From Frigoribacterium sp. Leaf263 (GTDB taxonomy: Bacteria; Actinomycetota; Actinomycetes; Actinomycetales; Microbacteriaceae), in assembly GCF_001422285.1 (NCBI RefSeq), contig NZ_LMMO01000005.1:67875-131874 (forward strand): 64,000 bases of DNA, written 5' to 3'. Below the pieces are notes generated by a model, which had not been told where the DNA came from, made no database searches, and saw only the letters and a list, made by a program, of their open reading frames with translations. Positions within the stretch are counted from its first letter, which is position 1. Each line of letters starts with the position of its first letter. Positions 1 to 64,000 of this stretch are shown one piece after another. The position numbers were made by a program, and so were the translations under genes.

Positions 1-2378
1 GGGCGGACGACGAGGTGCACGTCACCGACGACCGCGTGCTGGTCGTCAACCAGCAGCCCACCGGAGCAGAGAGGGGGTGCGAGGCCGTAGCCGAGGTGCA
101 CGGCGATGTCGGCGTCCGGGGTGCCGGTGCCGGTGAAGGTGACGACGCTGCCGGCGGCGAAGGTGCTGTCGGCGGCCGGTGCGGTGACGACGATCGGGGC
201 GGTGGTGGCGGGGGTGATGGTCGGTCCGGTGTGTGCTCCGCCGATCTGTCGGCCGTCCTTCGACTGGGTCACGGTCGCCGTGTAGGGCGCGTTACCGAGC
301 CAGCGTGAGACGGTCCAGTCGCCGGCGGCGTTGGCTTCGCCGGTGACGGGGGCGAGGCCGTAGCCGAGGTGCACGGCGATGTCGGCGTCCGGGGTGCCGG
401 TGCCGGTGAAGGTGACGACGCTGCCGGCGGCGAAGGTGCTGCCGTCGACCGGTGCGGTGACCGTGACCGCGCGCTCGTCGGCCTCACCGCCTTCGGAGCC
501 GTCGCCGCCTTCGGGGCTGTCGGCGACCGTGAACGACCGGGCCGACACGACGGCGGGCACGCCCCGCCAGTACGGCGTCTCGGTGACCGTCATGTCGTGA
601 TCGCCGATGGTCAGGGGCGCCGTGAGGGGCACGCTCCAGCTGCCGTCCCCGAGCACGCTCGTCGTGAGCGGCGAGTCGTCGGCGGCGGCCGACGACTCGA
701 TCGAGATGGTCGAGCCCGGGATCCCCTGGCCGGCCACGGATGCGGTGTCGGGGGCGATGCTCTCGCCCTCGGCGGGCGAGGTGACCTCGAGGGGGAACGT
801 CTCGGCGGCCGTGTTCTGCTCTGTGGTCTCGAGGGCGATCGTGGTGGCCTCCGACGTCTCGGCGTTGCGGACGGTGATCAGGTCGATGTCCTGCCCGGCG
901 TAGTCGACCGGGACTCGGACGATGTACGCACCGTTCCAGGTGGCCTGCGTCGCACTCACGAACTCGCCGTCCACCTGGGCGATGACCGACGGCACGAAGT
1001 ACTCGTCGTCGAAGTACGACGTGGTGCCCTGGATGTAGAAGGAGTCGCCGAGGGGCTGCGTCACGCCGTGCACCTGCGGGGCCGCGAGCGGCGACCCGGC
1101 GGGAGCCTCACTCGGGGTGAGATCGATCTCGGTGGACGGGCCGTCGCCGTCGCGGGACACGCCCGTGATGGTCGCGGTACGCCCGGCCAGCGAGCCGTCG
1201 AGCACGAACGGGAACCGGCCGTGCTGCCCGCGGGTCAGCGTCTCGCTGTGGTCGCCCACGTCGATCCGGGCCTGACCGGCCCCGGTGACGATGGCACGGA
1301 CGGTCAGGCTGCCGTCGGCATCCTCGGTCACCGACGACAGGATCGGGGTCGCGGGGCCGCCGGTGTTCGAGGCGCCGGGATCGGGCGCGGTGTCGGCGAC
1401 GGAGAACGCCGCTCCCGCGGTCTGCTTCGGGGCCGTGGCCCAGGTCGGCGTCTCGGTGACAACGGTGTCGTAGCTCCCGGCAGGCAGGCTCGGCGACGTG
1501 CAGCTCCAGTCGCCCAGCGACGTGACGCGGGTCTCGCACAGCGTCGAGGAGGTGCGGTTCGTCTTCTCGTCGCGGGTCACGACGATCTGCGAGTTCGGGA
1601 TGCCCGTCCCGGCGAAGGTCGCCTCGGGGGCCACGAGCACGTCGCCCGCCGTGGGCGACTCGACCTCGAGCGGGTGGACGTCCGAGGCGGTGTTCGTCTC
1701 GGTGGGCACGAGCTCGACCCGGGTCGTCTCGCTCGCCTGGCCCCGGTAGTAGGCCGTGACGTCGATCATCTCGCCGGCGCGCGAGGCGGGCACCTTGAGC
1801 GAGAACGAGCCGTTCTCGGACGGGAAGTCCCACGACATGCCCGATCGGGCGGCCCATACCTCGGTCTTCGAGAACAGACCGGGCCGGTGCGCGACCGTGC
1901 CCTCGATCACGACGTGGTCGTCGTCGTACTGGCTGACGGCGTGGACGACGGGCGTCGCGGGCGGCTCGCCCTCGCCCTCGGCGTACTGGGGCTCGATGAC
2001 GAAGTCGACCTCGATCCGGCCCCCGGGGGCGTACGAGACCAGCGTGGCCGTCTTGCCCAGATCGGCGGCGTCGAGGAGCGTCGCGAAGCGGTCGTCCCAC
2101 ACGCTGGTGCCGTGGCTGGCGCCCCCGTGGACGCGGATGCCCGCCAGTGACGCGCCCGGGGCCAGGCCGGCGACCGTCAGCTGGTCGCCGCTGGTGTGCT
2201 CGATGAATGCGATGCGGGGCGTGGAGTCCGCCGCCGAGTCGGCGGCCGGCGACGCGGGGGAGGACGACTCGGTCGTGGTCGTGGCCACCCCGCCCGGCTC
2301 GGCGGCGACGGGCGAGGCCGTGCCCAGGGTGAGTGCGGCGAGGCCGGCGACGGCCAGCCCGGTGGTGATCTTCTTCAT
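1..2378 (-). CDS. Secreted Ig-like repeat protein (C-terminus cut by left edge)
   Basis: The reading frame starts at ATG 2378 behind a GAGAGAAG ribosome site and stays open to the left edge, giving about 792 residues. Residues 1-27 form a Sec signal peptide (MKK, hydrophobic core, AEP). An acidic Ser/Ala/Pro linker follows, then Ig-like beta modules of the type 'VTxPxxGxxFAAGSVVTFTGTGTPDADI'. The last two modules repeat with a 91-residue period: 81-166 matches 354-439 almost exactly at DNA level. The module resembles those of the giant proteins at 10-18 kb. Likely a cell-surface or secreted adhesin-like protein; no catalytic motif is visible. The 80 bases at the edge no longer match the repeat, so the C-terminus is unknown. 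Function is inferred from domain style only. Confidence 0.8.
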   Translation of the reverse strand, partial: MKKITTGLAVAGLAALTLGTASPVAAEPGGVATTTTESSSPASPAADSAADSTPRIAFIEHTSGDQLTVAGLAPGASLAGIRVHGGASHGTSVWDDRFATLLDAADLGKTATLVSYAPGGRIEVDFVIEPQYAEGEGEPPATPVVHAVSQYDDDHVVIEGTVAHRPGLFSKTEVWAARSGMSWDFPSENGSFSLKVPASRAGEMIDVTAYYRGQASETTRVELVPTETNTASDVHPLEVESPTAGDVLVAPEATFAGTGIPNSQIVVTRDEKTNRTSSTLCETRVTSLGDWSCTSPSLPAGSYDTVVTETPTWATAPKQTAGAAFSVADTAPDPGASNTGGPATPILSSVTEDADGSLTVRAIVTGAGQARIDVGDHSETLTRGQHGRFPFVLDGSLAGRTATITGVSRDGDGPSTEIDLTPSEAPAGSPLAAPQVHGVTQPLGDSFYIQGTTSYFDDEYFVPSVIAQVDGEFVSATQATWNGAYIVRVPVDYAGQDIDLITVRNAETSEATTIALETTEQNTAAETFPLEVTSPAEGESIAPDTASVAGQGIPGSTISIESSAAADDSPLTTSVLGDGSWSVPLTAPLTIGDHDMTVTETPYWRGVPAVVSARSFTVADSPEGGDGSEGGEADERAVTVTAPVDGSTFAAGSVVTFTGTGTPDADIAVHLGYGLAPVTGEANAAGDWTVSRWLGNAPYTATVTQSKDGRQIGGAHTGPTITPATTAPIVVTAPAADSTFAAGSVVTFTGTGTPDADIAVHLGYGLAPPLCSGGLLVDDQHAVVGDVHLVVR

Positions 2379-2429
2379 GTCTTCTCTCGGATGAGGTGCA
2401 GGGAAGACCGATCGGGACGGCCGACTCGT

Positions 2430-2437
2430 ATATTACA
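2430..2437 (-). promoter_or_regulatory. TGTAATAT extended -10 of the 2378 gene
   Basis: On the minus strand TGTAATAT lies about 51 nt before ATG 2378 in an AT-rich patch. There is no good -35. The same type of element precedes other surface genes in the window. Confidence 0.45.
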
Positions 2438-2465
2438 TTCGAGTGGCACCCACCGAGACCATGGC

Positions 2466-3833
2466 TCAGTCGATGGACCGCTGGACGCCCTTCACCGGGA
2501 GCATCAGCATCAGGCCGGCGAGCAGCACGAGCGCGATGCCGATGATGCCGTAGCGCGTGTCGTTCGTCGCCGTGACGAACAGCGTGAAGAGCCCCGGCGC
2601 GAGGAAGCTGACCGCCCGCCCCGTCGTCGCGTAGAGCCCGAAGATCTCGCCCTCGCGCCCGGGCGGCGTGACCCGGGCGAGGAACGACCGGCTCGCCGAC
2701 TGGATCGGCCCGACGAACAGGGCGAGCGCGAGCCCGAAGACCCAGAACAGGTTCGTCGAGGTGCCGATGGCGAGCACGGCGAAGGCGGCGACGACGAGGC
2801 CGACGAGCGATCCGACGATGATCGTCTTCGCCCCCAGCCGGTCGTCGAGCCAGCCCCCGACGAAGGTGCCGATGCCGGCGACGAGGTTCGCGCCGACCGC
2901 GAAGTAGATGACCATGCTCGGCGTGAAGCCGAACACCTGGGCCGCGATGATCGCCCCGAAGGTGAACACGGCGGCCAGGCCGTCGCGGAACACCGCGCTG
3001 GCCAGCAGGAACATCAGCACCTGCCGGTTCGTGCGCCACAGCTTCGCGATCGTGGAGCCGAGGAGGCGGTACGAACGCCACAGCCCTACCCGGGCGCGTG
3101 CGGCGGTGGCGGGCAGCTCGGGCACGGCGAGCAGCACCGGCACCGCGAACACGGCGAACCAGGCGGCGGAGACGACGATGGCCCAGCGGACGTCCCACGC
3201 GCCTCCCTCGGTCCCGGTCGGGACGGCCAGCAGGCCTCCTCGCCCCTCGACGCCGAAGCTCTGCAGGAAGGCCACGAGCAGCAGCAGGAGCAGCACGATG
3301 CCGCCGACGTAGCCGAGTCCCCAGCCGAAGCCCGACACCTTGCCGATGGTCTTCGGGGTCGACACCTGCACGAGCATGGCGTTGTAGCTGACGCTGGCGA
3401 ACTCGAAGAAGATGTTGCCGACGGCCAGCAGGGCGGCGCCGAACACGAGGTAGCCGGGCGCGGGGGCGACGAAGACCATGGCGGCCATCGCGAGCACCAC
3501 GAGGCCGGTGTTGATCGCGAGCCACAGCCTGCGGCGACCGGAGCCGTCGCTGCGCTGGCCGAGCACGGGCGCGAGCAGCGCGATGAGGAGCCCGGCGATC
3601 GTCAGGGCCGTCGAGATGACGGTCGCGTTGTCCGCCTTGGCCGCCACCAGCGCGTCTCCGCCCGCCGTGACGACGGCGGGGTCGACGAACGCGCCGCTCG
3701 CGAGATAGGTGCTGAAGACGAACGACGTGACGACCGCGTTGAACGCGGCCGAGCCCCAGTCCCACAGCGCCCACGAGACGACCCGTCGTCGCGGGATCGG
3801 GGTGGTGTCGGCGAGCGTCTGCGCTGCGGTCAT
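2466..3833 (-). CDS. MFS transporter, UMF1/Atg22-like
   Basis: About 455 residues with roughly twelve hydrophobic helices. The N-terminus 'RRRVVSWALWDWGSAAFNAVVTSFVFSTYL' is typical of UMF1-type major facilitator permeases (Atg22-like family), where W-x-D-W-x-x-S/A-A-F-N is a hallmark. It sits in the cytoplasmic membrane; the substrate is unknown. I chose ATG 3833 because TAGGTT ends 7 nt upstream, giving a leaderless start; a TTG at 3842 would add three residues. It is transcribed away from dnaK, and the 204-bp divergent gap holds two HAIR-like sites, so HspR could in principle affect it too. The product may be a drug or metabolite exporter, but nothing in the sequence decides this. Confidence 0.85.
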   Translation of the reverse strand: MTAAQTLADTTPIPRRRVVSWALWDWGSAAFNAVVTSFVFSTYLASGAFVDPAVVTAGGDALVAAKADNATVISTALTIAGLLIALLAPVLGQRSDGSGRRRLWLAINTGLVVLAMAAMVFVAPAPGYLVFGAALLAVGNIFFEFASVSYNAMLVQVSTPKTIGKVSGFGWGLGYVGGIVLLLLLLVAFLQSFGVEGRGGLLAVPTGTEGGAWDVRWAIVVSAAWFAVFAVPVLLAVPELPATAARARVGLWRSYRLLGSTIAKLWRTNRQVLMFLLASAVFRDGLAAVFTFGAIIAAQVFGFTPSMVIYFAVGANLVAGIGTFVGGWLDDRLGAKTIIVGSLVGLVVAAFAVLAIGTSTNLFWVFGLALALFVGPIQSASRSFLARVTPPGREGEIFGLYATTGRAVSFLAPGLFTLFVTATNDTRYGIIGIALVLLAGLMLMLPVKGVQRSID

Positions 3834-3840
3834 GGGGGTC

Positions 3841-3846
3841 AACCTA
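3841..3846 (-). promoter_or_regulatory. Leaderless -10 (TAGGTT) of MFS gene
   Basis: TAGGTT on the minus strand is followed by 7 nt and ATG 3833. There is no ribosome-binding site, as expected for a leaderless transcript. Confidence 0.4.
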
Positions 3847-3904
3847 GTGGCCGGGGGTGTCCTGCTCGACCCGCGCCTCCTGAGGGGTCGACCCCAGTTC
3901 GAGA

Positions 3905-3925
3905 CTTGAGTCTTTCTGGCTCAAC
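3905..3925. promoter_or_regulatory. HAIR-like HspR operator 1 (dnaK)
   Basis: CTTGAGT, 7 nt, GCTCAAC: an imperfect match to the HspR inverted repeat CTTGAGT-N7-ACTCAAG. It lies upstream of the putative dnaK -35 box. Confidence 0.75.
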
Positions 3926-3940
3926 TTTCAGGTTCACAGC

Positions 3941-3968
3941 TTGACCTCGGCGACGTCGTGAGTAAAGT
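3941..3968 (+). promoter_or_regulatory. Putative dnaK promoter (TTGACC-N16-TAAAGT)
   Basis: TTGACC at 3941-3946 and TAAAGT at 3963-3968 are spaced by 16 nt. The -10 overlaps the left arm of HAIR site 2, so bound HspR would block RNA polymerase. Inferred by pattern. Confidence 0.55.
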
Positions 3969-3987
3969 TGAGCCTGGCCGACTCAAG
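3967..3987. promoter_or_regulatory. HAIR HspR operator 2 (dnaK)
   Basis: GTTGAGC, 7 nt, ACTCAAG, close to the HAIR consensus and overlapping the -10/+1 region of dnaK. With the site at 3905 it makes a double operator 62 bp apart, about six helical turns. Confidence 0.85.
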
Positions 3988-4037
3988 GCCGGCCCCACGA
4001 CTTTCCGCAACAGCGCACCACGAAGGAGAAACAGCAC

Positions 4038-5918
4038 ATGGCACGTGCAGTAGGAATCGACCTCGGAACCACCAACTCGGTCGTCAGCGTCCTCGAGGGC
4101 GGCGAGCCCACCGTCATCGCGAACGCCGAGGGCCTCCGCACCACCCCCTCGGTGGTCGCCTTCACGAAGGACGGCGAGGTGCTGGTCGGCGAGACCGCCA
4201 AGCGCCAGGCCGTCACCAACGTCGACCGCACCATCGCGTCGGTCAAGCGTCACGTCGGCACCGACTGGAAGGTCGAGATCGACGACAAGAAGTACACCCC
4301 TCAGGAGATCAGCGCGCGCATCCTCGCGAAGCTGAAGCGCGACGCCGAGCAGTACCTCGGCGAAGAGGTCACCGACGCGGTCGTGACCGTGCCCGCGTAC
4401 TTCAACGACTCCGAGCGTCAGGCCACGAAGGAGGCCGGCGAGATCGCCGGTCTGAACGTGCTCCGCATCATCAACGAGCCCACCGCCGCGGCCCTCGCCT
4501 ACGGCCTCGACAAGGGCAAGGAGGACGAGCTCATCCTGGTCTTCGACCTCGGTGGCGGCACCTTCGACGTCTCGCTGCTCGAAGTGGGCAAAGACGACGA
4601 CTTCTCGACGATCCAGGTGCGCAGCACCTCGGGCGACAACCGCCTCGGCGGCGACGACTGGGACAACCGCATCGTCGAGCACCTGATCAAGAAGTTCAAG
4701 GACAACAACGGCGTCGACCTCTCGACCGACAAGATCGCGAAGCAGCGCCTCAAGGAGGCCGCCGAGCAGGCCAAGAAGGAGCTGTCGTCGAGCACCTCGA
4801 CCAGCATCCAGCTGCCCTACCTCACGCTGACGGCCGACGGCCCGCTCAACCTCGACGAGACGATCTCGCGCTCGCAGTTCGAGCAGTGGACGAGCGACCT
4901 GCTCGACCGCACCAAGAAGCCCTTCAACGACGTGATCCAAGAGGCCGGCGTCAAGGTCGGCGACATCTCGCACGTCGTGCTCGTCGGCGGATCGACCCGC
5001 ATGCCCGCGGTCACCGAGGTCGTCAAGCAGCTGACCGGCGGTCGCGAGCCCAACAAGGGCGTCAACCCGGACGAGGTCGTCGCCGTCGGCGCCGCCCTCC
5101 AGGCCGGCGTGCTGAAGGGCGAGCGCAAGGACGTCCTGCTGATCGACGTCACCCCCCTGAGCCTCGGCATCGAGACCAAGGGCGGTGCGATGACCAAGCT
5201 CATCGAGCGCAACACGGCCATCCCGACCAAGCGCAGCGAGACCTTCACGACGGCCGACGACAACCAGCCGTCCGTCGCGATCCAGGTGTTCCAGGGCGAG
5301 CGCGAGTTCACCCGCGACAACAAGAACCTCGGCACCTTCGAGCTGACCGGCATCGCCCCCGCCCCGCGCGGCGTGCCCCAGATCGAGGTCACGTTCGACA
5401 TCGACGCCAACGGCATCGTGCACGTGTCGGCGAAAGACAAGGGCACCGGCACCGAGCAGTCGATGGTCATCTCCGGCGGCTCGTCGCTGTCGAAGGACGA
5501 CATCGAGCGCATGGTCCGCGAGGCGGAGGAGCACGCCGCCGAAGACAAGGCGCGTCGCGAGGCCAACGAGACCCGCAACAACGCCGAGCAGCTCGTCTAC
5601 TCGATCGAGAAGCTGATCAAGGACAACGACGACAAGCTGCCCGAGGACGTCAAGTCCGAGGTCCAGGGCGACGTCGACGCGCTGAAGTCGGCCCTCGCCG
5701 GTGACGACGAGTCCGCGATCAAGCCCGCCTTCGACAAGCTCAACGAGAGCCAGTCGAAGCTCGGCCAGGCCATCTACTCGCAGGGTCAGGCCGACCAGGC
5801 CGGCGCCGCGGGTGCGGCCGGCGCCGACGGTGCGGCGACCGACGCCCCGGCCGACGGCGACGACGAGGACATCGTCGACGCCGAGGTCGTGGACGACGAC
5901 GACAACGACAAGAAGTAG
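4038..5918 (+). CDS. dnaK: Hsp70 chaperone DnaK
   Basis: A 626-residue cytoplasmic Hsp70. The ATPase domain opens with [22 protein letters not shown] and carries the phosphate loop '[15 protein letters not shown]' and the adenosine motif '[13 protein letters not shown]'. The substrate-binding domain begins near '[14 protein letters not shown]', and the tail ends in the acidic '[17 protein letters not shown]' lid region. Length is normal for actinobacteria. ATG 4038 is preceded by AAGGAG. It is first in a dnaK-grpE-dnaJ-hspR cluster, with grpE only 8 nt downstream, and is governed by two HAIR sites. It refolds stress-damaged proteins with GrpE and DnaJ and, in this group, serves as co-repressor of HspR (known for Streptomyces). 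Identification is secure. Confidence 0.99.
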
Positions 5919-5926
5919 AGGTCCGC

Positions 5927-6625
5927 ATGACTGACGAGCAGAACCGTCCCGAGAACGACGATCAGCCCGAGCCGGTCGTGCGCGACAAGCGTCGCCTCGA
6001 CCCCGAGACCGGCGAGGTCCGGTCCGAGTCGAGCGCCGACGTGCCGTCGGAGGACGGCGGCACCGCGGCGGTCGACGGGGTCGACGACCTCCCGTCCGCC
6101 GAGGCGCCCGACGTCGAGGTCCCGAGCGACGCCGAGGCGCCCGCAGGCGCCGCCGAGGCGGCGGCCGAGATGAGCGCCGAAGACGAGGCGATCCTCGACG
6201 AGGCGAGCCGCGATCTCGTCGCCGACATGCGACAGGACATGCTGCGCGCTCAGGCCGAGCTGGTGAACTTCCGACGTCGCGTCGAGCGCGACCGCGAGGC
6301 GAACCGCGAGGCCGTCGTCGCCGAGGTCGTCCGGTCGCTCCTCCCCGCGCTCGACGACCTCGTCCGCGCCGAGCAGCACGGCGACCTCGCCGAGGGCCCG
6401 ATGACCGTCATCGCGCAGAAGATCCGCGGGGGTCTCGACAAGTTCGGGCTCGTGCAGATCGGCGCGAAGGGCGACGTCTTCGACCCGACCATGCACGACG
6501 CCCTCGTGCAGTTGCCGAGCCCCGACGTGACCGTGAACACGGTCGCCGACGTGATCGAGCCCGGCTACAAGATCGGCGACCGGGTCATCCGGGCCGCCAA
6601 GGTCGCGGTGCACGCACCGCAGTAG
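5927..6625 (+). CDS. grpE: Nucleotide exchange factor GrpE
   Basis: A 232-residue protein with a long acidic, disordered N-terminus (about residues 1-85), a coiled-coil stretch ('ADMRQDMLRAQAELVNFRRRVERDREANRE') and the C-terminal beta domain with 'GDVFDPTMHDALVQL' and 'VIRAAKVAVH'. It releases ADP from DnaK. It starts 8 nt after dnaK, so the two are cotranscribed. A very strong hairpin follows at 6653-6685, before dnaJ. Identification is firm. Confidence 0.97.
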   Translation: MTDEQNRPENDDQPEPVVRDKRRLDPETGEVRSESSADVPSEDGGTAAVDGVDDLPSAEAPDVEVPSDAEAPAGAAEAAAEMSAEDEAILDEASRDLVADMRQDMLRAQAELVNFRRRVERDREANREAVVAEVVRSLLPALDDLVRAEQHGDLAEGPMTVIAQKIRGGLDKFGLVQIGAKGDVFDPTMHDALVQLPSPDVTVNTVADVIEPGYKIGDRVIRAAKVAVHAPQ

Positions 6626-6652
6626 AACCACCCCGCGACGCGAGTCGCGACC

Positions 6653-6685
6653 GGCGGTGGGCGCCTCGAGGAGGCGCCCACCGCC
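6653..6685. terminator. Strong hairpin between grpE and dnaJ
   Basis: A perfect 15-bp GC stem (GGCGGTGGGCGCCTC with GAGGCGCCCACCGCC) around a 3-nt loop, with no following T run. It may attenuate read-through into dnaJ or mark an mRNA processing point. It includes a 10-of-11 match to the dispersed GAGGAGGCGCG motif. Confidence 0.6.
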
Positions 6686-6745
6686 TCCCCCATTCTCCCC
6701 GGCCCCCGTCGACGGGTGGCCTGAATTCATGGAAGGAGGTGCCGC

Positions 6746-7753
6746 ATGGCGAGTCAGGACTGGTTCGACAAGGACTTCTACGCCGTCCTCGGTGTCTCCA
6801 AAGACGTCACCCCCGCCGAGTTGAAGAAGGTGTACCGCAAGCTCGCTCGCAAGTACCACCCCGACTCCAACCCGGGCGACGCAGCCAGCGAGGCGAAGTT
6901 CAAGGAGGTCAGCGAGGCGCACTCGGTGCTCTCCGATCCCGAGCTGCGCAAAGAGTACGACCAGGTGCGGGCCATGGGCGGCGGTGCGCGCTTCACCGCG
7001 GGCAGCGGCGGCCCCGGAGGCGGTGGCGGCGGCTTCGAGGACGTCTTCGGCAACATGTTCGGTCAGGGCGGCGGTCAGCGCACGCAGTACCGGCAGTCCG
7101 GCGGTGGCGGCGGCTTCGACGACATCTTCAGCGGCATGTTCGGCGGTGGCGGCGGCGGCTTCGGTCAGACCAGCGGCGGCTACCGGGGCTTCGGCGGTCC
7201 GCAGAAGGGCCGCGACATGACGGCCACGACGACGCTCGACTTCCAGACCGCCATCGTCGGCGAGACCATCTCGCTGCAGGCGTCGAACGGCAAGCCGATG
7301 AAGGTCCGGATCCCCGCGGGGGTGCACGACGGGCAGAAGATCCGTCTGCGCGGCCGCGGCGAGCCGAGCCCCGACGGCGGCGAGGCGGGCGACCTCGTGC
7401 TCACGATCGCCGTCCGCAAGCACCCGGTGTTCGAGCTCGACGGGCCGAACCTCCGCGTCGACGTGCCCGTCACGTTCGCCGAGGCCGCTCTCGGTGCCAC
7501 GATCGAGGTGCCCACCCTCGGTGGCGAGCCCGTCCGACTCCGCGTCGCGCCCGGGACGCCGAGCGGTCGCGTGCTGCGCGTCAAGGGTCGCGGCGTGCCG
7601 ACCAAGGCGGGCACGGGCGATCTGCTCGCGACCGTCCAGGTGGCCGTCCCGGCGCACTTGAACGACAAGGCCCGTGAGGCCGTCGAGGCGCTCGCGGCGG
7701 CGCTGCCGTCCGAGAACCCGCGCGACGACCTGATCGCCAGAGCCCGGGCCTGA
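6746..7753 (+). CDS. dnaJ: DnaJ-type J-domain co-chaperone without zinc finger
   Basis: 335 residues. The J domain (about 8-75) has the HPD triad at 38-40. A long Gly-rich/Phe linker with two similar stretches follows (about 80-155: 'GGGGGFEDVFGNMFGQGGG', then 'GGGGGFDDIFSGMFGGGGG'), then the C-terminal substrate-binding beta domains ('GRDMTATTTLDFQTAIVGE', 'RIPAGVHDGQKIRLRGRGEP'). No CxxCxGxG zinc-finger repeats are present, so it is a type II (CbpA-like) J protein rather than a classical DnaJ. GGAGGTG precedes ATG 6746. It stimulates DnaK ATPase and delivers clients. It is followed 55 nt later by hspR. Confidence 0.95.
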   Translation: MASQDWFDKDFYAVLGVSKDVTPAELKKVYRKLARKYHPDSNPGDAASEAKFKEVSEAHSVLSDPELRKEYDQVRAMGGGARFTAGSGGPGGGGGGFEDVFGNMFGQGGGQRTQYRQSGGGGGFDDIFSGMFGGGGGGFGQTSGGYRGFGGPQKGRDMTATTTLDFQTAIVGETISLQASNGKPMKVRIPAGVHDGQKIRLRGRGEPSPDGGEAGDLVLTIAVRKHPVFELDGPNLRVDVPVTFAEAALGATIEVPTLGGEPVRLRVAPGTPSGRVLRVKGRGVPTKAGTGDLLATVQVAVPAHLNDKAREAVEALAAALPSENPRDDLIARARA

Positions 7754-7808
7754 CCGCCCGGCCCCATCCGACCGACCCACGATCCCGCTCGACGAACCGG
7801 AGGTGACG

Positions 7809-8252
7809 ATGAACGACCCGACGGATCCCGCGACGAGCTGGCCCCTGGACGAGACGTCGCCGATCTTCGCGATCGCCACGGCCGCCGAGCTGGCCGGCAT
7901 GCACGCGCAGACGCTGCGGCAGTACGACCGGCTCGGGCTGGTCGTGCCGCAGCGCACGGCGGGCAAGTCGCGTCGGTACTCGATGCGCGACGTCGTGCAG
8001 CTCCGCGAGATCGCGCGGCTCGGCGGCGAGGGCGTCTCGCTCGAGGGCATCCGTCGCATCCTCGAACTCGAGAACCAGGTGACGGCGCTCAACTCGCGGG
8101 TGCGCGAGCTCGAGCGGGCCCTGGCCGACGAGCTCGTCAACCGCCCCGGCAGCCGGGTGTTCGCCGCCGGCGAGAGCGGCGTCGTCCCGCTGCGCCACGG
8201 CACCCGGCCGGCCCGGCAGACCTCGCTCGTCGTCTGGCGCCCGCTGCGCTGA
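7809..8252 (+). CDS. hspR: HspR, MerR-family heat-shock repressor
   Basis: 147 residues. The winged-helix MerR domain reads 'FAIATAAELAGMHAQTLRQYDRLGLVVPQRTAGKSRRYSMRDVVQLREI' and is followed by a coiled-coil dimer helix ('LELENQVTALNSRVRELERAL'). The C-terminus, rich in R/P/V, resembles the HspR tail. GGAGG at 7799-7803 fits ATG 7809; a GTG at 7803 overlaps the ribosome site and is unlikely. HspR binds HAIR repeats, and three lie in this window (two before dnaK, one before clpB), so this gene autoregulates its operon and probably clpB, with DnaK as co-repressor (known from Streptomyces). Confidence 0.96.
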   Translation: MNDPTDPATSWPLDETSPIFAIATAAELAGMHAQTLRQYDRLGLVVPQRTAGKSRRYSMRDVVQLREIARLGGEGVSLEGIRRILELENQVTALNSRVRELERALADELVNRPGSRVFAAGESGVVPLRHGTRPARQTSLVVWRPLR

Positions 8253-8269
8253 GACCGCCCCGACACCGG

Positions 8270-8275
8270 TACCGT
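8270..8275 (+). promoter_or_regulatory. Leaderless -10 (TACCGT)
   Basis: TACCGT lies 6 nt before GTG 8282, suggesting the methyltransferase gene has its own leaderless promoter separate from the hsp operon. Confidence 0.4.
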
Positions 8276-8281
8276 GGCGGG

Positions 8282-9448
8282 GTGATCGACTTCGACCGGC
8301 TCCGCCGATGGCCCGACGTCGAGGCCCCCGACCTGGTCGCCCACGACGCCACCGATCGTCTGCTGCTCGACACCGCCGAGGAGGCGCTGGTCGGCCACCC
8401 CGATCGGGTCGCCGTCGTCGGCGACCGCTACGGGGCCCTCGCGCTGGGCGTCGCCGAGCTCGTCGGCCCGCATCCGATCCGGTCGCACCAGGACTCCCGG
8501 TCGGGCGAGCTCGCTCTCGAGGCCAACACCGCGCGCCTCGGCTCCCCGGCGGTCGTGGTCTCGCACCCCCTCGACGCGACGCTCGTCGAGGGGGCCCGCG
8601 TCGTCGTGCTGCAGCTGCCGCGCGGGCTCGACGCCCTCGACGAGATCGCGGCCCTCGTCGCCCGGCACGCGCACCCCGAGGTCGTGGTGTTCGCCGGCGG
8701 CCGCGTGAAGCACATGAGCACGGCGATGAACGACGTGCTCGGTCGCCACTTCGCCGAGGTGCGCGCCGGGCTGGCCCGGCAGAAGTCGCGCGTCGTCACG
8801 GCGTCGGGGCCGATCCGAGCGGACGCCTCCGTCTGGCCTCGCACCGAGCGCCACGGCGACCTGCTCGTGGTCGCCCACGGGGCCGCGTTCGCCGGCGCCT
8901 CCATCGACATCGGCACCCGCGCGCTGCTCGCGGCGCTGGACGACGGGCCGTTCCGGCGGGGACCGTCGGCCGACGACGACTCGACGCCTCCGTCGTGGTC
9001 GGCCGACGGCGGTCTCGCGGTCGACCTGGGCTGCGGCACGGGCGTTCTCGCGACCGCCTGGGCGCGGGCCCGGCCCGACTGGCGGGTCGTCGCCACCGAT
9101 CAGTCGTGGGCCGCCGTCTCGTCCGCGTCGGCGACGGCCGCCGCCAACGGCCTGGGCGACCGGGTGGAGGTGCGGCGCGACGATGCGGGAGCCTCGCTGC
9201 CCGACGGGTCGGCCGACGTGGTGCTGCTCAATCCGCCGTTCCACGTCGGGGCGACCGTGCACGCCGGCATCGCGCACAAACTGTTCGACGCCGCCGCGCG
9301 CATCCTCGCTCCGGGGGGCGAGCTGTGGTGCGTGTGGAACTCGCACCTCGCCTACCGGGCGGCGCTCGAACGCATGGTGGGGCCCACCCGCCAGGTCGTT
9401 CGGACACCCAAGTTCACGGTCACGGTGTCGACCCGCCGCCGGGGCTGA
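8282..9448 (+). CDS. Class I SAM methyltransferase, RlmG/RsmC-like
   Basis: 388 residues. The C-terminal half is a methyltransferase-small domain: SAM-binding 'VDLGCGTGVLATAWARARP' (D at about 248) and the N6/N2-amino methylation signature NPPF at 317-320. The N-terminal half is a degenerate Rossmann-like domain, as in the duplicated RsmC/RlmG rRNA guanine-N2 methyltransferases. It probably methylates rRNA, but the exact base cannot be told. It starts with GTG 8282 directly behind a -10-like TACCGT, 29 nt after hspR. Confidence 0.85.
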   Translation: MIDFDRLRRWPDVEAPDLVAHDATDRLLLDTAEEALVGHPDRVAVVGDRYGALALGVAELVGPHPIRSHQDSRSGELALEANTARLGSPAVVVSHPLDATLVEGARVVVLQLPRGLDALDEIAALVARHAHPEVVVFAGGRVKHMSTAMNDVLGRHFAEVRAGLARQKSRVVTASGPIRADASVWPRTERHGDLLVVAHGAAFAGASIDIGTRALLAALDDGPFRRGPSADDDSTPPSWSADGGLAVDLGCGTGVLATAWARARPDWRVVATDQSWAAVSSASATAAANGLGDRVEVRRDDAGASLPDGSADVVLLNPPFHVGATVHAGIAHKLFDAAARILAPGGELWCVWNSHLAYRAALERMVGPTRQVVRTPKFTVTVSTRRRG

Positions 9449-9482
9449 TCGCTCCGCCCCCGCGGTGGCGGGTCGATGCCCG

Positions 9483-9944
9483 TCAGAGCGTCAGCGACGC
9501 GTCGATGTACGCGAGGAGGGCGTGCGCGTAGGCGTCCTCGGGGTCCGCGGCTCGATGCACCCGCTCGCCCGTGGGGGTCGCCACGCGGACCTCGTACTCG
9601 ACCCCGTCGGCATCCGGGTCGGCGTCCGCGCCAGGGCCCGCGTCCGCCGCGACCGGGACCCGGCTCAGCGAGCGGAACGACCGTGCGAGCAGCGCCCGCA
9701 GCTGATCCTCGCGAGGCAGCCAGAGCGACTGGTCGGCGGCGACCGAATCGAGCGCCCATTCCGTCGTGCCGTTGAACCCCAGCACCGTGCCCGTCGGGTA
9801 CTCGTGCGCCTCGATGGTCATCTCGCTGATCGTGAAGACGTCGCCGACGAACTCGCCCCGGTCGATGACGAAGCGGTCGCCGGTGGCGGGATGCCAGCGC
9901 AGACCGGCGTCGTGGAGGCGTCGGGCGAGGGTGACGTCGAGCAT
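9483..9944 (-). CDS. Small conserved protein of unknown function
   Basis: 153 residues from ATG 9944, which follows CAGACT by 6 nt (leaderless). It begins 'MLDVTLARRLHDAGLRWHPATGDRFVIDRGEFVGDVFTISEMTIEAHEYP', has a central 'GTTEWALDSV...WLPREDQLRALL' stretch and an acidic Ala/Pro/Asp linker near residues 110-120. There is no signal peptide or membrane helix. I recall similar proteins in related genomes being labelled pilus assembly CpaE-like, but no ATPase motif is visible, so that name is not supported. It may sense or process a small ligand; function unknown. Confidence 0.75.
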   Translation of the reverse strand: MLDVTLARRLHDAGLRWHPATGDRFVIDRGEFVGDVFTISEMTIEAHEYPTGTVLGFNGTTEWALDSVAADQSLWLPREDQLRALLARSFRSLSRVPVAADAGPGADADPDADGVEYEVRVATPTGERVHRAADPEDAYAHALLAYIDASLTL

Positions 9945-9950
9945 CGGCCC

Positions 9951-9956
9951 AGTCTG
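9951..9956 (-). promoter_or_regulatory. Leaderless -10 (CAGACT)
   Basis: CAGACT on the minus strand is followed by 6 nt and ATG 9944. An identical hexamer precedes trpF. Confidence 0.35.
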
Positions 9957-10022
9957 CGCCCCGGTCCCGTGACGATGCTCGACGGGCCCGTCCCGTCGCC
10001 GATCCATTCGGACGCGGATGCG

Positions 10023-10059
10023 CCGCGCCCTCCCGACCCCGAGGGGTGGGAGGGCGCGG
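10023..10059 (-). terminator. Terminator hairpin of the giant protein gene
   Basis: A 12-bp stem (CCGCGCCCTCCC with GGGAGGGCGCGG), extended by an inner ACCCC/GGGGT pairing, 12 nt after the stop of the minus-strand gene at 10072. There is no strong T run, as usual in high-GC actinobacteria. Confidence 0.65.
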
Positions 10060-10071
10060 TTCTGCGTCGGA

Positions 10072-13000
10072 TCAGTCCGCGGCGGGCCCGAACCGGAACG
10101 GCTCGAGCGCATCGTCGGCGTGCCCGGCGGCTCTCTGCGTGACGATGAGCGTGTAGACGTGCTCCGGCCCGAATCGGCGGCTGAACGACCAGGCGCCCTC
10201 GCGGTCGGCCGTCGCCTGGGCGATGGGGGCCCCGGAGGCCGCCGTCACCTCGACCGTCGCGAACGGCGTCGCCCGCCCGGTGAACGTCGCGTCGACCTCG
10301 CGGTCGTACCCCTCGCCGGGTTCCGGCGACTCGATCACGACGCGCTGCCAGACGGGGGCGAGGAGGGTCACGGATGTCTCGTTCACCTCGCCGCCGCGCT
10401 CCTGTCGCACCGTGAGCGCGTAGTCGCTCCGCGGTCCGAGCTCGCGGCGGATGCTCCACCCGCCGTCGGCGTCGACCTCGGCCGTGCCCAGGGGGACGTC
10501 CCACTGATTCGTCACCCGGATGTTCGCGCCGGGGGTGCCGGTGCCGGTCAGGACGACCGGACCGGGGCGGTAGGTCTCGCCGTCGACGTGGCTCGTGACC
10601 GCGACGGGTCGCATGGCGATGTCGGGTGCCCAGACGAACCGCAGCGCGTCGGCCTGATCGGTCGTCGCGGCCTGCGCGATGCTCAGCGTGTAGGTGCGCA
10701 CCGGCCCGTAGGCGCGGGTGTGCGACCACGTGCCGTCGGCGGCGACGGCGGCGGTGAACAGCTCCGCCCCGAGATCCGTCGTCACCGTCACGCTCGAGTA
10801 CGGGGTCGCCCGCCCTCTGAACTCGGTCCGCTCACCCGGGGTGTAGCGCTCGCCGACCTCGGGGCTCAGCAGCTCCAGCGGCTGCCAGGCGGGTGCCTTC
10901 AGCACGAGCCTGATCGTGTTGGAGTCCGAGCCGCGGGTCTGCTCGACGGTCAGCGCGTAGTCGGCCCGGGGGCCCATGTCGCGCCGGATCGACCAGCGGC
11001 CGTCGGATCCGACCGTCGTCCGGCCCATCGACCCGCCCCACTGGTTCGTCACCGAGATCGTCGCGCGAGGGGTCCCGGCGCCGCCCAGCGTGACCGGGCC
11101 GGGCACGTACTCGCCCCCGTCGACGTGACTCGTCACGGTCGCCGGCATCCAGCCGATGATCGGCGTCAGCCGCAGGCGCACCTGATCGGGCTGGCCGTCG
11201 GGCGCCGTCTGCGCGATGCTCACGTCGTAGTCGGCGACCGGTCCCAGCTCGGCCGAGGCGCTCCACTCGCCCGTGGTCTGCGAGGCGCGGGTCGAGAACA
11301 GCCGTCGGTCCCACTGGTTCGTCGCCGTCACCCAGGCGCCCGGCGTGGCGCGCCCCGTGAACGTCGTGGACCCGGGCACGTAGCCGTCGACGGGGGAGTG
11401 GCTCGTGACCTCGAGCGAGCGGAACGAGCCGAGGGGCAGGAGCGTGAACTCCACCGACCGACCCGTCCGGCCGTCGACGAGCGTCTGCGTCGCGATCAGC
11501 CGGTAGGCCGCGGTCGGACCCCACGACCGGTCGAACGACCAGGCGCCGGCCGCGTCGGCCACCGCGCGTCCGGCCTCGTTGCCCCACTGGTTCCGCACGA
11601 CGACCCGGGCGTACGGGGTCGCCGTGCCCGTCAGCGTCGTCGTCTCACCGCCGCGGTACCAGCCGTCGGCGGGCCCGGTCACCTCGACCGGCGCGATGTC
11701 CTGCAGGGCGTCGGCGACCACGCGGACCCGGTCGCTCGACCGGACGTCGCCACGGGCGTGCTGCGTGACCTCGACGACGGTCTCGTCGTGCGACGGAACG
11801 AGCTCGACGTCGACCGACCAGGAGCCGTCGACGACGATCGCGGTCCCGGTGCGGTCGCCCGCCTCGACGCTGACCTCGGCCCCGGTCGCCCCGGTGCCCG
11901 ACACGGTCGTGAGACCGGGCACGACCTGGCCGGTCGCGGGGGACACGACGTCGACGCCCGGGCCGAGATCGATCTCCGTGCTCGTGCTGCCGGAGGGGGC
12001 GCCGTCGATGGACTGCTCGACCTCGAGCACGTGGCGACCCGGTCCGATGGCCGGATCGATCTCGAGCGACCACGCCTCGTCGACGACCTCGGTCGTCCCG
12101 ACGGGGGCTCCGCCCGAGCTCACGTCGATGCGCGCACCCTCGTGGCCCGTGCCCGACACGACGGCTCGACGGTCGCGCTCCTCGGGGAGGGTGACCGTGG
12201 CCGTGACCTCGCGGGGCGGCACGGTGATGGTGGTCGTCGTCGCACCGACGGCTCGGAAGTCGGACGGCGTGCCCGTCCCCGAGATCCCGAAGCCGAGCGA
12301 GCCGCTCGCCGCACCGGCGGACGCCGGAGTGCTGAGCACCACGGACCACCGGACGTCGGTGCCGTCCGGCAGCGGCTCGCCGGCGTCGGGCCAGTGCAGA
12401 TCGAAGGAGGCGCGGCGTCCGTCGGCCGCGATCGTCCCGTCGACGAGGTCGAGCCTCGTGTCGGCGACCCACGTCCCGTCGTCGGCGCGGCGCTCGCCGG
12501 CCAGGGTGCGCTGCCCCGAGGCGAGGCGGGTCCCCGCGGGCGCGGTGATCTCGGCGATGCCCTCGAGGCGGTCGAAGGCGTCGGTCGACGTGACGCCGAA
12601 CCCGACCGAGGTGTCGCCGCCGCGGGTGAGGTCGACGGTCGCGCCGGGCACCGGGAGGATGCGACCGCCGTCGACCACCTCGGCGTCGAGGGTCACGCCG
12701 TCGGAGACCTCGCCGGCGACGAGCTGCTCGAGGCGCAGGCTGTTGGGCCCCGCGCTGAGACGCGTGGCGGTGAGGCGGAACGTGCCGTCGTCGCGAGCCG
12801 TCGTGCTGACCCCGCCGACGCGGATCGTCGCGTAGGGCGTCGCGGTGCCGGTGATGACCGCCGTGCGGGCGATGTCGTTCACCTGCGCGACCCGGCCGTC
12901 GAGCGGCCGTCGGTCGAAGCGGCGGTCGGCGAGCGGTGACGCCGTGCCGGTCACGGCGGGTCGGAGGCCGGTGTTCGGCCAGACCGTGGGGTCGGCGGCC

Positions 13001-13455
13001 TGGACGCCGCCGAGACCGGAGGTCGTGTCGCCGGCGGTGCGGACCAGTCCGTCTCGGGTCACGGCCCAGAGGGCGGCGGGGTCGTCGCACGCCCCGGGTG
13101 CCGCGACGAGCGTGGGTGCGCCGTCGGTCGGCACGACGGCGAGGCAGGCGTCTCCCGTCGGGAGGCCGACGGCCGCGGGCGCCTCGCCGGGTTCGGGCAG
13201 GGCGACGCGGGTCGCCGTGGTGAGGGCGTCGCCGAGGGCGGCGTGCCGGGTGGCGCGGAACGAGTACCGGCCGTCGTCGTCGGGCTCCGGACTCTCGCGG
13301 TAGGCGACGTAGCCGCCCTCCGCGGTCCGGAACGCGAGCGGGGTCGAGAAGGGGTTCGGCGCGGGTGACGCCGCGGTCGCCGGCGGTGTCATCACCCCGC
13401 CGACGAGGAGGGCGGAGAGCGCCAGGGCGCTCCCCGCGAGAGGGAGTCGTGTCAT
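10072..13455 (-). CDS. Giant secreted protein with six C-terminal Ig-like modules (paralogue A)
   Basis: 1127 residues from ATG 13455. Residues 1-28 are a signal peptide. About 35-170 form an N-terminal domain ('PFSTPLAFRTAEGGYVAYRES...FRATRHA', 'WPNTGLRPAV') that could be lectin-like. An Ig-like unit follows ('AVITGTATPYATIRVGG'), then a module with 'TAPAGTRLASGQ' also found in the M60 peptidases. The last about 530 residues are six modules of 85-91 aa, alternating 'VTSHVDGETYRPGPVVLTG' and 'SPEVGERYTPGERTEF' types, each with 'TPxAxIxVTNQW' and 'GPxxxYxLxxxQ'. No LPXTG motif or C-terminal anchor is seen, so it is probably released or held non-covalently. It is collinear with the 14101-17916 gene. 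Likely surface adhesion or polysaccharide binding; unproven. Confidence 0.85.
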   Translation of the reverse strand: MTRLPLAGSALALSALLVGGVMTPPATAASPAPNPFSTPLAFRTAEGGYVAYRESPEPDDDGRYSFRATRHAALGDALTTATRVALPEPGEAPAAVGLPTGDACLAVVPTDGAPTLVAAPGACDDPAALWAVTRDGLVRTAGDTTSGLGGVQAADPTVWPNTGLRPAVTGTASPLADRRFDRRPLDGRVAQVNDIARTAVITGTATPYATIRVGGVSTTARDDGTFRLTATRLSAGPNSLRLEQLVAGEVSDGVTLDAEVVDGGRILPVPGATVDLTRGGDTSVGFGVTSTDAFDRLEGIAEITAPAGTRLASGQRTLAGERRADDGTWVADTRLDLVDGTIAADGRRASFDLHWPDAGEPLPDGTDVRWSVVLSTPASAGAASGSLGFGISGTGTPSDFRAVGATTTTITVPPREVTATVTLPEERDRRAVVSGTGHEGARIDVSSGGAPVGTTEVVDEAWSLEIDPAIGPGRHVLEVEQSIDGAPSGSTSTEIDLGPGVDVVSPATGQVVPGLTTVSGTGATGAEVSVEAGDRTGTAIVVDGSWSVDVELVPSHDETVVEVTQHARGDVRSSDRVRVVADALQDIAPVEVTGPADGWYRGGETTTLTGTATPYARVVVRNQWGNEAGRAVADAAGAWSFDRSWGPTAAYRLIATQTLVDGRTGRSVEFTLLPLGSFRSLEVTSHSPVDGYVPGSTTFTGRATPGAWVTATNQWDRRLFSTRASQTTGEWSASAELGPVADYDVSIAQTAPDGQPDQVRLRLTPIIGWMPATVTSHVDGGEYVPGPVTLGGAGTPRATISVTNQWGGSMGRTTVGSDGRWSIRRDMGPRADYALTVEQTRGSDSNTIRLVLKAPAWQPLELLSPEVGERYTPGERTEFRGRATPYSSVTVTTDLGAELFTAAVAADGTWSHTRAYGPVRTYTLSIAQAATTDQADALRFVWAPDIAMRPVAVTSHVDGETYRPGPVVLTGTGTPGANIRVTNQWDVPLGTAEVDADGGWSIRRELGPRSDYALTVRQERGGEVNETSVTLLAPVWQRVVIESPEPGEGYDREVDATFTGRATPFATVEVTAASGAPIAQATADREGAWSFSRRFGPEHVYTLIVTQRAAGHADDALEPFRFGPAAD

Positions 13456-13552
13456 CTGAGATCCGTCTTTCTGGTCGCCGATCGGTCGAGGTGAACGATC
13501 ACGACTCTCATTAATGACACATGTTGTCCGAATAAGCGACACCGGTGACATG

Positions 13553-13585
13553 CCGGAGGGGCATCGCGACGCGATGCCCCTCCGG
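13553..13585 (-). terminator. Terminator hairpin after DUF3060 lipoprotein
   Basis: A perfect 15-bp stem (CCGGAGGGGCATCGC with its complement) and a 3-nt loop, 31 nt beyond the stop codon of the lipoprotein gene. It separates that gene from the giant protein gene downstream. Confidence 0.7.
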
Positions 13586-13616
13586 GGGAGGACGGACGGC
13601 TCCGACGACCGCGGGC

Positions 13617-14042
13617 TCAGCCGGTCGGGGTCACCGTGTTGTCGTCTCCCTCGTCGACGACCTCGGGCTCGTCGCCTCCGTGCTCGACGGTGTTGCCGTT
13701 CCCGCCGAAGGCGACGCGCCCCACGTCGGCCACGACGACGGTGTTGCGGTCCCCTTCGAGCACGAGCTGCTCGACCTCGCCGAGCGTGATGCTCCCGTCG
13801 ACTCCCACGATGCTCACGGAGGCGCAGTCTCCGAGGTCGAACGGCCCGTCGAGGTCGTCGGCGACGATGGTCGCGACGCCGTCGACGCACTCGCCGTAGA
13901 CCGTCTCGGTGACCTCGACGGTCTCGGGGGGCGCCGGCGGGGCGCTGGTGGCGTCGTCGTCGCCGGGCGTGCAGCCCGTCGTCGTCAGCGCTGCCGTGAG
14001 CACCGCGAGGGTGCCCAGGGTGCGGCTGAGGCGTCTCGTCAT
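13617..14042 (-). CDS. DUF3060-type lipoprotein
   Basis: 141 residues. The signal peptide ends in a lipobox-like TTTGC with the lipidated Cys at 24, followed by a D/T/P-rich linker. The body is a short beta-helix-like series ('GPFDLGDCASVSIVGVDGSITLGEVEQLVLEGDRNTVVVADVGRVAFGGNGNTV') matching DUF3060, which I recall from actinobacterial lipoproteins. Two Cys (about 53 and 73) could form a disulfide. It is anchored to the outer face of the membrane. It lies between two giant surface proteins on the same strand and has its own terminator. Function unknown. Confidence 0.85.
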   Translation of the reverse strand: MTRRLSRTLGTLAVLTAALTTTGCTPGDDDATSAPPAPPETVEVTETVYGECVDGVATIVADDLDGPFDLGDCASVSIVGVDGSITLGEVEQLVLEGDRNTVVVADVGRVAFGGNGNTVEHGGDEPEVVDEGDDNTVTPTG

Positions 14043-14100
14043 GGTCGTCTCGCTCTCTCCGTCGTGTGGGTGGCTTGCCGCTGCCGGGCGGTCGTGGGTG

Positions 14101-17100
14101 TCACGGTGCCTCCGTCCCGTCGTCGGGCGCGAACTCGAATCGGGGGTGGGTCCCGGTCCGGCCGCTGAGGCTCTCCTGCGTCAGATCGATGACGTAGACG
14201 TGGGTCGGCCCGTAACGGCGGGTGTGCGACCAGCGACCGTCGCGGTCGGCGGTCGTCTCGAAGAGCTGTCCGCCGAGGGCCGTCGTGGCCCGGATCGTCG
14301 CGAACGGCGTCGCGCGGCCCGTCATCGTGTAGTTCAGGCCCTCGATGTAGCCCTCGCCCGGCTCGGGGCGGTCGAGCTCGATCTCGGTCCAGACGGGGGC
14401 GCGCAGCTCGAACCGCTCGATCTCGTCCTCCTGCCCGTCTCTGGTCATAACGAGACGGAGCACGTAGTCCGCCGTCGGTCCGAACGACCGGCGGAGGGCC
14501 CAGGTGCCGTCGGACTCGACCGTGGGCCGCCCGATCAGGGTGTCCCACTGGTTCGTGATCTCGACGACCGCCCCCGGCGTCCCCGTCCCGCTCAGCACCA
14601 GCTCGCCGGGGCGGTACGTCTCGCCGTCCGCGTGGCTGGTGACCGTCAGCGGCCGCCAGGGCAGGTCGGGGCCCCAGACGAAGGTCTCGAGCGCGTCGGT
14701 CCGACCGTTGCGCGCCTCCTGGGCGACGTCGATGCGGTACACGTTGTCGGGGCCGTAGACCCGGGTGTTCCGCCAGACGCCGTCGCCGCCGGTCTCGACG
14801 GTGAAGAGCGGGGTGCCGAGGGCCGTGGTCGCGGTGATCGTCGAGTACGGCGTGGCCGTCCCGGTGAACTCCGTCGGCTCACCCGGCGTGTAGCGGTCGC
14901 CGATCGACGGGCTCGTCATCGCGAGCGGCTGCCAGACGGGGGCCCGCAGACCGAGCGCGACCGAGTCCTGCGACTGGCGGAACGTCTGCGTGAACAGCAG
15001 CTCGTAGTCCGCGTCGGGTCCGAGCTCGCGGTCGAACGACCAGGTGCCGTCCGCTCCGATCGTCGTCTCTCCGACGGACGCGCCGAACTGGTTCGTCGCG
15101 ACGACCCGGCCGGTCGGGGTGCCCTCGCCCCTGAAGACGACGGTCCCCGGCCGGTACGTCTGCCCGTCGGTGTGACTCGTGACGGTCAGGTCGGCGAACG
15201 TCAGCTCGGGCGACAGGGCCAGCCTGGTCTGCCCCGTCGTGCCGTCGGGCGCCTTCTGGGTGATCGTGATGTCGTACGACGCGACGGGTCCGAGCCCGGT
15301 CGTGGCGGTCCAGGCGCCGGCCACCTGGGAGGCGCGGGTCGAGAACAGCAGACGGTCGTACTGGTTGCGCGCCTCGATGTACGCGCCCTGGGTCGCTCGA
15401 CCGGTGAAGGTCACGCTGCCGGGGACGTAGGTGCCGCCGTCGTCGTGACTGGTCACGACGACGGGCACGAACGATCCGTCGGCGTACAGCTCGAAGACGG
15501 GCGAGGCCGAGCGCCGACCGTCGACGAGCGTCTGGGTGGCCGTCAGCTCGTAGCGGGCGGAGGGTCCGAAGGCGCGGTCGAAGGCCCATCGGCCGTCGAC
15601 GTCGGCCTCGACCGTGGCGATCGTGAAGCCCCACTGGGCGCGGATCTCGACGGTCGAGTACGGCGTGGCCGTCCCCTCGACCCTGGTGTCGGCGAGCGGC
15701 GTGTAGAAGTGCGACGACGGCTCGGTGATGACCACGTCGCGGAGCTCCTGGGGGGAGTCCGGCACGACCTGGGCCGTGTCGGCGGTGACGATGTCGCCGC
15801 GGGCGTGCTGCGACGCGGTCACGGGGACGGCGGTGTGTCCGGGGCGGATCTCGACCCGCGCCTCCCAGGTGCCGTCCGCCGTCACGGTCGTCTCGACCGT
15901 CTCGTCGGCCGCCGTGACGGTGACCTCGGCCCGCGGCGCCCCCGTGCCCCGGACGGTGGTCCGCCCGGGCACGATCTTGCCGTTCGCCGGTGCGACGACG
16001 TCGACGGCCGCGCCGAGGTCGAGCTCGGCCTGGACGCTGCCGAACGGACGGCCGTCGACCGTCTGCGTGGCGGTCAGCGTGTGCCGTCCCGGTCCGATCG
16101 AGACGGGGATCTCGAGCGACCAGCGGCCGTCGACGACCCGCGCCTCGCCGAGCACGACGTCGCCCTCGCGGACGGTCACCGTGCCCCCGTCGTCGCCGAG
16201 TCCGCCGATGGCGGCCGGCCTCGTGACCTCGTCGACGAGGGCGATCTCGGCGGTGAGGGTGGGCACGGCCTCGTCGACGGCGACCTGGAACGCGCCCTCG
16301 GCCAGCGTCGCGCCTCCCGCGCCGCTGACGACGACCTCGCCGCCCGTCAGCACGGCCCCGGGCTCGGAGTCGGCGTCGAGGGTCAGGCGGAACGCGGCGT
16401 GCTGGTGTGCGGAGCCCCAGACCGCGGAGCCGTCGGTCGGCCCATCGAGCGTGACCGTGCGTCGATCGGTCGAGTAGTCGACGCGGTAGTCGTCGCGGGC
16501 CGTGTCGTCGGAGGCGCGTCGGGCCTCGGCGTCGGCGAAGCGGGCGCCCTCGGGTGCGGTCAGCGTCATCGCCCCCTGCACCTCGGTCGCCCGGACGTCG
16601 CTGCGTCCCCAGTCGGTGGTGCCGCCCGGCGTGGTCGCGCCGATGCTCGTGTCGATGTCCGCGGCCCCGACGACGGTCGTCGCGGTGCTGCCGGCGGCCC
16701 GGTAGTCGCCGGCCGAGCTGTCGCCGCGGTAGACGTAGCCCATGCTCGACTCACGGGGAGCCGAGGAGGCGGGGGTCGAGACGGACAGCCCGTACCGGTA
16801 GTACTCGCCCGCGGCCAGGGCCCCGGAGCCGCTCGAGAGATCGAAGGTCATCGTTCGGCCACCGTCGCCGAGGCGGCCGTTCGTCAGATCGAGACGGGAC
16901 ACGGGCGTCCAGGCCGACCCCTCGCCCGCCCGGTTGACCCCGGCCGCGATGCGCGTCTGCCCGGGAGCGAACGTCGTGCCCTCGGGGGCCGTCAGCTCGA
17001 CGACGCCGGTCATGCTCGCGCGCGCGGCCCGGTTCGAGACGATGAAGGGGACCTCGGTGTCGGCGCCTCGAACGAGTTCGACTCGCGAGGTCGGCGCCGG

Positions 17101-17916
17101 CACGATCGTGCCCCCGTCGATGATGGTCGGCCGGAGGGTCACGGAGTCGACGACCGCGTTCGACCGGAGCTGCTCGACGCGGATGCTGTTCGCGCCGATG
17201 CTGAGGCCGCCGACCGTCATCGTCCAGGTCCCGGCCGCGCCGACCGGCGTGGTCTGCGTGCCGACCCGGACCGTCGCCTGCGGAGTCGCCGCACCGGTGA
17301 TGACCACGGAACGGGCGATGTGGTCGATCCGCGAGACGGTCGCCGTCAGCGGCGTCACATCGAAGCGCGCGTCGACCAGCGGCAGGCCCGCGCCGAGGGC
17401 GGGGCGGAGGCCGGAGTTGGGCCAGAATCCCGGATCCGCGGACTGCGTGTGACCCAGCGCCTGATCGAGTCCGCGCTCGGTGACGAGGCCGCGACTCGAC
17501 ACGGACCAGTTCGTCTGGAAGGTGGGGCTGGAGCAGTCCTCCGCATGCGCTTGGAGCGTGTTGGTGCCGCTGCCCGCGAAGAGCGCCCCCAGGCATCGTC
17601 CGTTCGCGAGCCGGATGGGTGCGGGCTGATCGCCCGGCCCGGGGAGCGTCGCCGTCGTGGCCACGGCTCGGGCGGCGTCGACGGTCGCATGCCTCGTGGC
17701 GCGGAACCACTGGCGGTATCTGCTCCCCTGGTTGGGGCCGGCGGTGTAGGCGACGAAGCTCGATGCCGACTCGCGGAAGACCAGTGGTGCCGAGAAGGCC
17801 GCCGAGGGCGTCATCTGTGCGGGTGATGGTGCTGCGGTCGCAGGAGGCGCGGCGGCCCCGGCGAGGAGTGCTGCGACGACCCCGCCGGTCAGCAGTCTCC
17901 GGATGGTTCTTCTCAT
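14101..17916 (-). CDS. Giant secreted protein with six C-terminal Ig-like modules (paralogue B)
   Basis: 1271 residues from ATG 17916. A signal peptide with twin Arg-like start (MRRTIRRLL) ends near AAPS. The N-terminal domain 'AFSAPLVFRESASSFVAYTAGPN...FRATRHA' and 'QSADPGFWPNSGLRPALG' matches paralogue A. Next come 'VVITGAATPQATVRVG', a 'TAPEGTTFAPGQ' module, and an extra unit with PGGTTDWGRSDVRATEV near residue 428 that paralogue A lacks but M60 peptidase 1 has. The C-terminus has six Ig-like modules of about 90 aa in the same order as paralogue A. No sorting signal is seen. The gene is divergent from clpB, and the 154-bp gap carries clpB's HAIR operator. Probably a surface-exposed binding protein. 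Confidence 0.85.
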   Translation of the reverse strand: MRRTIRRLLTGGVVAALLAGAAAPPATAAPSPAQMTPSAAFSAPLVFRESASSFVAYTAGPNQGSRYRQWFRATRHATVDAARAVATTATLPGPGDQPAPIRLANGRCLGALFAGSGTNTLQAHAEDCSSPTFQTNWSVSSRGLVTERGLDQALGHTQSADPGFWPNSGLRPALGAGLPLVDARFDVTPLTATVSRIDHIARSVVITGAATPQATVRVGTQTTPVGAAGTWTMTVGGLSIGANSIRVEQLRSNAVVDSVTLRPTIIDGGTIVPAPTSRVELVRGADTEVPFIVSNRAARASMTGVVELTAPEGTTFAPGQTRIAAGVNRAGEGSAWTPVSRLDLTNGRLGDGGRTMTFDLSSGSGALAAGEYYRYGLSVSTPASSAPRESSMGYVYRGDSSAGDYRAAGSTATTVVGAADIDTSIGATTPGGTTDWGRSDVRATEVQGAMTLTAPEGARFADAEARRASDDTARDDYRVDYSTDRRTVTLDGPTDGSAVWGSAHQHAAFRLTLDADSEPGAVLTGGEVVVSGAGGATLAEGAFQVAVDEAVPTLTAEIALVDEVTRPAAIGGLGDDGGTVTVREGDVVLGEARVVDGRWSLEIPVSIGPGRHTLTATQTVDGRPFGSVQAELDLGAAVDVVAPANGKIVPGRTTVRGTGAPRAEVTVTAADETVETTVTADGTWEARVEIRPGHTAVPVTASQHARGDIVTADTAQVVPDSPQELRDVVITEPSSHFYTPLADTRVEGTATPYSTVEIRAQWGFTIATVEADVDGRWAFDRAFGPSARYELTATQTLVDGRRSASPVFELYADGSFVPVVVTSHDDGGTYVPGSVTFTGRATQGAYIEARNQYDRLLFSTRASQVAGAWTATTGLGPVASYDITITQKAPDGTTGQTRLALSPELTFADLTVTSHTDGQTYRPGTVVFRGEGTPTGRVVATNQFGASVGETTIGADGTWSFDRELGPDADYELLFTQTFRQSQDSVALGLRAPVWQPLAMTSPSIGDRYTPGEPTEFTGTATPYSTITATTALGTPLFTVETGGDGVWRNTRVYGPDNVYRIDVAQEARNGRTDALETFVWGPDLPWRPLTVTSHADGETYRPGELVLSGTGTPGAVVEITNQWDTLIGRPTVESDGTWALRRSFGPTADYVLRLVMTRDGQEDEIERFELRAPVWTEIELDRPEPGEGYIEGLNYTMTGRATPFATIRATTALGGQLFETTADRDGRWSHTRRYGPTHVYVIDLTQESLSGRTGTHPRFEFAPDDGTEAP

Positions 17917-18029
17917 GTGATCGCTTTCGTGAGGCGCCGTCGGACGCGGCGCAGCAGATGACATGCTTACTTAAAACATCTGTAATTCCAAACAGAGGAC
18001 CGCTTGTGTTTCGGGCATCCGCGCGTAAA

Positions 18030-18050
18030 CTTGAGTCTGTCCCACTCAAG
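18030..18050. promoter_or_regulatory. Perfect HAIR operator of clpB
   Basis: CTTGAGT, 7 nt, ACTCAAG: an exact HspR inverted repeat. It lies 20 nt before ATG 18071 and overlaps a plausible -10 (TAAACT, 18025-18030). It explains HspR control of clpB away from the dnaK operon. Confidence 0.93.
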
Positions 18051-18070
18051 TTTTCGAGAAAGGCTGTTCC

Positions 18071-20260
18071 ATGGCCAACATGCAGGGTGCTCCGGCCTCC
18101 GACCAGAAGCAGAAGTCCGCTCTCGAGAAGTACGGTGTCGACCTCACCGCGATCGCCCGCAGCGGCAAGCTCGACCCCGTCATCGGTCGCGACTCCGAGA
18201 TCCGCCGCATCAGCCAGGTGCTGACCCGCCGCACGAAGAACAACCCCGTGCTCATCGGCGAGCCGGGCGTCGGCAAGACGGCCGTCGTCGAGGGGCTCGC
18301 CCAGCGCATCGTCGCGGGCGACGTCGCCGACAGCCTCAAAGACAAGCGTCTGATCAGCCTCGACCTCGCGGCTCTCGTCGCCGGTGCCAAGTACCGTGGC
18401 GAGTTCGAGGAGCGCCTGAAGGACGTCCTGAAGGAGATCACCAAGAGCGACGGCCAGGTCATCACCTTCATCGACGAGCTGCACACCCTCATGGGCGCGG
18501 GCGGCGGCGAGGGCTCCGTGGCCGCGTCGAACATGCTGAAGCCCATGCTCGCGCGCGGCGAGCTCCGTCTGATCGGGGCCACCACGCTCGACGAGTACCG
18601 CCAGTACATCGAGAAGGACGCCGCTCTCGAGCGCCGGTTCCAGCAGGTCTACGTCGGCGAGCCCAGCGTCGAGGACACGGTCGCCATCCTGCGGGGGCTG
18701 AAAGAGCGTTACGAGGCCCACCACGGGGTCACGATCACCGACGGCGCGCTCGTGGCGGCCGCATCCCTCTCGAATCGCTACATCCCGAGTCGTCAGCTGC
18801 CCGACAAGGCCATCGACCTCGTCGACGAGGCGGGCTCGCGACTCAAGATGGAGATCGACTCGTCTCCGGTCGAGCTCGATCAGCTCTATCGGGGCCTGGT
18901 GCGCCTCCAGATCGAGGAGCTCGCGCTGAAGAAGGAGACCGACGACGCCGCGAGGGCCCGGCTCGCCACGCTGCGTGAGCAGATCGAGCAGCAGCAGGCC
19001 GCCTACGACGACCTGAACGCCCGATGGCTGGCCGAGAAGGCGGCCCTGCAGGGCGTCGGGACGCTCCGCAGCGACCTCAACGAGGCTCGCATCGACGCCG
19101 ACCGCGCGCTCCGCGAGGGACGCTACGAGGACGCCGCCCGCATCAGCTACGAGCGCATCCCCGACATCGAGAAGCGCCTGTCGGACGCCGAGTCGTTCGA
19201 GAAGTCCGGCGACCGTCTGGTCAGCGACTCCGTCACCGACGCCGACATCGCCGAGGTCGTCGCGGCCTGGACGGGCATCCCCGTCGGTCGACTGCTGAGC
19301 GGCGAGACCGAGAAGCTGCTGCACCTCGAGAGCGAGCTCGGGAGGCGCATCATCGGTCAGCGGGCGGCCGTCGCGGCGGTGAGCGAGGCCGTCCGCCGCA
19401 CTCGGGCCGGCATCAGCGACCCCGACCGCCCGACGGGCTCGTTCCTGTTCCTCGGGCCGACCGGCGTCGGCAAGACCGAGCTCGCCAAGGCGCTCGCCGA
19501 CTTCCTGTTCGACGACGAGAAGGCGCTCGTCCGCATCGACATGAGCGAGTACGGCGAGAAGCACAGCGTGTCCCGTCTTGTGGGCGCGCCTCCCGGGTAC
19601 GTCGGCTACGAGGCCGGCGGGCAGCTGACCGAGGCGGTCCGTCGCCGTCCCTACAGCGTCGTGCTGATGGACGAGGTCGAGAAGGCGCACCCCGAGGTGT
19701 TCGACGTGCTGCTGCAGGTCCTCGACGACGGCCGCCTCACCGACGGGCAGGGGCGCACGGTCGACTTCCGCAACACGATCCTCGTGCTGACCTCGAACCT
19801 CGGCTCTCAGGTCATCACCGACCCGACCCTCAGCGACCCCGAGAAGGAGGAGCTCGTGCAGGGCCTCGTGCGACAGGCCTTCAAGCCGGAGTTCGTCAAC
19901 CGTCTCGACGACATCGTGGTGTTCTCGACGCTGACGCCCGACGACCTGGGGCAGATCGTGTCCCTCTACGTCGACCGTCTCGGGCGTCGTCTCACGGATC
20001 GGCGCCTGTCGCTGGCCGTCACCCCCGACGCCCGGGCCTGGCTCGCCGAGCGGGGGCACGACCCGATCTACGGCGCCCGTCCGCTGCGGCGACTGATGCA
20101 GCGGCAGATCGACGACCAGCTCGCCATGGCCCTGCTCGGCGGCGAGATCGTCGACGGCGACACCGTGCGCGTCGACGTCGCGGCCGACGGCGACGGCCTC
20201 ACCGTGGTGCGCTTCGACGTCGTCGACCCCGACGCCGAGACTCTGGACGACCTGCCCTAG
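18071..20260 (+). CDS. clpB: ClpB-type disaggregase lacking the N domain
   Basis: 729 residues. Two AAA+ modules are present: Walker A GEPGVGKT at 63-70 with '[10 protein letters not shown]', and GPTGVGKT at about 462-469 with '[33 protein letters not shown]'. A coiled-coil middle domain lies between them ('[26 protein letters not shown]'), which marks it as ClpB rather than ClpA or ClpC. Usual ClpB is about 860 residues; here the first 20 residues go straight into AAA-1, so the two Clp_N repeats are absent. No IGF/L loop for ClpP is evident. It resolves aggregates with DnaK/DnaJ. A perfect HAIR site lies upstream. It overlaps trpF by 4 nt tail to tail. Confidence 0.93.
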
Positions 20261-20874
20261 GCTGCTCGCGCCGCAGCGACGAAGGCCCGGATGAGGCCGA
20301 GGTCCTTGACGCCGCGCGACGACTCGACGCCCGAGCTGACGTCGACGCCGGCCGGCCCGAGCTCGGCGATCCGGGCGGCGACGGTGTCCGGGGTGAGGCC
20401 CCCGGCCAGGATCCACTCCCGGTGCGGTGGAGCGGCGAGCAGGGGCGCTGCGTCGAAGGCGGCGCCGGCACCGGGGGCGACCGCGTCGATCAGGAGGATG
20501 TCCTCGCGGAAGGCGCGCCGCGCCTCCTCGGTCTCGTCGGCGTAGGCGTCCACGCCGACGGCCCGGACCACCCGGAATCCCGCCGCGCGCACCGTCGCCA
20601 CGTCGGCAGCCGTCTCGTCGCCGTGCAGCTGCACGGTGCCGACGCCGGCGAGGGCGGCCAGTCGGAGGACCTCGTCGATCGGCTGCCCGCGGAAGACGCC
20701 CACCGTCTCGACGGACGTCGGCACGCGGCTCGCGAGGGTCCGGGCGGTCGGCGCATCGACGGTGCGCGGGCTGCCGGGGGCGAGGACGAAGCCCACCGCA
20801 TCGGCGCCCGCCTCGACGGAGGCGTCGACGGCCTCGGGGGTCGTGAGTCCGCAGATCTTCACCCAGGTGCGCAT
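20257..20874 (-). CDS. trpF: Phosphoribosylanthranilate isomerase
   Basis: 205 residues, the normal size for TrpF. Signature stretches are '[33 protein letters not shown]' (catalytic Cys9 in KICG), 'VQLHGDE', '[14 protein letters not shown]', '[15 protein letters not shown]' and '[16 protein letters not shown]'. It isomerises PRA to CdRP in tryptophan synthesis. It is not beside other trp genes, a common situation. ATG 20874 lies 7 nt after CAGACT, so it is probably leaderless. Its stop shares the palindrome CTAG with the clpB stop. Confidence 0.96.
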
Positions 20875-20881
20875 GACGACC

Positions 20882-20887
20882 AGTCTG
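20882..20887 (-). promoter_or_regulatory. Leaderless -10 (CAGACT) of trpF
   Basis: CAGACT on the minus strand is followed by 7 nt and ATG 20874. Confidence 0.35.
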
Positions 20888-20908
20888 CCGCGGCGGGCGC
20901 TGCGAGGT

Positions 20909-22312
20909 TCACGCGAGGAGGCGCGGTGCCGGACTCGCGGCCGGCTGGTCGTCGTGTACGCCCTCGCGGTAGTAACCCGAGCCGTAGCCGTCCGTCGTGC
21001 TCTTCGACCGGGTCATGGTCACGACGACGCCGAGGCACCGGACGTCGGCGATGTCGAACGCCCGGAGTGCGGCGGCGAGCTCGGCGCGCTTCGACTTCTT
21101 GGCGGCGGCGACCATCAGCACGCCGTTCGTGATGGCGCCCAGGAGCGTCGCGTCCGCGACCGGCAGGACGGGAGGCGCGTCGATCAGCACGTAGTCGAAG
21201 CGCGAGGCCAGCGATTCGACGAGCAGCTGCATCTGCGCCGATCCGAGCAGCTCGCTGGGGTTCGGGGGGACGCTGCCGGCGGGCAGGACGCTGAGCCCGT
21301 GCGTGCCCCACCGCTGCAGCACGTCATCGAGCTCGAACCGGCCGATCAGGACGTCGGTGAGACCGACCGCCCCCTCGAGCCCCATGAGGTCGGCCACGCG
21401 CGGGCGGCGCAGGTCGCCGTCGACGAGGGCCACGCGCGCTCCCGTCTCGGCCAGGACGACGGCGAGGTTGGTCACGGTCGTGGACTTCCCCTCCGACTGC
21501 TGAGCGGAGCTCACGACGAAGGCGCGCTTCGACGCGCCGTTGTCGAGGAACCGGAGGTTGGCGCGCAGGGTGCGGAAGGCCTCGGCTGCTCGACCGCGAT
21601 TGGCGTGCTGCACGATCAGAGGGTGATCCGCGGCGTCGCGGACGAACGGGACCGAGCCGACGACGGGCGGCGAGAACGACGACTCGATGTCGGAGGCCCC
21701 GTCGATGCGGGTGTCGAAGATCATGCGGGTGGCGGACGCCCCCAGGCCGAGGAGGAGGCCGAGGAGCCCGCCGATCACGGCGTTGGTCCGCAGTGACGGC
21801 GATGAGCGGGTGGCTGGGGTCTCGGCGGGCTCGGTGACGAGCAGGGTGACCGACGAGGCATCCGAGCCGGCGGGGCGCTCGATCTCGTCCTCGACGACCT
21901 CCTGGAAGCGCTCGCGGACGGCGTTCGCGATGTCACGTGCGCGCGTCGGATCGGGGTCCGTCGCGGTGATGTCGATCAGCACGCTCCGCGAGGGCGATGA
22001 GGCGGACACCTGGGTGGCGAGGGACCGGCGGGTCACCCCGAGACGCTCGGCGACCGGCTCGAGCACGGTCGACTTCGTCACGAGGTCGAGATACGACCGG
22101 ACGCGCTGCTCGGCGGCGTTGCCGCCCTGCAGGAGGTCGTTGGCGCTCTGCGTGACGGTCAGGTCCACCGAGACGTAGACCTGCGTGGACGACGTGTAGA
22201 GCGGCGGCTGGAGTGCGGCGAGGCCGACACCGGCGAAGGCGCCGAGCACGAGGGAGGCGACCAGGAGGAGCCAGTTCTTCTTCGCCACGTCGCCGATGGT
22301 GGATGAGTTCAC
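20909..22312 (-). CDS. Polysaccharide co-polymerase / BY-kinase (Wzz-Wze fusion) 1
   Basis: 467 residues. The Wzz-like part has two membrane helices (about 15-35 and 180-200) flanking an extracellular loop with 'PPLYTSSTQVYVSV'. The cytoplasmic tyrosine autokinase has Walker A 'SSAQQSEGKSTTVTNLA', Walker A' 'VALVDGDLRRPRVADLMG' and Walker B 'YVLIDAPPVLPVADA', and a C-terminal tyrosine cluster 'YGSGYYREG'. It controls chain length and export of a capsule or exopolysaccharide. I chose GTG 22312 because GGGAGA precedes it; an upstream GTG at 22336 has no ribosome site. It is divergent from the polymerase at 22438. A paralogue lies at 59699. Confidence 0.92.
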   Translation of the reverse strand: MNSSTIGDVAKKNWLLLVASLVLGAFAGVGLAALQPPLYTSSTQVYVSVDLTVTQSANDLLQGGNAAEQRVRSYLDLVTKSTVLEPVAERLGVTRRSLATQVSASSPSRSVLIDITATDPDPTRARDIANAVRERFQEVVEDEIERPAGSDASSVTLLVTEPAETPATRSSPSLRTNAVIGGLLGLLLGLGASATRMIFDTRIDGASDIESSFSPPVVGSVPFVRDAADHPLIVQHANRGRAAEAFRTLRANLRFLDNGASKRAFVVSSAQQSEGKSTTVTNLAVVLAETGARVALVDGDLRRPRVADLMGLEGAVGLTDVLIGRFELDDVLQRWGTHGLSVLPAGSVPPNPSELLGSAQMQLLVESLASRFDYVLIDAPPVLPVADATLLGAITNGVLMVAAAKKSKRAELAAALRAFDIADVRCLGVVVTMTRSKSTTDGYGSGYYREGVHDDQPAASPAPRLLA

Positions 22313-22338
22313 TGTTCTCCCTGAGCTAGCCGACACAT

Positions 22339-22346
22339 ATGTAGCA
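22339..22346 (-). promoter_or_regulatory. TGCTACAT extended -10 of kinase 1
   Basis: TGCTACAT on the minus strand, 27 nt before GTG 22312, in an AT-rich gap; related to the TGTAnTAT elements of other surface genes. Confidence 0.4.
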
Positions 22347-22395
22347 TTCTAAACACAGGTGAGGATCAGTCACAAGGGTATGACGTCTTCTCACA

Positions 22396-22425
22396 TTGTT
22401 GTTGCTCATATCTACGTGATATTCT
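22396..22425 (+). promoter_or_regulatory. Promoter of polymerase 1 (TTGTTG-N18-TATTCT)
   Basis: TTGTTG at 22396 and TATTCT at 22420-22425. The stretch GTGATATTCTA (22416-22426) is identical to that before the epimerase gene at 25250-25260. Confidence 0.5.
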
Positions 22426-22437
22426 AGTATGTCTTTC

Positions 22438-23886
22438 ATGCCCCCTCCTGAACGTCTCGGCCTGTCTCGTGCGGTCACCGCTCTGGCGGTCGCCACCGTC
22501 CTCGTGTGGTCGCTGCTCTCCGGGGTTCCGAGCGGTGTGGGCGCCGAGACGCGCGTCTTCGGGCTCACGGTGATCGCGGCCGTCCTCTGCACGGGAATGC
22601 TCGTCCGGTCGGCCCCCCTCGGGCTCTGGAGCGGGGGGCCGATGTTCTTCGTCGTGCTCGTCCTCTTCCACGTGCCGCTCGTCGGGTTCGCGCTCGCCGG
22701 GGCGGACATCCCGGGCGACGAGGTGGACTACATCTCCCTGTGGTTCAGCCCGAACGGCCAGGTCCTCCGGGCCGTCTGGCTCGTGGCCCAGGCCCTCCTC
22801 GCCTTCACGCTCGGCTATCTCCTGCTCGGGCGACGACGATCGACCTGGCCCGTGCCGGCGCCCGACGACGACGAGGCGGCGCGAGCACGCGCGCAGACGG
22901 CGGCGGCCATGACCCTGACCGGCACGATCATCGTGGTCGTCACGGTCCTCTACGTCCTCGGCACGATCGCGGTCCTCGAGCCGGGGCTGCTGCTCGGGCG
23001 CGGGGGCAAGCGGTTGTACGACGCGACCGTCGCCGCCAACCCGTCGCTCACGGCCGGGATCACCTTCACGCTGTCCGGGATGTCGCTCGTCGTCGCGGGC
23101 CGGCGGTCACCCGTTCGGACGACCGGGCTGGTGTTCTTCGGCATCTTCGCCGCGAGCACCCTGGTGATGGGTTCGCGGACGTCCGCGCTCTACGCCCTCG
23201 TCGGCCTCGTCGTCGTCCTGGCGCGCCTGAGGTCCATGCCGCGTCAGGCGATCGCGGTGCTGGTCGTCGTCACGGGGCTCGTCGTCGTCAGCGGCGTCGA
23301 ACGTGTCCGTGACGAGGGTCTCGCCGCCACGGGCGTCGGGGAGATGCTCGGCTCCCCCCTCGCGGCGACGGTCGAGATGGGCGCGACTCTGAGGCCCGTC
23401 GTCGAGACCGTGTCGTGGGTCGAGCAGGGTGAGGCCCCTCACCACGGCCGGACCTTCATGATGGGCACGATCCGGTTCGTCGAGCTGATCGCGGGAGTCG
23501 AGCGCGAGCACTCGGCGGTCGATCCGCGCCTCGTCGGCACGCTGCTGCGTGACAGGGTGCAGAACTACGAGATCGGCTACTCGATCGTGGCCGAGTCGTT
23601 CCTGAACTTCGGCACGACCGGTTCGGCGCTGCTGTTCGTCGGTCTCGGGATGATGTTCGGCCGGTGGGACCGCAGGGGGCTCGGTCGCCCGGTCGACGCC
23701 GCCGTCTACGGTGTCGTCTTCTCGGCTCTGCTCGCCACGATCCGGTCGACCTCGACGACCACCGTCAGCACGATCCTGCTCGGTCTCGCCGCCGTGGCCT
23801 TCGCGGTCTGGCTCGGCTCGATCCGACATCGGGCCGCCGAGCGGATGGTGGCGCAGCCGACGGTCCGCGAGGTCACCGCGCCGTGA
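22438..23886 (+). CDS. Oligosaccharide repeat-unit polymerase (Wzy-like) 1
   Basis: 482 residues with about a dozen hydrophobic helices and a large periplasmic-type loop near residues 290-370 ('VEQGEAPHHGRTFMMGTIRFVELIAG...NYEIGYSIVAESFLNFGTTGSALLF'). The layout fits O-antigen polymerase/WzyE-like membrane proteins. 'MGSRTSALYALVGLVVV' resembles the conserved 'SR' segment of polymerases. An ATG at 22429 falls inside the expected -10/+1 spacing, so I prefer ATG 22438, giving a leader of about 6 nt. The stop overlaps the next gene's GTG. It joins exported repeat units into polymer outside the membrane. Confidence 0.8.
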   Translation: MPPPERLGLSRAVTALAVATVLVWSLLSGVPSGVGAETRVFGLTVIAAVLCTGMLVRSAPLGLWSGGPMFFVVLVLFHVPLVGFALAGADIPGDEVDYISLWFSPNGQVLRAVWLVAQALLAFTLGYLLLGRRRSTWPVPAPDDDEAARARAQTAAAMTLTGTIIVVVTVLYVLGTIAVLEPGLLLGRGGKRLYDATVAANPSLTAGITFTLSGMSLVVAGRRSPVRTTGLVFFGIFAASTLVMGSRTSALYALVGLVVVLARLRSMPRQAIAVLVVVTGLVVVSGVERVRDEGLAATGVGEMLGSPLAATVEMGATLRPVVETVSWVEQGEAPHHGRTFMMGTIRFVELIAGVEREHSAVDPRLVGTLLRDRVQNYEIGYSIVAESFLNFGTTGSALLFVGLGMMFGRWDRRGLGRPVDAAVYGVVFSALLATIRSTSTTTVSTILLGLAAVAFAVWLGSIRHRAAERMVAQPTVREVTAP

Positions 23887-25223
23887 CCGCCCGATCGCCC
23901 CGCGCCTCCTGGTCGGGCCCGGCGGTCGCCGCCGCCTCCGGCTTGGCGGGCAAGGGGGTCCAGTTCCTCGCGCTGACCACCCTGGCCCTCGTCGTGGCGC
24001 CCGCGGAGTTCGGCCTGTTCTCGCTCGTGCAGGCGACGGTCTTCGGCGTGGCGTCGCTCAGCAGCTCGGCCTTCGCCGTGTCGGCTGCGGCGTCGGCCGC
24101 CCGGCATCGCCTCGCGACGGAGCGTTCGGGAGGCGCGGCGACGGAGTCCTCGCTCGTCGCCTTCGCCCAGGCCGTCCGGGGGCGCAAGCGCTGGCTGGGC
24201 GTCGTGGCGCTCGTCGACGGCGTCGTCGTCTCCATCGGTCTCGCGGCCGTCTACGGGCATCCCGAGCTGGTGCTCGTCGGCTTCGCCCTGGGGGTCGCCG
24301 CCGGCGGCATCACCGTGACCGAGTCCCTCGTCGGCGTGCTGGCGGGGTCGGGGCGCACCGTGCCGACCGCGGTCGTCGACGGGTCGCGGGGTCTCGTCTC
24401 CGGATCGCTGGCCGTGCTCGGCGGCCTGTGGGCCGGCGCCCTCGGCGCGGCCGTCGGTCTCGTGCTGCTCGACGCCGTCCTCGCGCTGTCCGTGCTGACG
24501 GCCATCGCCTGGGGGTCGCATCGCCCACGCGTCGACACTCCAGTGGGGTCGCGATCGGCATCGTCCGCAGCGGAGGCCGGAGCCGGAGCGGCGGCCGCGA
24601 CCCGCGATCGATCCGTGACGCTCACGGGGCTGGCGGCGGCCTCGTCGGGCCAGATCGGGCTGTGGGTCGTGCTGTGGGGGCTGCAGGCCGTCGGCGGGCT
24701 CGAGGCGGTCGCGACCTTCGCGGTCGCCAACCGCTTCGCCGCGCTCGTGCTGCTCGTGCCGGTGTACCTCGGGAAGAACCTCGTCGGGCGGCTGGTCGTC
24801 GACCCCCGGTCGGGCCGGTCCCCCCTCCGTGCCGATCGCTTCGTCGCGATCGTCGCCGCCGTCTGCCTCGCCTGCGCGCTCGTGGCCGGGGTCGTGCAGT
24901 GGGTCTCGTTCGGGCTGCTCGCCGACCGGTACCCGGGGGTCGTCGAGGCGGGGGGCGTCCTGTTGACCGCCGCGGTCGTCCGAGGCGTCGCGACGGCCCT
25001 CTCGATGGTGTGCGCCGCTCGGGGGCACCTCCGCGTCTGGCTGGTGAGCGACCTCGCGGCGACGGCCGCGTCGGTCGTCGTCTGCCTCGTGGCCATCGCG
25101 ACCCCCGGGCTGAACGATCCGACGATGTGGCTGACGGTTTCGGTGCTCGTCGGGGCGGTGGTCTGCGCGGTCGTCCGGGCGGCGCGGCTCGTCCAGCGTC
25201 CGAGGTCGGTCCGCCGCGGCTGA
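23883..25223 (+). CDS. Flippase-like membrane protein (Wzx type) 1
   Basis: 446 residues with about 12-14 helices. The start 'SGPAVAAASGLAGKGVQFLALTTLALVVAPAEFGLFSLVQAT' is typical of polysaccharide flippases of the MOP superfamily. GTG 23883 overlaps the TGA of the polymerase (GTGA), so translation is coupled. It would flip undecaprenyl-linked repeat units across the membrane for the polymerase next to it. A Ser/Ala-rich cytoplasmic loop lies near residues 220-240. Confidence 0.82.
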   Translation: MTARSPRASWSGPAVAAASGLAGKGVQFLALTTLALVVAPAEFGLFSLVQATVFGVASLSSSAFAVSAAASAARHRLATERSGGAATESSLVAFAQAVRGRKRWLGVVALVDGVVVSIGLAAVYGHPELVLVGFALGVAAGGITVTESLVGVLAGSGRTVPTAVVDGSRGLVSGSLAVLGGLWAGALGAAVGLVLLDAVLALSVLTAIAWGSHRPRVDTPVGSRSASSAAEAGAGAAAATRDRSVTLTGLAAASSGQIGLWVVLWGLQAVGGLEAVATFAVANRFAALVLLVPVYLGKNLVGRLVVDPRSGRSPLRADRFVAIVAAVCLACALVAGVVQWVSFGLLADRYPGVVEAGGVLLTAAVVRGVATALSMVCAARGHLRVWLVSDLAATAASVVVCLVAIATPGLNDPTMWLTVSVLVGAVVCAVVRAARLVQRPRSVRRG

Positions 25224-25249
25224 CCCGACACTGAATATCTGTCATCAAT

Positions 25250-25260
25250 GTGATATTCTA
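25250..25260 (+). promoter_or_regulatory. GTGATATTCTA promoter element before epimerase
   Basis: An 11-bp sequence identical to the one before the polymerase gene, in an AT-rich gap of 75 bp. -10 is TATTCT; GTG 25299 lies 39 nt further on behind GAGAGGGA. Confidence 0.5.
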
Positions 25261-25298
25261 CGTTTCGTCCCGCATGGGGCGACGACGAGAGGGAGACC

Positions 25299-26321
25299 GT
25301 GACGGTCCTCATCACCGGCGGGGCCGGGTTCATCGGCAGCACCATCGCGTCGGCCTGCGCCGATCGAGGGCACGAGGTGATCGTGCTCGACGATCTGTCC
25401 ACGGGCGTCGCGGCCTTCGCCGATCGTCATCGCTTCTATCGGGGCGACATCGCCGACGGGGCGCTGCTCGACCGGATCGTGCGCGAGAACCCCGACATCG
25501 ACGTCGTGGTGCACTGCGCGGCGAAGATCGTCGTGCCCGACTCCGTCGCCGATCCGCTCGGCTACTTCGACGCCAACGTCGCGCGGACGGTGTCGCTGCT
25601 GACGAACCTCACCCGCAACGGCCTCGATCGCGTCGTCTTCAGCTCGTCGGCCGCCATCTACGACACCCCCGTCGACGGCGTCGTGCACGAGGGGTCGCCC
25701 GTCGCCCCGCCGAGCCCGTACGCCGACACGAAGGCGGTCGTCGAGCGCGTGCTCCAGGCCGGGGCGACGGCCGGCAGCCTCCGAGCCGTCGCGCTCCGGT
25801 ACTTCAATCCGATCGGCGCGGACCCGTCTCTCCGTACGGGTCTGCAGTCCCCGACCCCGAGTCATGCGCTCGGCAAGCTCATCTCGGCCCGGCGGGACGG
25901 CGGGCGGTTCACGATCACCGGGACGGACTGGCCGACGCGCGACGGCTCGGGGGTGCGCGACTACGTGCACGTCTGGGATCTTGCCGAGGCGCACGCCCTC
26001 GTGGTCGACCGCTTCGACGAGGTCGTCGGCGCGCTCCGCCCGTTCCGCGCGCTCAACCTCGGCACGGGTCGGGGCACGACGGTGCTCGAGCTCGTCGAGG
26101 CCTTCGGGCGGGTGACCGGGCAGGCGCCCCGCGTCGAGCTCGCCGGCCGCCGCCCGGGTGACACCGCGGGCGCGTTCGCCGACGTCTCGGCCGCCCGTGA
26201 CCTCCTCGGCTGGGAGGCCCGGCTGAGCGTCGACGAGGGCATCGCCGACGCCCTGCGCTGGGCCGACGTCGCCCGGCGCTCCGGGCTCTTCGATCACGCC
26301 TCCGCCCCCGTCGCCCGCTGA
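25299..26321 (+). CDS. galE: UDP-glucose 4-epimerase-like SDR enzyme
   Basis: 340 residues. Extended SDR with NAD-binding GGAGFIG (7-13), catalytic Ser in 'SSSAAIYDTP' (about 115-117) and YxxxK at 141-145. 'RYFNPIGADPS...LGKLI' and 'DGSGVRDYVHVWDLAEAH' are GalE hallmarks. It interconverts UDP-Glc and UDP-Gal, or the GlcNAc/GalNAc pair, supplying sugar for the adjacent polysaccharide genes. A GT4 gene follows 40 nt later. The galE name is given on motif grounds; substrate preference is not visible. Confidence 0.88.
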   Translation: MTVLITGGAGFIGSTIASACADRGHEVIVLDDLSTGVAAFADRHRFYRGDIADGALLDRIVRENPDIDVVVHCAAKIVVPDSVADPLGYFDANVARTVSLLTNLTRNGLDRVVFSSSAAIYDTPVDGVVHEGSPVAPPSPYADTKAVVERVLQAGATAGSLRAVALRYFNPIGADPSLRTGLQSPTPSHALGKLISARRDGGRFTITGTDWPTRDGSGVRDYVHVWDLAEAHALVVDRFDEVVGALRPFRALNLGTGRGTTVLELVEAFGRVTGQAPRVELAGRRPGDTAGAFADVSAARDLLGWEARLSVDEGIADALRWADVARRSGLFDHASAPVAR

Positions 26322-26361
26322 CCGGCCGACGCCTCCACCCACCCCCACGACAGGAATCCCC

Positions 26362-27360
26362 ATGCGCATCCTCCTCGACGCCGCCATCTTCGGCTCGCCG
26401 CCCGAGTTCCGAGCTCGGAACCTGCAGGAGTCGGGCGAGTCGCTCCTCCTCGACGGCCTGATCGCCGCCGGGATCGACGCGACCCCCGTCGCGCCCGGTC
26501 TGCACAACAGCTGGCGGGGCTACGACGTGGTGCATCTGAACCACCTGACGCGATCGTGCGTGCGCCTGCTCGCGCCGACCCGGTCGCGGGTGGTCTTCAC
26601 GCGCCACAAGACCGAGGCCCCCGCCTCGCGGGCGCAGCAGCGCGTGCTGGCCGGCGCGTATCGCCACAGCGACGCCCTGGTCGTCATGAGCGAGACGGAA
26701 CGAGCGCTCGTGCTCGACCGGGTCGACGAGGCGGCCCCCGATCGCCTGCACGTCATCGCGAACGGCGTCGATCACACGCACTTCCCGTCGCGACTGCGCC
26801 GTCGACCCGATGCGGGGGAGCCGTGGCGGTTCGTCTCGGTCGGGCAGCTGATCGAGCTCAAGCGCGTCGACCTCACCATCCGCCTGATCGCGGACCTGCG
26901 CCGCGCCGGCGTCCCCGCCGTCCTCGACATCGTGTCGCAGCGCGAGACCCTCCGACCCGAGCTCGAGCGCTTCGCCGCCGAGCTCGGGATCGCCGACGCC
27001 GTCACCTTCGTCGGGCCGCAGACCCGGGCCGAGCTCGGGCGACGTCTGCTCGACGCGCACTTCCTGGTCGTGGCGTCGCGGACCGAGGCGCAGCCGACCG
27101 TCGTGACCGAGGCGGCGCTCTCGGGTCTGCCGGTCATCACCTTCGAGGTCGGCGGCGTGGTCGAGCAGCTGCCGGTCGCGCATCCCGTCCTCGACGTCTC
27201 GGACGTCCGGAGTCTGCTGCCGCTCACCCTCGCCCTCCTGCGGGACTACGACGGCGTCGCGGCGCAGTTCGCCGGCAACGTCGACTGGACCCGCGAGCGG
27301 TTCTCGATCGAGCGGATGGTCGCCGCCCACATCGAGCTGTACCGCGGCCTCGTCGGCTGA
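26362..27360 (+). CDS. Glycosyltransferase, GT4 type
   Basis: 332 residues, two Rossmann-like halves. The acceptor side has 'HNSWRGYDVVHLNHLTRSCVRLL' and 'VIANGVDHTHFPSRL'. The donor side has 'FVSVGQLIELKRVDLTIRLIADL' and the glycosyltransferase E-x7-E-like 'EAQPTVVTEAALSGLPVITFEVGGV'. Retaining GT4 enzyme, cytosolic face of the membrane, donor unknown. ATG 26362 follows an ACAGGAA ribosome site. It ends the first polysaccharide block, and a GC hairpin follows. Confidence 0.87.
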   Translation: MRILLDAAIFGSPPEFRARNLQESGESLLLDGLIAAGIDATPVAPGLHNSWRGYDVVHLNHLTRSCVRLLAPTRSRVVFTRHKTEAPASRAQQRVLAGAYRHSDALVVMSETERALVLDRVDEAAPDRLHVIANGVDHTHFPSRLRRRPDAGEPWRFVSVGQLIELKRVDLTIRLIADLRRAGVPAVLDIVSQRETLRPELERFAAELGIADAVTFVGPQTRAELGRRLLDAHFLVVASRTEAQPTVVTEAALSGLPVITFEVGGVVEQLPVAHPVLDVSDVRSLLPLTLALLRDYDGVAAQFAGNVDWTRERFSIERMVAAHIELYRGLVG

Positions 27361-27374
27361 CGCGAGCCGAGACC

Positions 27375-27411
27375 GAGGAGGCGCGCCCCGGGTCTCGGAG
27401 CGCGCCTCCCT
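27375..27411. terminator. Bidirectional hairpin between GT4 and ABC permease
   Basis: GGAGGCGCGC (27377-27386) pairs with GCGCGCCTCC (27400-27409) around a 13-nt loop, lying between two convergent genes. It contains the dispersed GAGGAGGCGCG motif at 27375-27385. Confidence 0.65.
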
Positions 27412-27415
27412 GGAT

Positions 27416-28615
27416 TCATGTCGCCAGCGCCTCGGTCGGGGCCATCCTCGCCGCACGTCCCGCCGGATGGATGCCGCTCACCCCGCCGATCACGACCGTG
27501 GCCAGGAGTCCACCCGCCGCGGCCCAGGAGGGGATGACGACCGGCCAGCCCTGCGTGGCGGCGAACACCGCGGTGACCGAGCATCCGAGCGCGACGCCCA
27601 CCGCGCCCCCGGCCAGCGAGAGCAGGAGCGACTCGACCAGGAACTGCCGTCGGATGTCGCGTCGGCGTGCGCCCAGGGCGCGGCGGACCCCGACCTCGCC
27701 ACGGCGTTCGAGCACGGTGATCACCATCGTGTTCGCGACGCCGATCCCGCCGACCAGCAGCGCGACGCCGCCGACGCCGAGCAGCAGCGCGGTGATCGAG
27801 CTCTCGGTGGCCTGCTGGGCGGCCAGGGCGTCCGAGGGTCGGCTGACCTGCACCCGGCGGGGGTCGACCGGGTCGAGGGTCGCGGCCAGCAGATCGCGCG
27901 CCTCGACGACGCGGGTCGGATCGGCCCGGGCGTAGAGCCGGGTCGGGCGCCCCGCGAAGCCGAAGGCGGCGTCCGCGCCCGAGGCGGGCACGAGGGCCGA
28001 CGAGTCGAGCTCCGGCGCGAGCGGCAGAGGCGCGAGCACCCCCGCCACGGCGACCCAGCGGCCGCCGATCCAGACGCGGGTGTCGGCGTCGACCGCGCCG
28101 ATGCCGAGCGTCGCCGCGGCCGTCGACCCGAGCACGACCTGGGGCAGGTCGTCGGCCGCGAACCACCCGCCCGAGACCGTCTCGCCCTGCAGCACCTCGA
28201 GCAGATCGCCCTGCACCGCGTCGAGCGTGATGCCGCCCGACGCCGCCTCGGGCACGAGGTCGGTGCGATAGACGTTCCGCCCGGTCACCCGCCCGACGCC
28301 GGCGGCCTGCTCCACGTCGTCCCGCCGCTCGAGCAGGGCGACGCCGTCGGCGGGGAGGGTCGCCGTCTCGCCGGCGGCGTCCTCGCCCGGGACGGCCTGC
28401 AGGAGGTTCGTGCCGAGATCGTCGAGCACGCGGGCCAGGGCGGCCTGACTCGACGACGAGATGCCGACCACGGCGATCATGGCGGCGATGCCGATCGCGA
28501 TGCCGAGGGCGGACAGCAGCACTCGGGTCGGACGGGTGCGGAGGCCGAAGACGCCCAGGCGCACGAGGTCCGTGCTCGAGACGCCCCGCCGTCTCGCCTC
28601 GCGTCGCGCCCTCAT
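27416..28615 (-). CDS. MacB-like ABC transporter permease
   Basis: 399 residues. N-terminal helix in 'RPTRVLLSALGIAIGIAAMIAVVGISSSSQAAL', a MacB periplasmic-core-like domain (about 50-255), and three C-terminal FtsX helices ('ALLLGVGGVALLVGGIGVANTMVITVLERRGEVGVRRALGARRRDIRRQFLVESLLLSLAGG'). This fits MacB/FtsX-type mechanotransmission exporters. ATG 28615 overlaps the ATPase stop by 4 nt. With the ATPase and membrane-fusion protein upstream it forms a tripartite-like exporter adapted to a Gram-positive envelope. Substrate unknown; antimicrobial peptide or lipoprotein export are possible. Confidence 0.92.
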   Translation of the reverse strand: MRARREARRRGVSSTDLVRLGVFGLRTRPTRVLLSALGIAIGIAAMIAVVGISSSSQAALARVLDDLGTNLLQAVPGEDAAGETATLPADGVALLERRDDVEQAAGVGRVTGRNVYRTDLVPEAASGGITLDAVQGDLLEVLQGETVSGGWFAADDLPQVVLGSTAAATLGIGAVDADTRVWIGGRWVAVAGVLAPLPLAPELDSSALVPASGADAAFGFAGRPTRLYARADPTRVVEARDLLAATLDPVDPRRVQVSRPSDALAAQQATESSITALLLGVGGVALLVGGIGVANTMVITVLERRGEVGVRRALGARRRDIRRQFLVESLLLSLAGGAVGVALGCSVTAVFAATQGWPVVIPSWAAAGGLLATVVIGGVSGIHPAGRAARMAPTEALAT

Positions 28616-29367
28616 CCGATCCCGCCCGACGAGTCGTCGACGATGACGCCGTCGCGCAGGCGCACCCGGCGCGGCAGGCGGTCCGCGAGATCGAGGTCGT
28701 GCGTGATGACGACGACGGTGGTCCCCGAGGCGTTGAGCTCGCGGAGCAGCTCGACGACGTCCGCCCCCGACCGGCTGTCGAGCGCCCCCGTCGGCTCGTC
28801 GGCGAGCAGGAGCGTCGGTTCTCCGACCACCGCGCGGGCGATGGCCACCCGCTGGCGCTCGCCGCCCGAGAGCTCGTGGGGGCGGTGGTCGAGGCGGTGC
28901 CCGAGCCCCACCCGGGTCAGCGCGCGCTGGGCGCGCTCCAGGCGCTCGGGTCGCCGGACGCCCGAGTAGAGCAGCCCGTCGGCCACGTTCTCGGTGGCCG
29001 TCGCGCCGCTCGCGAGGTGGAAGTGCTGGAACACGAACCCGATGTGCTCGGACCGCAGCCGCGACAGGGCGTCGTCGTCCGACGACCCGACCTCGTGCCC
29101 GGCGACGCGCACCGAGCCCGTGCTCGGGCGGTCGAGCGTCCCCATGAGGTTCAGCATCGTCGATTTGCCCGATCCGCTCGGACCGACGACGGCCACGAGC
29201 TCGCCCGCGTGGACGGTCAGATCGACTCCGCCGAGAGCGACGACGTCGCCGTGGACCTTGGTGACGCCGCGCATCTCGAGCACGCCGCCCGAGGCCACCG
29301 CCGGGGTGGGGACCGAGGAGGCGCGGGTCGCCTCGTCGGCGCCCGTCCGCATCGTCGAGCCCCTCAC
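28612..29367 (-). CDS. ABC transporter ATPase (LolD/MacB class)
   Basis: 251 residues. Walker A GPSGSGKST at 62-70, Q loop 'HIGFVFQHFHL', signature LSGGERQRVAIARA and Walker B 'LLLADEPTGALD' are all present, so it should be active. GTG 29367 overlaps the previous stop (GTGA); ATG 29352 is a possible internal start. It powers the MacB-like permease encoded next. Confidence 0.95.
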   Translation of the reverse strand: MRGSTMRTGADEATRASSVPTPAVASGGVLEMRGVTKVHGDVVALGGVDLTVHAGELVAVVGPSGSGKSTMLNLMGTLDRPSTGSVRVAGHEVGSSDDDALSRLRSEHIGFVFQHFHLASGATATENVADGLLYSGVRRPERLERAQRALTRVGLGHRLDHRPHELSGGERQRVAIARAVVGEPTLLLADEPTGALDSRSGADVVELLRELNASGTTVVVITHDLDLADRLPRRVRLRDGVIVDDSSGGIG

Positions 29368-30485
29368 GACGGCACCACGACGTCGTCGCCCGCCGCCAGG
29401 TCGCCGGTGGTCACCTCGACGCGCCCCTGCGCGACGAAGCCGATCTCGACGCCGACCGGCTCGACGCTCCCGTCGTCGCGCACCCGCTCGACGACGTAGC
29501 CCCCGCCCTGGGCGAGGAGGGCTGGGACGGGCACGGAGAGGACGTCCTCGCGGGTCTCCCCCTCGACGACGAGGTCGACGGATCGGCCGCCGGTCGTGCC
29601 GTCCGGCGGGGCGTCGCCGAGGCCCACGACGACGGGGACGCGCTCGTCCCCCGCCCCGGTGCCCGCTCCGGTCCCGTCGTCGGTCCCGTCGTCGCCGCCC
29701 GAGGCGCCGACCGACCGGACCGTCCCGGCGAGGGTCTCTCCGCCCGGGGTCAGCACGTCGACCGGCGTGCCGACGGCGAAGCGGGGCAGGTCGGCCTGGG
29801 CGACGGAGCCGGTGGCCACCGGGGTGGTCGACGTGTAGCGGTAGACGACCTCTCCGGCGGCGTCGCCCGTGCGGCCCACGACCTCGTCGACCCGGATGTC
29901 GCCCGGCACGAACGCGACGTCGTCGGCGTCCAGCACCCCGGTGCGGTCCAGGTCGCGGTCGGCCTGCCAGCGGCGCACGGCCTCGGCCGTCCGCCAGTCG
30001 AAGCGGTCGTCGTCGGCGACGTCGTAGCCGAGGGCTCGCAGCGAGTCCTTGAGCTGGTCGACGTCGGCTCCCGCGATCCCCGCCTGGAGGGATCGCCAGA
30101 GGGGGACCCTCCCGTGGAGCGCCCGGACGGGTCGCTCGTCGACGCTGTACAGGATGCCGTCGAGAGCGACGACCTCGCCGTAGCCGGGCAGCCCCGTGAC
30201 CGTCCCCTCGCCGGCCGACGCCAGCGGCGTCCGGGCGCCATACCCCAGCGTCCCGGGCACCTTCACGCTCTCGACCAGATCACCCTCGATCACGGGCGTC
30301 GTCACGGGCGGTGACGTCCCGGCCCCGGCGACGGCGTCCGACGAGTCGGGATCACCGGCGAGGACCGCGCAGCCGCTCACCACGAGACCGCACAGGCCCA
30401 CGGCGACGAGGGCCGCGATCCGGTCCGCGCCGCGTCGAGCACCGGAGCGTCGCCGGTCGGGGGATCCCGTCGCCCGCTCCGTCAC
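29364..30485 (-). CDS. Membrane-fusion lipoprotein with peptidoglycan-binding domain
   Basis: 373 residues from GTG 30485, which overlaps the preceding stop. The signal peptide has lipobox VSGC with Cys39. Then come an HlyD-like hairpin base ('GDLVESVKVPGTLGYG'), a peptidoglycan-binding type 1 domain ('SLQAGIAGADVDQLKDSLRALGYDVADDDRFDWRTAEAVRRWQADRDLDRTG', about residues 125-180), and MFP beta domains ending 'VEPVGVEIGFVAQGRVEVTTGDLAAGDDVVVPS'. The Gly/Thr/Asp linker near 265-280 is low complexity. It connects the MacB-like exporter with the cell wall. Such PG-binding MFPs are common in actinobacteria beside MacB permeases (general knowledge). Confidence 0.9.
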   Translation of the reverse strand: MTERATGSPDRRRSGARRGADRIAALVAVGLCGLVVSGCAVLAGDPDSSDAVAGAGTSPPVTTPVIEGDLVESVKVPGTLGYGARTPLASAGEGTVTGLPGYGEVVALDGILYSVDERPVRALHGRVPLWRSLQAGIAGADVDQLKDSLRALGYDVADDDRFDWRTAEAVRRWQADRDLDRTGVLDADDVAFVPGDIRVDEVVGRTGDAAGEVVYRYTSTTPVATGSVAQADLPRFAVGTPVDVLTPGGETLAGTVRSVGASGGDDGTDDGTGAGTGAGDERVPVVVGLGDAPPDGTTGGRSVDLVVEGETREDVLSVPVPALLAQGGGYVVERVRDDGSVEPVGVEIGFVAQGRVEVTTGDLAAGDDVVVPS

Positions 30486-31048
30486 TCGCTCCGCCCCTGG
30501 CTGTTCGGCCCGACCTCGTCCGAGCAGGCGAAGAACGCCTCGGTTCGGGGGTCCCGGGCGCTCGGGTCGGTGCTGCCCGACGCGACCTCCCGGGGGAACG
30601 AGCCGTCGACCGGGTCGGGGAAGTCGTCGAAACCCTTCTCGCGGACGCACTCGGCGACGGCCAGGTTGGCCTCCTGCTGCTCGGCCAGGTCGGCCGCCGA
30701 CGGCTGATCGACCCCGCCGCCCTGTTCGGCGGGGAGCTGCTCGCGACAGGCCGAGAGCGCGTCGGAGTAGGCCTCGACGTCGACGCCCGCCGGGGGCGCG
30801 ACGACCCCCTCCGTGGCCAGCAGGGCGTCGTCGACGTCGTACCCGGCGTCGCGGAGGCATCCGCCGAGCAGGGCCGCCGTGCTGCCCGACGCGGACGTCG
30901 GCGTGCTCGGGCCCGGGGTCGGCGAGGCGTCCGGCGCGCAGGCGGCGAGCGCCGGGACGAGCAGCGCGGCCGCGATCAGGAGTCGGGTCGCCGAGGAGGC
31001 GCGGTGCCGGGAGGCGCGTCGGCGCGGGGTGCTGAGGGGGAGGGTCAT
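30482..31048 (-). CDS. Small lipoprotein of the exporter operon
   Basis: 188 residues from ATG 31048 (AAAGGA upstream). A lipobox LAAC has Cys37. The mature part contains two short Cys units, 'GGCLRDAGYDVDD...LSACREQLP' and 'VAECVREKGFDDFPDP', and a third Cys near the end ('FFACSDEVG'). The 'C-x-R-x-x-G' / 'FPDP' pattern recurs in lipoproteins found beside PG-binding fusion proteins in actinobacteria (recollection). It is first in the four-gene exporter operon and overlaps the next gene (GTGA). A role in sensing or delivering the substrate is inferred. Confidence 0.8.
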   Translation of the reverse strand: MTLPLSTPRRRASRHRASSATRLLIAAALLVPALAACAPDASPTPGPSTPTSASGSTAALLGGCLRDAGYDVDDALLATEGVVAPPAGVDVEAYSDALSACREQLPAEQGGGVDQPSAADLAEQQEANLAVAECVREKGFDDFPDPVDGSFPREVASGSTDPSARDPRTEAFFACSDEVGPNSQGRSE

Positions 31049-31193
31049 GGGGATCCTTTCGTCGGGGCCGTCGGTCGTCCGGTCCCCAGTCGAGCGGGGC
31101 GGCCGTTGCGTCGACGCGCAGCCGACGGACAGATCCGCGAAACATCGACTCGCTACGGTGGAATGCGACATACCGACGAGCGGGAGGCGGGAG

Positions 31194-31850
31194 ATGAGGG
31201 TCCTGGTGGTGGACGACGAGCGGGCGCTCGCGGATCTGATCGCGGCGGGCCTCACCCGGCAGGCGATGGCGGTCGACGTGGCCTACCGGGGTGACGACGC
31301 CGACGAGCTGCTGGCGGTGAACGACTACGACGTCGTCGTGCTCGACCGCGATCTGCCGGGGATGCACGGCGACGCCGTGGTCCGCGCCCTGACGGCACGG
31401 GGGGATCCCACGCGCATCCTGCTGCTGACCGCCGCCGGCGACCTCGCCGATCGCGTGGGCGGTCTCGAGCTCGGCGCCGACGACTACCTCGCCAAGCCGT
31501 TCGAGTACTCCGAGCTGGTGGCCCGGGTGCGGGCGCTGGGTCGGCGCGCGGCGCCGGCCGTCCCGCCGGTGCTCCGCCACGGCGACCTCGCGCTCGACGC
31601 GAACCGGCACCTCGCCGTCCGCGCGGGGCTCGATCTCGGGCTCTCGACGAAGGAGCTCCTCGTGCTCGAGACCCTGATGCGCGCCGACGGGCGTCTCGTC
31701 AGCGCGGAGGAGCTGCTCGAGAAGTGCTGGGACGCGAACGTCGACCCCTTCACGAACGCGGTCCGCGTGACGGTCAGCAAGCTGCGGCGGAAGCTCGGCG
31801 ACCCCGACCCGATCCGCACGGTGTCCGGGCGCGGGTACCAGCTGTGCTGA
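31194..31850 (+). CDS. OmpR-family response regulator
   Basis: 218 residues. Receiver domain with the acidic pair DD (7-8), phospho-acceptor Asp51 in 'VVVLDRDLPGMHGD' and Lys in 'LAKPFEYSELV'. The winged-helix DNA-binding domain ends 'RVTVSKLRRKLGDPDPIRTVSGRGYQLC'. ATG 31194 follows GGGAGGCGGGAG. It is divergent from the exporter operon across 145 bp and overlaps the kinase gene, so it most likely controls that exporter. Confidence 0.95.
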   Translation: MRVLVVDDERALADLIAAGLTRQAMAVDVAYRGDDADELLAVNDYDVVVLDRDLPGMHGDAVVRALTARGDPTRILLLTAAGDLADRVGGLELGADDYLAKPFEYSELVARVRALGRRAAPAVPPVLRHGDLALDANRHLAVRAGLDLGLSTKELLVLETLMRADGRLVSAEELLEKCWDANVDPFTNAVRVTVSKLRRKLGDPDPIRTVSGRGYQLC

Positions 31851-33049
31851 CCGGCCGGTCACGGCTCGATCCCCGTCGGTGGAGCATCGGCCTGCGCACC
31901 GCGGTCGTCTTCGGGGTCGCCTTCGCCCTCCTCTGCTCGCTCGTCGTGCTCGGCGTCGCGGTGGCCACCTCGCAGGGGGTCGCCCTGACGCTCGAGGCGC
32001 CCGGCGGCTCGGGGTCGGCAGCGGAGCGCACCCCGGGGTCGACGAGCGACGTCCCCGGTCAGGGCGGCGCGATCGCGCCCGGGCCCGCCGGCGCGGTCGG
32101 GTCGGACGACTCGGTGCCCACCGTCGTCGCCCGGGTGCTGGCCCGCCAGCAGCTCATCTGGTCGAGCGTCGGCGTGGCGGCCGCGGCCGTCGCCGCCGGC
32201 GGCGTCGGCTGGGTCGTCAGCCGGCGGATGCTCCGCCCTCTCGACGACATCGTCGAGACGACGCAGGCGATCACGGCCCGGACCCTCCACGAGCGGATCG
32301 CCCTCGACGGACCGCGCGACGAGCTCGCCCGGGTCGCCGACACCATCGACGACCTCCTCGACCGGCTCGAGCGCTCGTTCGAGGCCCAGCGGAGGTTCGT
32401 CGCCGACGCCTCGCACGAGCTGCGCACCCCGCTCGCCGTCCAGCGCGCGGCCATCCAGATCGGTCTCGACGACCCGACTCCCGCCGGGCTGGCCGAGACC
32501 CGCGAGCAGCTGCTCGAGGCGAACCGGCGGACCGAGGCGCTCATCGACGGGCTGCTCACGCTCGCGACCGCCGACCGCGGTCTGGCCGGCGACGAGCGGG
32601 TGGTCGAGCTGGGCGAGCTGGTCCCCGAGATCGCGACGGGTCTGATCGACGAGGCCCGCGCCTCCTCGGTCGACGTCGTGATCCTGCGGGGCACCTTCCG
32701 GCGGGTCTCGGGTGATCCCGTCCTCATCGCCCACCTGGTGCGGAACCTCGTGTCGAACGCCGTCGAGTACAACGAGCCGGGCGGGCACGTCCGCGTGCTC
32801 GGCACCGGCGAGGCGGTCGTCGTCGTCGAGAACACCGGCCCGGTCGTGACCGCCGAGCAGGCCGTCACCCTCACCCGGCCGTTCACACGCGTCGACCGTC
32901 ACGGCGGCACCCGCGGCCGAGGAGGCGCGGGCGAGGTCGCGCACAGCGGCCTGGGTCTCGCCATCGTCGACTCCATCGCACGCGCGCACGGGTGGCGGGT
33001 CATGATCGAGCCGCGACCGGGCGGGGGTCTCCGCGTGACCGTGGGGTGA
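31844..33049 (+). CDS. Sensor histidine kinase
   Basis: 401 residues. Two membrane helices (about 20-42 and 105-126) flank a short extracellular loop of about 60 residues rich in Gly/Pro/Ser. HAMP follows (about 127-180), then the H box 'FVADASHELRTPLAVQ' with His191, the N box 'HLVRNLVSNAVEYNEPGG' and the G box 'HSGLGLAIVDSIARAHGW'. GTG 31844 overlaps the regulator stop by 7 nt; CTG 31847 is an alternative. The small sensor loop suggests it detects an envelope signal, perhaps through the exporter itself, as in Bce-type modules. A dispersed GAGGAGGCGCG copy (32919) encodes residues beside the G box. Confidence 0.93.
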   Translation: MLTGRSRLDPRRWSIGLRTAVVFGVAFALLCSLVVLGVAVATSQGVALTLEAPGGSGSAAERTPGSTSDVPGQGGAIAPGPAGAVGSDDSVPTVVARVLARQQLIWSSVGVAAAAVAAGGVGWVVSRRMLRPLDDIVETTQAITARTLHERIALDGPRDELARVADTIDDLLDRLERSFEAQRRFVADASHELRTPLAVQRAAIQIGLDDPTPAGLAETREQLLEANRRTEALIDGLLTLATADRGLAGDERVVELGELVPEIATGLIDEARASSVDVVILRGTFRRVSGDPVLIAHLVRNLVSNAVEYNEPGGHVRVLGTGEAVVVVENTGPVVTAEQAVTLTRPFTRVDRHGGTRGRGGAGEVAHSGLGLAIVDSIARAHGWRVMIEPRPGGGLRVTVG

Positions 33050-33053
33050 CGAG

Positions 33054-33068
33054 CGGGGCGTCGCCCCG
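33054..33068. terminator. Short hairpin between kinase and M60 peptidase 1
   Basis: CGGGGCG and CGCCCCG separated by one T, located between convergent stop codons only 22 bp apart. It is weak but in the right place for a shared terminator. Confidence 0.35.
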
Positions 33069-33071
33069 GAG

Positions 33072-36000
33072 TCATCCCCGGGAGGTGATCGCCCGCCCGT
33101 CCGCCTCGCCGTCGAAGACCCAGCGGAGGTCGGCGTCGCCGAGCACGGTGCTCGCGGGCACGGCCACGGGGGCGTGCCACCGCACCCGCCAGGCGGGTCC
33201 GAGGCCGAGGGCTCCGTCCGACCGGAGCTGCACGGCGGCCGAACGACCCTCGCGCGAGAGTGTGACGGAGTCGACGATCAGCCCGGGGGCGGCGACCCAG
33301 CGACCACCGGGCGCCTGCACCTCGGTGATGAGCGCCTCCTCGGGATCGTCGACGACCCGCGCGTCGAACACGGTGCCGACCGGGGCGATGAGGTCGAACC
33401 GGCCGTCGAGCCGGTCGATCGAGGCGGTCGCCTCGACGACGAACGGCACGGGGGTCGTCGTGCCTCGCAGCACGACGATCGGCTCGTCGGGGCTCACGGC
33501 CGTGAGTCCCCCCTCGCCCTCGACGCGGGTCGGAGTCCCGCCCCGGGCGTCGAAGTCGCCGGAGTCCGACGTGCCGGTGATGCGGTGGCGCAGCGACTGC
33601 GGCCCGGGGGCCGCGTCGTGCGGCGTGACGACGTCGAGCGACCAGCGCAGCACGCCGTGCCGGGGCGACGTCCAGTCGGCGGACCCGTCGTCCGACGGCG
33701 CCCACGTGTAGCGGTACGTCGTCCCGTCGGACGAGCGTTCGCCCGTGAGCCGCATCCCCCGGCCGTCGGGCAGATCGCCCGCCGTGTGCCGGCCTCGGAT
33801 GACGTCCTGCCCGGCGGCGAACGTCGTGCCGGTCGGTGCCGTGACCGTCACCGTGCCGGTGGGGCGGGTCAGCGACCCGGCGGCGACGGAGACCGCGACG
33901 GGGACCTCCGTGGTCTCGCCGCGGGGGAGGGCGACCTCGGCCGACGGCAGAGGGGCGAGCGCACCGTGATCGGCGGCCGAGGTCGAGACCGGGATGCTCG
34001 TCGAGGCCAGGAGGTCGGCCCCGGTCGACGTGCGGAGGGTCGCACGGCCGTCGTCGAGGAGCGAGTCCGCGGCGGTGTCGTCGTCCACCGCGAAGGAGAC
34101 GCGCAGATGGTCGCCGGCTCCCGGCCCGAAGGTCAGCGCGTCATCGCCGGCCGGGGCCGACACGGTGACCCGACCGCGGTCGTCGTCGTAGTCGGTCGCG
34201 ACGTCGGCTCGTCGGTGGTCGTCGCTGGTGCGTCGGACCTCGACGTCGGCGATCGTCGTGCCGACGGGGGCCTCGACGGTCATCGTCCCCGTCTGCGTCG
34301 AGCGCACGTCCACCCGCGCCCAGTCGGTCGTCCCGCCCGGCAGGCCCCGGGCGACCGTCGACGCCATTCCGCGGCCGGGGACCGAGGCCACGGGCACGAG
34401 GCGATCACCGTCGACGCGGAGGGTCCGCACGGTGGCGGCGTCGGCGGGGCGGGCCACGCCGGCGTCCCACCACGACAGTCTCGTCCGCGCCTCCCGGTGC
34501 CGGACGACCACGTACCAGCCGTCGTCGGCCCGGCTGCCGTCGAACGCCGCGGCGACCCGGTGCGCGTGATCCTGGCCCTCGAGCGAGAACGCGGACCGTT
34601 CGCGTCCGAGCTCGTCGTAGACGGTGACCCCGATGTACTCCTCCCCGGGGAAGTAGTCGTGGCTCGGGTAGCCCGACGAGGCGAAGAACCTCAGCTCGTG
34701 CGCGACCGGTTCGAGGGCCAGCCGCCCGATGTCCCGCGACGAGACGCCCGTGAACTGGAACATGCTGCCCGGGACGACCTCCACGGGCGTGCTGAAGGCC
34801 TCGCGGACGCCGTCGTCGGTGACGGCCGTGACCGTGACGGCGCCGGTGCCGGGTGAGCTCGCACGGAGGGTGTGGTCGATCACGCGGACCGTCCCCGTCT
34901 CCTCGGAGTCGGACAGGTCCGACATCGTCGGAGGGGTCGACAGTCGACGCTGGCCGACGGCGACCGTCTCGTCGACGCCCTCGATCGCCCCGGTCGGGTA
35001 GGCGTACGACCCGAGGTCGCGTTCGCGGATCATGTCGTCGCTGTGGCGGTTGCGCCAGATGGGCCGCTCGAGCGGGGGCAGCTGCGCCATGGCCGCCGCC
35101 GTGCGGCTCGACAGCGGGAAGCCCCACTCGCGGAAGAACCCGCGCAGATCGCGGTCGGCGACGCGAGCCGCGGTGAGCGCGAAGAGCTGCTTCTCGTCGT
35201 CGTCGGTCAGCCCGACGCTCTCGCCGCGTGCGGCCATGACGCGCATCTCCTGGTTCAGGCGGGGGTAGAAGTCGTCGCCGAAGCCGCGTCGCAGATGGTC
35301 GAACAGCATCTCGTTGGTGCCCGACGTGGCGTGGTCCCGGTCGGCGACCGGGGTCGCGAAGAACCGCTCGAGGCCCGCGAGATGACCGGGCGAGTCGACG
35401 GTGCTGGCCCAGCCCTGACGTGATTCGACGTGCAGCGGCGAGATGTTGACCGTGACCTCCATCATCCCCGACCACAGGTAGTTCGGGGCCTGGTAGGTGT
35501 GCCCGATCTCGTGCCAGAAGCCCCAGAGCGTGCGCTCGTCGCGGACGAAGAGGTCTCGCGCCGAACCGGAGGCTCCGAAGGTGAGGCGGTCGTGGGTGGC
35601 GAAGGCGTAGTGGCCGCTCGCGGAGTCGGGGGATGCCAGGTGGATGCGGTGCGGGGCCTTGCGCGAGACCCCCGTCGCATCGTCTCGCAGGCCGTAGACG
35701 TCGTTCGTGATCTCGATGCTGCGGTCCCACATGGCGACCCGGGCGGGGACGTCGGCGGCGAGGATCTGCGCGCCGGTCCTCGAACGCTGGAACTCGCCGT
35801 GGACGCGCTCGCCGATCACCGTCACGAAGGGCGCGTCGGCCAGGCGGGCCATCTCGGCGCGCAACGCGTCGTTCGTCGTCTGCCCGAGCACGAACACGGG
35901 GACGGGCGTGCCGCCCGCCAGCTCGATGTCGGCCGAGCCGCCCGCCGCCGAGCTGCGCAGGTGCACCATGCCGTCGACGGGTGTCGTGACGGTGTTCTCC

Positions 36001-36518
36001 CCGGGCTGGAGGCGCGTGACGTGATGGTCCTTCGCCACGCCGCCGTTGTGCTCGGCGTGGGCGCCGAAGAGTCCGATCACGACCGAGGTCTGCGGGGCTC
36101 CCTCGGGCACCGTGATCGTCAGCTCCGTCGCCGCGCGGGCGTACCGACCCGTGGGCTGCAGACCGCTGTGACGGAACTGCCTGTTCTCGCGGACCCTCTC
36201 GGCCTCGGCGTCGCCCATCCCGTGCACGAGGACGGTCGTCGTCGAGTCGTCCTCGCTCAGCCGGATCGACGTGGGGAGCGGCCCGCCCGGGGTGGCCGAG
36301 CCGGTCACCGCAGCGGTGAGCGGCTCGGCCGGTGGCGCTGGCGCTGCCGGTGCCGGGTCCGCGGCCCCTGCCGAGGCTGATGCCGAGGCCGGCGACGACG
36401 CGGGCACGGGTTCGGACGCGGAGGCCGAGAACCCCGCCGGGACGGCGAGGACCCCGATCAGGACGGCGGCGGACGCCGTCCTGACGACGGAGACCGGACG
36501 GATCGAGCGGGTGCGCAT
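33072..36518 (-). CDS. Secreted M60/enhancin-like metallopeptidase 1
   Basis: 1148 residues from ATG 36518 behind GAGGAG. A signal peptide (about 1-35) and an Ala/Pro/Ser linker are followed by the M60 N-terminal part ('RHSGLQPTGRYARAATELTITVPEGA'). The gluzincin motif HEIGH is at 336-340 with the third ligand Glu354 ('SGMMEVTVNIS'). The fold continues to about 560 ('LRGFFREWGFPLS'). The second half is beta-rich: a PGGTTDWARVDVR unit near 725 and a 'TAPTGTTFAAGQ' module near 895, both shared with the giant proteins. M60 enzymes cleave O-glycosylated, mucin-like proteins (known for the family). Extracellular, zinc-dependent; the target may be plant or animal glycoproteins or the cell's own Ser/Thr-rich surface proteins. 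Confidence 0.9.
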   Translation of the reverse strand: MRTRSIRPVSVVRTASAAVLIGVLAVPAGFSASASEPVPASSPASASASAGAADPAPAAPAPPAEPLTAAVTGSATPGGPLPTSIRLSEDDSTTTVLVHGMGDAEAERVRENRQFRHSGLQPTGRYARAATELTITVPEGAPQTSVVIGLFGAHAEHNGGVAKDHHVTRLQPGENTVTTPVDGMVHLRSSAAGGSADIELAGGTPVPVFVLGQTTNDALRAEMARLADAPFVTVIGERVHGEFQRSRTGAQILAADVPARVAMWDRSIEITNDVYGLRDDATGVSRKAPHRIHLASPDSASGHYAFATHDRLTFGASGSARDLFVRDERTLWGFWHEIGHTYQAPNYLWSGMMEVTVNISPLHVESRQGWASTVDSPGHLAGLERFFATPVADRDHATSGTNEMLFDHLRRGFGDDFYPRLNQEMRVMAARGESVGLTDDDEKQLFALTAARVADRDLRGFFREWGFPLSSRTAAAMAQLPPLERPIWRNRHSDDMIRERDLGSYAYPTGAIEGVDETVAVGQRRLSTPPTMSDLSDSEETGTVRVIDHTLRASSPGTGAVTVTAVTDDGVREAFSTPVEVVPGSMFQFTGVSSRDIGRLALEPVAHELRFFASSGYPSHDYFPGEEYIGVTVYDELGRERSAFSLEGQDHAHRVAAAFDGSRADDGWYVVVRHREARTRLSWWDAGVARPADAATVRTLRVDGDRLVPVASVPGRGMASTVARGLPGGTTDWARVDVRSTQTGTMTVEAPVGTTIADVEVRRTSDDHRRADVATDYDDDRGRVTVSAPAGDDALTFGPGAGDHLRVSFAVDDDTAADSLLDDGRATLRTSTGADLLASTSIPVSTSAADHGALAPLPSAEVALPRGETTEVPVAVSVAAGSLTRPTGTVTVTAPTGTTFAAGQDVIRGRHTAGDLPDGRGMRLTGERSSDGTTYRYTWAPSDDGSADWTSPRHGVLRWSLDVVTPHDAAPGPQSLRHRITGTSDSGDFDARGGTPTRVEGEGGLTAVSPDEPIVVLRGTTTPVPFVVEATASIDRLDGRFDLIAPVGTVFDARVVDDPEEALITEVQAPGGRWVAAPGLIVDSVTLSREGRSAAVQLRSDGALGLGPAWRVRWHAPVAVPASTVLGDADLRWVFDGEADGRAITSRG

Positions 36519-36544
36519 GAGACTCCTCAGATATGAAGTCTCAT

Positions 36545-36552
36545 ATATTACA
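36545..36552 (-). promoter_or_regulatory. TGTAATAT extended -10 of M60 gene 1
   Basis: TGTAATAT on the minus strand, 26 nt before ATG 36518, in an AT-rich stretch. A TSS about 7 nt on would leave a leader of roughly 20 nt that holds GAGGAG. Confidence 0.5.
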
Positions 36553-36633
36553 GTATGACCGTGAGGATCCGTCACCCCGATGTCAGCGTGGTCCCCGTAT
36601 CAGGACCGACCCGGTGTCAGTACGCCCCCGGCG

Positions 36634-37236
36634 TCAGCTGCGGGCGAGCACCAGCTCGTTCAGGGGACGACGGCTGCGCGGGGCGGTCTCGCGCTCGGCG
36701 AGGGCGTCGGCCAGCCTCTCGGGGCGGTCGACGACGCCGACGGCGGTCACCGTCAGGGGCTTCATGTTCTCGGGCAGGTCGAAGGCCGCGACCAGGGTCT
36801 CCCACTCGACACCGGCCATCTGGTGCGTGTGCAGTCCCTCGGCCTGCGCCTGCACCGAGAGGTGCGCCACGGCCTGTCCCAGGTCGTACTCCGCCGTCGG
36901 GCGGATGTCGCCCTCGATCGACGACGTCTCGGCGATCGCGACGATCAGGGCCGAGGCGTCGCCGGCCCACGCGGCGTTGAAGCCGACGAGCGCGCCGACG
37001 ATGGCGTCGAAGTGATGCGAGCCGCGCGTCGCGACGATGAATCGGGCCGGCTGGCTGTTGTTGGCCGAGGGCGCCCACCGAGCGGCCTCGAGCAGGGCGT
37101 CGAGCTGCCGTGCGCTCACCGTGGCGGCGGGGTCGAACGAACGGGGGCTCCACCGCTCGGCCAGCGGGCTGACGATCGGCACGCTCGTCTCGGCGGTGCG
37201 CGGGGCTGCAGGTGCGGTGTTCTCGGTGATCGACAT
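36634..37236 (-). CDS. Nitroreductase-family flavoprotein
   Basis: 200 residues. 'ERWSPRSFDPAATVSARQLDALLEAARWAPSANNSQPARFIVATRG' is the FMN-binding R-S-x-R/S and P-S-x-x-N-x-Q-P-W/A signature. 'DLGQAVAHLSVQAQAEGLHTHQMAGVE' is the usual central helix. An FMN-dependent NAD(P)H oxidoreductase acting in the cytosol on quinones, nitro compounds or enones; the physiological substrate is unknown. It is housed between two M60 peptidases on the same strand with gaps of about 110 bp on both sides, so it need not be functionally linked. Confidence 0.92.
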   Translation of the reverse strand: MSITENTAPAAPRTAETSVPIVSPLAERWSPRSFDPAATVSARQLDALLEAARWAPSANNSQPARFIVATRGSHHFDAIVGALVGFNAAWAGDASALIVAIAETSSIEGDIRPTAEYDLGQAVAHLSVQAQAEGLHTHQMAGVEWETLVAAFDLPENMKPLTVTAVGVVDRPERLADALAERETAPRSRRPLNELVLARS

Positions 37237-37347
37237 GGTCTCGGCTTTCTGAGCGGATGGGCGGGACGGGGAGGCGCGTCATCGGGCCACAGACCCTCCA
37301 ACGTCGCCGACCGCGCCCGCCATTCCCCGCAGGCCCACCGCGGCGCG

Positions 37348-39870
37348 TCAGCGGTCGGCGGCGCCCCCGGCGTCGCCGGTCGTGCCGGTCAACGACCAGT
37401 CGAGCCCTCCGCCGACGGGTCCGCCGTCGCGGGGGACGACGACCTCCGGCATCCAGCGCAGCCGGCTGCCGTCGGGCAGGTCGAGGCCGTCCGCCCCGCG
37501 GACCACGAGCGTGAGCGTCCGCCCGTCGTCGCTCAGCACACCCTCGGCGGCGACCACGCTGCGTGAGACGACCCACTGGCGCCCGGGGAGGCGCACCTCG
37601 GTGACCAGCGCCTCCTGCCCGGTCGAGAAGGTCGTCCCCGAGGGCGCGGTGAGCACCAGCTCGGTGTCGAGGGCTCGGACGTCGGAGGTCGCCTCGACCG
37701 TGACGGGGAGCGCCGTGGGCGCGCCTCGCGTCAGGAGGGGCGTGCCGTCGGGCGCGACGGGCAGGAGCGGGCCGTCGGGTGGCGTGGGGACCGCGTCGAC
37801 GGCGACGAGGCGGCCGTCGACGACGCGGAGGTGCTGCGTGGTCGATCCGTTCCGAGACGCCGGCTCCTCGGAGTCCCATCGCGACAGACGACTGGCCGCC
37901 TCGCGGTGTCGGACGGTGAGGTGCCAGCCCTCCCGGATGGTCGTGCCGTCGAAGACCCGGGCCGCCGCGTGGGCGTTCTCGCCGCCGGTCACGCTGAACG
38001 ACTCCCGGGGCCTGCCCCGGCCGTCCGAGACCGTCGCGCCGATGTACTCGGAGCCGAAGCCGGGGTGCGAGGTGTACTCGGTGCCCGCAATCATGCGGAG
38101 CTCGTCGGTGGCCGGCTGGAGCGCGAGGGTCGTCACGACCCTGTCGGACAGACCGCGGAACTCGAGCGACGTGCCCCGCGTGACGGTGACGGGGGTCGAG
38201 AGGACCTCTCGGACGCCCACCTCGTTCACGGCGACGAGGCGCGCCGAGCCGTTCCCCATGCGGGTCGCGTCGAGACCCGTCGCGACCGTGCGGACGCTCC
38301 GGGCGTCGTCGGAGTCGCGGAGATCGCGCGCGGTGGGGGGAGCGTCGAGCCCTCGCCGGCCCAGGGTGACGCTCTCGGCGATCGGATCGAGGGCGCCGAC
38401 GGGCACGCTGAAGCTCGGCATCTCGTGCTCGACGACCGGCTCGCTCGACAGCCTGTTCTCCCAGATGGGCTGCTGCAGGGGAGGTAGATCGGCGAGGACG
38501 GCCCTCGTCGCTTCGTCGAGGGCCATGCCCCACTGCTGGAAGTACTCGGTCAGATCGCGGTCGGCCACCCGTGAGGCCGTGACCGCGAAGAGCTGCCGCT
38601 GCGCCTCGGCGCCGACGGGCTGCGACTCTCCGAGGGCGCGCATGACCCGGTACTCCTGGTTGAGGTGCGCGTAGAAGTCGTCGCCGAAGGCCCGCCGCAG
38701 CTGGTCGTACAGGAAGAGCCGGGTCCAGACGTCGCCCGTCGCCATGTAGTCGCGCTGCTCGATCGGCTGGGCGAAGAACGCGTCGTAGCCGCCGACGAAG
38801 CGGTCGAGGCGATTCCCCCAGCCGGAGGCGGACTGGATGTGCAGCGGCGAGAGGTTGACGAGCACCTCGCCCTGCCCGCCCCAGTTGAAGGTCGGCGTCT
38901 GATAGGTGTGGCCGACCTCGTGCCACCACCCCCAGAGATCGTGGGATGCCATGCGGAACAGGTCGCCGGCCGCCCCCGACCTGACGGGGAACGTGACCCG
39001 CCCGTGGGTCGCGTTCGCGTAGCCGCCGCTGGTGTCGGGGGCGGCGACGTAGATGCGGTGCGGCGCCTTGCGCGACAGGCCCGTGCCGTCGTCGCGCAGG
39101 CCGTAGGTGTCGTTCGTGATCTCGATCATGCGATCCAGATCGGCCACGCGGTCCTCCATGTCGACCTGCACGATGACGGTTCCCGTGAAGTGCGTCTGGA
39201 AGTCGCCGAAGAACCGGTCGCCGATCACCTGCACGAACGGCGCGTCGGCCAGTCGGGCCATCTCTGCGCGGAGCCCGGTGTTCGTCGTCTGCCCGGCGAC
39301 GAAGACGGGCACCGGACGCCCGCCCTCGACGACGACGTCGGCCGAGCCGCCCTCGTCCGTGCTCACGAGGTGCACCATGCCGTCGAGCGGGGAGGTGATC
39401 AGGGTGGGCCCGGGTGCGAGGGTCTGGCTCCACTGGCCCCGTTCGACCCCGCCGTTGAACTTCTCATGGACCCCGATCAGGCCGATCGTGACCGACACGG
39501 CCGGCGCCCCCTCGGGCACGGTGATCGTCAGCTCGTCGCCCGCCGCCGCGAAGCGGCCGGTCGGCTGCAGGTCGCTGTGCCTCATCGAGCGGTTCTCGCG
39601 TGCCTGTGCAGCGCTCGCCGAGCCGAGTCCGTGCACCAGCACGCTGGTCGAGGAGTCGTCGTCGGCGACTCGGATCGAGGTCGGTCGCGGCCCGCCCGGG
39701 AGGGAGGCCGGGGCGGACGACCGGTCGGGCGATGACGTCGACGCCGGGGTCGTCGACGCCGGGGTCGACGACGGTGCGGCCGCGGCCCGGGCGCCCGTCG
39801 AGGCGCCCAACGGGGCCGCCAGTGAGAGCGTCAGGGCGAGAGCGAGCGCCGTGCGGGGGAGGCGGGGCAT
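37348..39870 (-). CDS. Secreted M60/enhancin-like metallopeptidase 2
   Basis: 840 residues from ATG 39870 behind AGAGGACC. A signal peptide (to about 30) and a Thr/Ser/Pro linker precede 'RHSDLQPTGRFAAAGDELTITVPEGA', the M60 N-terminal signature. HEVGH lies at 317-321 with Glu335 as the likely third zinc ligand. A single 'TAPSGTTFSTGQ' module closes the C-terminus; the middle unit of M60 protein 1 is missing, explaining the shorter length. Overall it is collinear with protein 1, indicating gene duplication. No anchor motif is visible, so it is probably secreted. Expected activity is cleavage of mucin-like glycoproteins. Confidence 0.9.
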   Translation of the reverse strand: MPRLPRTALALALTLSLAAPLGASTGARAAAAPSSTPASTTPASTSSPDRSSAPASLPGGPRPTSIRVADDDSSTSVLVHGLGSASAAQARENRSMRHSDLQPTGRFAAAGDELTITVPEGAPAVSVTIGLIGVHEKFNGGVERGQWSQTLAPGPTLITSPLDGMVHLVSTDEGGSADVVVEGGRPVPVFVAGQTTNTGLRAEMARLADAPFVQVIGDRFFGDFQTHFTGTVIVQVDMEDRVADLDRMIEITNDTYGLRDDGTGLSRKAPHRIYVAAPDTSGGYANATHGRVTFPVRSGAAGDLFRMASHDLWGWWHEVGHTYQTPTFNWGGQGEVLVNLSPLHIQSASGWGNRLDRFVGGYDAFFAQPIEQRDYMATGDVWTRLFLYDQLRRAFGDDFYAHLNQEYRVMRALGESQPVGAEAQRQLFAVTASRVADRDLTEYFQQWGMALDEATRAVLADLPPLQQPIWENRLSSEPVVEHEMPSFSVPVGALDPIAESVTLGRRGLDAPPTARDLRDSDDARSVRTVATGLDATRMGNGSARLVAVNEVGVREVLSTPVTVTRGTSLEFRGLSDRVVTTLALQPATDELRMIAGTEYTSHPGFGSEYIGATVSDGRGRPRESFSVTGGENAHAAARVFDGTTIREGWHLTVRHREAASRLSRWDSEEPASRNGSTTQHLRVVDGRLVAVDAVPTPPDGPLLPVAPDGTPLLTRGAPTALPVTVEATSDVRALDTELVLTAPSGTTFSTGQEALVTEVRLPGRQWVVSRSVVAAEGVLSDDGRTLTLVVRGADGLDLPDGSRLRWMPEVVVPRDGGPVGGGLDWSLTGTTGDAGGAADR

Positions 39871-39920
39871 GGATGGTCCTCTGTCCGGGGTGTCGAGACA
39901 CCGCAAAACGAATAGACCTC

Positions 39921-39928
39921 ATGTTACA
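39921..39928 (-). promoter_or_regulatory. TGTAACAT extended -10 of M60 gene 2
   Basis: TGTAACAT on the minus strand, about 50 nt before ATG 39870, next to an ATATATATT tract. Confidence 0.45.
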
Positions 39929-39954
39929 TGATATATATTAAGACTCGACGCGGA

Positions 39955-41058
39955 TCATGAGCCGAGCAGCTCCCGCGCATCGGCGACGAGGCGATCCACG
40001 TGCTCGGGCCGTGTGTCGAACGAGCACATCAGGCGGATCTCCCCGGAGGCGCGGTTCCAGTCGTAGAAGCGGTGAGCCTCGCGCAGCGGCTCGACCACGT
40101 GACGGGGCAGGACGACGAAGACGGCGTTGGCGTCGACGGGTTGCGTGATCGTCACGCCCGGCAGGTCGGCGAGGCCGGTGGCGAGGCGGGAGGCCATGCC
40201 GTTCGCCTGGGCGGCCGATCGCAGCCAGAGGTCGTCGTCGAGCATCGCCAGGAACTGCGCCGACACGAATCGCATCTTCGAGAGCAGCTGCGCGTCCATC
40301 TTGCGGAGGAAGACCAGGCCGGCCCGCGCCTCCTCCGAGAACGTCACGACCGACTCCCCGAGCACGAGGCCGTTCTTCGTGCCGCCCAGCGAGACCGAGT
40401 CGACCCCGGCGTCACGGGTCAGGGCACGGAGCGGGACGCCGAGCGAGGCGGCCGCGTTGGCGAGACGCGCCCCGTCGAGGTGGACCCGCATGCCGAGCGC
40501 ATGCGCGTGATCGGTGATCGCCCGGATCTCGTCGGGGGTGTAGACGGTGCCGAGCTCGGTGCTCTGGGTGATCGTCACGGCGAGGGGCTGGGGTCGCTGC
40601 TGGTCTCCCCAGCCGTGGGCCTGGCGGTCGATCAGCTCGGGCGTGAGCTTGCCGTCGGGTGTCGGGACGGTCAGCAGCTTGATGCCGCCGAGCCGCTCGG
40701 GCGCCCCGCCCTCGTCGGTGTAGACGTGGGCGGTCGCGGCGCAGATGACAGCCGACCAGCGGGGTGTCAGCGCCTGGAGGGCGGCGACGTTCGCGCCCGT
40801 GCCCGTGACCACGGGGTCGATCGACGAGCCCTCGCCGAACGTCTCGATCACGACCTCCGCCAGTCGGGCCGTGTAGGGGTCGGCGCCGTACGAGCCGACG
40901 TGGCCGCCGTTGGCGTCGAGGATCGCCTGCATCACCTCGGGGTGCGCGCCGGCGTAGTTGTCGGAGGCGAACGAGTGGGCCGAGGGGTCGTGGAGTCGCG
41001 TCACCCCTCCATCTTCGACCACCGGGACGACGAGGAGGCGCGCATCCGCTCTCGACAT
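39955..41058 (-). CDS. ltaE: Low-specificity L-threonine aldolase
   Basis: 367 residues, fold-type I PLP enzyme. 'SFASDNYAGAHPEVMQAILDANGGHVGSYGADPYTARLAEVV' and 'VHLDGARLANAAASLGVPL' are family signatures, and the PLP lysine is Lys228 in 'SLGGTKNGLVLGE'. It cleaves threonine or allo-threonine to glycine and acetaldehyde. ATG 41058 has GGAGA upstream. It is divergent from the sugar aminotransferase with only 49 bp between them, so their promoters overlap. An 11-bp GAGGAGGCGCG copy lies in its first codons (41032-41042). No functional link to glycan genes is apparent. Confidence 0.92.
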   Translation of the reverse strand: MSRADARLLVVPVVEDGGVTRLHDPSAHSFASDNYAGAHPEVMQAILDANGGHVGSYGADPYTARLAEVVIETFGEGSSIDPVVTGTGANVAALQALTPRWSAVICAATAHVYTDEGGAPERLGGIKLLTVPTPDGKLTPELIDRQAHGWGDQQRPQPLAVTITQSTELGTVYTPDEIRAITDHAHALGMRVHLDGARLANAAASLGVPLRALTRDAGVDSVSLGGTKNGLVLGESVVTFSEEARAGLVFLRKMDAQLLSKMRFVSAQFLAMLDDDLWLRSAAQANGMASRLATGLADLPGVTITQPVDANAVFVVLPRHVVEPLREAHRFYDWNRASGEIRLMCSFDTRPEHVDRLVADARELLGS

Positions 41059-41072
41059 GAGTCTCCGTCATC

Positions 41073-41080
41073 TGTAGTAT
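41073..41080 (+). promoter_or_regulatory. TGTAGTAT extended -10 of aminotransferase gene
   Basis: TGTAGTAT lies 27 nt before ATG 41108. AAGGAG at 41097-41102 is the ribosome site. An AT-rich stretch follows. Confidence 0.5.
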
Positions 41081-41107
41081 CCGTATGTCATATACAGAAG
41101 GAGTCTC

Positions 41108-42247
41108 ATGGGATCCCGCATCCACCTGTCCGCACCCGACGTCGGCGACGCCGAGCGCGACGCCGTCGACCGGGCCCTCCGCTCGGGCTGGGTCGCACCG
41201 CTCGGCCCCGAGGTCGACGCGTTCGAGCGCGAGGTGGCCACGCGGGTCGGAGTCGACCACGGCGTCGCGTTGTCCTCCGGCACCGCCGCCCTGCATCTGG
41301 GTCTCCGCGGCCTCCGCGTGGCTCCGGGCTCGCTCGTCGTGACCGCGTCCTTCACCTTCGCCGCCACGGCCAACGCCGCGGTCCACGCCGGCGCCGTGCC
41401 CTACTTCGTCGACTGCGACCCCGACACGGGCGAGCTGGACCCCGCGCTCCTCGACGAGGCCCTGACGGCGCTCGCCGCATCGGGGCGCCCCGTCTCCGCC
41501 GTCCTGCCCGTCGACGTCTACGGGCGCGTGGCCGATCTCGAGCGCATCGAGGCCGTCTCGACCGCTCACGGCGTGCCGGTGCTCTGCGACAGCGCCGAGT
41601 CGTTCGGGGCCGTCCGGGGCGGTCGGGCCGCCGGCTCGTTCGGCCGGGCATCGGCCGTGTCGTTCAACGGCAACAAGATCATGACCACGTCGGGCGGCGG
41701 GATGCTCCTCACCGACGATGGCGACCTCGCCGCCGACGCGCGGCGGGTGGCCAGCCAGGCGCGCCTCCCCGTCGCCCACTACGAGCACGACGAGATCGGG
41801 TACAACTACCGGCTCAGCAACATCCTCGCGGCCCTCGGGCGGGCCCAGCTGACCCGGCTCGACGGGATGATCGCCCGGCGGCACGAAGTCCGGGCCCGGT
41901 ACCGCGAGCTGCTGGCCGATCGACCCGGGGTGCGGATCCTGCACGACGATGGGGCCGACGGCGACGACAACGCCTGGCTGACCTCGGTCGTCTTCGACGA
42001 CCCGACGGCCGTCACGAGCGTCGGGGCCGCTCTCGCCGCGGACGCCATAGAGACCCGGCGTCTCTGGAAGCCCCTGCACCTCCAGCCGGTCTTCGCCGCG
42101 ACCGGGCGGCTCGTCACGGGGGCCGCCGAGTCGCTCTTCGACCGCGGCCTGACCCTCCCGAGCGGTTCGGTGCTCGGCGACGACGACCTCGATCGCGTGG
42201 GCTCGCGCCTGACGGCCGCCCTCGATGCGGCGGGCGTCCGTGCGTGA
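41108..42247 (+). CDS. DegT/DnrJ-family sugar aminotransferase (PglE-like)
   Basis: 379 residues. PLP-dependent nucleotide-sugar aminotransferase with 'LSSGTAALHLGLRGL', 'CDSAESFGAVRGGR' and PLP Lys190 in 'SFNGNKIMTTSGGGMLL'. 'DEIGYNYRLSNILAALGRAQL' is the usual contact loop. It would transfer an amino group from glutamate to a UDP-4-keto-6-deoxy sugar, as PglE does in bacillosamine synthesis. The next gene overlaps by 23 nt and encodes a PglC-type transferase, which supports this reading. No 4,6-dehydratase is in the window, so the substrate would come from elsewhere. Confidence 0.88.
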   Translation: MGSRIHLSAPDVGDAERDAVDRALRSGWVAPLGPEVDAFEREVATRVGVDHGVALSSGTAALHLGLRGLRVAPGSLVVTASFTFAATANAAVHAGAVPYFVDCDPDTGELDPALLDEALTALAASGRPVSAVLPVDVYGRVADLERIEAVSTAHGVPVLCDSAESFGAVRGGRAAGSFGRASAVSFNGNKIMTTSGGGMLLTDDGDLAADARRVASQARLPVAHYEHDEIGYNYRLSNILAALGRAQLTRLDGMIARRHEVRARYRELLADRPGVRILHDDGADGDDNAWLTSVVFDDPTAVTSVGAALAADAIETRRLWKPLHLQPVFAATGRLVTGAAESLFDRGLTLPSGSVLGDDDLDRVGSRLTAALDAAGVRA

Positions 42248-42869
42248 CGTCGGGCGAGCGGGCCGTGCCGCCCGTCGCGCCGCCGACGTCGTCGTCGCCG
42301 CAGCCGCCCTCGTCGTGCTCTCGCCCGTCCTCCTCCTCACGGCGGCGGCCGTCGGGGCGGCGCTCGGTCGGCCGGTGCTCTTCCGGCAGGAGCGGGTCGG
42401 CCGAGGCGGACGGGTCTTCCGGTTGCGGAAGTTCCGCAGCATGCTCCCGGTGGACGAGGCCCGGGGGCTCGTCTCCGACGCGGATCGCCTCACCCCCTTC
42501 GGCCGTCTGCTCCGCTCGACGAGCCTCGACGAGCTGCCGGGTCTCGTCAACGTCCTCGTCGGGGACATGAGCCTGGTCGGACCCCGCCCCCTGCCGCCGG
42601 TCTACCTCGACCGCTACACCCCCGAGCAGGCGAGGAGGCACGAGGTCGCCCCGGTCCTCACCGGACTCGCGCAGGTGGCCGGTCGCAACACCCTCTCGTG
42701 GGACGACCGGCTGGCTCTCGACGTCCGGTACGTCGATGAGGCGTCGCCGCTGCTCGACGCGCGGATCCTCCTGCGGACCGTCCGGGTCGTGCTCTCCCGC
42801 GAGGGGGTCTCCGCCGAGGGTTCGGCGACGATGACCGAGTTCCGGGGGACGGGCGGGAGCGCCGCCTGA
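42225..42869 (+). CDS. Monotopic phosphoglycosyl transferase, PglC type
   Basis: 214 residues. One re-entrant hydrophobic helix (about 20-45) precedes the bacterial sugar transferase domain: 'VLFRQERVGRGGRVFRLRKFRSM', catalytic dyad Asp102-Glu103 in 'STSLDELPGLVNVLVGDMSLVGPRPL' and 'TGLAQVAGRNTLSWDDRLALDVRYVDE'. That last segment is close to PglC (UDP-diNAcBac phosphotransferase) rather than the larger WbaP. It attaches the first sugar phosphate to undecaprenyl phosphate. Starts are ATG 42225 or GTG 42240; both overlap the aminotransferase, so translation is coupled. Confidence 0.88.
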   Translation: MRRASVRDVGRAGRAARRAADVVVAAAALVVLSPVLLLTAAAVGAALGRPVLFRQERVGRGGRVFRLRKFRSMLPVDEARGLVSDADRLTPFGRLLRSTSLDELPGLVNVLVGDMSLVGPRPLPPVYLDRYTPEQARRHEVAPVLTGLAQVAGRNTLSWDDRLALDVRYVDEASPLLDARILLRTVRVVLSREGVSAEGSATMTEFRGTGGSAA

Positions 42870-42891
42870 TCCCGTCGTCGGCGGTCTGCAC

Positions 42892-42897
42892 CAAGAT
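42892..42897 (+). promoter_or_regulatory. Leaderless -10 (CAAGAT) of AEC gene
   Basis: CAAGAT followed by 6 nt and ATG 42904. Confidence 0.3.
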
Positions 42898-42903
42898 GGG
42901 TGC

Positions 42904-43824
42904 ATGGGCGGAGTGCTGATCGGGTTCGGGATCATCGGGGCGGTGATCGCCGTCGGCTACGTCGTCGGTCGCATCGACCTCCTCGGGCCGCAGGGGCACC
43001 ACGTGCTCTCGCGCATGGTGTTCTTCGTCCTGACCCCGTGCCTGCTGTTCACGACGATCTCGCAGGCCGACGTCCACGTCCTGTTCTCGCGCCTCCTCGT
43101 CGTCAGCGCCGCCGCCTCGCTCGTGGCGGCCGTCATCTCGGTGCTGGTGCTGAAGCTCGTCCTGAAACGGACGGCGGCCGAGACGGCCATCGGCACGATG
43201 GGAGGCGCGTACGTGAACGCGAACAACATCGGCCTCCCCGTCGCCACCTACGTGCTGGGCAGCGCGACCTTCGTGGCGCCCGTCCTGCTCTTCCAGCTGC
43301 TGGTGATCACGCCGATCGTGCTCGCGGTGATGGACACGGCGACCAACCGGGGCAGCAGTCTGGGGCGCACCATCGCCCGGCCGTTCACGAACCCGCTGCT
43401 GATCGGCTCGGCCCTCGGGGTCGTCGTGGCGGTGACGGGGCTCGAGATCCCCGAGCCGGTGATGCAGCCGTTCGTGCTGGTGGGCGGCGCCGCCGTCCCG
43501 GTCGTGCTCATCTCGTTCGGCATGTCGCTGGTGGGGTCGCGACCCCTGCAGGCCCGCGAGGGTCGCGCCGACGTCGTGCTCGCGACCGTGCTCAAGCTGG
43601 TGGTCATGCCGCTCGTGGCCTGGCTGCTCGGCGCCTTCGTCTTCGGCTTCGAGGGGCACGAGCTGTTCGTGGCCGTCGTGCTCGCGGGGCTGCCGTCGGC
43701 GCAGAACGTCTTCAACTACGCGCAGCGCTACCGCACGGGGGTGGTCGTGGCCCGTGACACGGTGCTCGTCACGACGATCGTCGCCGTGCCGGTGCTCGTC
43801 GTCATCGCCGCCCTGCTGGCGTAG
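42904..43824 (+). CDS. AEC-family transporter
   Basis: 306 residues with about ten helices in two similar halves. The half-ends 'AYVNANNIGLPVATYVLG' and 'AGLPSAQNVFNYAQRY' are the broken-helix N-rich motifs of the auxin efflux carrier / malonate-malate transporter family (AEC). Cytoplasmic membrane; likely a small organic acid carrier. No ribosome site; ATG 42904 is behind CAAGAT. It sits among glycan genes and exoIII without an evident partner. Confidence 0.9.
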   Translation: MGGVLIGFGIIGAVIAVGYVVGRIDLLGPQGHHVLSRMVFFVLTPCLLFTTISQADVHVLFSRLLVVSAAASLVAAVISVLVLKLVLKRTAAETAIGTMGGAYVNANNIGLPVATYVLGSATFVAPVLLFQLLVITPIVLAVMDTATNRGSSLGRTIARPFTNPLLIGSALGVVVAVTGLEIPEPVMQPFVLVGGAAVPVVLISFGMSLVGSRPLQAREGRADVVLATVLKLVVMPLVAWLLGAFVFGFEGHELFVAVVLAGLPSAQNVFNYAQRYRTGVVVARDTVLVTTIVAVPVLVVIAALLA

Positions 43825-43857
43825 CCGTCGCCGTCGCGGCGGGTGGGCCGCGTCGGA

Positions 43858-44694
43858 TCAGAAGATCATCGGCCTGTCGTCGTCGAGCTCGGTGTCGAGA
43901 TCGAGATCCACGACGACCGGCACGTGGTCGCTCGGGGCGTCGCCCTTGCGCTCGTCGCGGTGGATGGCGGCCGAGGTCACGAGATCCGCGAAGGCGCTCG
44001 AGCCCATGATGAAGTCGATCCGCATGCCCTCGTTCTTGGGGAACCGGAGCTGCTTGTAGTCCCAGTAGGTGTAGCCCGTGGGGATCCGCGGGCGGACGAC
44101 GTCGGACAGCCCGACCTCCTCGAAGCGGGCGAAGGCCTCGCGCTCCGGCGCGCTGACGTGCGTGCTGCCGGCGAAGACCGACATGTCCCACACGTCGGAG
44201 TCGAGGGGCGCGACGTTCCAGTCGCCCATCAGGGCCAGGGGCAGGTCGGGCGTCTCGGCGAGCCAGGCCCGCGTCTCGTCGGCCAGCCGGGCCAGCCAGT
44301 CGAGCTTGTAGTCGTAGTGCGGGTCGCCGAGCTCGCGACCATTGGGCACGTAGAGGCTCCAGAGCCGGACGCCCTCGACGGTCACGCCGATGGCCCGGGC
44401 CTCCTTCGGCTGATCGGCGCCCTCGTGGCCCTTGGCGAAGCCGGGCTGCGACGGGAAGGTGATCTCGACGTCGTCCATCGGGAGCCTGCTGGCGAACGCG
44501 ACGCCGTTCCACTGGCTGAGACCGTGCAGCTCGACCTCGTAGCCGGCCTCGCGGAACGCGTCGAACGGGAACTGCTCGGGCTTGCACTTGATCTCCTGCA
44601 GGCCGACGACGTCGACGTCCTCACGCACCAGCCAGTCGACGACACGGCCTGCTCGGGCGCGGACGGAGTTGACGTTCCAGGTGGCGACTCGCAT
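43858..44694 (-). CDS. xth: Exodeoxyribonuclease III
   Basis: 278 residues. AP endonuclease/exonuclease fold: 'RVATWNVNSVRARAGRVVDWL', Mg-binding Glu in 'VVGLQEIKCKPEQFP', 'GDWNVAPLDSDVWD', and catalytic 'SDHVPVVVDLD'. It cleaves abasic sites and degrades duplex DNA 3' ends in base-excision repair. ATG 44694 lies 7 nt after TAGCGT and has no ribosome site. Length and motifs are normal. Confidence 0.95.
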   Translation of the reverse strand: MRVATWNVNSVRARAGRVVDWLVREDVDVVGLQEIKCKPEQFPFDAFREAGYEVELHGLSQWNGVAFASRLPMDDVEITFPSQPGFAKGHEGADQPKEARAIGVTVEGVRLWSLYVPNGRELGDPHYDYKLDWLARLADETRAWLAETPDLPLALMGDWNVAPLDSDVWDMSVFAGSTHVSAPEREAFARFEEVGLSDVVRPRIPTGYTYWDYKQLRFPKNEGMRIDFIMGSSAFADLVTSAAIHRDERKGDAPSDHVPVVVDLDLDTELDDDRPMIF

Positions 44695-44701
44695 GTCGAC
44701 C

Positions 44702-44707
44702 ACGCTA
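44702..44707 (-). promoter_or_regulatory. Leaderless -10 (TAGCGT) of exoIII
   Basis: TAGCGT on the minus strand with 7 nt to ATG 44694. Confidence 0.4.
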
Positions 44708-44790
44708 CCGGGGAGGCGCGGCGACAGCCCCCGACGGAGCCCTCGACGACGGGGGACCGGCGGCCTCGATGCCTGTGGAGGGGTCTGCCG

Positions 44791-44796
44791 TACCAT
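44791..44796 (+). promoter_or_regulatory. Leaderless -10 (TACCAT) of pyrE
   Basis: TACCAT followed by 7 nt and GTG 44804. It decides the start over ATG 44795, which falls inside the promoter. Confidence 0.45.
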
Positions 44797-44803
44797 GTGG
44801 GTC

Positions 44804-45355
44804 GTGACCGACGCACGCACCCAGCTCATCGACTTCATCAGCTCCGAGGCCGTCTTCCACGGCGACTTCACGCTCACGAGCGGCAAGAAGGCGACCTACT
44901 ACATCGACCTCCGCAAGGTCAGCCTCGACCACCGCGTCGCGCCGCTGATCGGCCGGGTCATGGTCGACCTCATCGACGGGGTCCCCGACGTGTTCGCCGT
45001 CGGCGGGCTGACCATGGGCGCCGACCCCATCGCGGCCGCCGTGCTGCACCAGGGCGTCGCCCTCGGCAAGGACTACGACGCCTTCGTCGTGCGCAAGGAG
45101 CCGAAGGACCACGGCCGGGGCAAGCAGGTCGAGGGCCCCGAGCTCGCCGGCAAGCGCGTCATCGTGCTCGAGGACACCTCGACGACCGGTGGGTCCCCCC
45201 TCGCCGCCGCGAAGGCGCTCGAGGCCGTCGGCGCGGTGATCGCCGCCGTGGCCGTCGTCGTCGACCGCAGCACCGGCGCCCGAGAGGTGATCGAGGCCGC
45301 GGGCTATCCCTACCTCGCCGCCATCGGCCTGGACGATCTCGGGTTGCAGCCGTGA
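44804..45355 (+). CDS. pyrE: Orotate phosphoribosyltransferase
   Basis: 183 residues from GTG 44804. 'DFTLTSGKKATYYIDLRKVSLDHRVAPLIG', 'AVGGLTMGADPIAAAVL', 'FVVRKEPKDHGRGKQVEGPELAGKRVIVLEDTSTTGGSPLAAAKAL' (PRPP loop EDTSTTGGS) are diagnostic. It makes OMP from orotate and PRPP. The downstream Pro/Ala-rich gene overlaps it as GTGA and so depends on its translation. Confidence 0.97.
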   Translation: MTDARTQLIDFISSEAVFHGDFTLTSGKKATYYIDLRKVSLDHRVAPLIGRVMVDLIDGVPDVFAVGGLTMGADPIAAAVLHQGVALGKDYDAFVVRKEPKDHGRGKQVEGPELAGKRVIVLEDTSTTGGSPLAAAKALEAVGAVIAAVAVVVDRSTGAREVIEAAGYPYLAAIGLDDLGLQP

Positions 45356-47253
45356 CGGACGAACCCGCCGGTCGCGGCGTCGACGACGCCGACCGCGACC
45401 CGAGCGACTGGCTCGCCGCGCAGTTCGAGCCCGGCACGGAGCCGGTCTCCGACTCCGAGCCCGCGTCCGACGAGGAGCAGGAGTCGCCTCGCGAGGCCAC
45501 GCCGCCCGTCCCGGTCGTCCCGGTCGTCCCCCGTCGGGCCGCGCAGCTGCCGTTCCTGGCCGTGCCGCCCCCGCCGACCGACGAGACCGCGGTGACGCGG
45601 AGCTCCGGTCACCCCATGGCCCTCGATCTCGGCGCGCTCCGCGGGGCGATGAGCCCCGGCCCCGACGAGTCCCCGACGACTCCGAGCGACGACGCTCGCC
45701 CCGCCTCGTCCCCGGAGCCCTCGCCCCCGGAGCCCTCGCCCGCGGAGCCCTCCGCCGTCGAGCGCTCCGCCGACAGGCCCGAGGATGGCGAGCCCGGGCG
45801 GTCCGTTCCCGTGCCGACCTCGACGCCCTCGCCCTCCGGCGAACCGGGTCCGTTCACGGCGATCCTGACGACGCCGGCCGCCGCGTCCGACATCTCGGCC
45901 GAGCCTCGCACGTTCGACTGGAACGCCCTGCCGCCCGAGTCCGAGACCGCGCGGTCGGAGGTCGCTCCTCCGGAGTCGCCCTCCGCACCTGCTCCCGTCG
46001 AGTCGCAGCCGACGCCGCAGGCCGCGCCGCCAGCGCCCGCGCCCGCCGTCGATGAACTCCCGCCCACCCAGGCGCACGACGTGGTGGTCTCCGACACCGC
46101 GACCCGCGCCTTCGATCTGCCCGCCGACGCCGGATCCGTCGACGAGGAGGAGCGGGTCGTCGACCACGCCCCTCCCGTCGTCGAGACCCCCGTCGTCGAG
46201 ACCCCCACCGTCGCGACGCGCACGATCGAGCCCTCCTCGCCCGAGGCGCCCGCTGCTGCCGCGCCGGAGGGCCTCGTATCGCAGGCCCCCGCGTCCGAGA
46301 ACGCTGCTCCCGAGGCCGCCGCGTCCGAGAACGCTGCTCCCGAGGCCGCCGCGTCCGAGGACCCTGCACCCGAGAACCCCGCTCCCGGGGAAGCCACGTC
46401 CGGGAACCCCGCCGCCGAGCCCGCCGCGCCCGAGACGCCGGCCTCGACGCCGGGCGCCCCGTGGTGGGTCGAGGAGCACCACGAGATGACCCGTCGAGAG
46501 CGCCGTCTCGCCGAGGCCGCGGGTCACCTGCCGCCGCCGGCGGCGACGCCCCCGGTCGAGACGCCCCCGGCTGGTGCTCCGGCGACTGCGCCGGTCGACG
46601 GAGCGCCCGCCGACGTCCGGGCCTCGTCGCCCGCATCCCCCGGCGACTCCGAGCCCGAGCCGACCTTCACCCAGATCCTCGGCATCATCCGCCAGCCCGA
46701 ACCCGAGGAGCCGTCCGACGGGCCGCCCGCCGGGTCGTGGTCGCTCGCTGACGACGCCGACGGCGGCGACGACGTCGACCGGCCGCGTCCGGTGTCGTCC
46801 GACGACGAGGGGATCGACGACGCAGCCACGTCGGCGCTGCCCCTCCGGGCCCGCCGGACCCCGTCGGACTCGCCGCTCGCCCCCCTGTTCGGCGACTCCG
46901 GTCCCGGCGCGGACGCCGGTCCCGCCGCCGGCGATCGACCCGGCCCGAGGCGCTCCCGGTCGCCCGAGCCCGAGCCCGACCCCGTCGCGACCGGCAAGAC
47001 CCCGTCGAGGAGGCGCGACGCCGGATCCCGCTCGACCCGCGCCTCCTCGGGAGGCGGCATCGAGGACTGGCCGCGCGGACGCAAGATCCTCCTCGGGGTC
47101 GGTGCCGCGGTGGTCATCGTGCTGGCGCTCCTCGCGCTCTTCCTCCTCGGGCGATCGGCGTTCGGCTCGACGGAGGCGCTCGTCGCCACGACGTCGTGGT
47201 CGATCGGCGTGACGCCGGAGGGGCCGGTCGTCACCTCAGAAGATGAGGATTGA
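45352..47253 (+). CDS. Pro/Ala-rich tail-anchored membrane protein
   Basis: 633 residues from GTG 45352, overlapping the pyrE stop. Residues 1-560 are almost wholly low complexity (Pro, Ala, Ser, Glu, Thr), with tandem units such as ASENAAPEAA twice (30-bp perfect repeat, 46291-46350) and PVVETPVVETP. Short conserved-looking islands are 'TRSSGHPMALDLGALRGAM', 'FTAILTTP', 'WWVEEHHEMTRRERRLAEAAG' and 'FTQILGIIRQPEPEEP'. A single helix near the C-terminus ('ILLGVGAAVVIVLALLALFLLGRSAF') leaves a short outside tail. It probably projects into the cytoplasm. High GC3 supports coding. Function unknown; a membrane-tethered scaffold is a guess. Confidence 0.8.
   Translation: MTDEPAGRGVDDADRDPSDWLAAQFEPGTEPVSDSEPASDEEQESPREATPPVPVVPVVPRRAAQLPFLAVPPPPTDETAVTRSSGHPMALDLGALRGAMSPGPDESPTTPSDDARPASSPEPSPPEPSPAEPSAVERSADRPEDGEPGRSVPVPTSTPSPSGEPGPFTAILTTPAAASDISAEPRTFDWNALPPESETARSEVAPPESPSAPAPVESQPTPQAAPPAPAPAVDELPPTQAHDVVVSDTATRAFDLPADAGSVDEEERVVDHAPPVVETPVVETPTVATRTIEPSSPEAPAAAAPEGLVSQAPASENAAPEAAASENAAPEAAASEDPAPENPAPGEATSGNPAAEPAAPETPASTPGAPWWVEEHHEMTRRERRLAEAAGHLPPPAATPPVETPPAGAPATAPVDGAPADVRASSPASPGDSEPEPTFTQILGIIRQPEPEEPSDGPPAGSWSLADDADGGDDVDRPRPVSSDDEGIDDAATSALPLRARRTPSDSPLAPLFGDSGPGADAGPAAGDRPGPRRSRSPEPEPDPVATGKTPSRRRDAGSRSTRASSGGGIEDWPRGRKILLGVGAAVVIVLALLALFLLGRSAFGSTEALVATTSWSIGVTPEGPVVTSEDED
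46291..46350 (+). repeat. Two perfect 30-bp tandem copies inside the Pro/Ala-rich gene
   Basis: The 30 bp at 46291-46320 recur exactly at 46321-46350, encoding ASENAAPEAA twice. A third, decayed copy follows. In frame, so copy number could vary without breaking the gene. Confidence 0.85.
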
Positions 47254-47255
47254 TA

Positions 47256-47284
47256 TTGTGAAATACATGTACCACGGGTAGCAT
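47256..47284 (+). promoter_or_regulatory. Promoter of the ACP cassette (TTGTGA-N17-TAGCAT)
   Basis: TTGTGA at 47256-47261 and TAGCAT at 47279-47284 with a 17-nt spacer, in an AT-rich gap of 75 bp. It separates the three-gene cassette from the pyrE operon. Confidence 0.5.
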
Positions 47285-47328
47285 GATGGTCGGAGCGCAG
47301 CCGTGCTCCTCGACCCCCGTGAGGACTC

Positions 47329-47556
47329 ATGAACGACACCGACCTGCTCACCCTCGCCGCCGATCTCGTCGACGCCGCACCCGGCTCCCTGGCGCTGACG
47401 GACCGCCTCTCCGACATCGGCTGGGACTCCCTCGCCAACGCGATGTTCATCGCCGAAGCCGACTCCTCCTGCGGCGTCGTCGTCGACGCCGAAGCGCTGG
47501 CTCGATGCGTCACCCTGGCCGACGTCCAGGCGCTGACCGCTCCCGTCCTCGCGTGA
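47329..47556 (+). CDS. Dedicated acyl carrier protein
   Basis: 75 residues. A four-helix ACP fold is suggested by length and by 'LSDIGWDSLANAMFIAEAD', with the phosphopantetheine attachment Ser34 in WDSLA. It is more divergent than housekeeping AcpP, which has DSL in a much more acidic helix 2. Its stop overlaps the acyltransferase GTG and a KAS III follows, so it probably carries the acyl chain used in glycan modification. It needs a phosphopantetheinyl transferase from elsewhere. Confidence 0.88.
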   Translation: MNDTDLLTLAADLVDAAPGSLALTDRLSDIGWDSLANAMFIAEADSSCGVVVDAEALARCVTLADVQALTAPVLA

Positions 47557-48242
47557 CCGCGGATCTCGATCCCGTCGAGACCCCGGCGCTCGCCGAGACG
47601 CGCCGTCGCCTCGTCCTCGTCGGGGCCGGCGGCGCCGGTCGCGAGCTGCTCGCCCTGGTGCGGTCGTCACCGCGGTTCCTCGCCGCGCATCGCATCGACG
47701 ACGTCGTCTTCGTCGACGATGCCGCTGAACGACCCGGGTCGCCGGCACCCGTCGTCTCCACGATCGACGCGTACGTCCCCGACTCCGCCGACCTCGTGCT
47801 CTGCGCGATCGGCGAGCCGCGGTCGCGGGCGTCCGTGGTCGAGCGGCTCGACGCCGTCGGAGCCGCCTATGCCACCTTCGTCCACGACACCGCCGTGATC
47901 CTCCCGGGTTCGAGCATCGGCGAAGGGTCTGTCGTCTATCCGTTCGTCGTGGTCTCGACCGATGTGACGGTCGGTGCGCACGTCTGGCTCCAGGCGTCGG
48001 CCGCGCTGGGCCACGACGTCGTCGTCGGCGACGGCGCCACCGTCAGCGGCGGGGCCAAACTGCTCGGCGGGGTCACGGTCGGCGACCGGGTGTTCGTCGC
48101 CACGGCCGCCGTCCTGAGCCCGGGCGTCGAGATCGGCGCCTCGGCCCGCGTCGGCGCCGGGAGCGTCGTCCTCCGCCGGGTCCGCCCCGAGTCGACCGTC
48201 TTCGGGGTGCCGGCCGTGATGCTGCCGGGGGCTGCGCGATGA
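47553..48242 (+). CDS. NeuD/PglD-like sugar O/N-acyltransferase
   Basis: 229 residues. The N-terminal Rossmann-like domain has 'LVLVGAGGAGRELLALV' and binds the nucleotide sugar in PglD. A left-handed beta helix follows from about residue 110 ('PGSSIGEGSVVYPFVVVSTDVTVGAHVWLQASAALGHDVVVGDGATVSGGAKLLGGVTVGD'), with catalytic-type His154 in GHD aligned by pattern to the PglD base. It ends 'FGVPAVML'. Classical PglD uses acetyl-CoA; here an ACP gene overlaps upstream (GTGA) and KAS III overlaps downstream (ATGA), implying an acyl-ACP donor. Cytosolic. Confidence 0.88.
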   Translation: MTADLDPVETPALAETRRRLVLVGAGGAGRELLALVRSSPRFLAAHRIDDVVFVDDAAERPGSPAPVVSTIDAYVPDSADLVLCAIGEPRSRASVVERLDAVGAAYATFVHDTAVILPGSSIGEGSVVYPFVVVSTDVTVGAHVWLQASAALGHDVVVGDGATVSGGAKLLGGVTVGDRVFVATAAVLSPGVEIGASARVGAGSVVLRRVRPESTVFGVPAVMLPGAAR

Positions 48243-49276
48243 GCCCGACCCGCGCCTCCTCGGCTCCCTTCCGCTACGCCGCCCTCGGGCCGGTCGCGTC
48301 GTTCGTCCCCCCGCGGGTCGTCGACAACGACGAGCTGAACCGCGAATTCGCCCCCGAGAACATCGACCGCCTCGCGGCGAAGACGGGCATCGTCAGCCGC
48401 CACGTCGTCGACGGCGAGACCTCGTCCGACCTGGCCGTCGGCGCGGCCGAGCGGCTCTTCCGCGAGAACGGCATCGATCGCGACGACGTCGACTTCCTGC
48501 TCCTCTGCACGCAGAGCCCCGATTTCACCATGCCGTCGACCTCCTCCCTCGTGCAGCACCGGCTCGGTCTCCCGAACCGTGTGGGCGCGCTCGACCTCAC
48601 CGTGGGCTGCTCGGGCTACGTCTACGCCCTCGGGGTCGCGAAGGGCCTGATCGAGTCGGGGCAGGCCCGGACGATCCTGCTCGTGACCGTCGACACGATC
48701 TCGCGCTTCATCAACCCGGCCGACCGGCAGCTGCGGTCGCTCTTCGGCGACGGCGCCAGCGCCTCCCTCGTGACGGCGTCGGCGGAGGCGCCGGCCCTCA
48801 CCGGTTTCGCCTACGGCACCGACGGCTCGGGGGTGGAGCACCTGATCGTCCCCGGTGGCGGGTTCGCCGACCCGTCGGTGCTCGCTCCGAAGTCGCTGCC
48901 CGCGGCCCGCGGGTTGACGCCGTCGGGGCGCGACCTGTACATGAACGGCCCCGAGGTGTTCACGTTCTCGCTGCGGGTGGTCCCGGAGGTCGTCGACCGC
49001 TCGCTCCGGTCGGCCGGCGTCACGATGGACGACATCGACGTGTTCGTCCTGCATCAGGCGAACGCCTTCATGCTCGAGACCCTCCGCAGGAAGCTCGGCA
49101 TCGACCCGTCCCGGTTCGTCGTCGAGATGCACGAGGTGGGCAACACCACGTCGACGTCGATCCCCCTGGCGCTCGAGGCTGCTCTCGCCGGCGGGCGGGC
49201 CTCGCGGGGTCAGAAGGCCCTGTTCGTCGGGTTCGGCGTCGGTCTGTCCTGGGCGGCCGCGGTCGTCGACCTCTGA
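48239..49276 (+). CDS. KAS III-like beta-ketoacyl-ACP synthase
   Basis: 345 residues. Thiolase fold with the full catalytic triad: Cys124 in 'TVGCSGYVYALGVAKGLIESG', His272 in 'LHQANAFMLETL' and Asn302 in 'GNTTSTSIPLAL'. Length is close to FabH. It would condense an acyl-CoA with malonyl-ACP to start a short chain on the neighbouring ACP. Start ATG 48239 overlaps the acyltransferase stop. It is unlikely to be the housekeeping FabH because of its operon. No reductase or dehydratase accompanies it, so the product may be a 3-ketoacyl or be finished by fatty acid synthase enzymes. Confidence 0.88.
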   Translation: MSPTRASSAPFRYAALGPVASFVPPRVVDNDELNREFAPENIDRLAAKTGIVSRHVVDGETSSDLAVGAAERLFRENGIDRDDVDFLLLCTQSPDFTMPSTSSLVQHRLGLPNRVGALDLTVGCSGYVYALGVAKGLIESGQARTILLVTVDTISRFINPADRQLRSLFGDGASASLVTASAEAPALTGFAYGTDGSGVEHLIVPGGGFADPSVLAPKSLPAARGLTPSGRDLYMNGPEVFTFSLRVVPEVVDRSLRSAGVTMDDIDVFVLHQANAFMLETLRRKLGIDPSRFVVEMHEVGNTTSTSIPLALEAALAGGRASRGQKALFVGFGVGLSWAAAVVDL

Positions 49277-49318
49277 TCACGGGGCGGCGCGGCGGCGGGC
49301 GCCGGGCGTCAGGCGGGC

Positions 49319-50131
49319 TCAGAACTCCGACGGCACGACGTCGGACTCGACCGGCTCGGCGCGCACCAGCTCGTGCACCCCGGTGAGGATCTCGTTCGGC
49401 CGGAAGGGATACCGCTCGATCTCGGCCTGATCGCTGATGCCGGTCATGACCAGGATCGTGTGCAGTCCGGCCTCGATGCCGGCCATGATGTCGGTGTCCA
49501 TGCGGTCGCCGATCATCGCGGTGTTCTCGCTGTGGGCCCCGATGCGGTTCATGGCCGATCGGAACATCATCGGGTTGGGCTTGCCGACCACGTACGGCGA
49601 CCTGCCCGTGGCCGCCTGGATCATCGCGGCGATGGCCCCGGTGGCGGGCAGCACGCCCTCGGCGCTCGGCCCGGTGGCGTCCGGGTTCGTCACGATGAAG
49701 CGCGATCCGCTGCGGATCAGGCGCACGGCCTTCGTGATGGCGTCGAACGAGTAGTTGCGCGTCTCGCCCACGACGACGTAGTCGGGCGCGGTCTCGGTCA
49801 TGATGAACCCCGCCTCGTGCATGGCCGTCGTCATCCCGGCCTCGCCGATCACGAAGGCCGATCCGTTCGGCATCTGCGAGCGGCAGAAGTCGGCGGTCGC
49901 GAGCGCCGACGTCCAGATGCGCTCCTCCGGCACGTCGAGGCCCGACGCGCGCAGCCGGGCGGCGAGGTCGCGGGGCGTGAAGATCGAGTTGTTGGTCAGG
50001 ACGAGATACGGCGTGCCCTCGTCCTGCCACTGCTGGATGAGAGCGGCGGCGCCCGGCAGCGCGTGGTTCTCGTGCACGAGCACGCCGTCCATGTCGGTGA
50101 GCCAGCATTCGACCTCGTCGCGGGGAGCCAT
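49319..50131 (-). CDS. HAD-IIA family phosphatase (NagD-like)
   Basis: 270 residues. HAD motifs: 'WLTDMDGVLVHENHALPGAAALI' (nucleophile Asp), 'LVLTNNS', 'GKPNPMMFRSAM' and 'MIGDRMDTDIMAGIEAGL'. The C2-type cap lies between. NagD-like enzymes hydrolyse nucleoside or sugar monophosphates in the cytosol; the substrate cannot be told. ATG 50131 follows TAAGGT by 6 nt. It is convergent with the KAS III gene and divergent from trmH. Confidence 0.92.
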   Translation of the reverse strand: MAPRDEVECWLTDMDGVLVHENHALPGAAALIQQWQDEGTPYLVLTNNSIFTPRDLAARLRASGLDVPEERIWTSALATADFCRSQMPNGSAFVIGEAGMTTAMHEAGFIMTETAPDYVVVGETRNYSFDAITKAVRLIRSGSRFIVTNPDATGPSAEGVLPATGAIAAMIQAATGRSPYVVGKPNPMMFRSAMNRIGAHSENTAMIGDRMDTDIMAGIEAGLHTILVMTGISDQAEIERYPFRPNEILTGVHELVRAEPVESDVVPSEF

Positions 50132-50137
50132 GACGAC

Positions 50138-50143
50138 ACCTTA
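50138..50143 (-). promoter_or_regulatory. Leaderless -10 (TAAGGT) of HAD gene
   Basis: TAAGGT on the minus strand with 6 nt to ATG 50131. Confidence 0.4.
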
Positions 50144-50260
50144 CTGAGCCGCCCTCCGTTCCACCCCGGTCCGGTGCGCGGCCCGCCCTCCTCGGAGCGG
50201 CGGACGACGCCTCGGCCGCGTCGGCGAGGCTCGCGCCCGCGGATCGCACCGTCCGCAACC

Positions 50261-50280
50261 CCGGGAGGCGCGCCTCCCGG
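50261..50280. repeat. 20-bp perfect palindrome upstream of trmH
   Basis: CCGGGAGGCGCGCCTCCCGG has no loop and contains the GGAGGCGCG core in both directions. It lies between divergent genes, so it is not an ordinary terminator. It is a candidate protein-binding site. Confidence 0.6.
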
Positions 50281-50293
50281 ATGTCGAAGGCCG

Positions 50294-50299
50294 TAGCCT
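50294..50299 (+). promoter_or_regulatory. Leaderless -10 (TAGCCT) of trmH
   Basis: TAGCCT followed by 6 nt and ATG 50306. The sequence TAGCCTGGTCCG here recurs before the DUF3151 gene at 53007. Confidence 0.45.
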
Positions 50300-50305
50300 G
50301 GTCCG

Positions 50306-50974
50306 ATGCCCCAGGACGACGCCCCCGACCCGACCGCGAGCGGGACCACGCCTCCTCGGCACGGGGTGGGCCCCTGGCCCGGCGGCGAGTCCGAATGGCC
50401 GGCCGACGACCGGTACGACCGCGACCTGCTGCGCGACGGCGACTCGCGCAACGTCATCGACCGGTACCGGTACTGGACGATGGAGGCGGTCGTCGCCGAC
50501 CTCGACGCGCACCGGCATCCGTTCCACGTGGCGATCGAGAACTGGCAGCACGACATGAACATCGGGTCGATCGTGCGGAGCGCGAACGCCTTCGCGGCCG
50601 ACACCGTCCACATCGTCGGTCGTCGCCGCTGGAACAAGCGCGGAGCCATGGTCACCGACCGGTATCAGCACGTGGTGCACCACCCCGACGTCGAGTCGTT
50701 CCTGGCGTGGTCGCAGGAGGCCGGGCTGCCCGTGCTGGCGGTCGACAACGTGGAGGGGTCGGTGCCGATCGAGACGTTCGACCTGCCGGAGCGCTGCGTG
50801 CTGCTCTTCGGTCAGGAGGGGCCCGGTCTCAGCGACGAGGCGCTCGCGGCGTCGGAGGCGGTGCTCGAGATCTCGCAGTTCGGGTCGACCCGCAGCATCA
50901 ACGCGTCGGCCGCGGCAGCCGTCGTCATGCACGCGTGGGTGCGTCAGCACCGGTTCGGGCGCCCGCCGAGCTGA
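50306..50974 (+). CDS. TrmH/SpoU-family RNA 2'-O-methyltransferase
   Basis: 222 residues. SPOUT signatures: 'NWQHDMNIGSIVRSANAFAADTVHIVGRRRWNKRGAMVTDRYQHV' (motif 1), 'VLLFGQEGPGLSDEAL' (motif 2) and 'QFGSTRSINASAAAAVVMHAW' (motif 3). It methylates ribose in tRNA or rRNA; the target is not evident. The N-terminal 60 residues are acidic and variable. Its last 50 nt overlap the end of the convergent glycosyltransferase fusion gene. Confidence 0.93.
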   Translation: MPQDDAPDPTASGTTPPRHGVGPWPGGESEWPADDRYDRDLLRDGDSRNVIDRYRYWTMEAVVADLDAHRHPFHVAIENWQHDMNIGSIVRSANAFAADTVHIVGRRRWNKRGAMVTDRYQHVVHHPDVESFLAWSQEAGLPVLAVDNVEGSVPIETFDLPERCVLLFGQEGPGLSDEALAASEAVLEISQFGSTRSINASAAAAVVMHAWVRQHRFGRPPS

Positions 50975-52919
50975 GATGCCCGAGGAGGTGCGTGGCGGCT
51001 CGATCCCAGACGGCGCGGTGGTCGAAGCGCTCGGCCACCGACTCCGCCGCGGCCGCCGCCAGGGAGGCCGCGAGGCGGCGATCGGTCAGGACGGCACGGA
51101 GCGCGCCGGCGAGCGCCACGTCGTCATGTCGGGGCACGACGAGTCCGGTCACGCCGTGTCGGACGACCTCGGCGAGGGCCGGCGCGTCGCTGACGACGAC
51201 GGGCACCCGGGCGCAGCTCGCCTCGAGCACGACCGAGCCGAGGCCCTCGCGGTGGGAGGGCAGGCAGAGCACGTCGAACGCGGCCAGCACCTCGGACGCG
51301 TGGTCGACGGGGCCGTGCACGACGAACCCGTCCCCGTCGAGGAGCCGGAGGGTCTCGGGCGGGAGGTCGGCCAGGCCCTCGTCGGGGCCCACGATCACGA
51401 GGTGCGCGGGGAGGCCCTCCCGTCGGAGTCGGGCGACGGCGGACGTCAGCTCGACGAGGCCCTTCGCGGCGCAGGCCCGGCCGACGAAGCCGACGACGAG
51501 GGCGTCCTCGTCGATGGCGTGCGCCGCGCGGACCGCGCGACGCCGCCCGTGGTCCCGGCCGGCCGCCGCGAACCCCTCGACGTCGACACCGCCCACCGAG
51601 CCGTCGCCGAGCACCGTCGTCGTGGCTGTCGGGATGCCGAGCTCGCCGCAGGTGTCGACCAGCGATGCGCTGACGGCGACCGTCTCGGTCGACGAGGCGG
51701 CCACGATGCGCTCGGCGGCGAGGCTGATGCGGCGCGGCAGACCCGTCTGGGTCTCGAGCCGCAGGCCGTGCAGCACGTGGACCCGGCGGGGGACCCGCGC
51801 GACGGCCGCCGCCAGCGCGGTGACCAGTGACGCCTTGGGCGTGCCGTAGACGACGACGGCCGGCCGCAGACGCAGCAGGAGCCGGGTGGTCGCGACGAGC
51901 GCGCGCACGTCGTCGACCGGCGACGGGTCGCGGACGAGCGGGAGCGCGTGCGCCCGCACGCCCTCCCGGCGACCGACCGCGGCCAGGCGACCCGTGTCGC
52001 CCGACGCGATCGCCAGCGGGGCGACGCCGCGGCCGAGCCAGTGCCGCACCTGACCCGCGTAGAGCACGTCGAGGCTCACGTCGGCGGTCGTGACGAGCAG
52101 CACGCCGCGGCGTGACCGCCGCGTGATCGGCGACGGGAGGTAGCGAGGGCGCCGGAGCCCCAGGTGCCGCGTGATCTGGGCGGCGCTCCACACCGCGTCG
52201 CGGGCCCGCTGGGCGGAGGGCGGCGAACCGAGCGCTGCCGCGAGTCGGCGGCGCCCGGCGAGGACGCTGCGGCTCGCCGCGCCCCAGGGCGGCGTCCGGC
52301 GGCTGTGCTGCCCGTCGTGCACGCGGTACGAGGTCAGGGCCTCGGGCACGTTGTCGATCGGACCGACGGTCGCGAGGCGCAGCCAGAGGTCGTAGTCCTG
52401 CATCCGGGTGCAGCGGAGGTCGTAGCCGCCCACCAGGTCGAAGGCGGAGCGGCGGTAGGTCGTCGCCGAGTGGGTGAGGACGTTCCGGGTCAGCAGTGCG
52501 CGTCGCAGATCGCGGCCCGAGAGGGCGGCGAGATGGCGGAGGGGCGTCCCCTCGGCGTCGACGACCGTCACCGACGATCCGAGCGCCACGAGGTCGGGAC
52601 GCGAGGCGAAGACCTCCATCTGCCGGGCGAGGCGTTCGGGTTCGGCCCGGTCGTCGGCGTCGAGGCGGGCGACGAACTCCCCCCGCGACGCGGCGATCCC
52701 GGCGTTCAGCGCGAACGGCGTGCCGCTGCGGCGGGGGAGACGGACCACGAGGAGGCGCGGGTCGGCCGGCAGGGCGTCCTCGTCTCCCGTGGCCCCGTCG
52801 AGCACGACGACGACCTCGAGGGGCGACCACGTCTGCCCGAGGGCCGACGAGACGGCCTCGAGCAGGTAGTCGTCGACGGCGATCGCCGGGATGACGACGG
52901 ACACGAGGGGCGAGGGCAT
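50925..52919 (-). CDS. Two-domain glycosyltransferase (GT2-GT4 fusion)
   Basis: 664 residues from ATG 52919 behind AGGAGACC (a TTG at 52940 lacks a ribosome site). Residues 1-230 are GT2: 'PLVSVVIPAIAVDDYLLEAVSSALGQTWSPLEVVVVLDG', the DxD-like 'VARLDADDRAEPERL', and 'RMQDYDLWLRLATVG'. From about 260 to 650 it is GT4: 'VGFVGRACAAKGLVELTSAVARL', 'LCLPSHREGLGSVVLEASCARVPVVVSDAPALAEVV'. Two transferases in one chain suggest two consecutive sugars are added. It belongs to the second polysaccharide block but is transcribed opposite to it. Its 3' end overlaps trmH by 50 nt. Confidence 0.9.
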   Translation of the reverse strand: MPSPLVSVVIPAIAVDDYLLEAVSSALGQTWSPLEVVVVLDGATGDEDALPADPRLLVVRLPRRSGTPFALNAGIAASRGEFVARLDADDRAEPERLARQMEVFASRPDLVALGSSVTVVDAEGTPLRHLAALSGRDLRRALLTRNVLTHSATTYRRSAFDLVGGYDLRCTRMQDYDLWLRLATVGPIDNVPEALTSYRVHDGQHSRRTPPWGAASRSVLAGRRRLAAALGSPPSAQRARDAVWSAAQITRHLGLRRPRYLPSPITRRSRRGVLLVTTADVSLDVLYAGQVRHWLGRGVAPLAIASGDTGRLAAVGRREGVRAHALPLVRDPSPVDDVRALVATTRLLLRLRPAVVVYGTPKASLVTALAAAVARVPRRVHVLHGLRLETQTGLPRRISLAAERIVAASSTETVAVSASLVDTCGELGIPTATTTVLGDGSVGGVDVEGFAAAGRDHGRRRAVRAAHAIDEDALVVGFVGRACAAKGLVELTSAVARLRREGLPAHLVIVGPDEGLADLPPETLRLLDGDGFVVHGPVDHASEVLAAFDVLCLPSHREGLGSVVLEASCARVPVVVSDAPALAEVVRHGVTGLVVPRHDDVALAGALRAVLTDRRLAASLAAAAAESVAERFDHRAVWDRAATHLLGHLSSAGARTGADAPTRA

Positions 52920-52947
52920 GGGTCTCCTGACGATCTGCAAACATGAG

Positions 52948-52957
52948 ATACTTTACA
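52948..52957 (-). promoter_or_regulatory. TGTAAAGTAT extended -10 of GT2-GT4 gene
   Basis: TGTAAAGTAT on the minus strand, 28 nt before ATG 52919, in an AT-rich gap. Confidence 0.4.
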
Positions 52958-53006
52958 TTATTTTGACAGAGAGCGACAGGCCCAGCGCCTCCCCTCGTGC
53001 GGCGGA

Positions 53007-53012
53007 TAGCCT
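53007..53012 (+). promoter_or_regulatory. Leaderless -10 (TAGCCT) of DUF3151 gene
   Basis: TAGCCT with 7 nt to ATG 53020; TAGCCTGGTCCG is identical to the trmH promoter. Confidence 0.45.
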
Positions 53013-53019
53013 GGTCCGC

Positions 53020-53427
53020 ATGCCCTCCCAGAACCTGCTCGGTGTTCCCGAGACCCGCCTGCCCGCCGAGCCCGAGGTGCTCGCCGACCTCGAGACCATG
53101 ACCCGGGCGGAGGTCGCGGCCGCGCATCCTCGGTCGTCGCTCGCGTGGGCGCTGCTGTCCGACGAGACGGCGGCGCGGGGCGCGCACCTCGAGGCCTACG
53201 CCTACGCGCGGGTCGGCTATCACCGGGGGCTCGACGCCCTCCGCGGCGCGGGCTGGCGGGGGCAGGGTCCCGTGCCGTGGAGCCACGAGCCGAACCGGGG
53301 CGTGCTCCGCTCGCTCTACGCGCTCCGCCGAGGGGCTGCCGCGATCGGCGAGGAGTCCGAGGTCGAGCGCCTCGGGACCTTCCTCGACGACGCCGACCCG
53401 ACGGCGGTCGCGGGCATCGAGTCGTGA
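53020..53427 (+). CDS. DUF3151 family protein
   Basis: 135 residues from ATG 53020. 'NLLGVPETRLPAEPEVLADLETMTRAEVAAAHPRSSLAWALLSDETAARGAHLEAYAYARVGYHRGLDALRGAGWRGQGPVPWSHEPNRGVLRSLYALRRGAAAIGE' matches my memory of DUF3151, a mostly helical actinobacterial family often near housekeeping genes. TPR-like helices are possible. Leaderless start. Cytosolic; function unknown. Confidence 0.85.
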   Translation: MPSQNLLGVPETRLPAEPEVLADLETMTRAEVAAAHPRSSLAWALLSDETAARGAHLEAYAYARVGYHRGLDALRGAGWRGQGPVPWSHEPNRGVLRSLYALRRGAAAIGEESEVERLGTFLDDADPTAVAGIES

Positions 53428-53436
53428 GCGGCGCTG

Positions 53437-53444
53437 TGTAATAT
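53437..53444 (+). promoter_or_regulatory. TGTAATAT extended -10 of nucleotide-sugar dehydrogenase
   Basis: TGTAATAT, about 75 nt before ATG 53519, no clear -35. First promoter of the second polysaccharide block. Confidence 0.5.
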
Positions 53445-53518
53445 CTTTCGGTTGCCATATCGTCTGTGCTTAGATTGCCCCACCGCCCCCACGAGGGGGC
53501 GTCGAGAGGGGCGTAGGC

Positions 53519-54775
53519 ATGAGCAGCACAGTCGTTGTCGTCGGGCAGGGGTACGTCGGGTTGCCCCTGGCGATGCGAGCGGTCGAGGTCGGCTACCGCG
53601 TCGTCGGCGTCGATCTCGACCGCGACCGGATCGACGGCCTCCTGGCGGGGTCGTCGTACGTCGACGACGTCACCGACGAGGCCCTCCGGGCCGCGGCCGA
53701 TTCGGGCCGATATCACGTCACATCGGACTACGACGAGGTCGGTGACGACTTCGACGTCGCGGTCATCACCGTGCCGACCCCGCTCCGAGACGGTCTGCCC
53801 GACCTCTCGTTCGTCGAGAGCGCCTCGCGGTCGCTGTCCGGGCGGCTGCGGCACGGGGCCACCGTCATCCTCGAGTCGACCACGTATCCGGGCACGACCG
53901 ACGAGCTCGTCGTGCCGATCCTCGAACAGGGCTCGGGCCTCCGCGCCGGTCGCGACTTCCACGTCGGCTACAGCCCCGAGCGCATCGACCCCGGCAACCG
54001 CCGGTGGGGCTTCGTCGAGACCCCCAAGGTCGTCTCGGGCATCGACGCCCCCTCGCTGACGGCGGTCACGAGGTTCTACGACGACCTCGTCCTCCGCACC
54101 GTCCCGGTCTCCGGCACCCGCGAGGCCGAGCTGACGAAGCTGCTCGAGAACACGTTCCGACACGTCAACGTGGCGCTGGTGAACGAGCTCGCCGTCTTCG
54201 CGCACCGACTCGGAGTCGACGTCTGGGAGGCCATCGACGCGGCGTCGACCAAGCCCTTCGGCTTCATGCGGTTCACGCCGGGCCCGGGCGTCGGCGGTCA
54301 CTGCCTGCCGATCGACCCCAGCTACCTGTCGTGGCAGGTGAGACGCCGACTCGGTCAGCCGTTCCGGTTCGTCGACCTGGCCAACGACGTCAACGAGCAC
54401 ATGCCCGACCACGTCGTCGAGCGGGTGCAGTCGATGCTGAACGACTGCTCGAGGTCGGTCCGGGGGTCGCGCGTGCTGCTCGTCGGTCTCGCGTACAAGA
54501 AGAACTCGGGTGATGTGCGCGAGGCTCCGGCCCTCAAGATCGCCCGCTCCCTGCTGCAGCAGGGGGCCGAGGTCGTCGCCGTCGACCCGCACGTCCACGA
54601 GCGGTACTGGCCCGCCGACATCCGTCGCGTCGACCTGGTCCGCGACGTCGTGTCCGAGGTCGACGCCGCCGTCGTGGTCACCGATCACGACGGCGTGGAC
54701 CTCTCGCTGCTCCACGGCGTGCCCACCTTCGACACGCGCCACGTGCTGACGGGCGACCACGTCGTGGCGCTCTGA
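53519..54775 (+). CDS. Nucleotide-sugar 6-dehydrogenase (WbpA/TviB-like)
   Basis: 418 residues. 'VVVVGQGYVGLPLAMRAVEVGYRVVGVDLD' is the NAD site. Lys in 'EAELTKLLENTFRHVNVALVNELAVFAHRLGVDVWEAIDAASTKPFGFMRFTPGPGVGGHCLPIDPSYLSWQ' and catalytic Cys262 complete the active site. The segments 'GFMRFTPGPGVGGHC' and 'NDVNEHMPDHVVERV' favour UDP-GlcNAc/ManNAc or Vi-type dehydrogenases over simple UDP-glucose dehydrogenase. It yields a UDP-uronic acid and so an acidic polymer. It leads the 53.5-59.6 kb operon. Confidence 0.9.
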   Translation: MSSTVVVVGQGYVGLPLAMRAVEVGYRVVGVDLDRDRIDGLLAGSSYVDDVTDEALRAAADSGRYHVTSDYDEVGDDFDVAVITVPTPLRDGLPDLSFVESASRSLSGRLRHGATVILESTTYPGTTDELVVPILEQGSGLRAGRDFHVGYSPERIDPGNRRWGFVETPKVVSGIDAPSLTAVTRFYDDLVLRTVPVSGTREAELTKLLENTFRHVNVALVNELAVFAHRLGVDVWEAIDAASTKPFGFMRFTPGPGVGGHCLPIDPSYLSWQVRRRLGQPFRFVDLANDVNEHMPDHVVERVQSMLNDCSRSVRGSRVLLVGLAYKKNSGDVREAPALKIARSLLQQGAEVVAVDPHVHERYWPADIRRVDLVRDVVSEVDAAVVVTDHDGVDLSLLHGVPTFDTRHVLTGDHVVAL

Positions 54776-54785
54776 CCGTCACGAC

Positions 54786-55859
54786 GTGAAGGTCCTCTAC
54801 TACGGCGTCCACGACGACGCCTACCCGCGGAACTCCCGCATCCGCGGCCACCTGGCCGAGCGCTACGGGGCCCGAGTCGTCGTCGCCGCCCGCAGCCGTC
54901 GTCGGGGGCGCCTCGTCCGGGCCCTCGACGACGCACGGGGACTCTGGCGCGGCTCCCGCGACGTCGACGTGATCGTGGTCTCCGAGATGCGGTCGAGCCA
55001 CGCGCCTTGGGCCTGGCTCGCGTCCCGGCTCCGCGGGGCCCTGCTGGTCGTCGACTGCTTCATCGGCCTGCACGAGACGGCCGTGCTCGACTGGGGGTCC
55101 GTCCGACCGGGGTCGCTGCGGGCGCTGCGGCTCCGACTGCTCGATCGGCTCGCCGTCCGCCTCGCCGACGTGGCCCTCAGCGACACCGAGCCCCGAGCGG
55201 AGTCGCTCCGCCGTCTCGGGGGCTCGACCCCGGTCGTCGTCCTCCCGGTCGGTGCGCCGGCCTGGGCGCGCGACCTGCCCCCGACGGATCCGGGCGGCAC
55301 CCTCCGGGTCCTCTACTACGGCAACTACATCCCCCTCCACGGCACCGAGACGGTCATCGAGGCCCTCGAGATGACCGTGCCGCACCGGTCCGTCGAGTTG
55401 ACGCTCATCGGGGGAGGACCGCGTCGGGACGGCATCCGCCGACTGGTCGACCGCTCCGGGTTGAGCGCCTCCTGCCGGTTCGTCGATCCTGTTCCCGAGA
55501 GCGATCTCCGAGCGGCCATCGCCGAGAGCGACGTCGTGCTGGGGGTCTTCGGCGACTCGGCCAAGGCGCGATCGGTCGTGGCCAACAAGGTCTGGCAGGG
55601 TCTCGCCTGCGGTCGGACGGTCATCACCCAGCGCAGCACCGCCCTCGACGAGCTGCAGGTCGTGGCCGGGGCGCGACTCGTGCAGACCGAACCGGGCGAC
55701 GCCTCGTCGGTGGCCGCGGCCCTCGTCGCATTCGGGCGGAGCGATCATCGCCCGACCGCTCGCACCCCGGGCCCGGTCGCACCGGCTCTCGAGGCCCTCG
55801 TGGCCCGGGGGTACGCGAGCCTCGACGCGCACCTCGGCGCGGCGGGCGACCGACGGTGA
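54786..55859 (+). CDS. Glycosyltransferase (GT4-like)
   Basis: 357 residues from GTG 54786, 10 nt after the dehydrogenase. 'MKVLYYGVHDDAYPRNSRIRGHLAERYGARVVV' is the acceptor domain; 'LRVLYYGNYIPLHGTETVIEALEMTVPHRSVELTLIGGGPRRDGIRRLVDRSGL' and 'ESDVVLGVFGDSAKARSVVANKVWQGLACGRTVITQRSTALDEL' form the donor domain, with a replaced E-x7-E motif. It may be a divergent member. Stop overlaps the flippase GTG. Confidence 0.85.
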   Translation: MKVLYYGVHDDAYPRNSRIRGHLAERYGARVVVAARSRRRGRLVRALDDARGLWRGSRDVDVIVVSEMRSSHAPWAWLASRLRGALLVVDCFIGLHETAVLDWGSVRPGSLRALRLRLLDRLAVRLADVALSDTEPRAESLRRLGGSTPVVVLPVGAPAWARDLPPTDPGGTLRVLYYGNYIPLHGTETVIEALEMTVPHRSVELTLIGGGPRRDGIRRLVDRSGLSASCRFVDPVPESDLRAAIAESDVVLGVFGDSAKARSVVANKVWQGLACGRTVITQRSTALDELQVVAGARLVQTEPGDASSVAAALVAFGRSDHRPTARTPGPVAPALEALVARGYASLDAHLGAAGDRR

Positions 55860-57088
55860 CGCGCCTCCTCGGCCAGGTCACGACCCTGCTGCTCTACGGC
55901 GCCTCGCCTCTCGTCGCCGCCCTCGCCCCGTTCGCCGTCGTGCCCGCCGTCACGAGCCGCTACGGCGCCGACGGCTGGGCGGCCTGCGCCGTGGCGCTCT
56001 CGGTCGGGGCGGGTGCCGCGGTCGTCGCCGAGCTCGGGTGGGTGGTCGTCGGCCCGCAACGCGTGGCGCGGGACCCGGCCTGCTGCGCCGAGGTGCATCA
56101 CGACGCCCTCGCCTCGCGTCTCGTCGCCCTGGTCGTCGTCGCTCCGATCGCCGCCGTCGCGGTGGCGCTTCTCGTCGACGAGCACCGCGCGGCGGCGGTG
56201 CTGCTGACCCTCGGCATCGCCGCGGGTGCCCTGAGCCCCACGTGGCTCTCCGTCGGCCTCGGGAGACCGGGTCTCACCCTGCTCTGCGAGGCCGTGCCCC
56301 GGGTCGTCCTCGCCCTGGCGGCGGCGGCCGTCATCGCGGTCGGCGGCCCGCTCGAGGCGTACGGCCTCGCGTCGCTGACGGCGGCGGCCGTGACCCTGGT
56401 CGCCGCCGGTCGGGCCGTGGGCGTCCGGATCACCCCCACCGGCGAACGCCTCCTCGCCGTGCCGTCCATCGTGCGGGGGCAGCTCGTCGTCACGACGGGC
56501 CGCGCCGTCACGGCCTTGTACAAGACGCTGCCCGCCGCCCTGCTGCAGAGCGTGGCGCCGGGCTCCGTCGCGGCCTTCGGCGCGATCGACCGTCTGGCCC
56601 GAGCCGGGCTCGGCGTCGTCGCGATCGTCCCCCAGCGGCTGCAGGTGTGGGTCGGCACCCCCGACGCGGACCTGGCCGTGCGCCGCACCGTCGCGTCGCT
56701 CGCCGTGAACGCCGCCCTGGCCCTGGCCTCGGCCGTCGCCGTGCTGGTCGCCCTGCCGCCCGCCGTCGAGGTGCTCTTCACCGGCGTCGTCGAGGTCGAG
56801 CAGGGCGCCGTCGCCGTGGCCGCCCTGCTCGTCGCCCTGACGTGCCTGTCCCGGGCGTTCGGCCTCGCGCTCGTCACGCTCGGGGTCGTCCGCGTCACGA
56901 CCGTCGCCGCCATCGCGGCCGCGGCGATCGGGGTGACGGGCGTGCTGTGGGGCGGCGCGGCCGGCGGTGCGACCGGGGCCCTCCTCGGCGTCGCGGCCGC
57001 CGAGGCCGTCGCCGTGGGGGTCCAGGCCGCGGTGGTGGTGCCCCTCCTCGTCGGCTCGCGCCGCGCCTCCCCGGGGTCCCCGACGTGA
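55856..57088 (+). CDS. Flippase-like membrane protein (Wzx type) 2
   Basis: 410 residues, about 12 helices. 'LLYGASPLVAALAPFAVVPAVTSRYGADGWAACAVALSVGAGAAVVAELGWVVVGPQRVAR' resembles polysaccharide flippases; 'TALYKTLPAALLQSVAPGSVAAFGAIDRLARAG' matches the second-half start. GTG 55856 overlaps the previous stop, and its own stop overlaps the polymerase. The sequence is unlike flippase 1, so it is not a simple recent copy. Confidence 0.82.
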   Translation: MTRLLGQVTTLLLYGASPLVAALAPFAVVPAVTSRYGADGWAACAVALSVGAGAAVVAELGWVVVGPQRVARDPACCAEVHHDALASRLVALVVVAPIAAVAVALLVDEHRAAAVLLTLGIAAGALSPTWLSVGLGRPGLTLLCEAVPRVVLALAAAAVIAVGGPLEAYGLASLTAAAVTLVAAGRAVGVRITPTGERLLAVPSIVRGQLVVTTGRAVTALYKTLPAALLQSVAPGSVAAFGAIDRLARAGLGVVAIVPQRLQVWVGTPDADLAVRRTVASLAVNAALALASAVAVLVALPPAVEVLFTGVVEVEQGAVAVAALLVALTCLSRAFGLALVTLGVVRVTTVAAIAAAAIGVTGVLWGGAAGGATGALLGVAAAEAVAVGVQAAVVVPLLVGSRRASPGSPT

Positions 57089-58376
57089 TCGGCGGCTCGG
57101 TCGACGCGGGCGTCGTCGGCGCCGCGGCGCTGATCGTCGGGTCCTCCGGCACGGTCGGGGCTCTGCTCGTGCCCGCTGCGGCCCGGCGCGGTGCGGTCCT
57201 GGTGGCTGCGGTGGCCCTGCTCGTGGCCACGGCCTCGTCGGCGGCGCCCGAGGGGGTCCGCACGGGTGCCGTCTACGGCGCGATCGGCCTGCTGGCGGCG
57301 GCGGCGGCCCTGGGCCCCGGCGCGCCGTCGGCTCCCCGGGGCGGAGCGATCGTCGGTCTGACCGCGGTCTCCTTCACCGTGGCGCTCGCGACGACGGTCG
57401 TCGGCGACCCCGAGGCCGTGGGGCTCACGGTGCGCGTCGGGGCGCTGGCCGTCGGCGCCGCCTGGTGCGTGCTCCGGGCCTCGCCGACCGACCTCCGCGT
57501 GCTCGGGGCGGGCGTCGTCGTCATCGCATCGCTCGAGGTCGCCCTGGGTCTCGTCGAGTTCGCGACGGGCGACCCGGTGCCCTGGGGGCGCCGCCACCGC
57601 GACGTGAACGACTACGTGCTGGTGAACACCCTCCTGCCCGGGGGGCTCGAGCGCGTGCAGGGGACCCTCGGGCATCCGATCACCTACGGCGTCGTCCTGT
57701 GCACGGCGTTCGTGGTCACGGTCGCCGCGGGCCGCCGGGTCCCGCTGCCCGCCCGGGTGCTGGTCGCCTCGGCTCTGATGGTAGGCATGCTGCTGTCGGG
57801 CAGTCGCAGCGTCGTCCTCGCCGCCATCCTGGCCGTCGCCGTGCTCGTCGTCGCGGCGAGCGAGGGGCGGGGGGCCGTCCGCGCCGCCGCGGCCCTCCTC
57901 GGCGTCGGAGTCGCCGTCGTCGTCTTCGTCGACGAGCTCGGCGTCGCCTCCGACCGGTTCGTCTCGTCCGGATCGTACGAGAACCGGGCGGGCACCATCG
58001 GATCCGTCCCCCGCCTCCTGGGCCGGCCCCTGCTCGAGGTCGTGTTCGGCAGCGGGGTGGGCACCGTCGAGCGGCTCTACGACGAGGGGCTCTTCCCTCA
58101 GGACGGCTTCTGGGTGCTCGACAACCAGCTCGTGACCACGCTCGCCACCCAGGGGGTCCTCGGCGTCGCCCTGTCGGTGGCCGTCCTGGTGATCGCGCTC
58201 GCGACCCGAGACCCCCTGGCACGGGCGCTCTGCGCCGTGTTCGTCGGGATGCTCGTCACCTTCGACTACGTCTTCTGGCCCTCCATGACCGTCCTCGCAT
58301 CCGGTGCCGCGGCGCTCGCCGGTCGCCCGCCCGACCCCGGCCCCGACCTCGACCTCGACCCACCAGGGAGCGCCCC

Positions 58377-58380
<4 letters not shown>
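57085..58380 (+). CDS. O-antigen polymerase/ligase-like membrane protein 2
   Basis: 431 residues, about eleven helices. The main outside loop (about 150-190: 'ATGDPVPWGRRHRDVNDYVLVNTLLPGGLERVQGTLGHPITYG') and 'LLSGSRSVVLAAILAVAVLVVA' with 'FGSGVGTVERLYDEGLFPQDGFWVLDNQLVTTLATQGVLGV' are typical of the Wzy_C/O-antigen ligase family. GTG 57085 and its stop both overlap neighbours. It likely polymerises the repeat unit of the second block. Confidence 0.85.
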
Positions 58381-59573
<1,193 letters not shown>

Positions 59574-59598
59574 CTCCGCCCGGCGCGACGGGCTGTGC

Positions 59599-59662
59599 GT
59601 GCGACGACGTCTTGGTGCGACGACGCGTCGGTGCGACGGAGCGCCCGTGCGACGACGCGAGT
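59599..59662. repeat. Four 16-bp tandem repeats
   Basis: GTGCGACGACG-type units begin at 59599, 59615, 59631 and 59647, exactly 16 bp apart. Units 1, 2 and 4 share GTGCGACGACG; unit 3 has GTGCGACGGAG. It lies between two convergent genes. Confidence 0.9.
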
Positions 59663-59698
59663 GGTCCGCCGACGTGGTCCGCCGCTGCGCGGCGCGCC

Positions 59699-61093
59699 TC
59701 AGGCCGTCGCCGGGTCGACCTCCGGTGCCGTGCGCGGCGCCGTGTAGCCGTAGCCGTACCCGTACGACTGCGGGCCGGTCGGTCGGAGCATCGTCGCGAC
59801 GACTCCGAACGAGGTCGCACCGAGCGACGAGAGGGTCTCGAGGGCCGTGGCCAGCTGCCCGCGGGTCGCGCGGCCGGCAGCCGCCACGACGATCGCCCCG
59901 TCGGCGAGTCGGCTCAGCACGGCCGCGTCGGTGACCGGGAGGAGGGGCGGGGCGTCGAGCAGGACGTGGTCGTAGTGCCGGGCGAGCTCGCCGAGCAGGT
60001 CGGCCATGCGGTTGCTCCCGAGCAGCTCGCTCGGGTTGGGCGGCAGGGTGCCCGCGGGGAGGACGGCGAGGCCGCCGCGGCCCCACGGCTGGACGGCGTC
60101 GGCGAGATCCGCCCGCCCGAGCAGCACGTCGGAGACCCCCACGGCCCCTTCGAGACCGAGGAGCTCCGCCAGCCGGGGCAGGCGCAGATCGGTGTCGACC
60201 ACGATCACCTTCGAGCCGGTCTCGCTGAGCGCCACGGCGAGGTTGGCCACGGTGGTGGTCTTGCCCTCGGCGGGCAGTGCCGAGGTCACGACGAGGCAGC
60301 GTGCCGTGCGGTCGAGGCCGATGAACTGCACGCTCGTCCGCAGCGCGCGGAACGACTCGGCGAACGGGCTCCGCGGGTCCACGGCGACGACGAGCGGTCG
60401 CTGCCCGGCGTCGCGGTCGAAGGCCAGCGCGCCGAGGACGGGGCCGCCGGTGACCGCCTCGATGTCGGCGCGGTTGCGGATGCGGGTGTCGAGGCGGGCC
60501 CGGAGGGCGGCGGCCGCGACGCCGGCGCAGAGCCCCACCAGGCCGCCGAGCAGCAGATCGACGACCAGGTCGGGACTCGACGGGGTGGTCGCGACCACCG
60601 GGGGCGCCAGCGTCTCGACGCCGACGAGGCTCGTGCCGCCGGGGGCCGGCGTCTCGAGCTCGTCGACGACGACCGTGCGGAAGCTCTCGGCGATCGCGCC
60701 GGCGAGCCGTGCGGCCCGGGACGGGTCGGCGTCGACCACCGTGATGCGGATGTTGACCGTGCCGACCGGTGTCTCGGCGGACACCTGCGGTGCCAACGAC
60801 GAGAGGGTCGTCTCGTCGTCGAGATCGTCGACGACGGGCTGCAGGACCCGGGGGCTCGTCGCGACGCCCACGTACGACTGCACCTTCTGCTGCGCGGCGG
60901 CGTTGCCCTGGACGAGCTCGCCCGCCGTCGTCGTGGCGGCCGAACGGACCGACACGAACAGCAGGGTCGACGACGTGTAGAGCGGAGCCGTCATCGCGAC
61001 GGCGGCGGCGCCGAGGGCGATGCCGACGAGGGTGATGGCGACGACCAGCAGCGCGGACCGGCGCAGGGCGCCGAGGAGGTCGAGGGGGGTCAT
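59699..61093 (-). CDS. Polysaccharide co-polymerase / BY-kinase (Wzz-Wze fusion) 2
   Basis: 464 residues from ATG 61093. Wzz part with 'APLYTSSTLLFVSVRS' and helices near 13-33 and 175-195; kinase with Walker A 'SALPAEGKTTTVANLAVALSE', A' 'VIVVDTDLRLPRLAELLG', Walker B 'HVLLDAPPLLPVTDA', and tail 'SYGYGYGYTAP'. It is clearly a paralogue of the kinase at 20909 ('GLxVLPAGxxPPNPSELLGS' in both). The ATG overlaps the GT4 stop. It probably regulates chain length of the second polymer. Confidence 0.92.
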   Translation of the reverse strand: MTPLDLLGALRRSALLVVAITLVGIALGAAAVAMTAPLYTSSTLLFVSVRSAATTTAGELVQGNAAAQQKVQSYVGVATSPRVLQPVVDDLDDETTLSSLAPQVSAETPVGTVNIRITVVDADPSRAARLAGAIAESFRTVVVDELETPAPGGTSLVGVETLAPPVVATTPSSPDLVVDLLLGGLVGLCAGVAAAALRARLDTRIRNRADIEAVTGGPVLGALAFDRDAGQRPLVVAVDPRSPFAESFRALRTSVQFIGLDRTARCLVVTSALPAEGKTTTVANLAVALSETGSKVIVVDTDLRLPRLAELLGLEGAVGVSDVLLGRADLADAVQPWGRGGLAVLPAGTLPPNPSELLGSNRMADLLGELARHYDHVLLDAPPLLPVTDAAVLSRLADGAIVVAAAGRATRGQLATALETLSSLGATSFGVVATMLRPTGPQSYGYGYGYTAPRTAPEVDPATA

Positions 61094-62172
61094 CGGCTGG
61101 CCGTCCGTTCGAGGGGAGCGAGGTGCGGTGCCAGCACGGCGAGCCGGTGCAGCGCCGCGTCGAGGGACCGGTCGATGGTCAGCTCGGAGGCGGTGGAGTG
61201 GACGTGGTCGGAGACGAGGCGTCGCAGGTCGGGATCGCGGCGGAGGTCGCGGACGGCGGTGTCCCAGGCCCCGTGATCGTCCAGGGGGAGGACGAAGCGC
61301 CGGCGGAGCCCCGGATCGGTGTACAGGGCGGGTGCCGCGCCCGTTCCCTCGCTCAGGAGCACGGGCACGCCGGCCGAGGCGGCCTCGACGGGACTGCGTC
61401 CGAAGGCGTCGCGGAAGGACGTCGTCACGGCCACGCCGGCGTCGCCCCAGAGCCGGTCCGCGGGGAGCCAGCCGGCCCATTCGAGTCCGTCGGGTCGGCG
61501 GGCGCGCAGCTCGTCGTCGAGCGGACCGGTGCCGTGGAGGCGCGCCGGGCCCCCGACGCGGCGCACGAGGTCGAGGAACTCGCCCGGCCCCTTCTCGACC
61601 GAGAGCCGCCCGGCCCAGACGAGCGGCCCCTCCTGCTCACCGGTCGAGGTGCGGGGCAGGCCGGGCACCCCGGCCTGCACGATCGCGGGTTCGCGGACCC
61701 TCGACACCTGGTCGGCGAGTGACGGCGATGTGGCCCAGACGTCGTCGAGGCGGCGGAGCGCCCGCGACTCGAGGGTCGTGAGGAGCAGGCGGCGGGCACG
61801 GGCCTGCTCGCCGGCGGCCGGCCAGGGCAGGCCGCGCACCCAGGCGATCCGCGGTCCGTGGCGAAGAGTCCGCGACGCGGCGACCACCATGTCGCTCTGG
61901 GGAACGAGAGAGATGACGACGTCGGCGCGGCGGACGTCGGGGTCCGCGTGGACGATGCGGTGCACGTCGCGGAGGACGTCCACGCCGTGCCGGGAGATCG
62001 ACGTCTCGGTCACGCCGGGGGAGTGCGTCACCGCACCGGGCGCCTCGGGCCGGACCCCGATCAGCGCAGTCCAGGGCAGGCCCCGCGCGCGTGCTGCGCC
62101 GACGAGGTCGTGGGCCGAGCGGTAGACGCCGCTCCGGGCCATGAGCGGGGCTGCGACGAGGGCGACCCTCAT
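61090..62172 (-). CDS. Glycosyltransferase, GT4 type
   Basis: 360 residues. 'GVYRSAHDLVGAARARGLPWTALIGVRPE' forms the acceptor side; 'LVWAGRLSVEKGPGEFLDLVRRVGGPARLHGTGP' and 'TTSFRDAFGRSPVEAASAGVPVLLSEGTGAAP' the GT4 donor site. ATG 62172 and its stop both overlap neighbours by 4 nt (ATGA), so three genes on this strand form one operon ending with kinase 2. Confidence 0.86.
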   Translation of the reverse strand: MRVALVAAPLMARSGVYRSAHDLVGAARARGLPWTALIGVRPEAPGAVTHSPGVTETSISRHGVDVLRDVHRIVHADPDVRRADVVISLVPQSDMVVAASRTLRHGPRIAWVRGLPWPAAGEQARARRLLLTTLESRALRRLDDVWATSPSLADQVSRVREPAIVQAGVPGLPRTSTGEQEGPLVWAGRLSVEKGPGEFLDLVRRVGGPARLHGTGPLDDELRARRPDGLEWAGWLPADRLWGDAGVAVTTSFRDAFGRSPVEAASAGVPVLLSEGTGAAPALYTDPGLRRRFVLPLDDHGAWDTAVRDLRRDPDLRRLVSDHVHSTASELTIDRSLDAALHRLAVLAPHLAPLERTASR

Positions 62173-63371
62173 CGAGCGGCCTCGGCGACCGGCGACGGCG
62201 ACCCCGCCGCCGCGGCCAGGATCGTCTCGGCCTTGGGGCGCCAGGTCGCGTCGTGCGGGATGACGCTCGGTCGACGGGCGACCCGTGGTCCGGAGCGTCG
62301 CCACCCGCCGAGTCGGGCGGCGTGGCCGTCGAGGGGCAGGACGGTCACGCCGTCGAGCCCCCGGCTGTCGCATCCGTCGACGGGGGTGGTCAGCACGGGC
62401 AGCCCCGCCGCCCGGTACTCGTACGTCTTGATGATGTCGCCCCCGACCTCGCCGCCCGGGGAGCCTCCCGAGCTGCCGACCCGGTGCGGCACCCACCCGA
62501 CGTCGAAGCTCCGCAGGAGGGCCGGGACGTCGTCGTAGTGCACGTCGCCGAGCAGGGTGACGTTCGGCATCGAGGCCAGCGGCCGGCGGTAGCCGCGGTC
62601 GAGCACCGGGCCGGCGAAGACGAACCCGACCTCGGGCTCCGCCTCGATGCAGTCGATGATGCCGTCGAGGTCGAGCCGGCGCCCGATCTTGCCGACGTAC
62701 CCGACGGTGAGCGGCCCGGAGGCCGCGCTGGTGTCGTCGAACCGCTCGGGATCGCAGCCGTTCGGCAGCAGCACGACGTCGTCGCGGCCGAACCGCCGGG
62801 CGAGGGCGACCGTGCCCTCGCCGTTGGCCGTCACGTGACACGCGCTGGCGAAGGCGGCCGAGTAGGCGCGCTCGACATCGGCGCGGATGCCGGCGAAGGC
62901 ATGGTGCACGCTCCAGTCGTCGAGCAGATCCAGCACGGTCGTCCGCCCGGTCACGAAGGGATTCGAGCGCGGCAGCGCCAGCGCCGTGAAGGGGTTCCAG
63001 ACGACCGCGGGCACGTCGCGCCAGTCGTCGGGCAGCCCCGGGTACGCGTCCGCCGAACGCGTCCACCACCGGCGCCGGTCGCGCGGGTCGGGCAGACGCC
63101 AGGTCGTCGTCTCGACGGGGTGCGTGCCGGCGGCGACGCCCCCTCCGTCGCCTCGAGGGCCCCCGACGCGGCGGAGGGCACCCGCGGCGCGGAGTACGAC
63201 CGGCTCGGGTCGCGACACGACGGCGACGCCGCCCCGGCCGCCCGTGAGGCGCCCCAGCCATTCGACGAGATGCGCGTCGCGCGTGCGATAGCCCTCGGTG
63301 GTGAACTTCCCCTGGCCGTGCATCGGGTAGGCCAGGACGGCGGGCGGAGGTTTCGCGGGGATCGTGTGCAT
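62169..63371 (-). CDS. Glycosyltransferase, GT4 type
   Basis: 400 residues from ATG 63371. 'PAVLAYPMHGQGKFTTEGYRTRDAHLVEWLGRL' leads; 'VTANGEGTVALARRFGRDDVVLLPNGCDPERF' and 'LTVGYVGKIGRRLDLDGIIDCIEAEPEVGFVFAGPVL' are the classic hinge and donor motifs, followed by 'DVGWVPHR' and 'DIIKTYEYRAAGLPVLTTPVDGCDSRGL'. ATG 63371 lies 6 nt after AAAACT (leaderless); ATG 63395 would overlap the promoter. First gene of the minus-strand operon. Confidence 0.85.
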   Translation of the reverse strand: MHTIPAKPPPAVLAYPMHGQGKFTTEGYRTRDAHLVEWLGRLTGGRGGVAVVSRPEPVVLRAAGALRRVGGPRGDGGGVAAGTHPVETTTWRLPDPRDRRRWWTRSADAYPGLPDDWRDVPAVVWNPFTALALPRSNPFVTGRTTVLDLLDDWSVHHAFAGIRADVERAYSAAFASACHVTANGEGTVALARRFGRDDVVLLPNGCDPERFDDTSAASGPLTVGYVGKIGRRLDLDGIIDCIEAEPEVGFVFAGPVLDRGYRRPLASMPNVTLLGDVHYDDVPALLRSFDVGWVPHRVGSSGGSPGGEVGGDIIKTYEYRAAGLPVLTTPVDGCDSRGLDGVTVLPLDGHAARLGGWRRSGPRVARRPSVIPHDATWRPKAETILAAAAGSPSPVAEAAR

Positions 63372-63377
63372 CACGAC

Positions 63378-63407
63378 AGTTTTGTTCACCGACATGTGGA
63401 ACGTCAA
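63378..63407 (-). promoter_or_regulatory. Promoter of GT4 operon (TTGACG-N18-AAAACT)
   Basis: On the minus strand TTGACG (63402-63407) and AAAACT (63378-63383) with an 18-nt spacer and 6 nt to ATG 63371. Confidence 0.5.
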
Positions 63408-63423
63408 GACGACATGCCACAGC

Positions 63424-63462
63424 AGGAGGCGCGGGTCGGCTGATGCTCGACCCGCGCCTCCT
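63424..63462 (-). terminator. Strong terminator of the YhgE/Pip-like gene
   Basis: A perfect 15-bp stem (AGGAGGCGCGGGTCG with CGACCCGCGCCTCCT) and a 9-nt loop, 29 nt past the stop at 63491. It is built from two inverted copies of the dispersed motif core. Confidence 0.8.
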
Positions 63463-63490
63463 CGGTTCCGGCCCCGGCGGGGCCCCGGCG

Positions 63491-64000
63491 TCAGCCGATC
63501 AGCGAGGGGCGGAGGTCGCGAAGGGTCCGGCGGCGGGTCATCCGCGCGGCGGCCAGATACGACACGAGCAGCGCCCCGAGCAGCCAGCAGGCGAGCACGG
63601 CCGCGTCGCCGGTCGCGGTCACGAGGCTGCCGCCGTACATGACCTGCCGCAGCCCGTCGGTCGCGTAGCTCATCGGCAGGGCGAAGTGCAGCGCCGCGAG
63701 GGGGGCGGGCAGGGTCTGCCAGGGGAACGTGCCCCCGGCGGTCACGAGCTGGACGACCATCAGCACCAGTCCGAGGAACTGACCCACGCTGCCGAGCAGC
63801 ACGTTGAGCATCATGATGATCGCGGCGAACGTCGCCGAGGCGAGCACCATGAGGCCCACCATGCCCCATGGATGGGCGACGTCGAAGCCGAGCGGGCCCG
63901 TGACGATGCCGAACAGGGCGACCATCTGCACGAGGCCGAGCAGGGCGGGGGCCAGCCAGCCGGCGGTCACGACGCGACCGGGCGCCTTCACGGCCGTGAT
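63491..64000 (-). CDS. YhgE/Pip-like ABC-2 membrane protein, C-terminal part
   Basis: The frame is open to the right edge. About 170 residues are visible: five hydrophobic helices with 'GMVGLMVLASATFAAIIMMLNVLLGSVGQFLGLVLMVVQLVTAGGTFPWQTLPAPLAALHFALPMSYATDGLRQVMYGGS', which is the conserved C-terminal end of YhgE/Pip proteins (phage-infection-protein family, ABC-2 fold), ending in a basic tail. Such proteins often act in export, for example of secretion or lipid substrates; the role here is unknown. The start and the large extracytoplasmic domain lie outside the window. Confidence 0.8.
   Translation of the reverse strand: MTAVKAPGRVVTAGWLAPALLGLVQMVALFGIVTGPLGFDVAHPWGMVGLMVLASATFAAIIMMLNVLLGSVGQFLGLVLMVVQLVTAGGTFPWQTLPAPLAALHFALPMSYATDGLRQVMYGGSLVTATGDAAVLACWLLGALLVSYLAAARMTRRRTLRDLRPSLIG

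What the first reader, a model, noticed from the sequence alone, without database searches (positions are those of the whole stretch)
20519..63463. GAGGAGGCGCG: a dispersed 11-bp motif in genes and terminators
Seen: 15 exact copies in 64 kb, eight in one orientation and seven in the other, with a frequent longer form CCGAGGAGGCGCGGGTCG. From base composition at about 71% GC I estimate well under one copy by chance. Some pairs form hairpins (63424-63462, 27375-27411, 47007-47048), others sit at gene ends and in linkers of unrelated proteins. Known parallel: DNA uptake sequences in Haemophilus and Neisseria are dispersed, present as terminator pairs and within genes, with no strand bias. That pattern argues against polar motifs such as KOPS or Chi. 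An uptake-like, nucleoid-protein or methylation role is inference.
Basis: partly seen in the sequence, partly recalled or inferred. Interest (0 to 1): 0.7.

Follow-up and report, generated by a model that had tools for sequence, protein, structure and literature searches.

The report
Uptake-type DNA word in Frigoribacterium
A short DNA word is scattered hundreds of times through every examined genome of the bacterium Frigoribacterium, while related genera carry a different word; the pattern is that of a "self" tag for taking up DNA, which would be unusual for Gram-positive bacteria.

Summary
The window has 16 exact GAGGAGGCGCG, 8 per strand (shuffles 0.46). The genome (Frigoribacterium, 3.24 Mb) has 809, 404/405; the reversed word 12. 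All 16 genomes of the genus have 315-879, the 133 other relatives 0-116. It is the core of a roughly 22-bp asymmetric motif with one profile in genes and between genes. In 864 kb read, 124 copies lie in genes (60 sense, 64 antisense, six frames) against about 19 under synonymous shuffling; no polarity. Close neighbours are mostly inverted. Congeners show shifted versions. Of 74 other family genomes, 25 carry another word, CGGATGCCGCG, at 100 or more copies; Frigoribacterium has it at background. comEA, comEC and a Tad/Flp-type locus are present. Best reading: an uptake-type sequence spread by biased transformation. Uptake is untested, no receptor is known, depletion in non-conserved DNA was not seen, and one genome rich in the family word lacks a TadBC match.

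The parts
20519..20529 (-). core copy, sense frame 0 in gene 20257-20874(-)
   Evidence: 23.4 bits
20915..20925 (+). core copy, antisense in gene 20909-22312(-), at its 3' end
   Evidence: 18.7 bits
27375..27385 (+). core copy between convergent genes 26362-27360(+) and 27416-28615(-); first arm of hairpin
   Evidence: 20.0 bits
27400..27410 (-). near-match second arm of that hairpin
   Evidence: fold of 27361-27415
29315..29325 (+). core copy, antisense in gene 28612-29352(-)
   Evidence: 26.3 bits
30993..31003 (+). core copy, antisense in gene 30482-31048(-)
   Evidence: 20.9 bits
32657..32667 (-). core copy, antisense in gene 31844-33049(+)
   Evidence: 19.5 bits
32919..32929 (+). core copy, sense frame 1 in gene 31844-33049(+)
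   Evidence: 19.2 bits
40325..40335 (-). core copy, sense in gene 39955-41058(-); intact in 10 of 14 congeners aligned there
   Evidence: 19.4 bits
41032..41042 (+). core copy, antisense in gene 39955-41058(-)
   Evidence: 21.5 bits
43088..43098 (-). core copy, antisense in gene 42904-43824(+)
   Evidence: 13.1 bits
47007..47017 (+). core copy, sense frame 2 in gene 45352-47253(+); first arm of inverted pair
   Evidence: 18.2 bits
47038..47048 (-). core copy, antisense in gene 45352-47253(+); second arm of inverted pair
   Evidence: 21.1 bits
48251..48261 (-). core copy, antisense in gene 48239-49276(+)
   Evidence: 27.2 bits
52749..52759 (+). core copy, antisense in gene 50925-52919(-)
   Evidence: 23.0 bits
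55860..55870 (-). core copy, antisense at the start of gene 55856-57088(+)
   Evidence: 13.3 bits
63423..63433 (+). variant core CAGGAGGCGCG, first arm of intergenic hairpin
   Evidence: 21.6 bits
63453..63463 (-). core copy, second arm of intergenic hairpin between 62169-63395(-) and 63491-63991(-)
   Evidence: 26.2 bits

Best explanation
The word is the core of a roughly 22-bp uptake-type sequence (about GCC[GC]AGGAGGCGCGGNKCGNSY). Frigoribacterium is inferred to take up DNA by natural transformation through a Tad/Flp pilus with ComEA and ComEC, and some surface component of that machine is inferred to prefer DNA carrying the motif. DNA of the same lineage carries it, is taken up more often and recombines into the chromosome, so copies arise and are repaired wherever coding or regulatory constraint allows (molecular drive). 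When the receptor's taste changes the genome follows, giving species dialects in the genus and a different word in related genera. Shown here: abundance, genus specificity, codon independence, lack of polarity, one profile in genes and out, dialects, presence of the machinery. Inferred: sequence-biased uptake, the receptor, and the drive.
For: 809 copies, 404/405 by strand, reversed word 12; 16 of 16 genomes of the genus with 315-879 copies against 0-116 in the other 133 relatives; AGGAGGCGCGGNKC 629 in the own genome against at most 13 in any of 395 other phylum genomes, none of them of this genus. Genic copies 124 against about 19 under synonymous shuffling, 60 sense and 64 antisense. Same extended profile in genic and intergenic copies, with flank preferences at -2, -1, +11, +13, +14 and +17. 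Single-base variants of the core number 0-28 each, except C at position 0 with 99, against 212 exact copies. Cores kept at 31 of 41 aligned sites in G002 and 17 of 27 in G014, composition-matched words 27% and 17%. Dialects: G003 relaxed at position 1, G007 at positions 9-10 (Fisher 1e-5 for position 1 and 2e-8 for position 10); G003 and G006 have 842 and 881 copies of SGGAGGCGCGG against 247-494 in the other 14. A different word, CGGATGCCGCG, in 25 of 74 other family genomes at 100-786 copies and at background in all 16 Frigoribacterium genomes; in 120 kb of G023 45 genic copies of its 9-base core against 7.5 under synonymous shuffling, strands 24/27. Machinery: T2SSE, double T2SSF, DUF4244 and Tad-like proteins in one locus, an SLBB/helix-hairpin-helix ComEA-type protein and a ComEC. 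Two Microbacteriaceae are reported naturally transformable (PMC11577799, passages); M. luteus needs ComEA, ComEC and tad-1 (PMC8467076, passages).
Against: No uptake experiment in this genus was found. Density is not lower in own DNA that fails to align to relatives (0.47-0.69 per kb against 0.21-0.30 aligned), though only 3-7 sites in 4-13 kb of unaligned DNA per comparison. In G003 and G007 own cores are kept no more than control words (5 of 27, 5 of 18); dialects explain this, but so would turnover for other reasons. ComEC and the TadBC protein are near-universal (142 of 149; 144 of 149), so the machinery does not separate motif-rich from motif-poor genomes. G080 has 148 copies of the family word but no TadBC match (a 90-contig assembly, 97% complete). 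In G023 the family word is not enriched between genes (6 of 51) and 22 of 51 copies are in one sense frame. No receptor candidate was identified.
Confidence: 0.62

Rival explanations
1. A binding site for a chromosome-organising or other DNA-binding protein (nucleoid protein, condensin loader, segregation factor) that needs many dispersed sites and whose specificity has shifted between lineages.
For: Long asymmetric motif with an almost invariant inner core, spread over the chromosome with random-like spacing, enrichment between genes.
Against: Hundreds of sites would have to be replaced by selection alone when specificity changed between genera, and many sit inside coding sequence. I recall no nucleoid site that is non-palindromic, about 22 bp long and at 250 copies per Mb.
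Confidence: 0.15
2. A recombination or repair signal like Chi, or a polar segregation signal like KOPS.
For: Abundance and genus specificity; Chi words also differ between taxa (recalled).
Against: Orientation is roughly balanced in each 100-kb bin of an 800-kb stretch, 99 against 97 in all; inverted pairs are in excess; the motif is about 22 bp with graded flanks rather than a short exact word.
Confidence: 0.07
3. A methylation or restriction-related site, possibly coupled to uptake.
For: Almost invariant inner core; methylation-dependent DNA discrimination exists in Campylobacter (recalled).
Against: Restriction and methylation do not by themselves raise site numbers, and about 22 bp with graded flank preference is unlike a methylase site. 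Methylation could not be tested here.
Confidence: 0.08
4. Transcription terminators or RNA elements.
For: Close inverted pairs can form hairpins; sites are denser between genes (0.84-1.72 per kb against 0.242 in genes) and densest between convergent genes.
Against: 124 of 212 exact copies are inside genes in both senses and all frames, with the same profile, and only 25 neighbour pairs among 311 sites are within 70 bp.
Confidence: 0.04
5. Codon or composition bias, or a mobile repeat family.
For: The word can read Glu-Glu-Ala-Arg, and that frame (sense 0) is the commonest, 34 of 124; copies are commoner in high-GC genes.
Against: Synonymous shuffle gives 12.5 sense and 6.8 antisense against 60 and 64; reversed word 12 against 809; no strong sharing beyond about 22 bp.
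Confidence: 0.02

Closest known systems
DNA uptake sequence (DUS) of Neisseriaceae and its dialects
   Same: Short asymmetric word in very high number, in genes and between genes, inverted pairs at terminators, lineage-specific dialects around a constant inner core that follow phylogeny (PMC3630211, passages).
   Different: Lower density here (about 250 exact 11-mers per Mb; the passages give 2245 to 5918 per genome for several dialects); the host is an actinobacterium with a Tad/Flp-type locus and no known ComP; uptake not tested.
Uptake signal sequence (USS) of Pasteurellaceae
   Same: Core word plus weaker flanking positions, dispersed in both orientations (USS anatomy recalled); two USS dialects and a predicted minor-pilin receptor ComN (PMC12616744, passages).
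   Different: Different sequence and phylum, G+C-rich flanks, receptor unknown.
Natural transformation machinery of Micrococcus luteus (ComEA, ComEC, tad-1)
   Same: Corresponding parts are present in this genome, including a short Flp-type pilin resembling the M. luteus N-terminus by eye.
   Different: No uptake sequence is described for M. luteus in the passages and listings seen.
HIP1 of cyanobacteria
   Same: Dispersed, hugely over-represented word in genes (recalled).
   Different: HIP1 is a palindrome (recalled); this motif is asymmetric and about 22 bp long.

Membership tests
DNA uptake sequence (DUS/USS) | Short word in far greater number than composition and codon usage predict | tested here: met
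DNA uptake sequence (DUS/USS) | Both orientations, no polarity along the chromosome | tested here: met
   404/405; per 100 kb in 800 kb of one contig; the rest of the genome not binned
DNA uptake sequence (DUS/USS) | In genes and between genes with one consensus; permissive regions favoured | tested here: met
DNA uptake sequence (DUS/USS) | Inverted pairs able to act as terminators | tested here: met
   25 neighbours within 70 bp, 18 inverted, 7.8 close pairs of any orientation expected; hairpins (one of three not better than shuffles). Termination itself not tested
DNA uptake sequence (DUS/USS) | Dialects around a conserved inner core, following phylogeny | tested here: met
   profile read only for own, G002, G003, G007, G014; for G001, G011 and G012 the dialect is inferred from low counts
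DNA uptake sequence (DUS/USS) | Host has transformation machinery | tested here: met
   but near-universal among relatives
DNA uptake sequence (DUS/USS) | Depleted in foreign or accessory DNA | tested here: inconclusive
   unaligned DNA has the higher density (0.47-0.69 against 0.21-0.30 per kb), on 4-13 kb per comparison
DNA uptake sequence (DUS/USS) | Presence of the word raises uptake or transformation | not testable with these tools
   needs an experiment
DNA uptake sequence (DUS/USS) | Sequence-specific receptor (ComP in Neisseria) | not tested
   no candidate singled out among the pilin-like proteins and ComEA
Chi / KOPS | Polar with respect to replication (recalled) | tested here: not met
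REP/MITE-type repeat | Extended shared sequence, mostly extragenic (recalled) | tested here: not met

The most novel reading that the evidence does not exclude
A family of Gram-positive bacteria, the Microbacteriaceae, marks its chromosomes with self-recognition words for DNA uptake. A CGGATGCCG-type word is used in many genera, and Frigoribacterium switched to AGGAGGCGCGG, rewriting hundreds of sites, with further dialects among its species; the words are read by the Tad/Flp-ComEA machine. This would take uptake sequences outside Neisseriaceae and Pasteurellaceae and give a natural series of receptor switches.
Probability: 0.55. Interest if true: 0.9.

Novelty: new variant of a known kind. 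Interest (0 to 1): 0.78.

Why it matters
Uptake sequences are established in two Gram-negative families (recalled; also the start of the abstract of PMC7811141 in the listing). If the motif works this way, self-preferring DNA uptake arose separately in a Gram-positive phylum with a different pilus, and the dialects offer a way to find the receptor by co-variation. It could also make Frigoribacterium and other Microbacteriaceae easier to transform by adding a short tag, and would bear on how sequence bias shapes recombination barriers between species.

Tried and rejected
Codon usage was rejected with a within-gene synonymous shuffle. Polarity was rejected. A terminator-only role was rejected because of genic copies. 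A mobile repeat was rejected because only about 22 bp is shared. A link between machinery presence and motif was not informative, since ComEC and TadBC are nearly everywhere, and G080 lacks a TadBC match while rich in the family word. Depletion in non-conserved DNA was looked for and not found. A search for tyrosine recombinases gave only two hits in the genome, both outside the stretches read, so no prophage test was made. De novo words in G069 (120 kb) were weak and in G049 (120 kb) moderate; in G019 (60 kb) weak; in G074 (40 kb) the list was led by a local repeat, and CGGATGCCG had 8 copies, all genic, against 1.65 under synonymous shuffling. The alignment of the pyrE neighbourhood of 15 congeners mixed non-orthologous pieces and was used only for the site at 40325. 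The first tree is invalid because some loci were in the wrong orientation; one search replaces it. A pilin comparison by pattern had the same orientation fault and gave nothing usable. Literature: no paper holds any of four 9- to 11-letter strings of the two motifs and their complements as whole words; combinations of uptake sequence with Actinobacteria, Microbacteriaceae or Micrococcus luteus, of Frigoribacterium with natural competence, and of Clavibacter with repeat terms gave nothing describing such a motif in what I saw of them, listings or passages. The library is limited, so prior description cannot be excluded.
Full report
What is there. GAGGAGGCGCG occurs 16 times in the window, eight on each strand, all between 20519 and 63463; shuffles that keep dinucleotides give 0.46. 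In the genome in which the window lies (3,243,570 bases, 10 contigs) it occurs 404 times forward and 405 times reverse; the same word read backwards occurs 12 times.

Which organism. The best named hits of the window's pyrE protein are two Frigoribacterium strains (91-92% identity). Two genomes placed in the window's genus have contigs of exactly the same length as those strains' contigs (572303 and 286102 bases), so the genus is taken to be Frigoribacterium, family Microbacteriaceae. The species was not determined.

Distribution. Among 149 genomes (own included) the 16 of the genus have 315 to 879 copies with reversed-word controls of at most 19. The 133 others have 0 to 116; the highest is G069, 116 with control 33. 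In 396 genomes of the phylum (own included, no other of the genus) the pattern AGGAGGCGCGGNKC is found 629 times in the own genome and at most 13 times in any other.

Anatomy. I read 864 kb of the own genome (800 kb of contig C1 plus the window) with a home-made gene finder. Of 212 exact copies 124 are in predicted genes and 88 between genes. Copies in and out of genes share one profile, about G C C [G/C] A G G A G G C G C G G N [T/G] C G N [G/C] [T/C]. Single-base variants of the core number 0 to 28 each except C at position 0, with 99. After iteration 575 sites reach 12 bits in the 864 kb, 535 of them in the 800-kb stretch, against 32 and 77 in third- and fifth-order simulations of that stretch.

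Nulls. Shuffling synonymous codons within genes gives 12.5 sense and 6.8 antisense copies (200 shuffles, maxima 21 and 14) against 60 and 64; all six frames are used. Orientation is roughly balanced in each 100-kb bin of C1, 99 against 97 in all. Spacing has mean 4043 and standard deviation 4069, as for random placement, except for close pairs: of the S-AGGAGGCGCG core (311 sites) 25 neighbours lie within 70 bp, 18 of them inverted, against 7.8 of any orientation expected. Density is 1.72 per kb between convergent genes, 1.44 tandem, 0.84 divergent, 0.242 in genes. The pair at 63415-63472 folds far better than its shuffles, the one at 27361-27415 modestly, the one at 46998-47058 not.

Evolution inside the genus. 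Around recA, own cores are kept at 31 of 41 aligned sites in G002 (87.6% identity) and 17 of 27 in G014 (82.6%), against 27% and 17% of composition-matched words; in G007 and G003 only 5 of 18 and 5 of 27, no better than such words (18% and 17%). Those two use shifted versions. G003 is relaxed at position 1 (18 copies with A, 21 with C or G; own 212 and 51), and its leading 11-mer is CCCGCGCCTCC, 40 against 0.95 expected. G007 is relaxed at position 10 (50 with G, 46 with another base; own 212 and 45) and at position 9 (profiles, Fisher tests). SGGAGGCGCGG occurs 842 and 881 times in G003 and G006 (controls 103 and 87) and 247 to 494 times in the other 14. On a tree of pyrE plus tadBC (tadBC partial for three genomes) G001, G007, G011 and G012, all low in both words, form one supported group (100/99), while G003 and G006 are long branches of unresolved order. 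Only G007 of the four was read for its profile.

Other genera. De novo counts in 120 kb of G023 and 40 kb of G016 showed a different dispersed word, CGGATGCCG (51 against 6.5 and 18 against 1.5). CGGATGCCGCG reaches 100 or more copies in 25 of the 74 other genomes of the family, up to 786 (G074), with controls of 1 to 16 in those 25. The 16 Frigoribacterium genomes have 7 to 17, with controls of 11 to 24. The 59 genomes outside the family have at most 39 (control 26). In G023 the 9-base core has 45 genic copies against 7.5 under synonymous shuffling, strands 24 and 27; but it is not enriched between genes (6 of 51) and 22 of 51 copies are in one sense frame. Among 80 named loci of up to 20.6 kb (the best 80 of 546), 32 have six or more copies of CGGATGCCG, among them loci of Microbacterium, Agromyces, Leifsonia, Cryobacterium, Mycetocola and Salinibacterium; none of the six Curtobacterium and two Clavibacter loci do. 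GGATGCCGCG and GGAGG-CGCG could be one motif changed by a substitution and a deletion; this is an alignment by eye only.

Machinery. The genome has a pilus-type locus before a topA-like gene (C3:160623-163866): a T2SSE ATPase (E 9e-41), a protein with two T2SSF stretches (1.5e-15), a DUF4244 protein that looks like an Flp pilin (2.9e-20), a small protein without a Pfam match, and one just under the Tad cut-off (3e-4). Behind a leuS-like gene lie an SLBB/helix-hairpin-helix protein of ComEA type and a ComEC (C3:586452-589663). The names topA, leuS, Flp and TadE-like are by eye. A review describes such parts for M. luteus, whose Flp pili are needed for transformation (PMC6370729, passages); PMC8467076 (passages) says the same of ComEA, ComEC and tad-1. 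PMC11577799 (passages) reports natural transformation in two Microbacteriaceae, Rhodoluna lacicola and Aurantimicrobium photophilum. The route is plausible, but the parts are also present in nearly all relatives (ComEC in 142 of 149; TadBC in 144 of 149). One genome, G080, has 148 copies of the family word and no TadBC match, which is against the Tad step unless the 90-contig assembly lost the gene.

Interpretation. A word that is spread in both orientations, ignores reading frames, keeps the same profile in genes and out, forms inverted pairs, has dialects with a nearly constant inner core, and is exchanged for another word between genera is what biased DNA uptake is held to produce in Neisseriaceae (PMC3630211, passages). 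A protein-binding site could produce abundance, but replacement of hundreds of sites between genera is hard to reach without a copying bias. That it works like an uptake sequence is therefore the best reading; membership is not established, because uptake and receptor are untested and depletion in non-conserved DNA was not seen.

Limits. About a quarter of the own genome was read base by base; gene calls are approximate; counts in other genomes rest on exact words. The reversed-word control keeps base composition but not dinucleotides.

Noticed in passing
L194-L199 (G023 C1:1-120000): A second dispersed repeat with GGTTGAGGAG (30 copies, 2 in genes) and GGTTTCGAGAC words, looks like a REP-type element.
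   Followed up: partly
L246-L248 (G019), L206-L211 (G049): Enriched words CAGGATCCG in G019 (12 against 1.3) and CGGATCCGC (61 against 15.5) and CATCGGCTTCG (8 against 0.14) in G049; possibly further dialects of a GGAT(G)CCG word.
   Followed up: no
L171-L180, L142, L151-L155 (G007): Enriched words ACGGGAACCCG, GGCGGGTTCCC and CCCTGGTAGCC, 12-17 copies in 320 kb, unlike the main motif.
   Followed up: no
L244-L245 (G074 C1:100001-140000): Overlapping words AGCCGTGAGCC and GTGAGCCGTGA, 10 and 9 copies, suggest a local tandem array.
   Followed up: no
window 58377-58430: Predicted gene 58377-59573 starts MIRQQQQQQQQQQP; a CAG repeat at a gene start, possibly length-variable.
   Followed up: no
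window 1-20518: No exact copy of the core in the first 20.5 kb although eight motif-model hits are present; the stretch holds dnaK- and clpB-like genes and large, probably secreted proteins (named by eye).
   Followed up: partly
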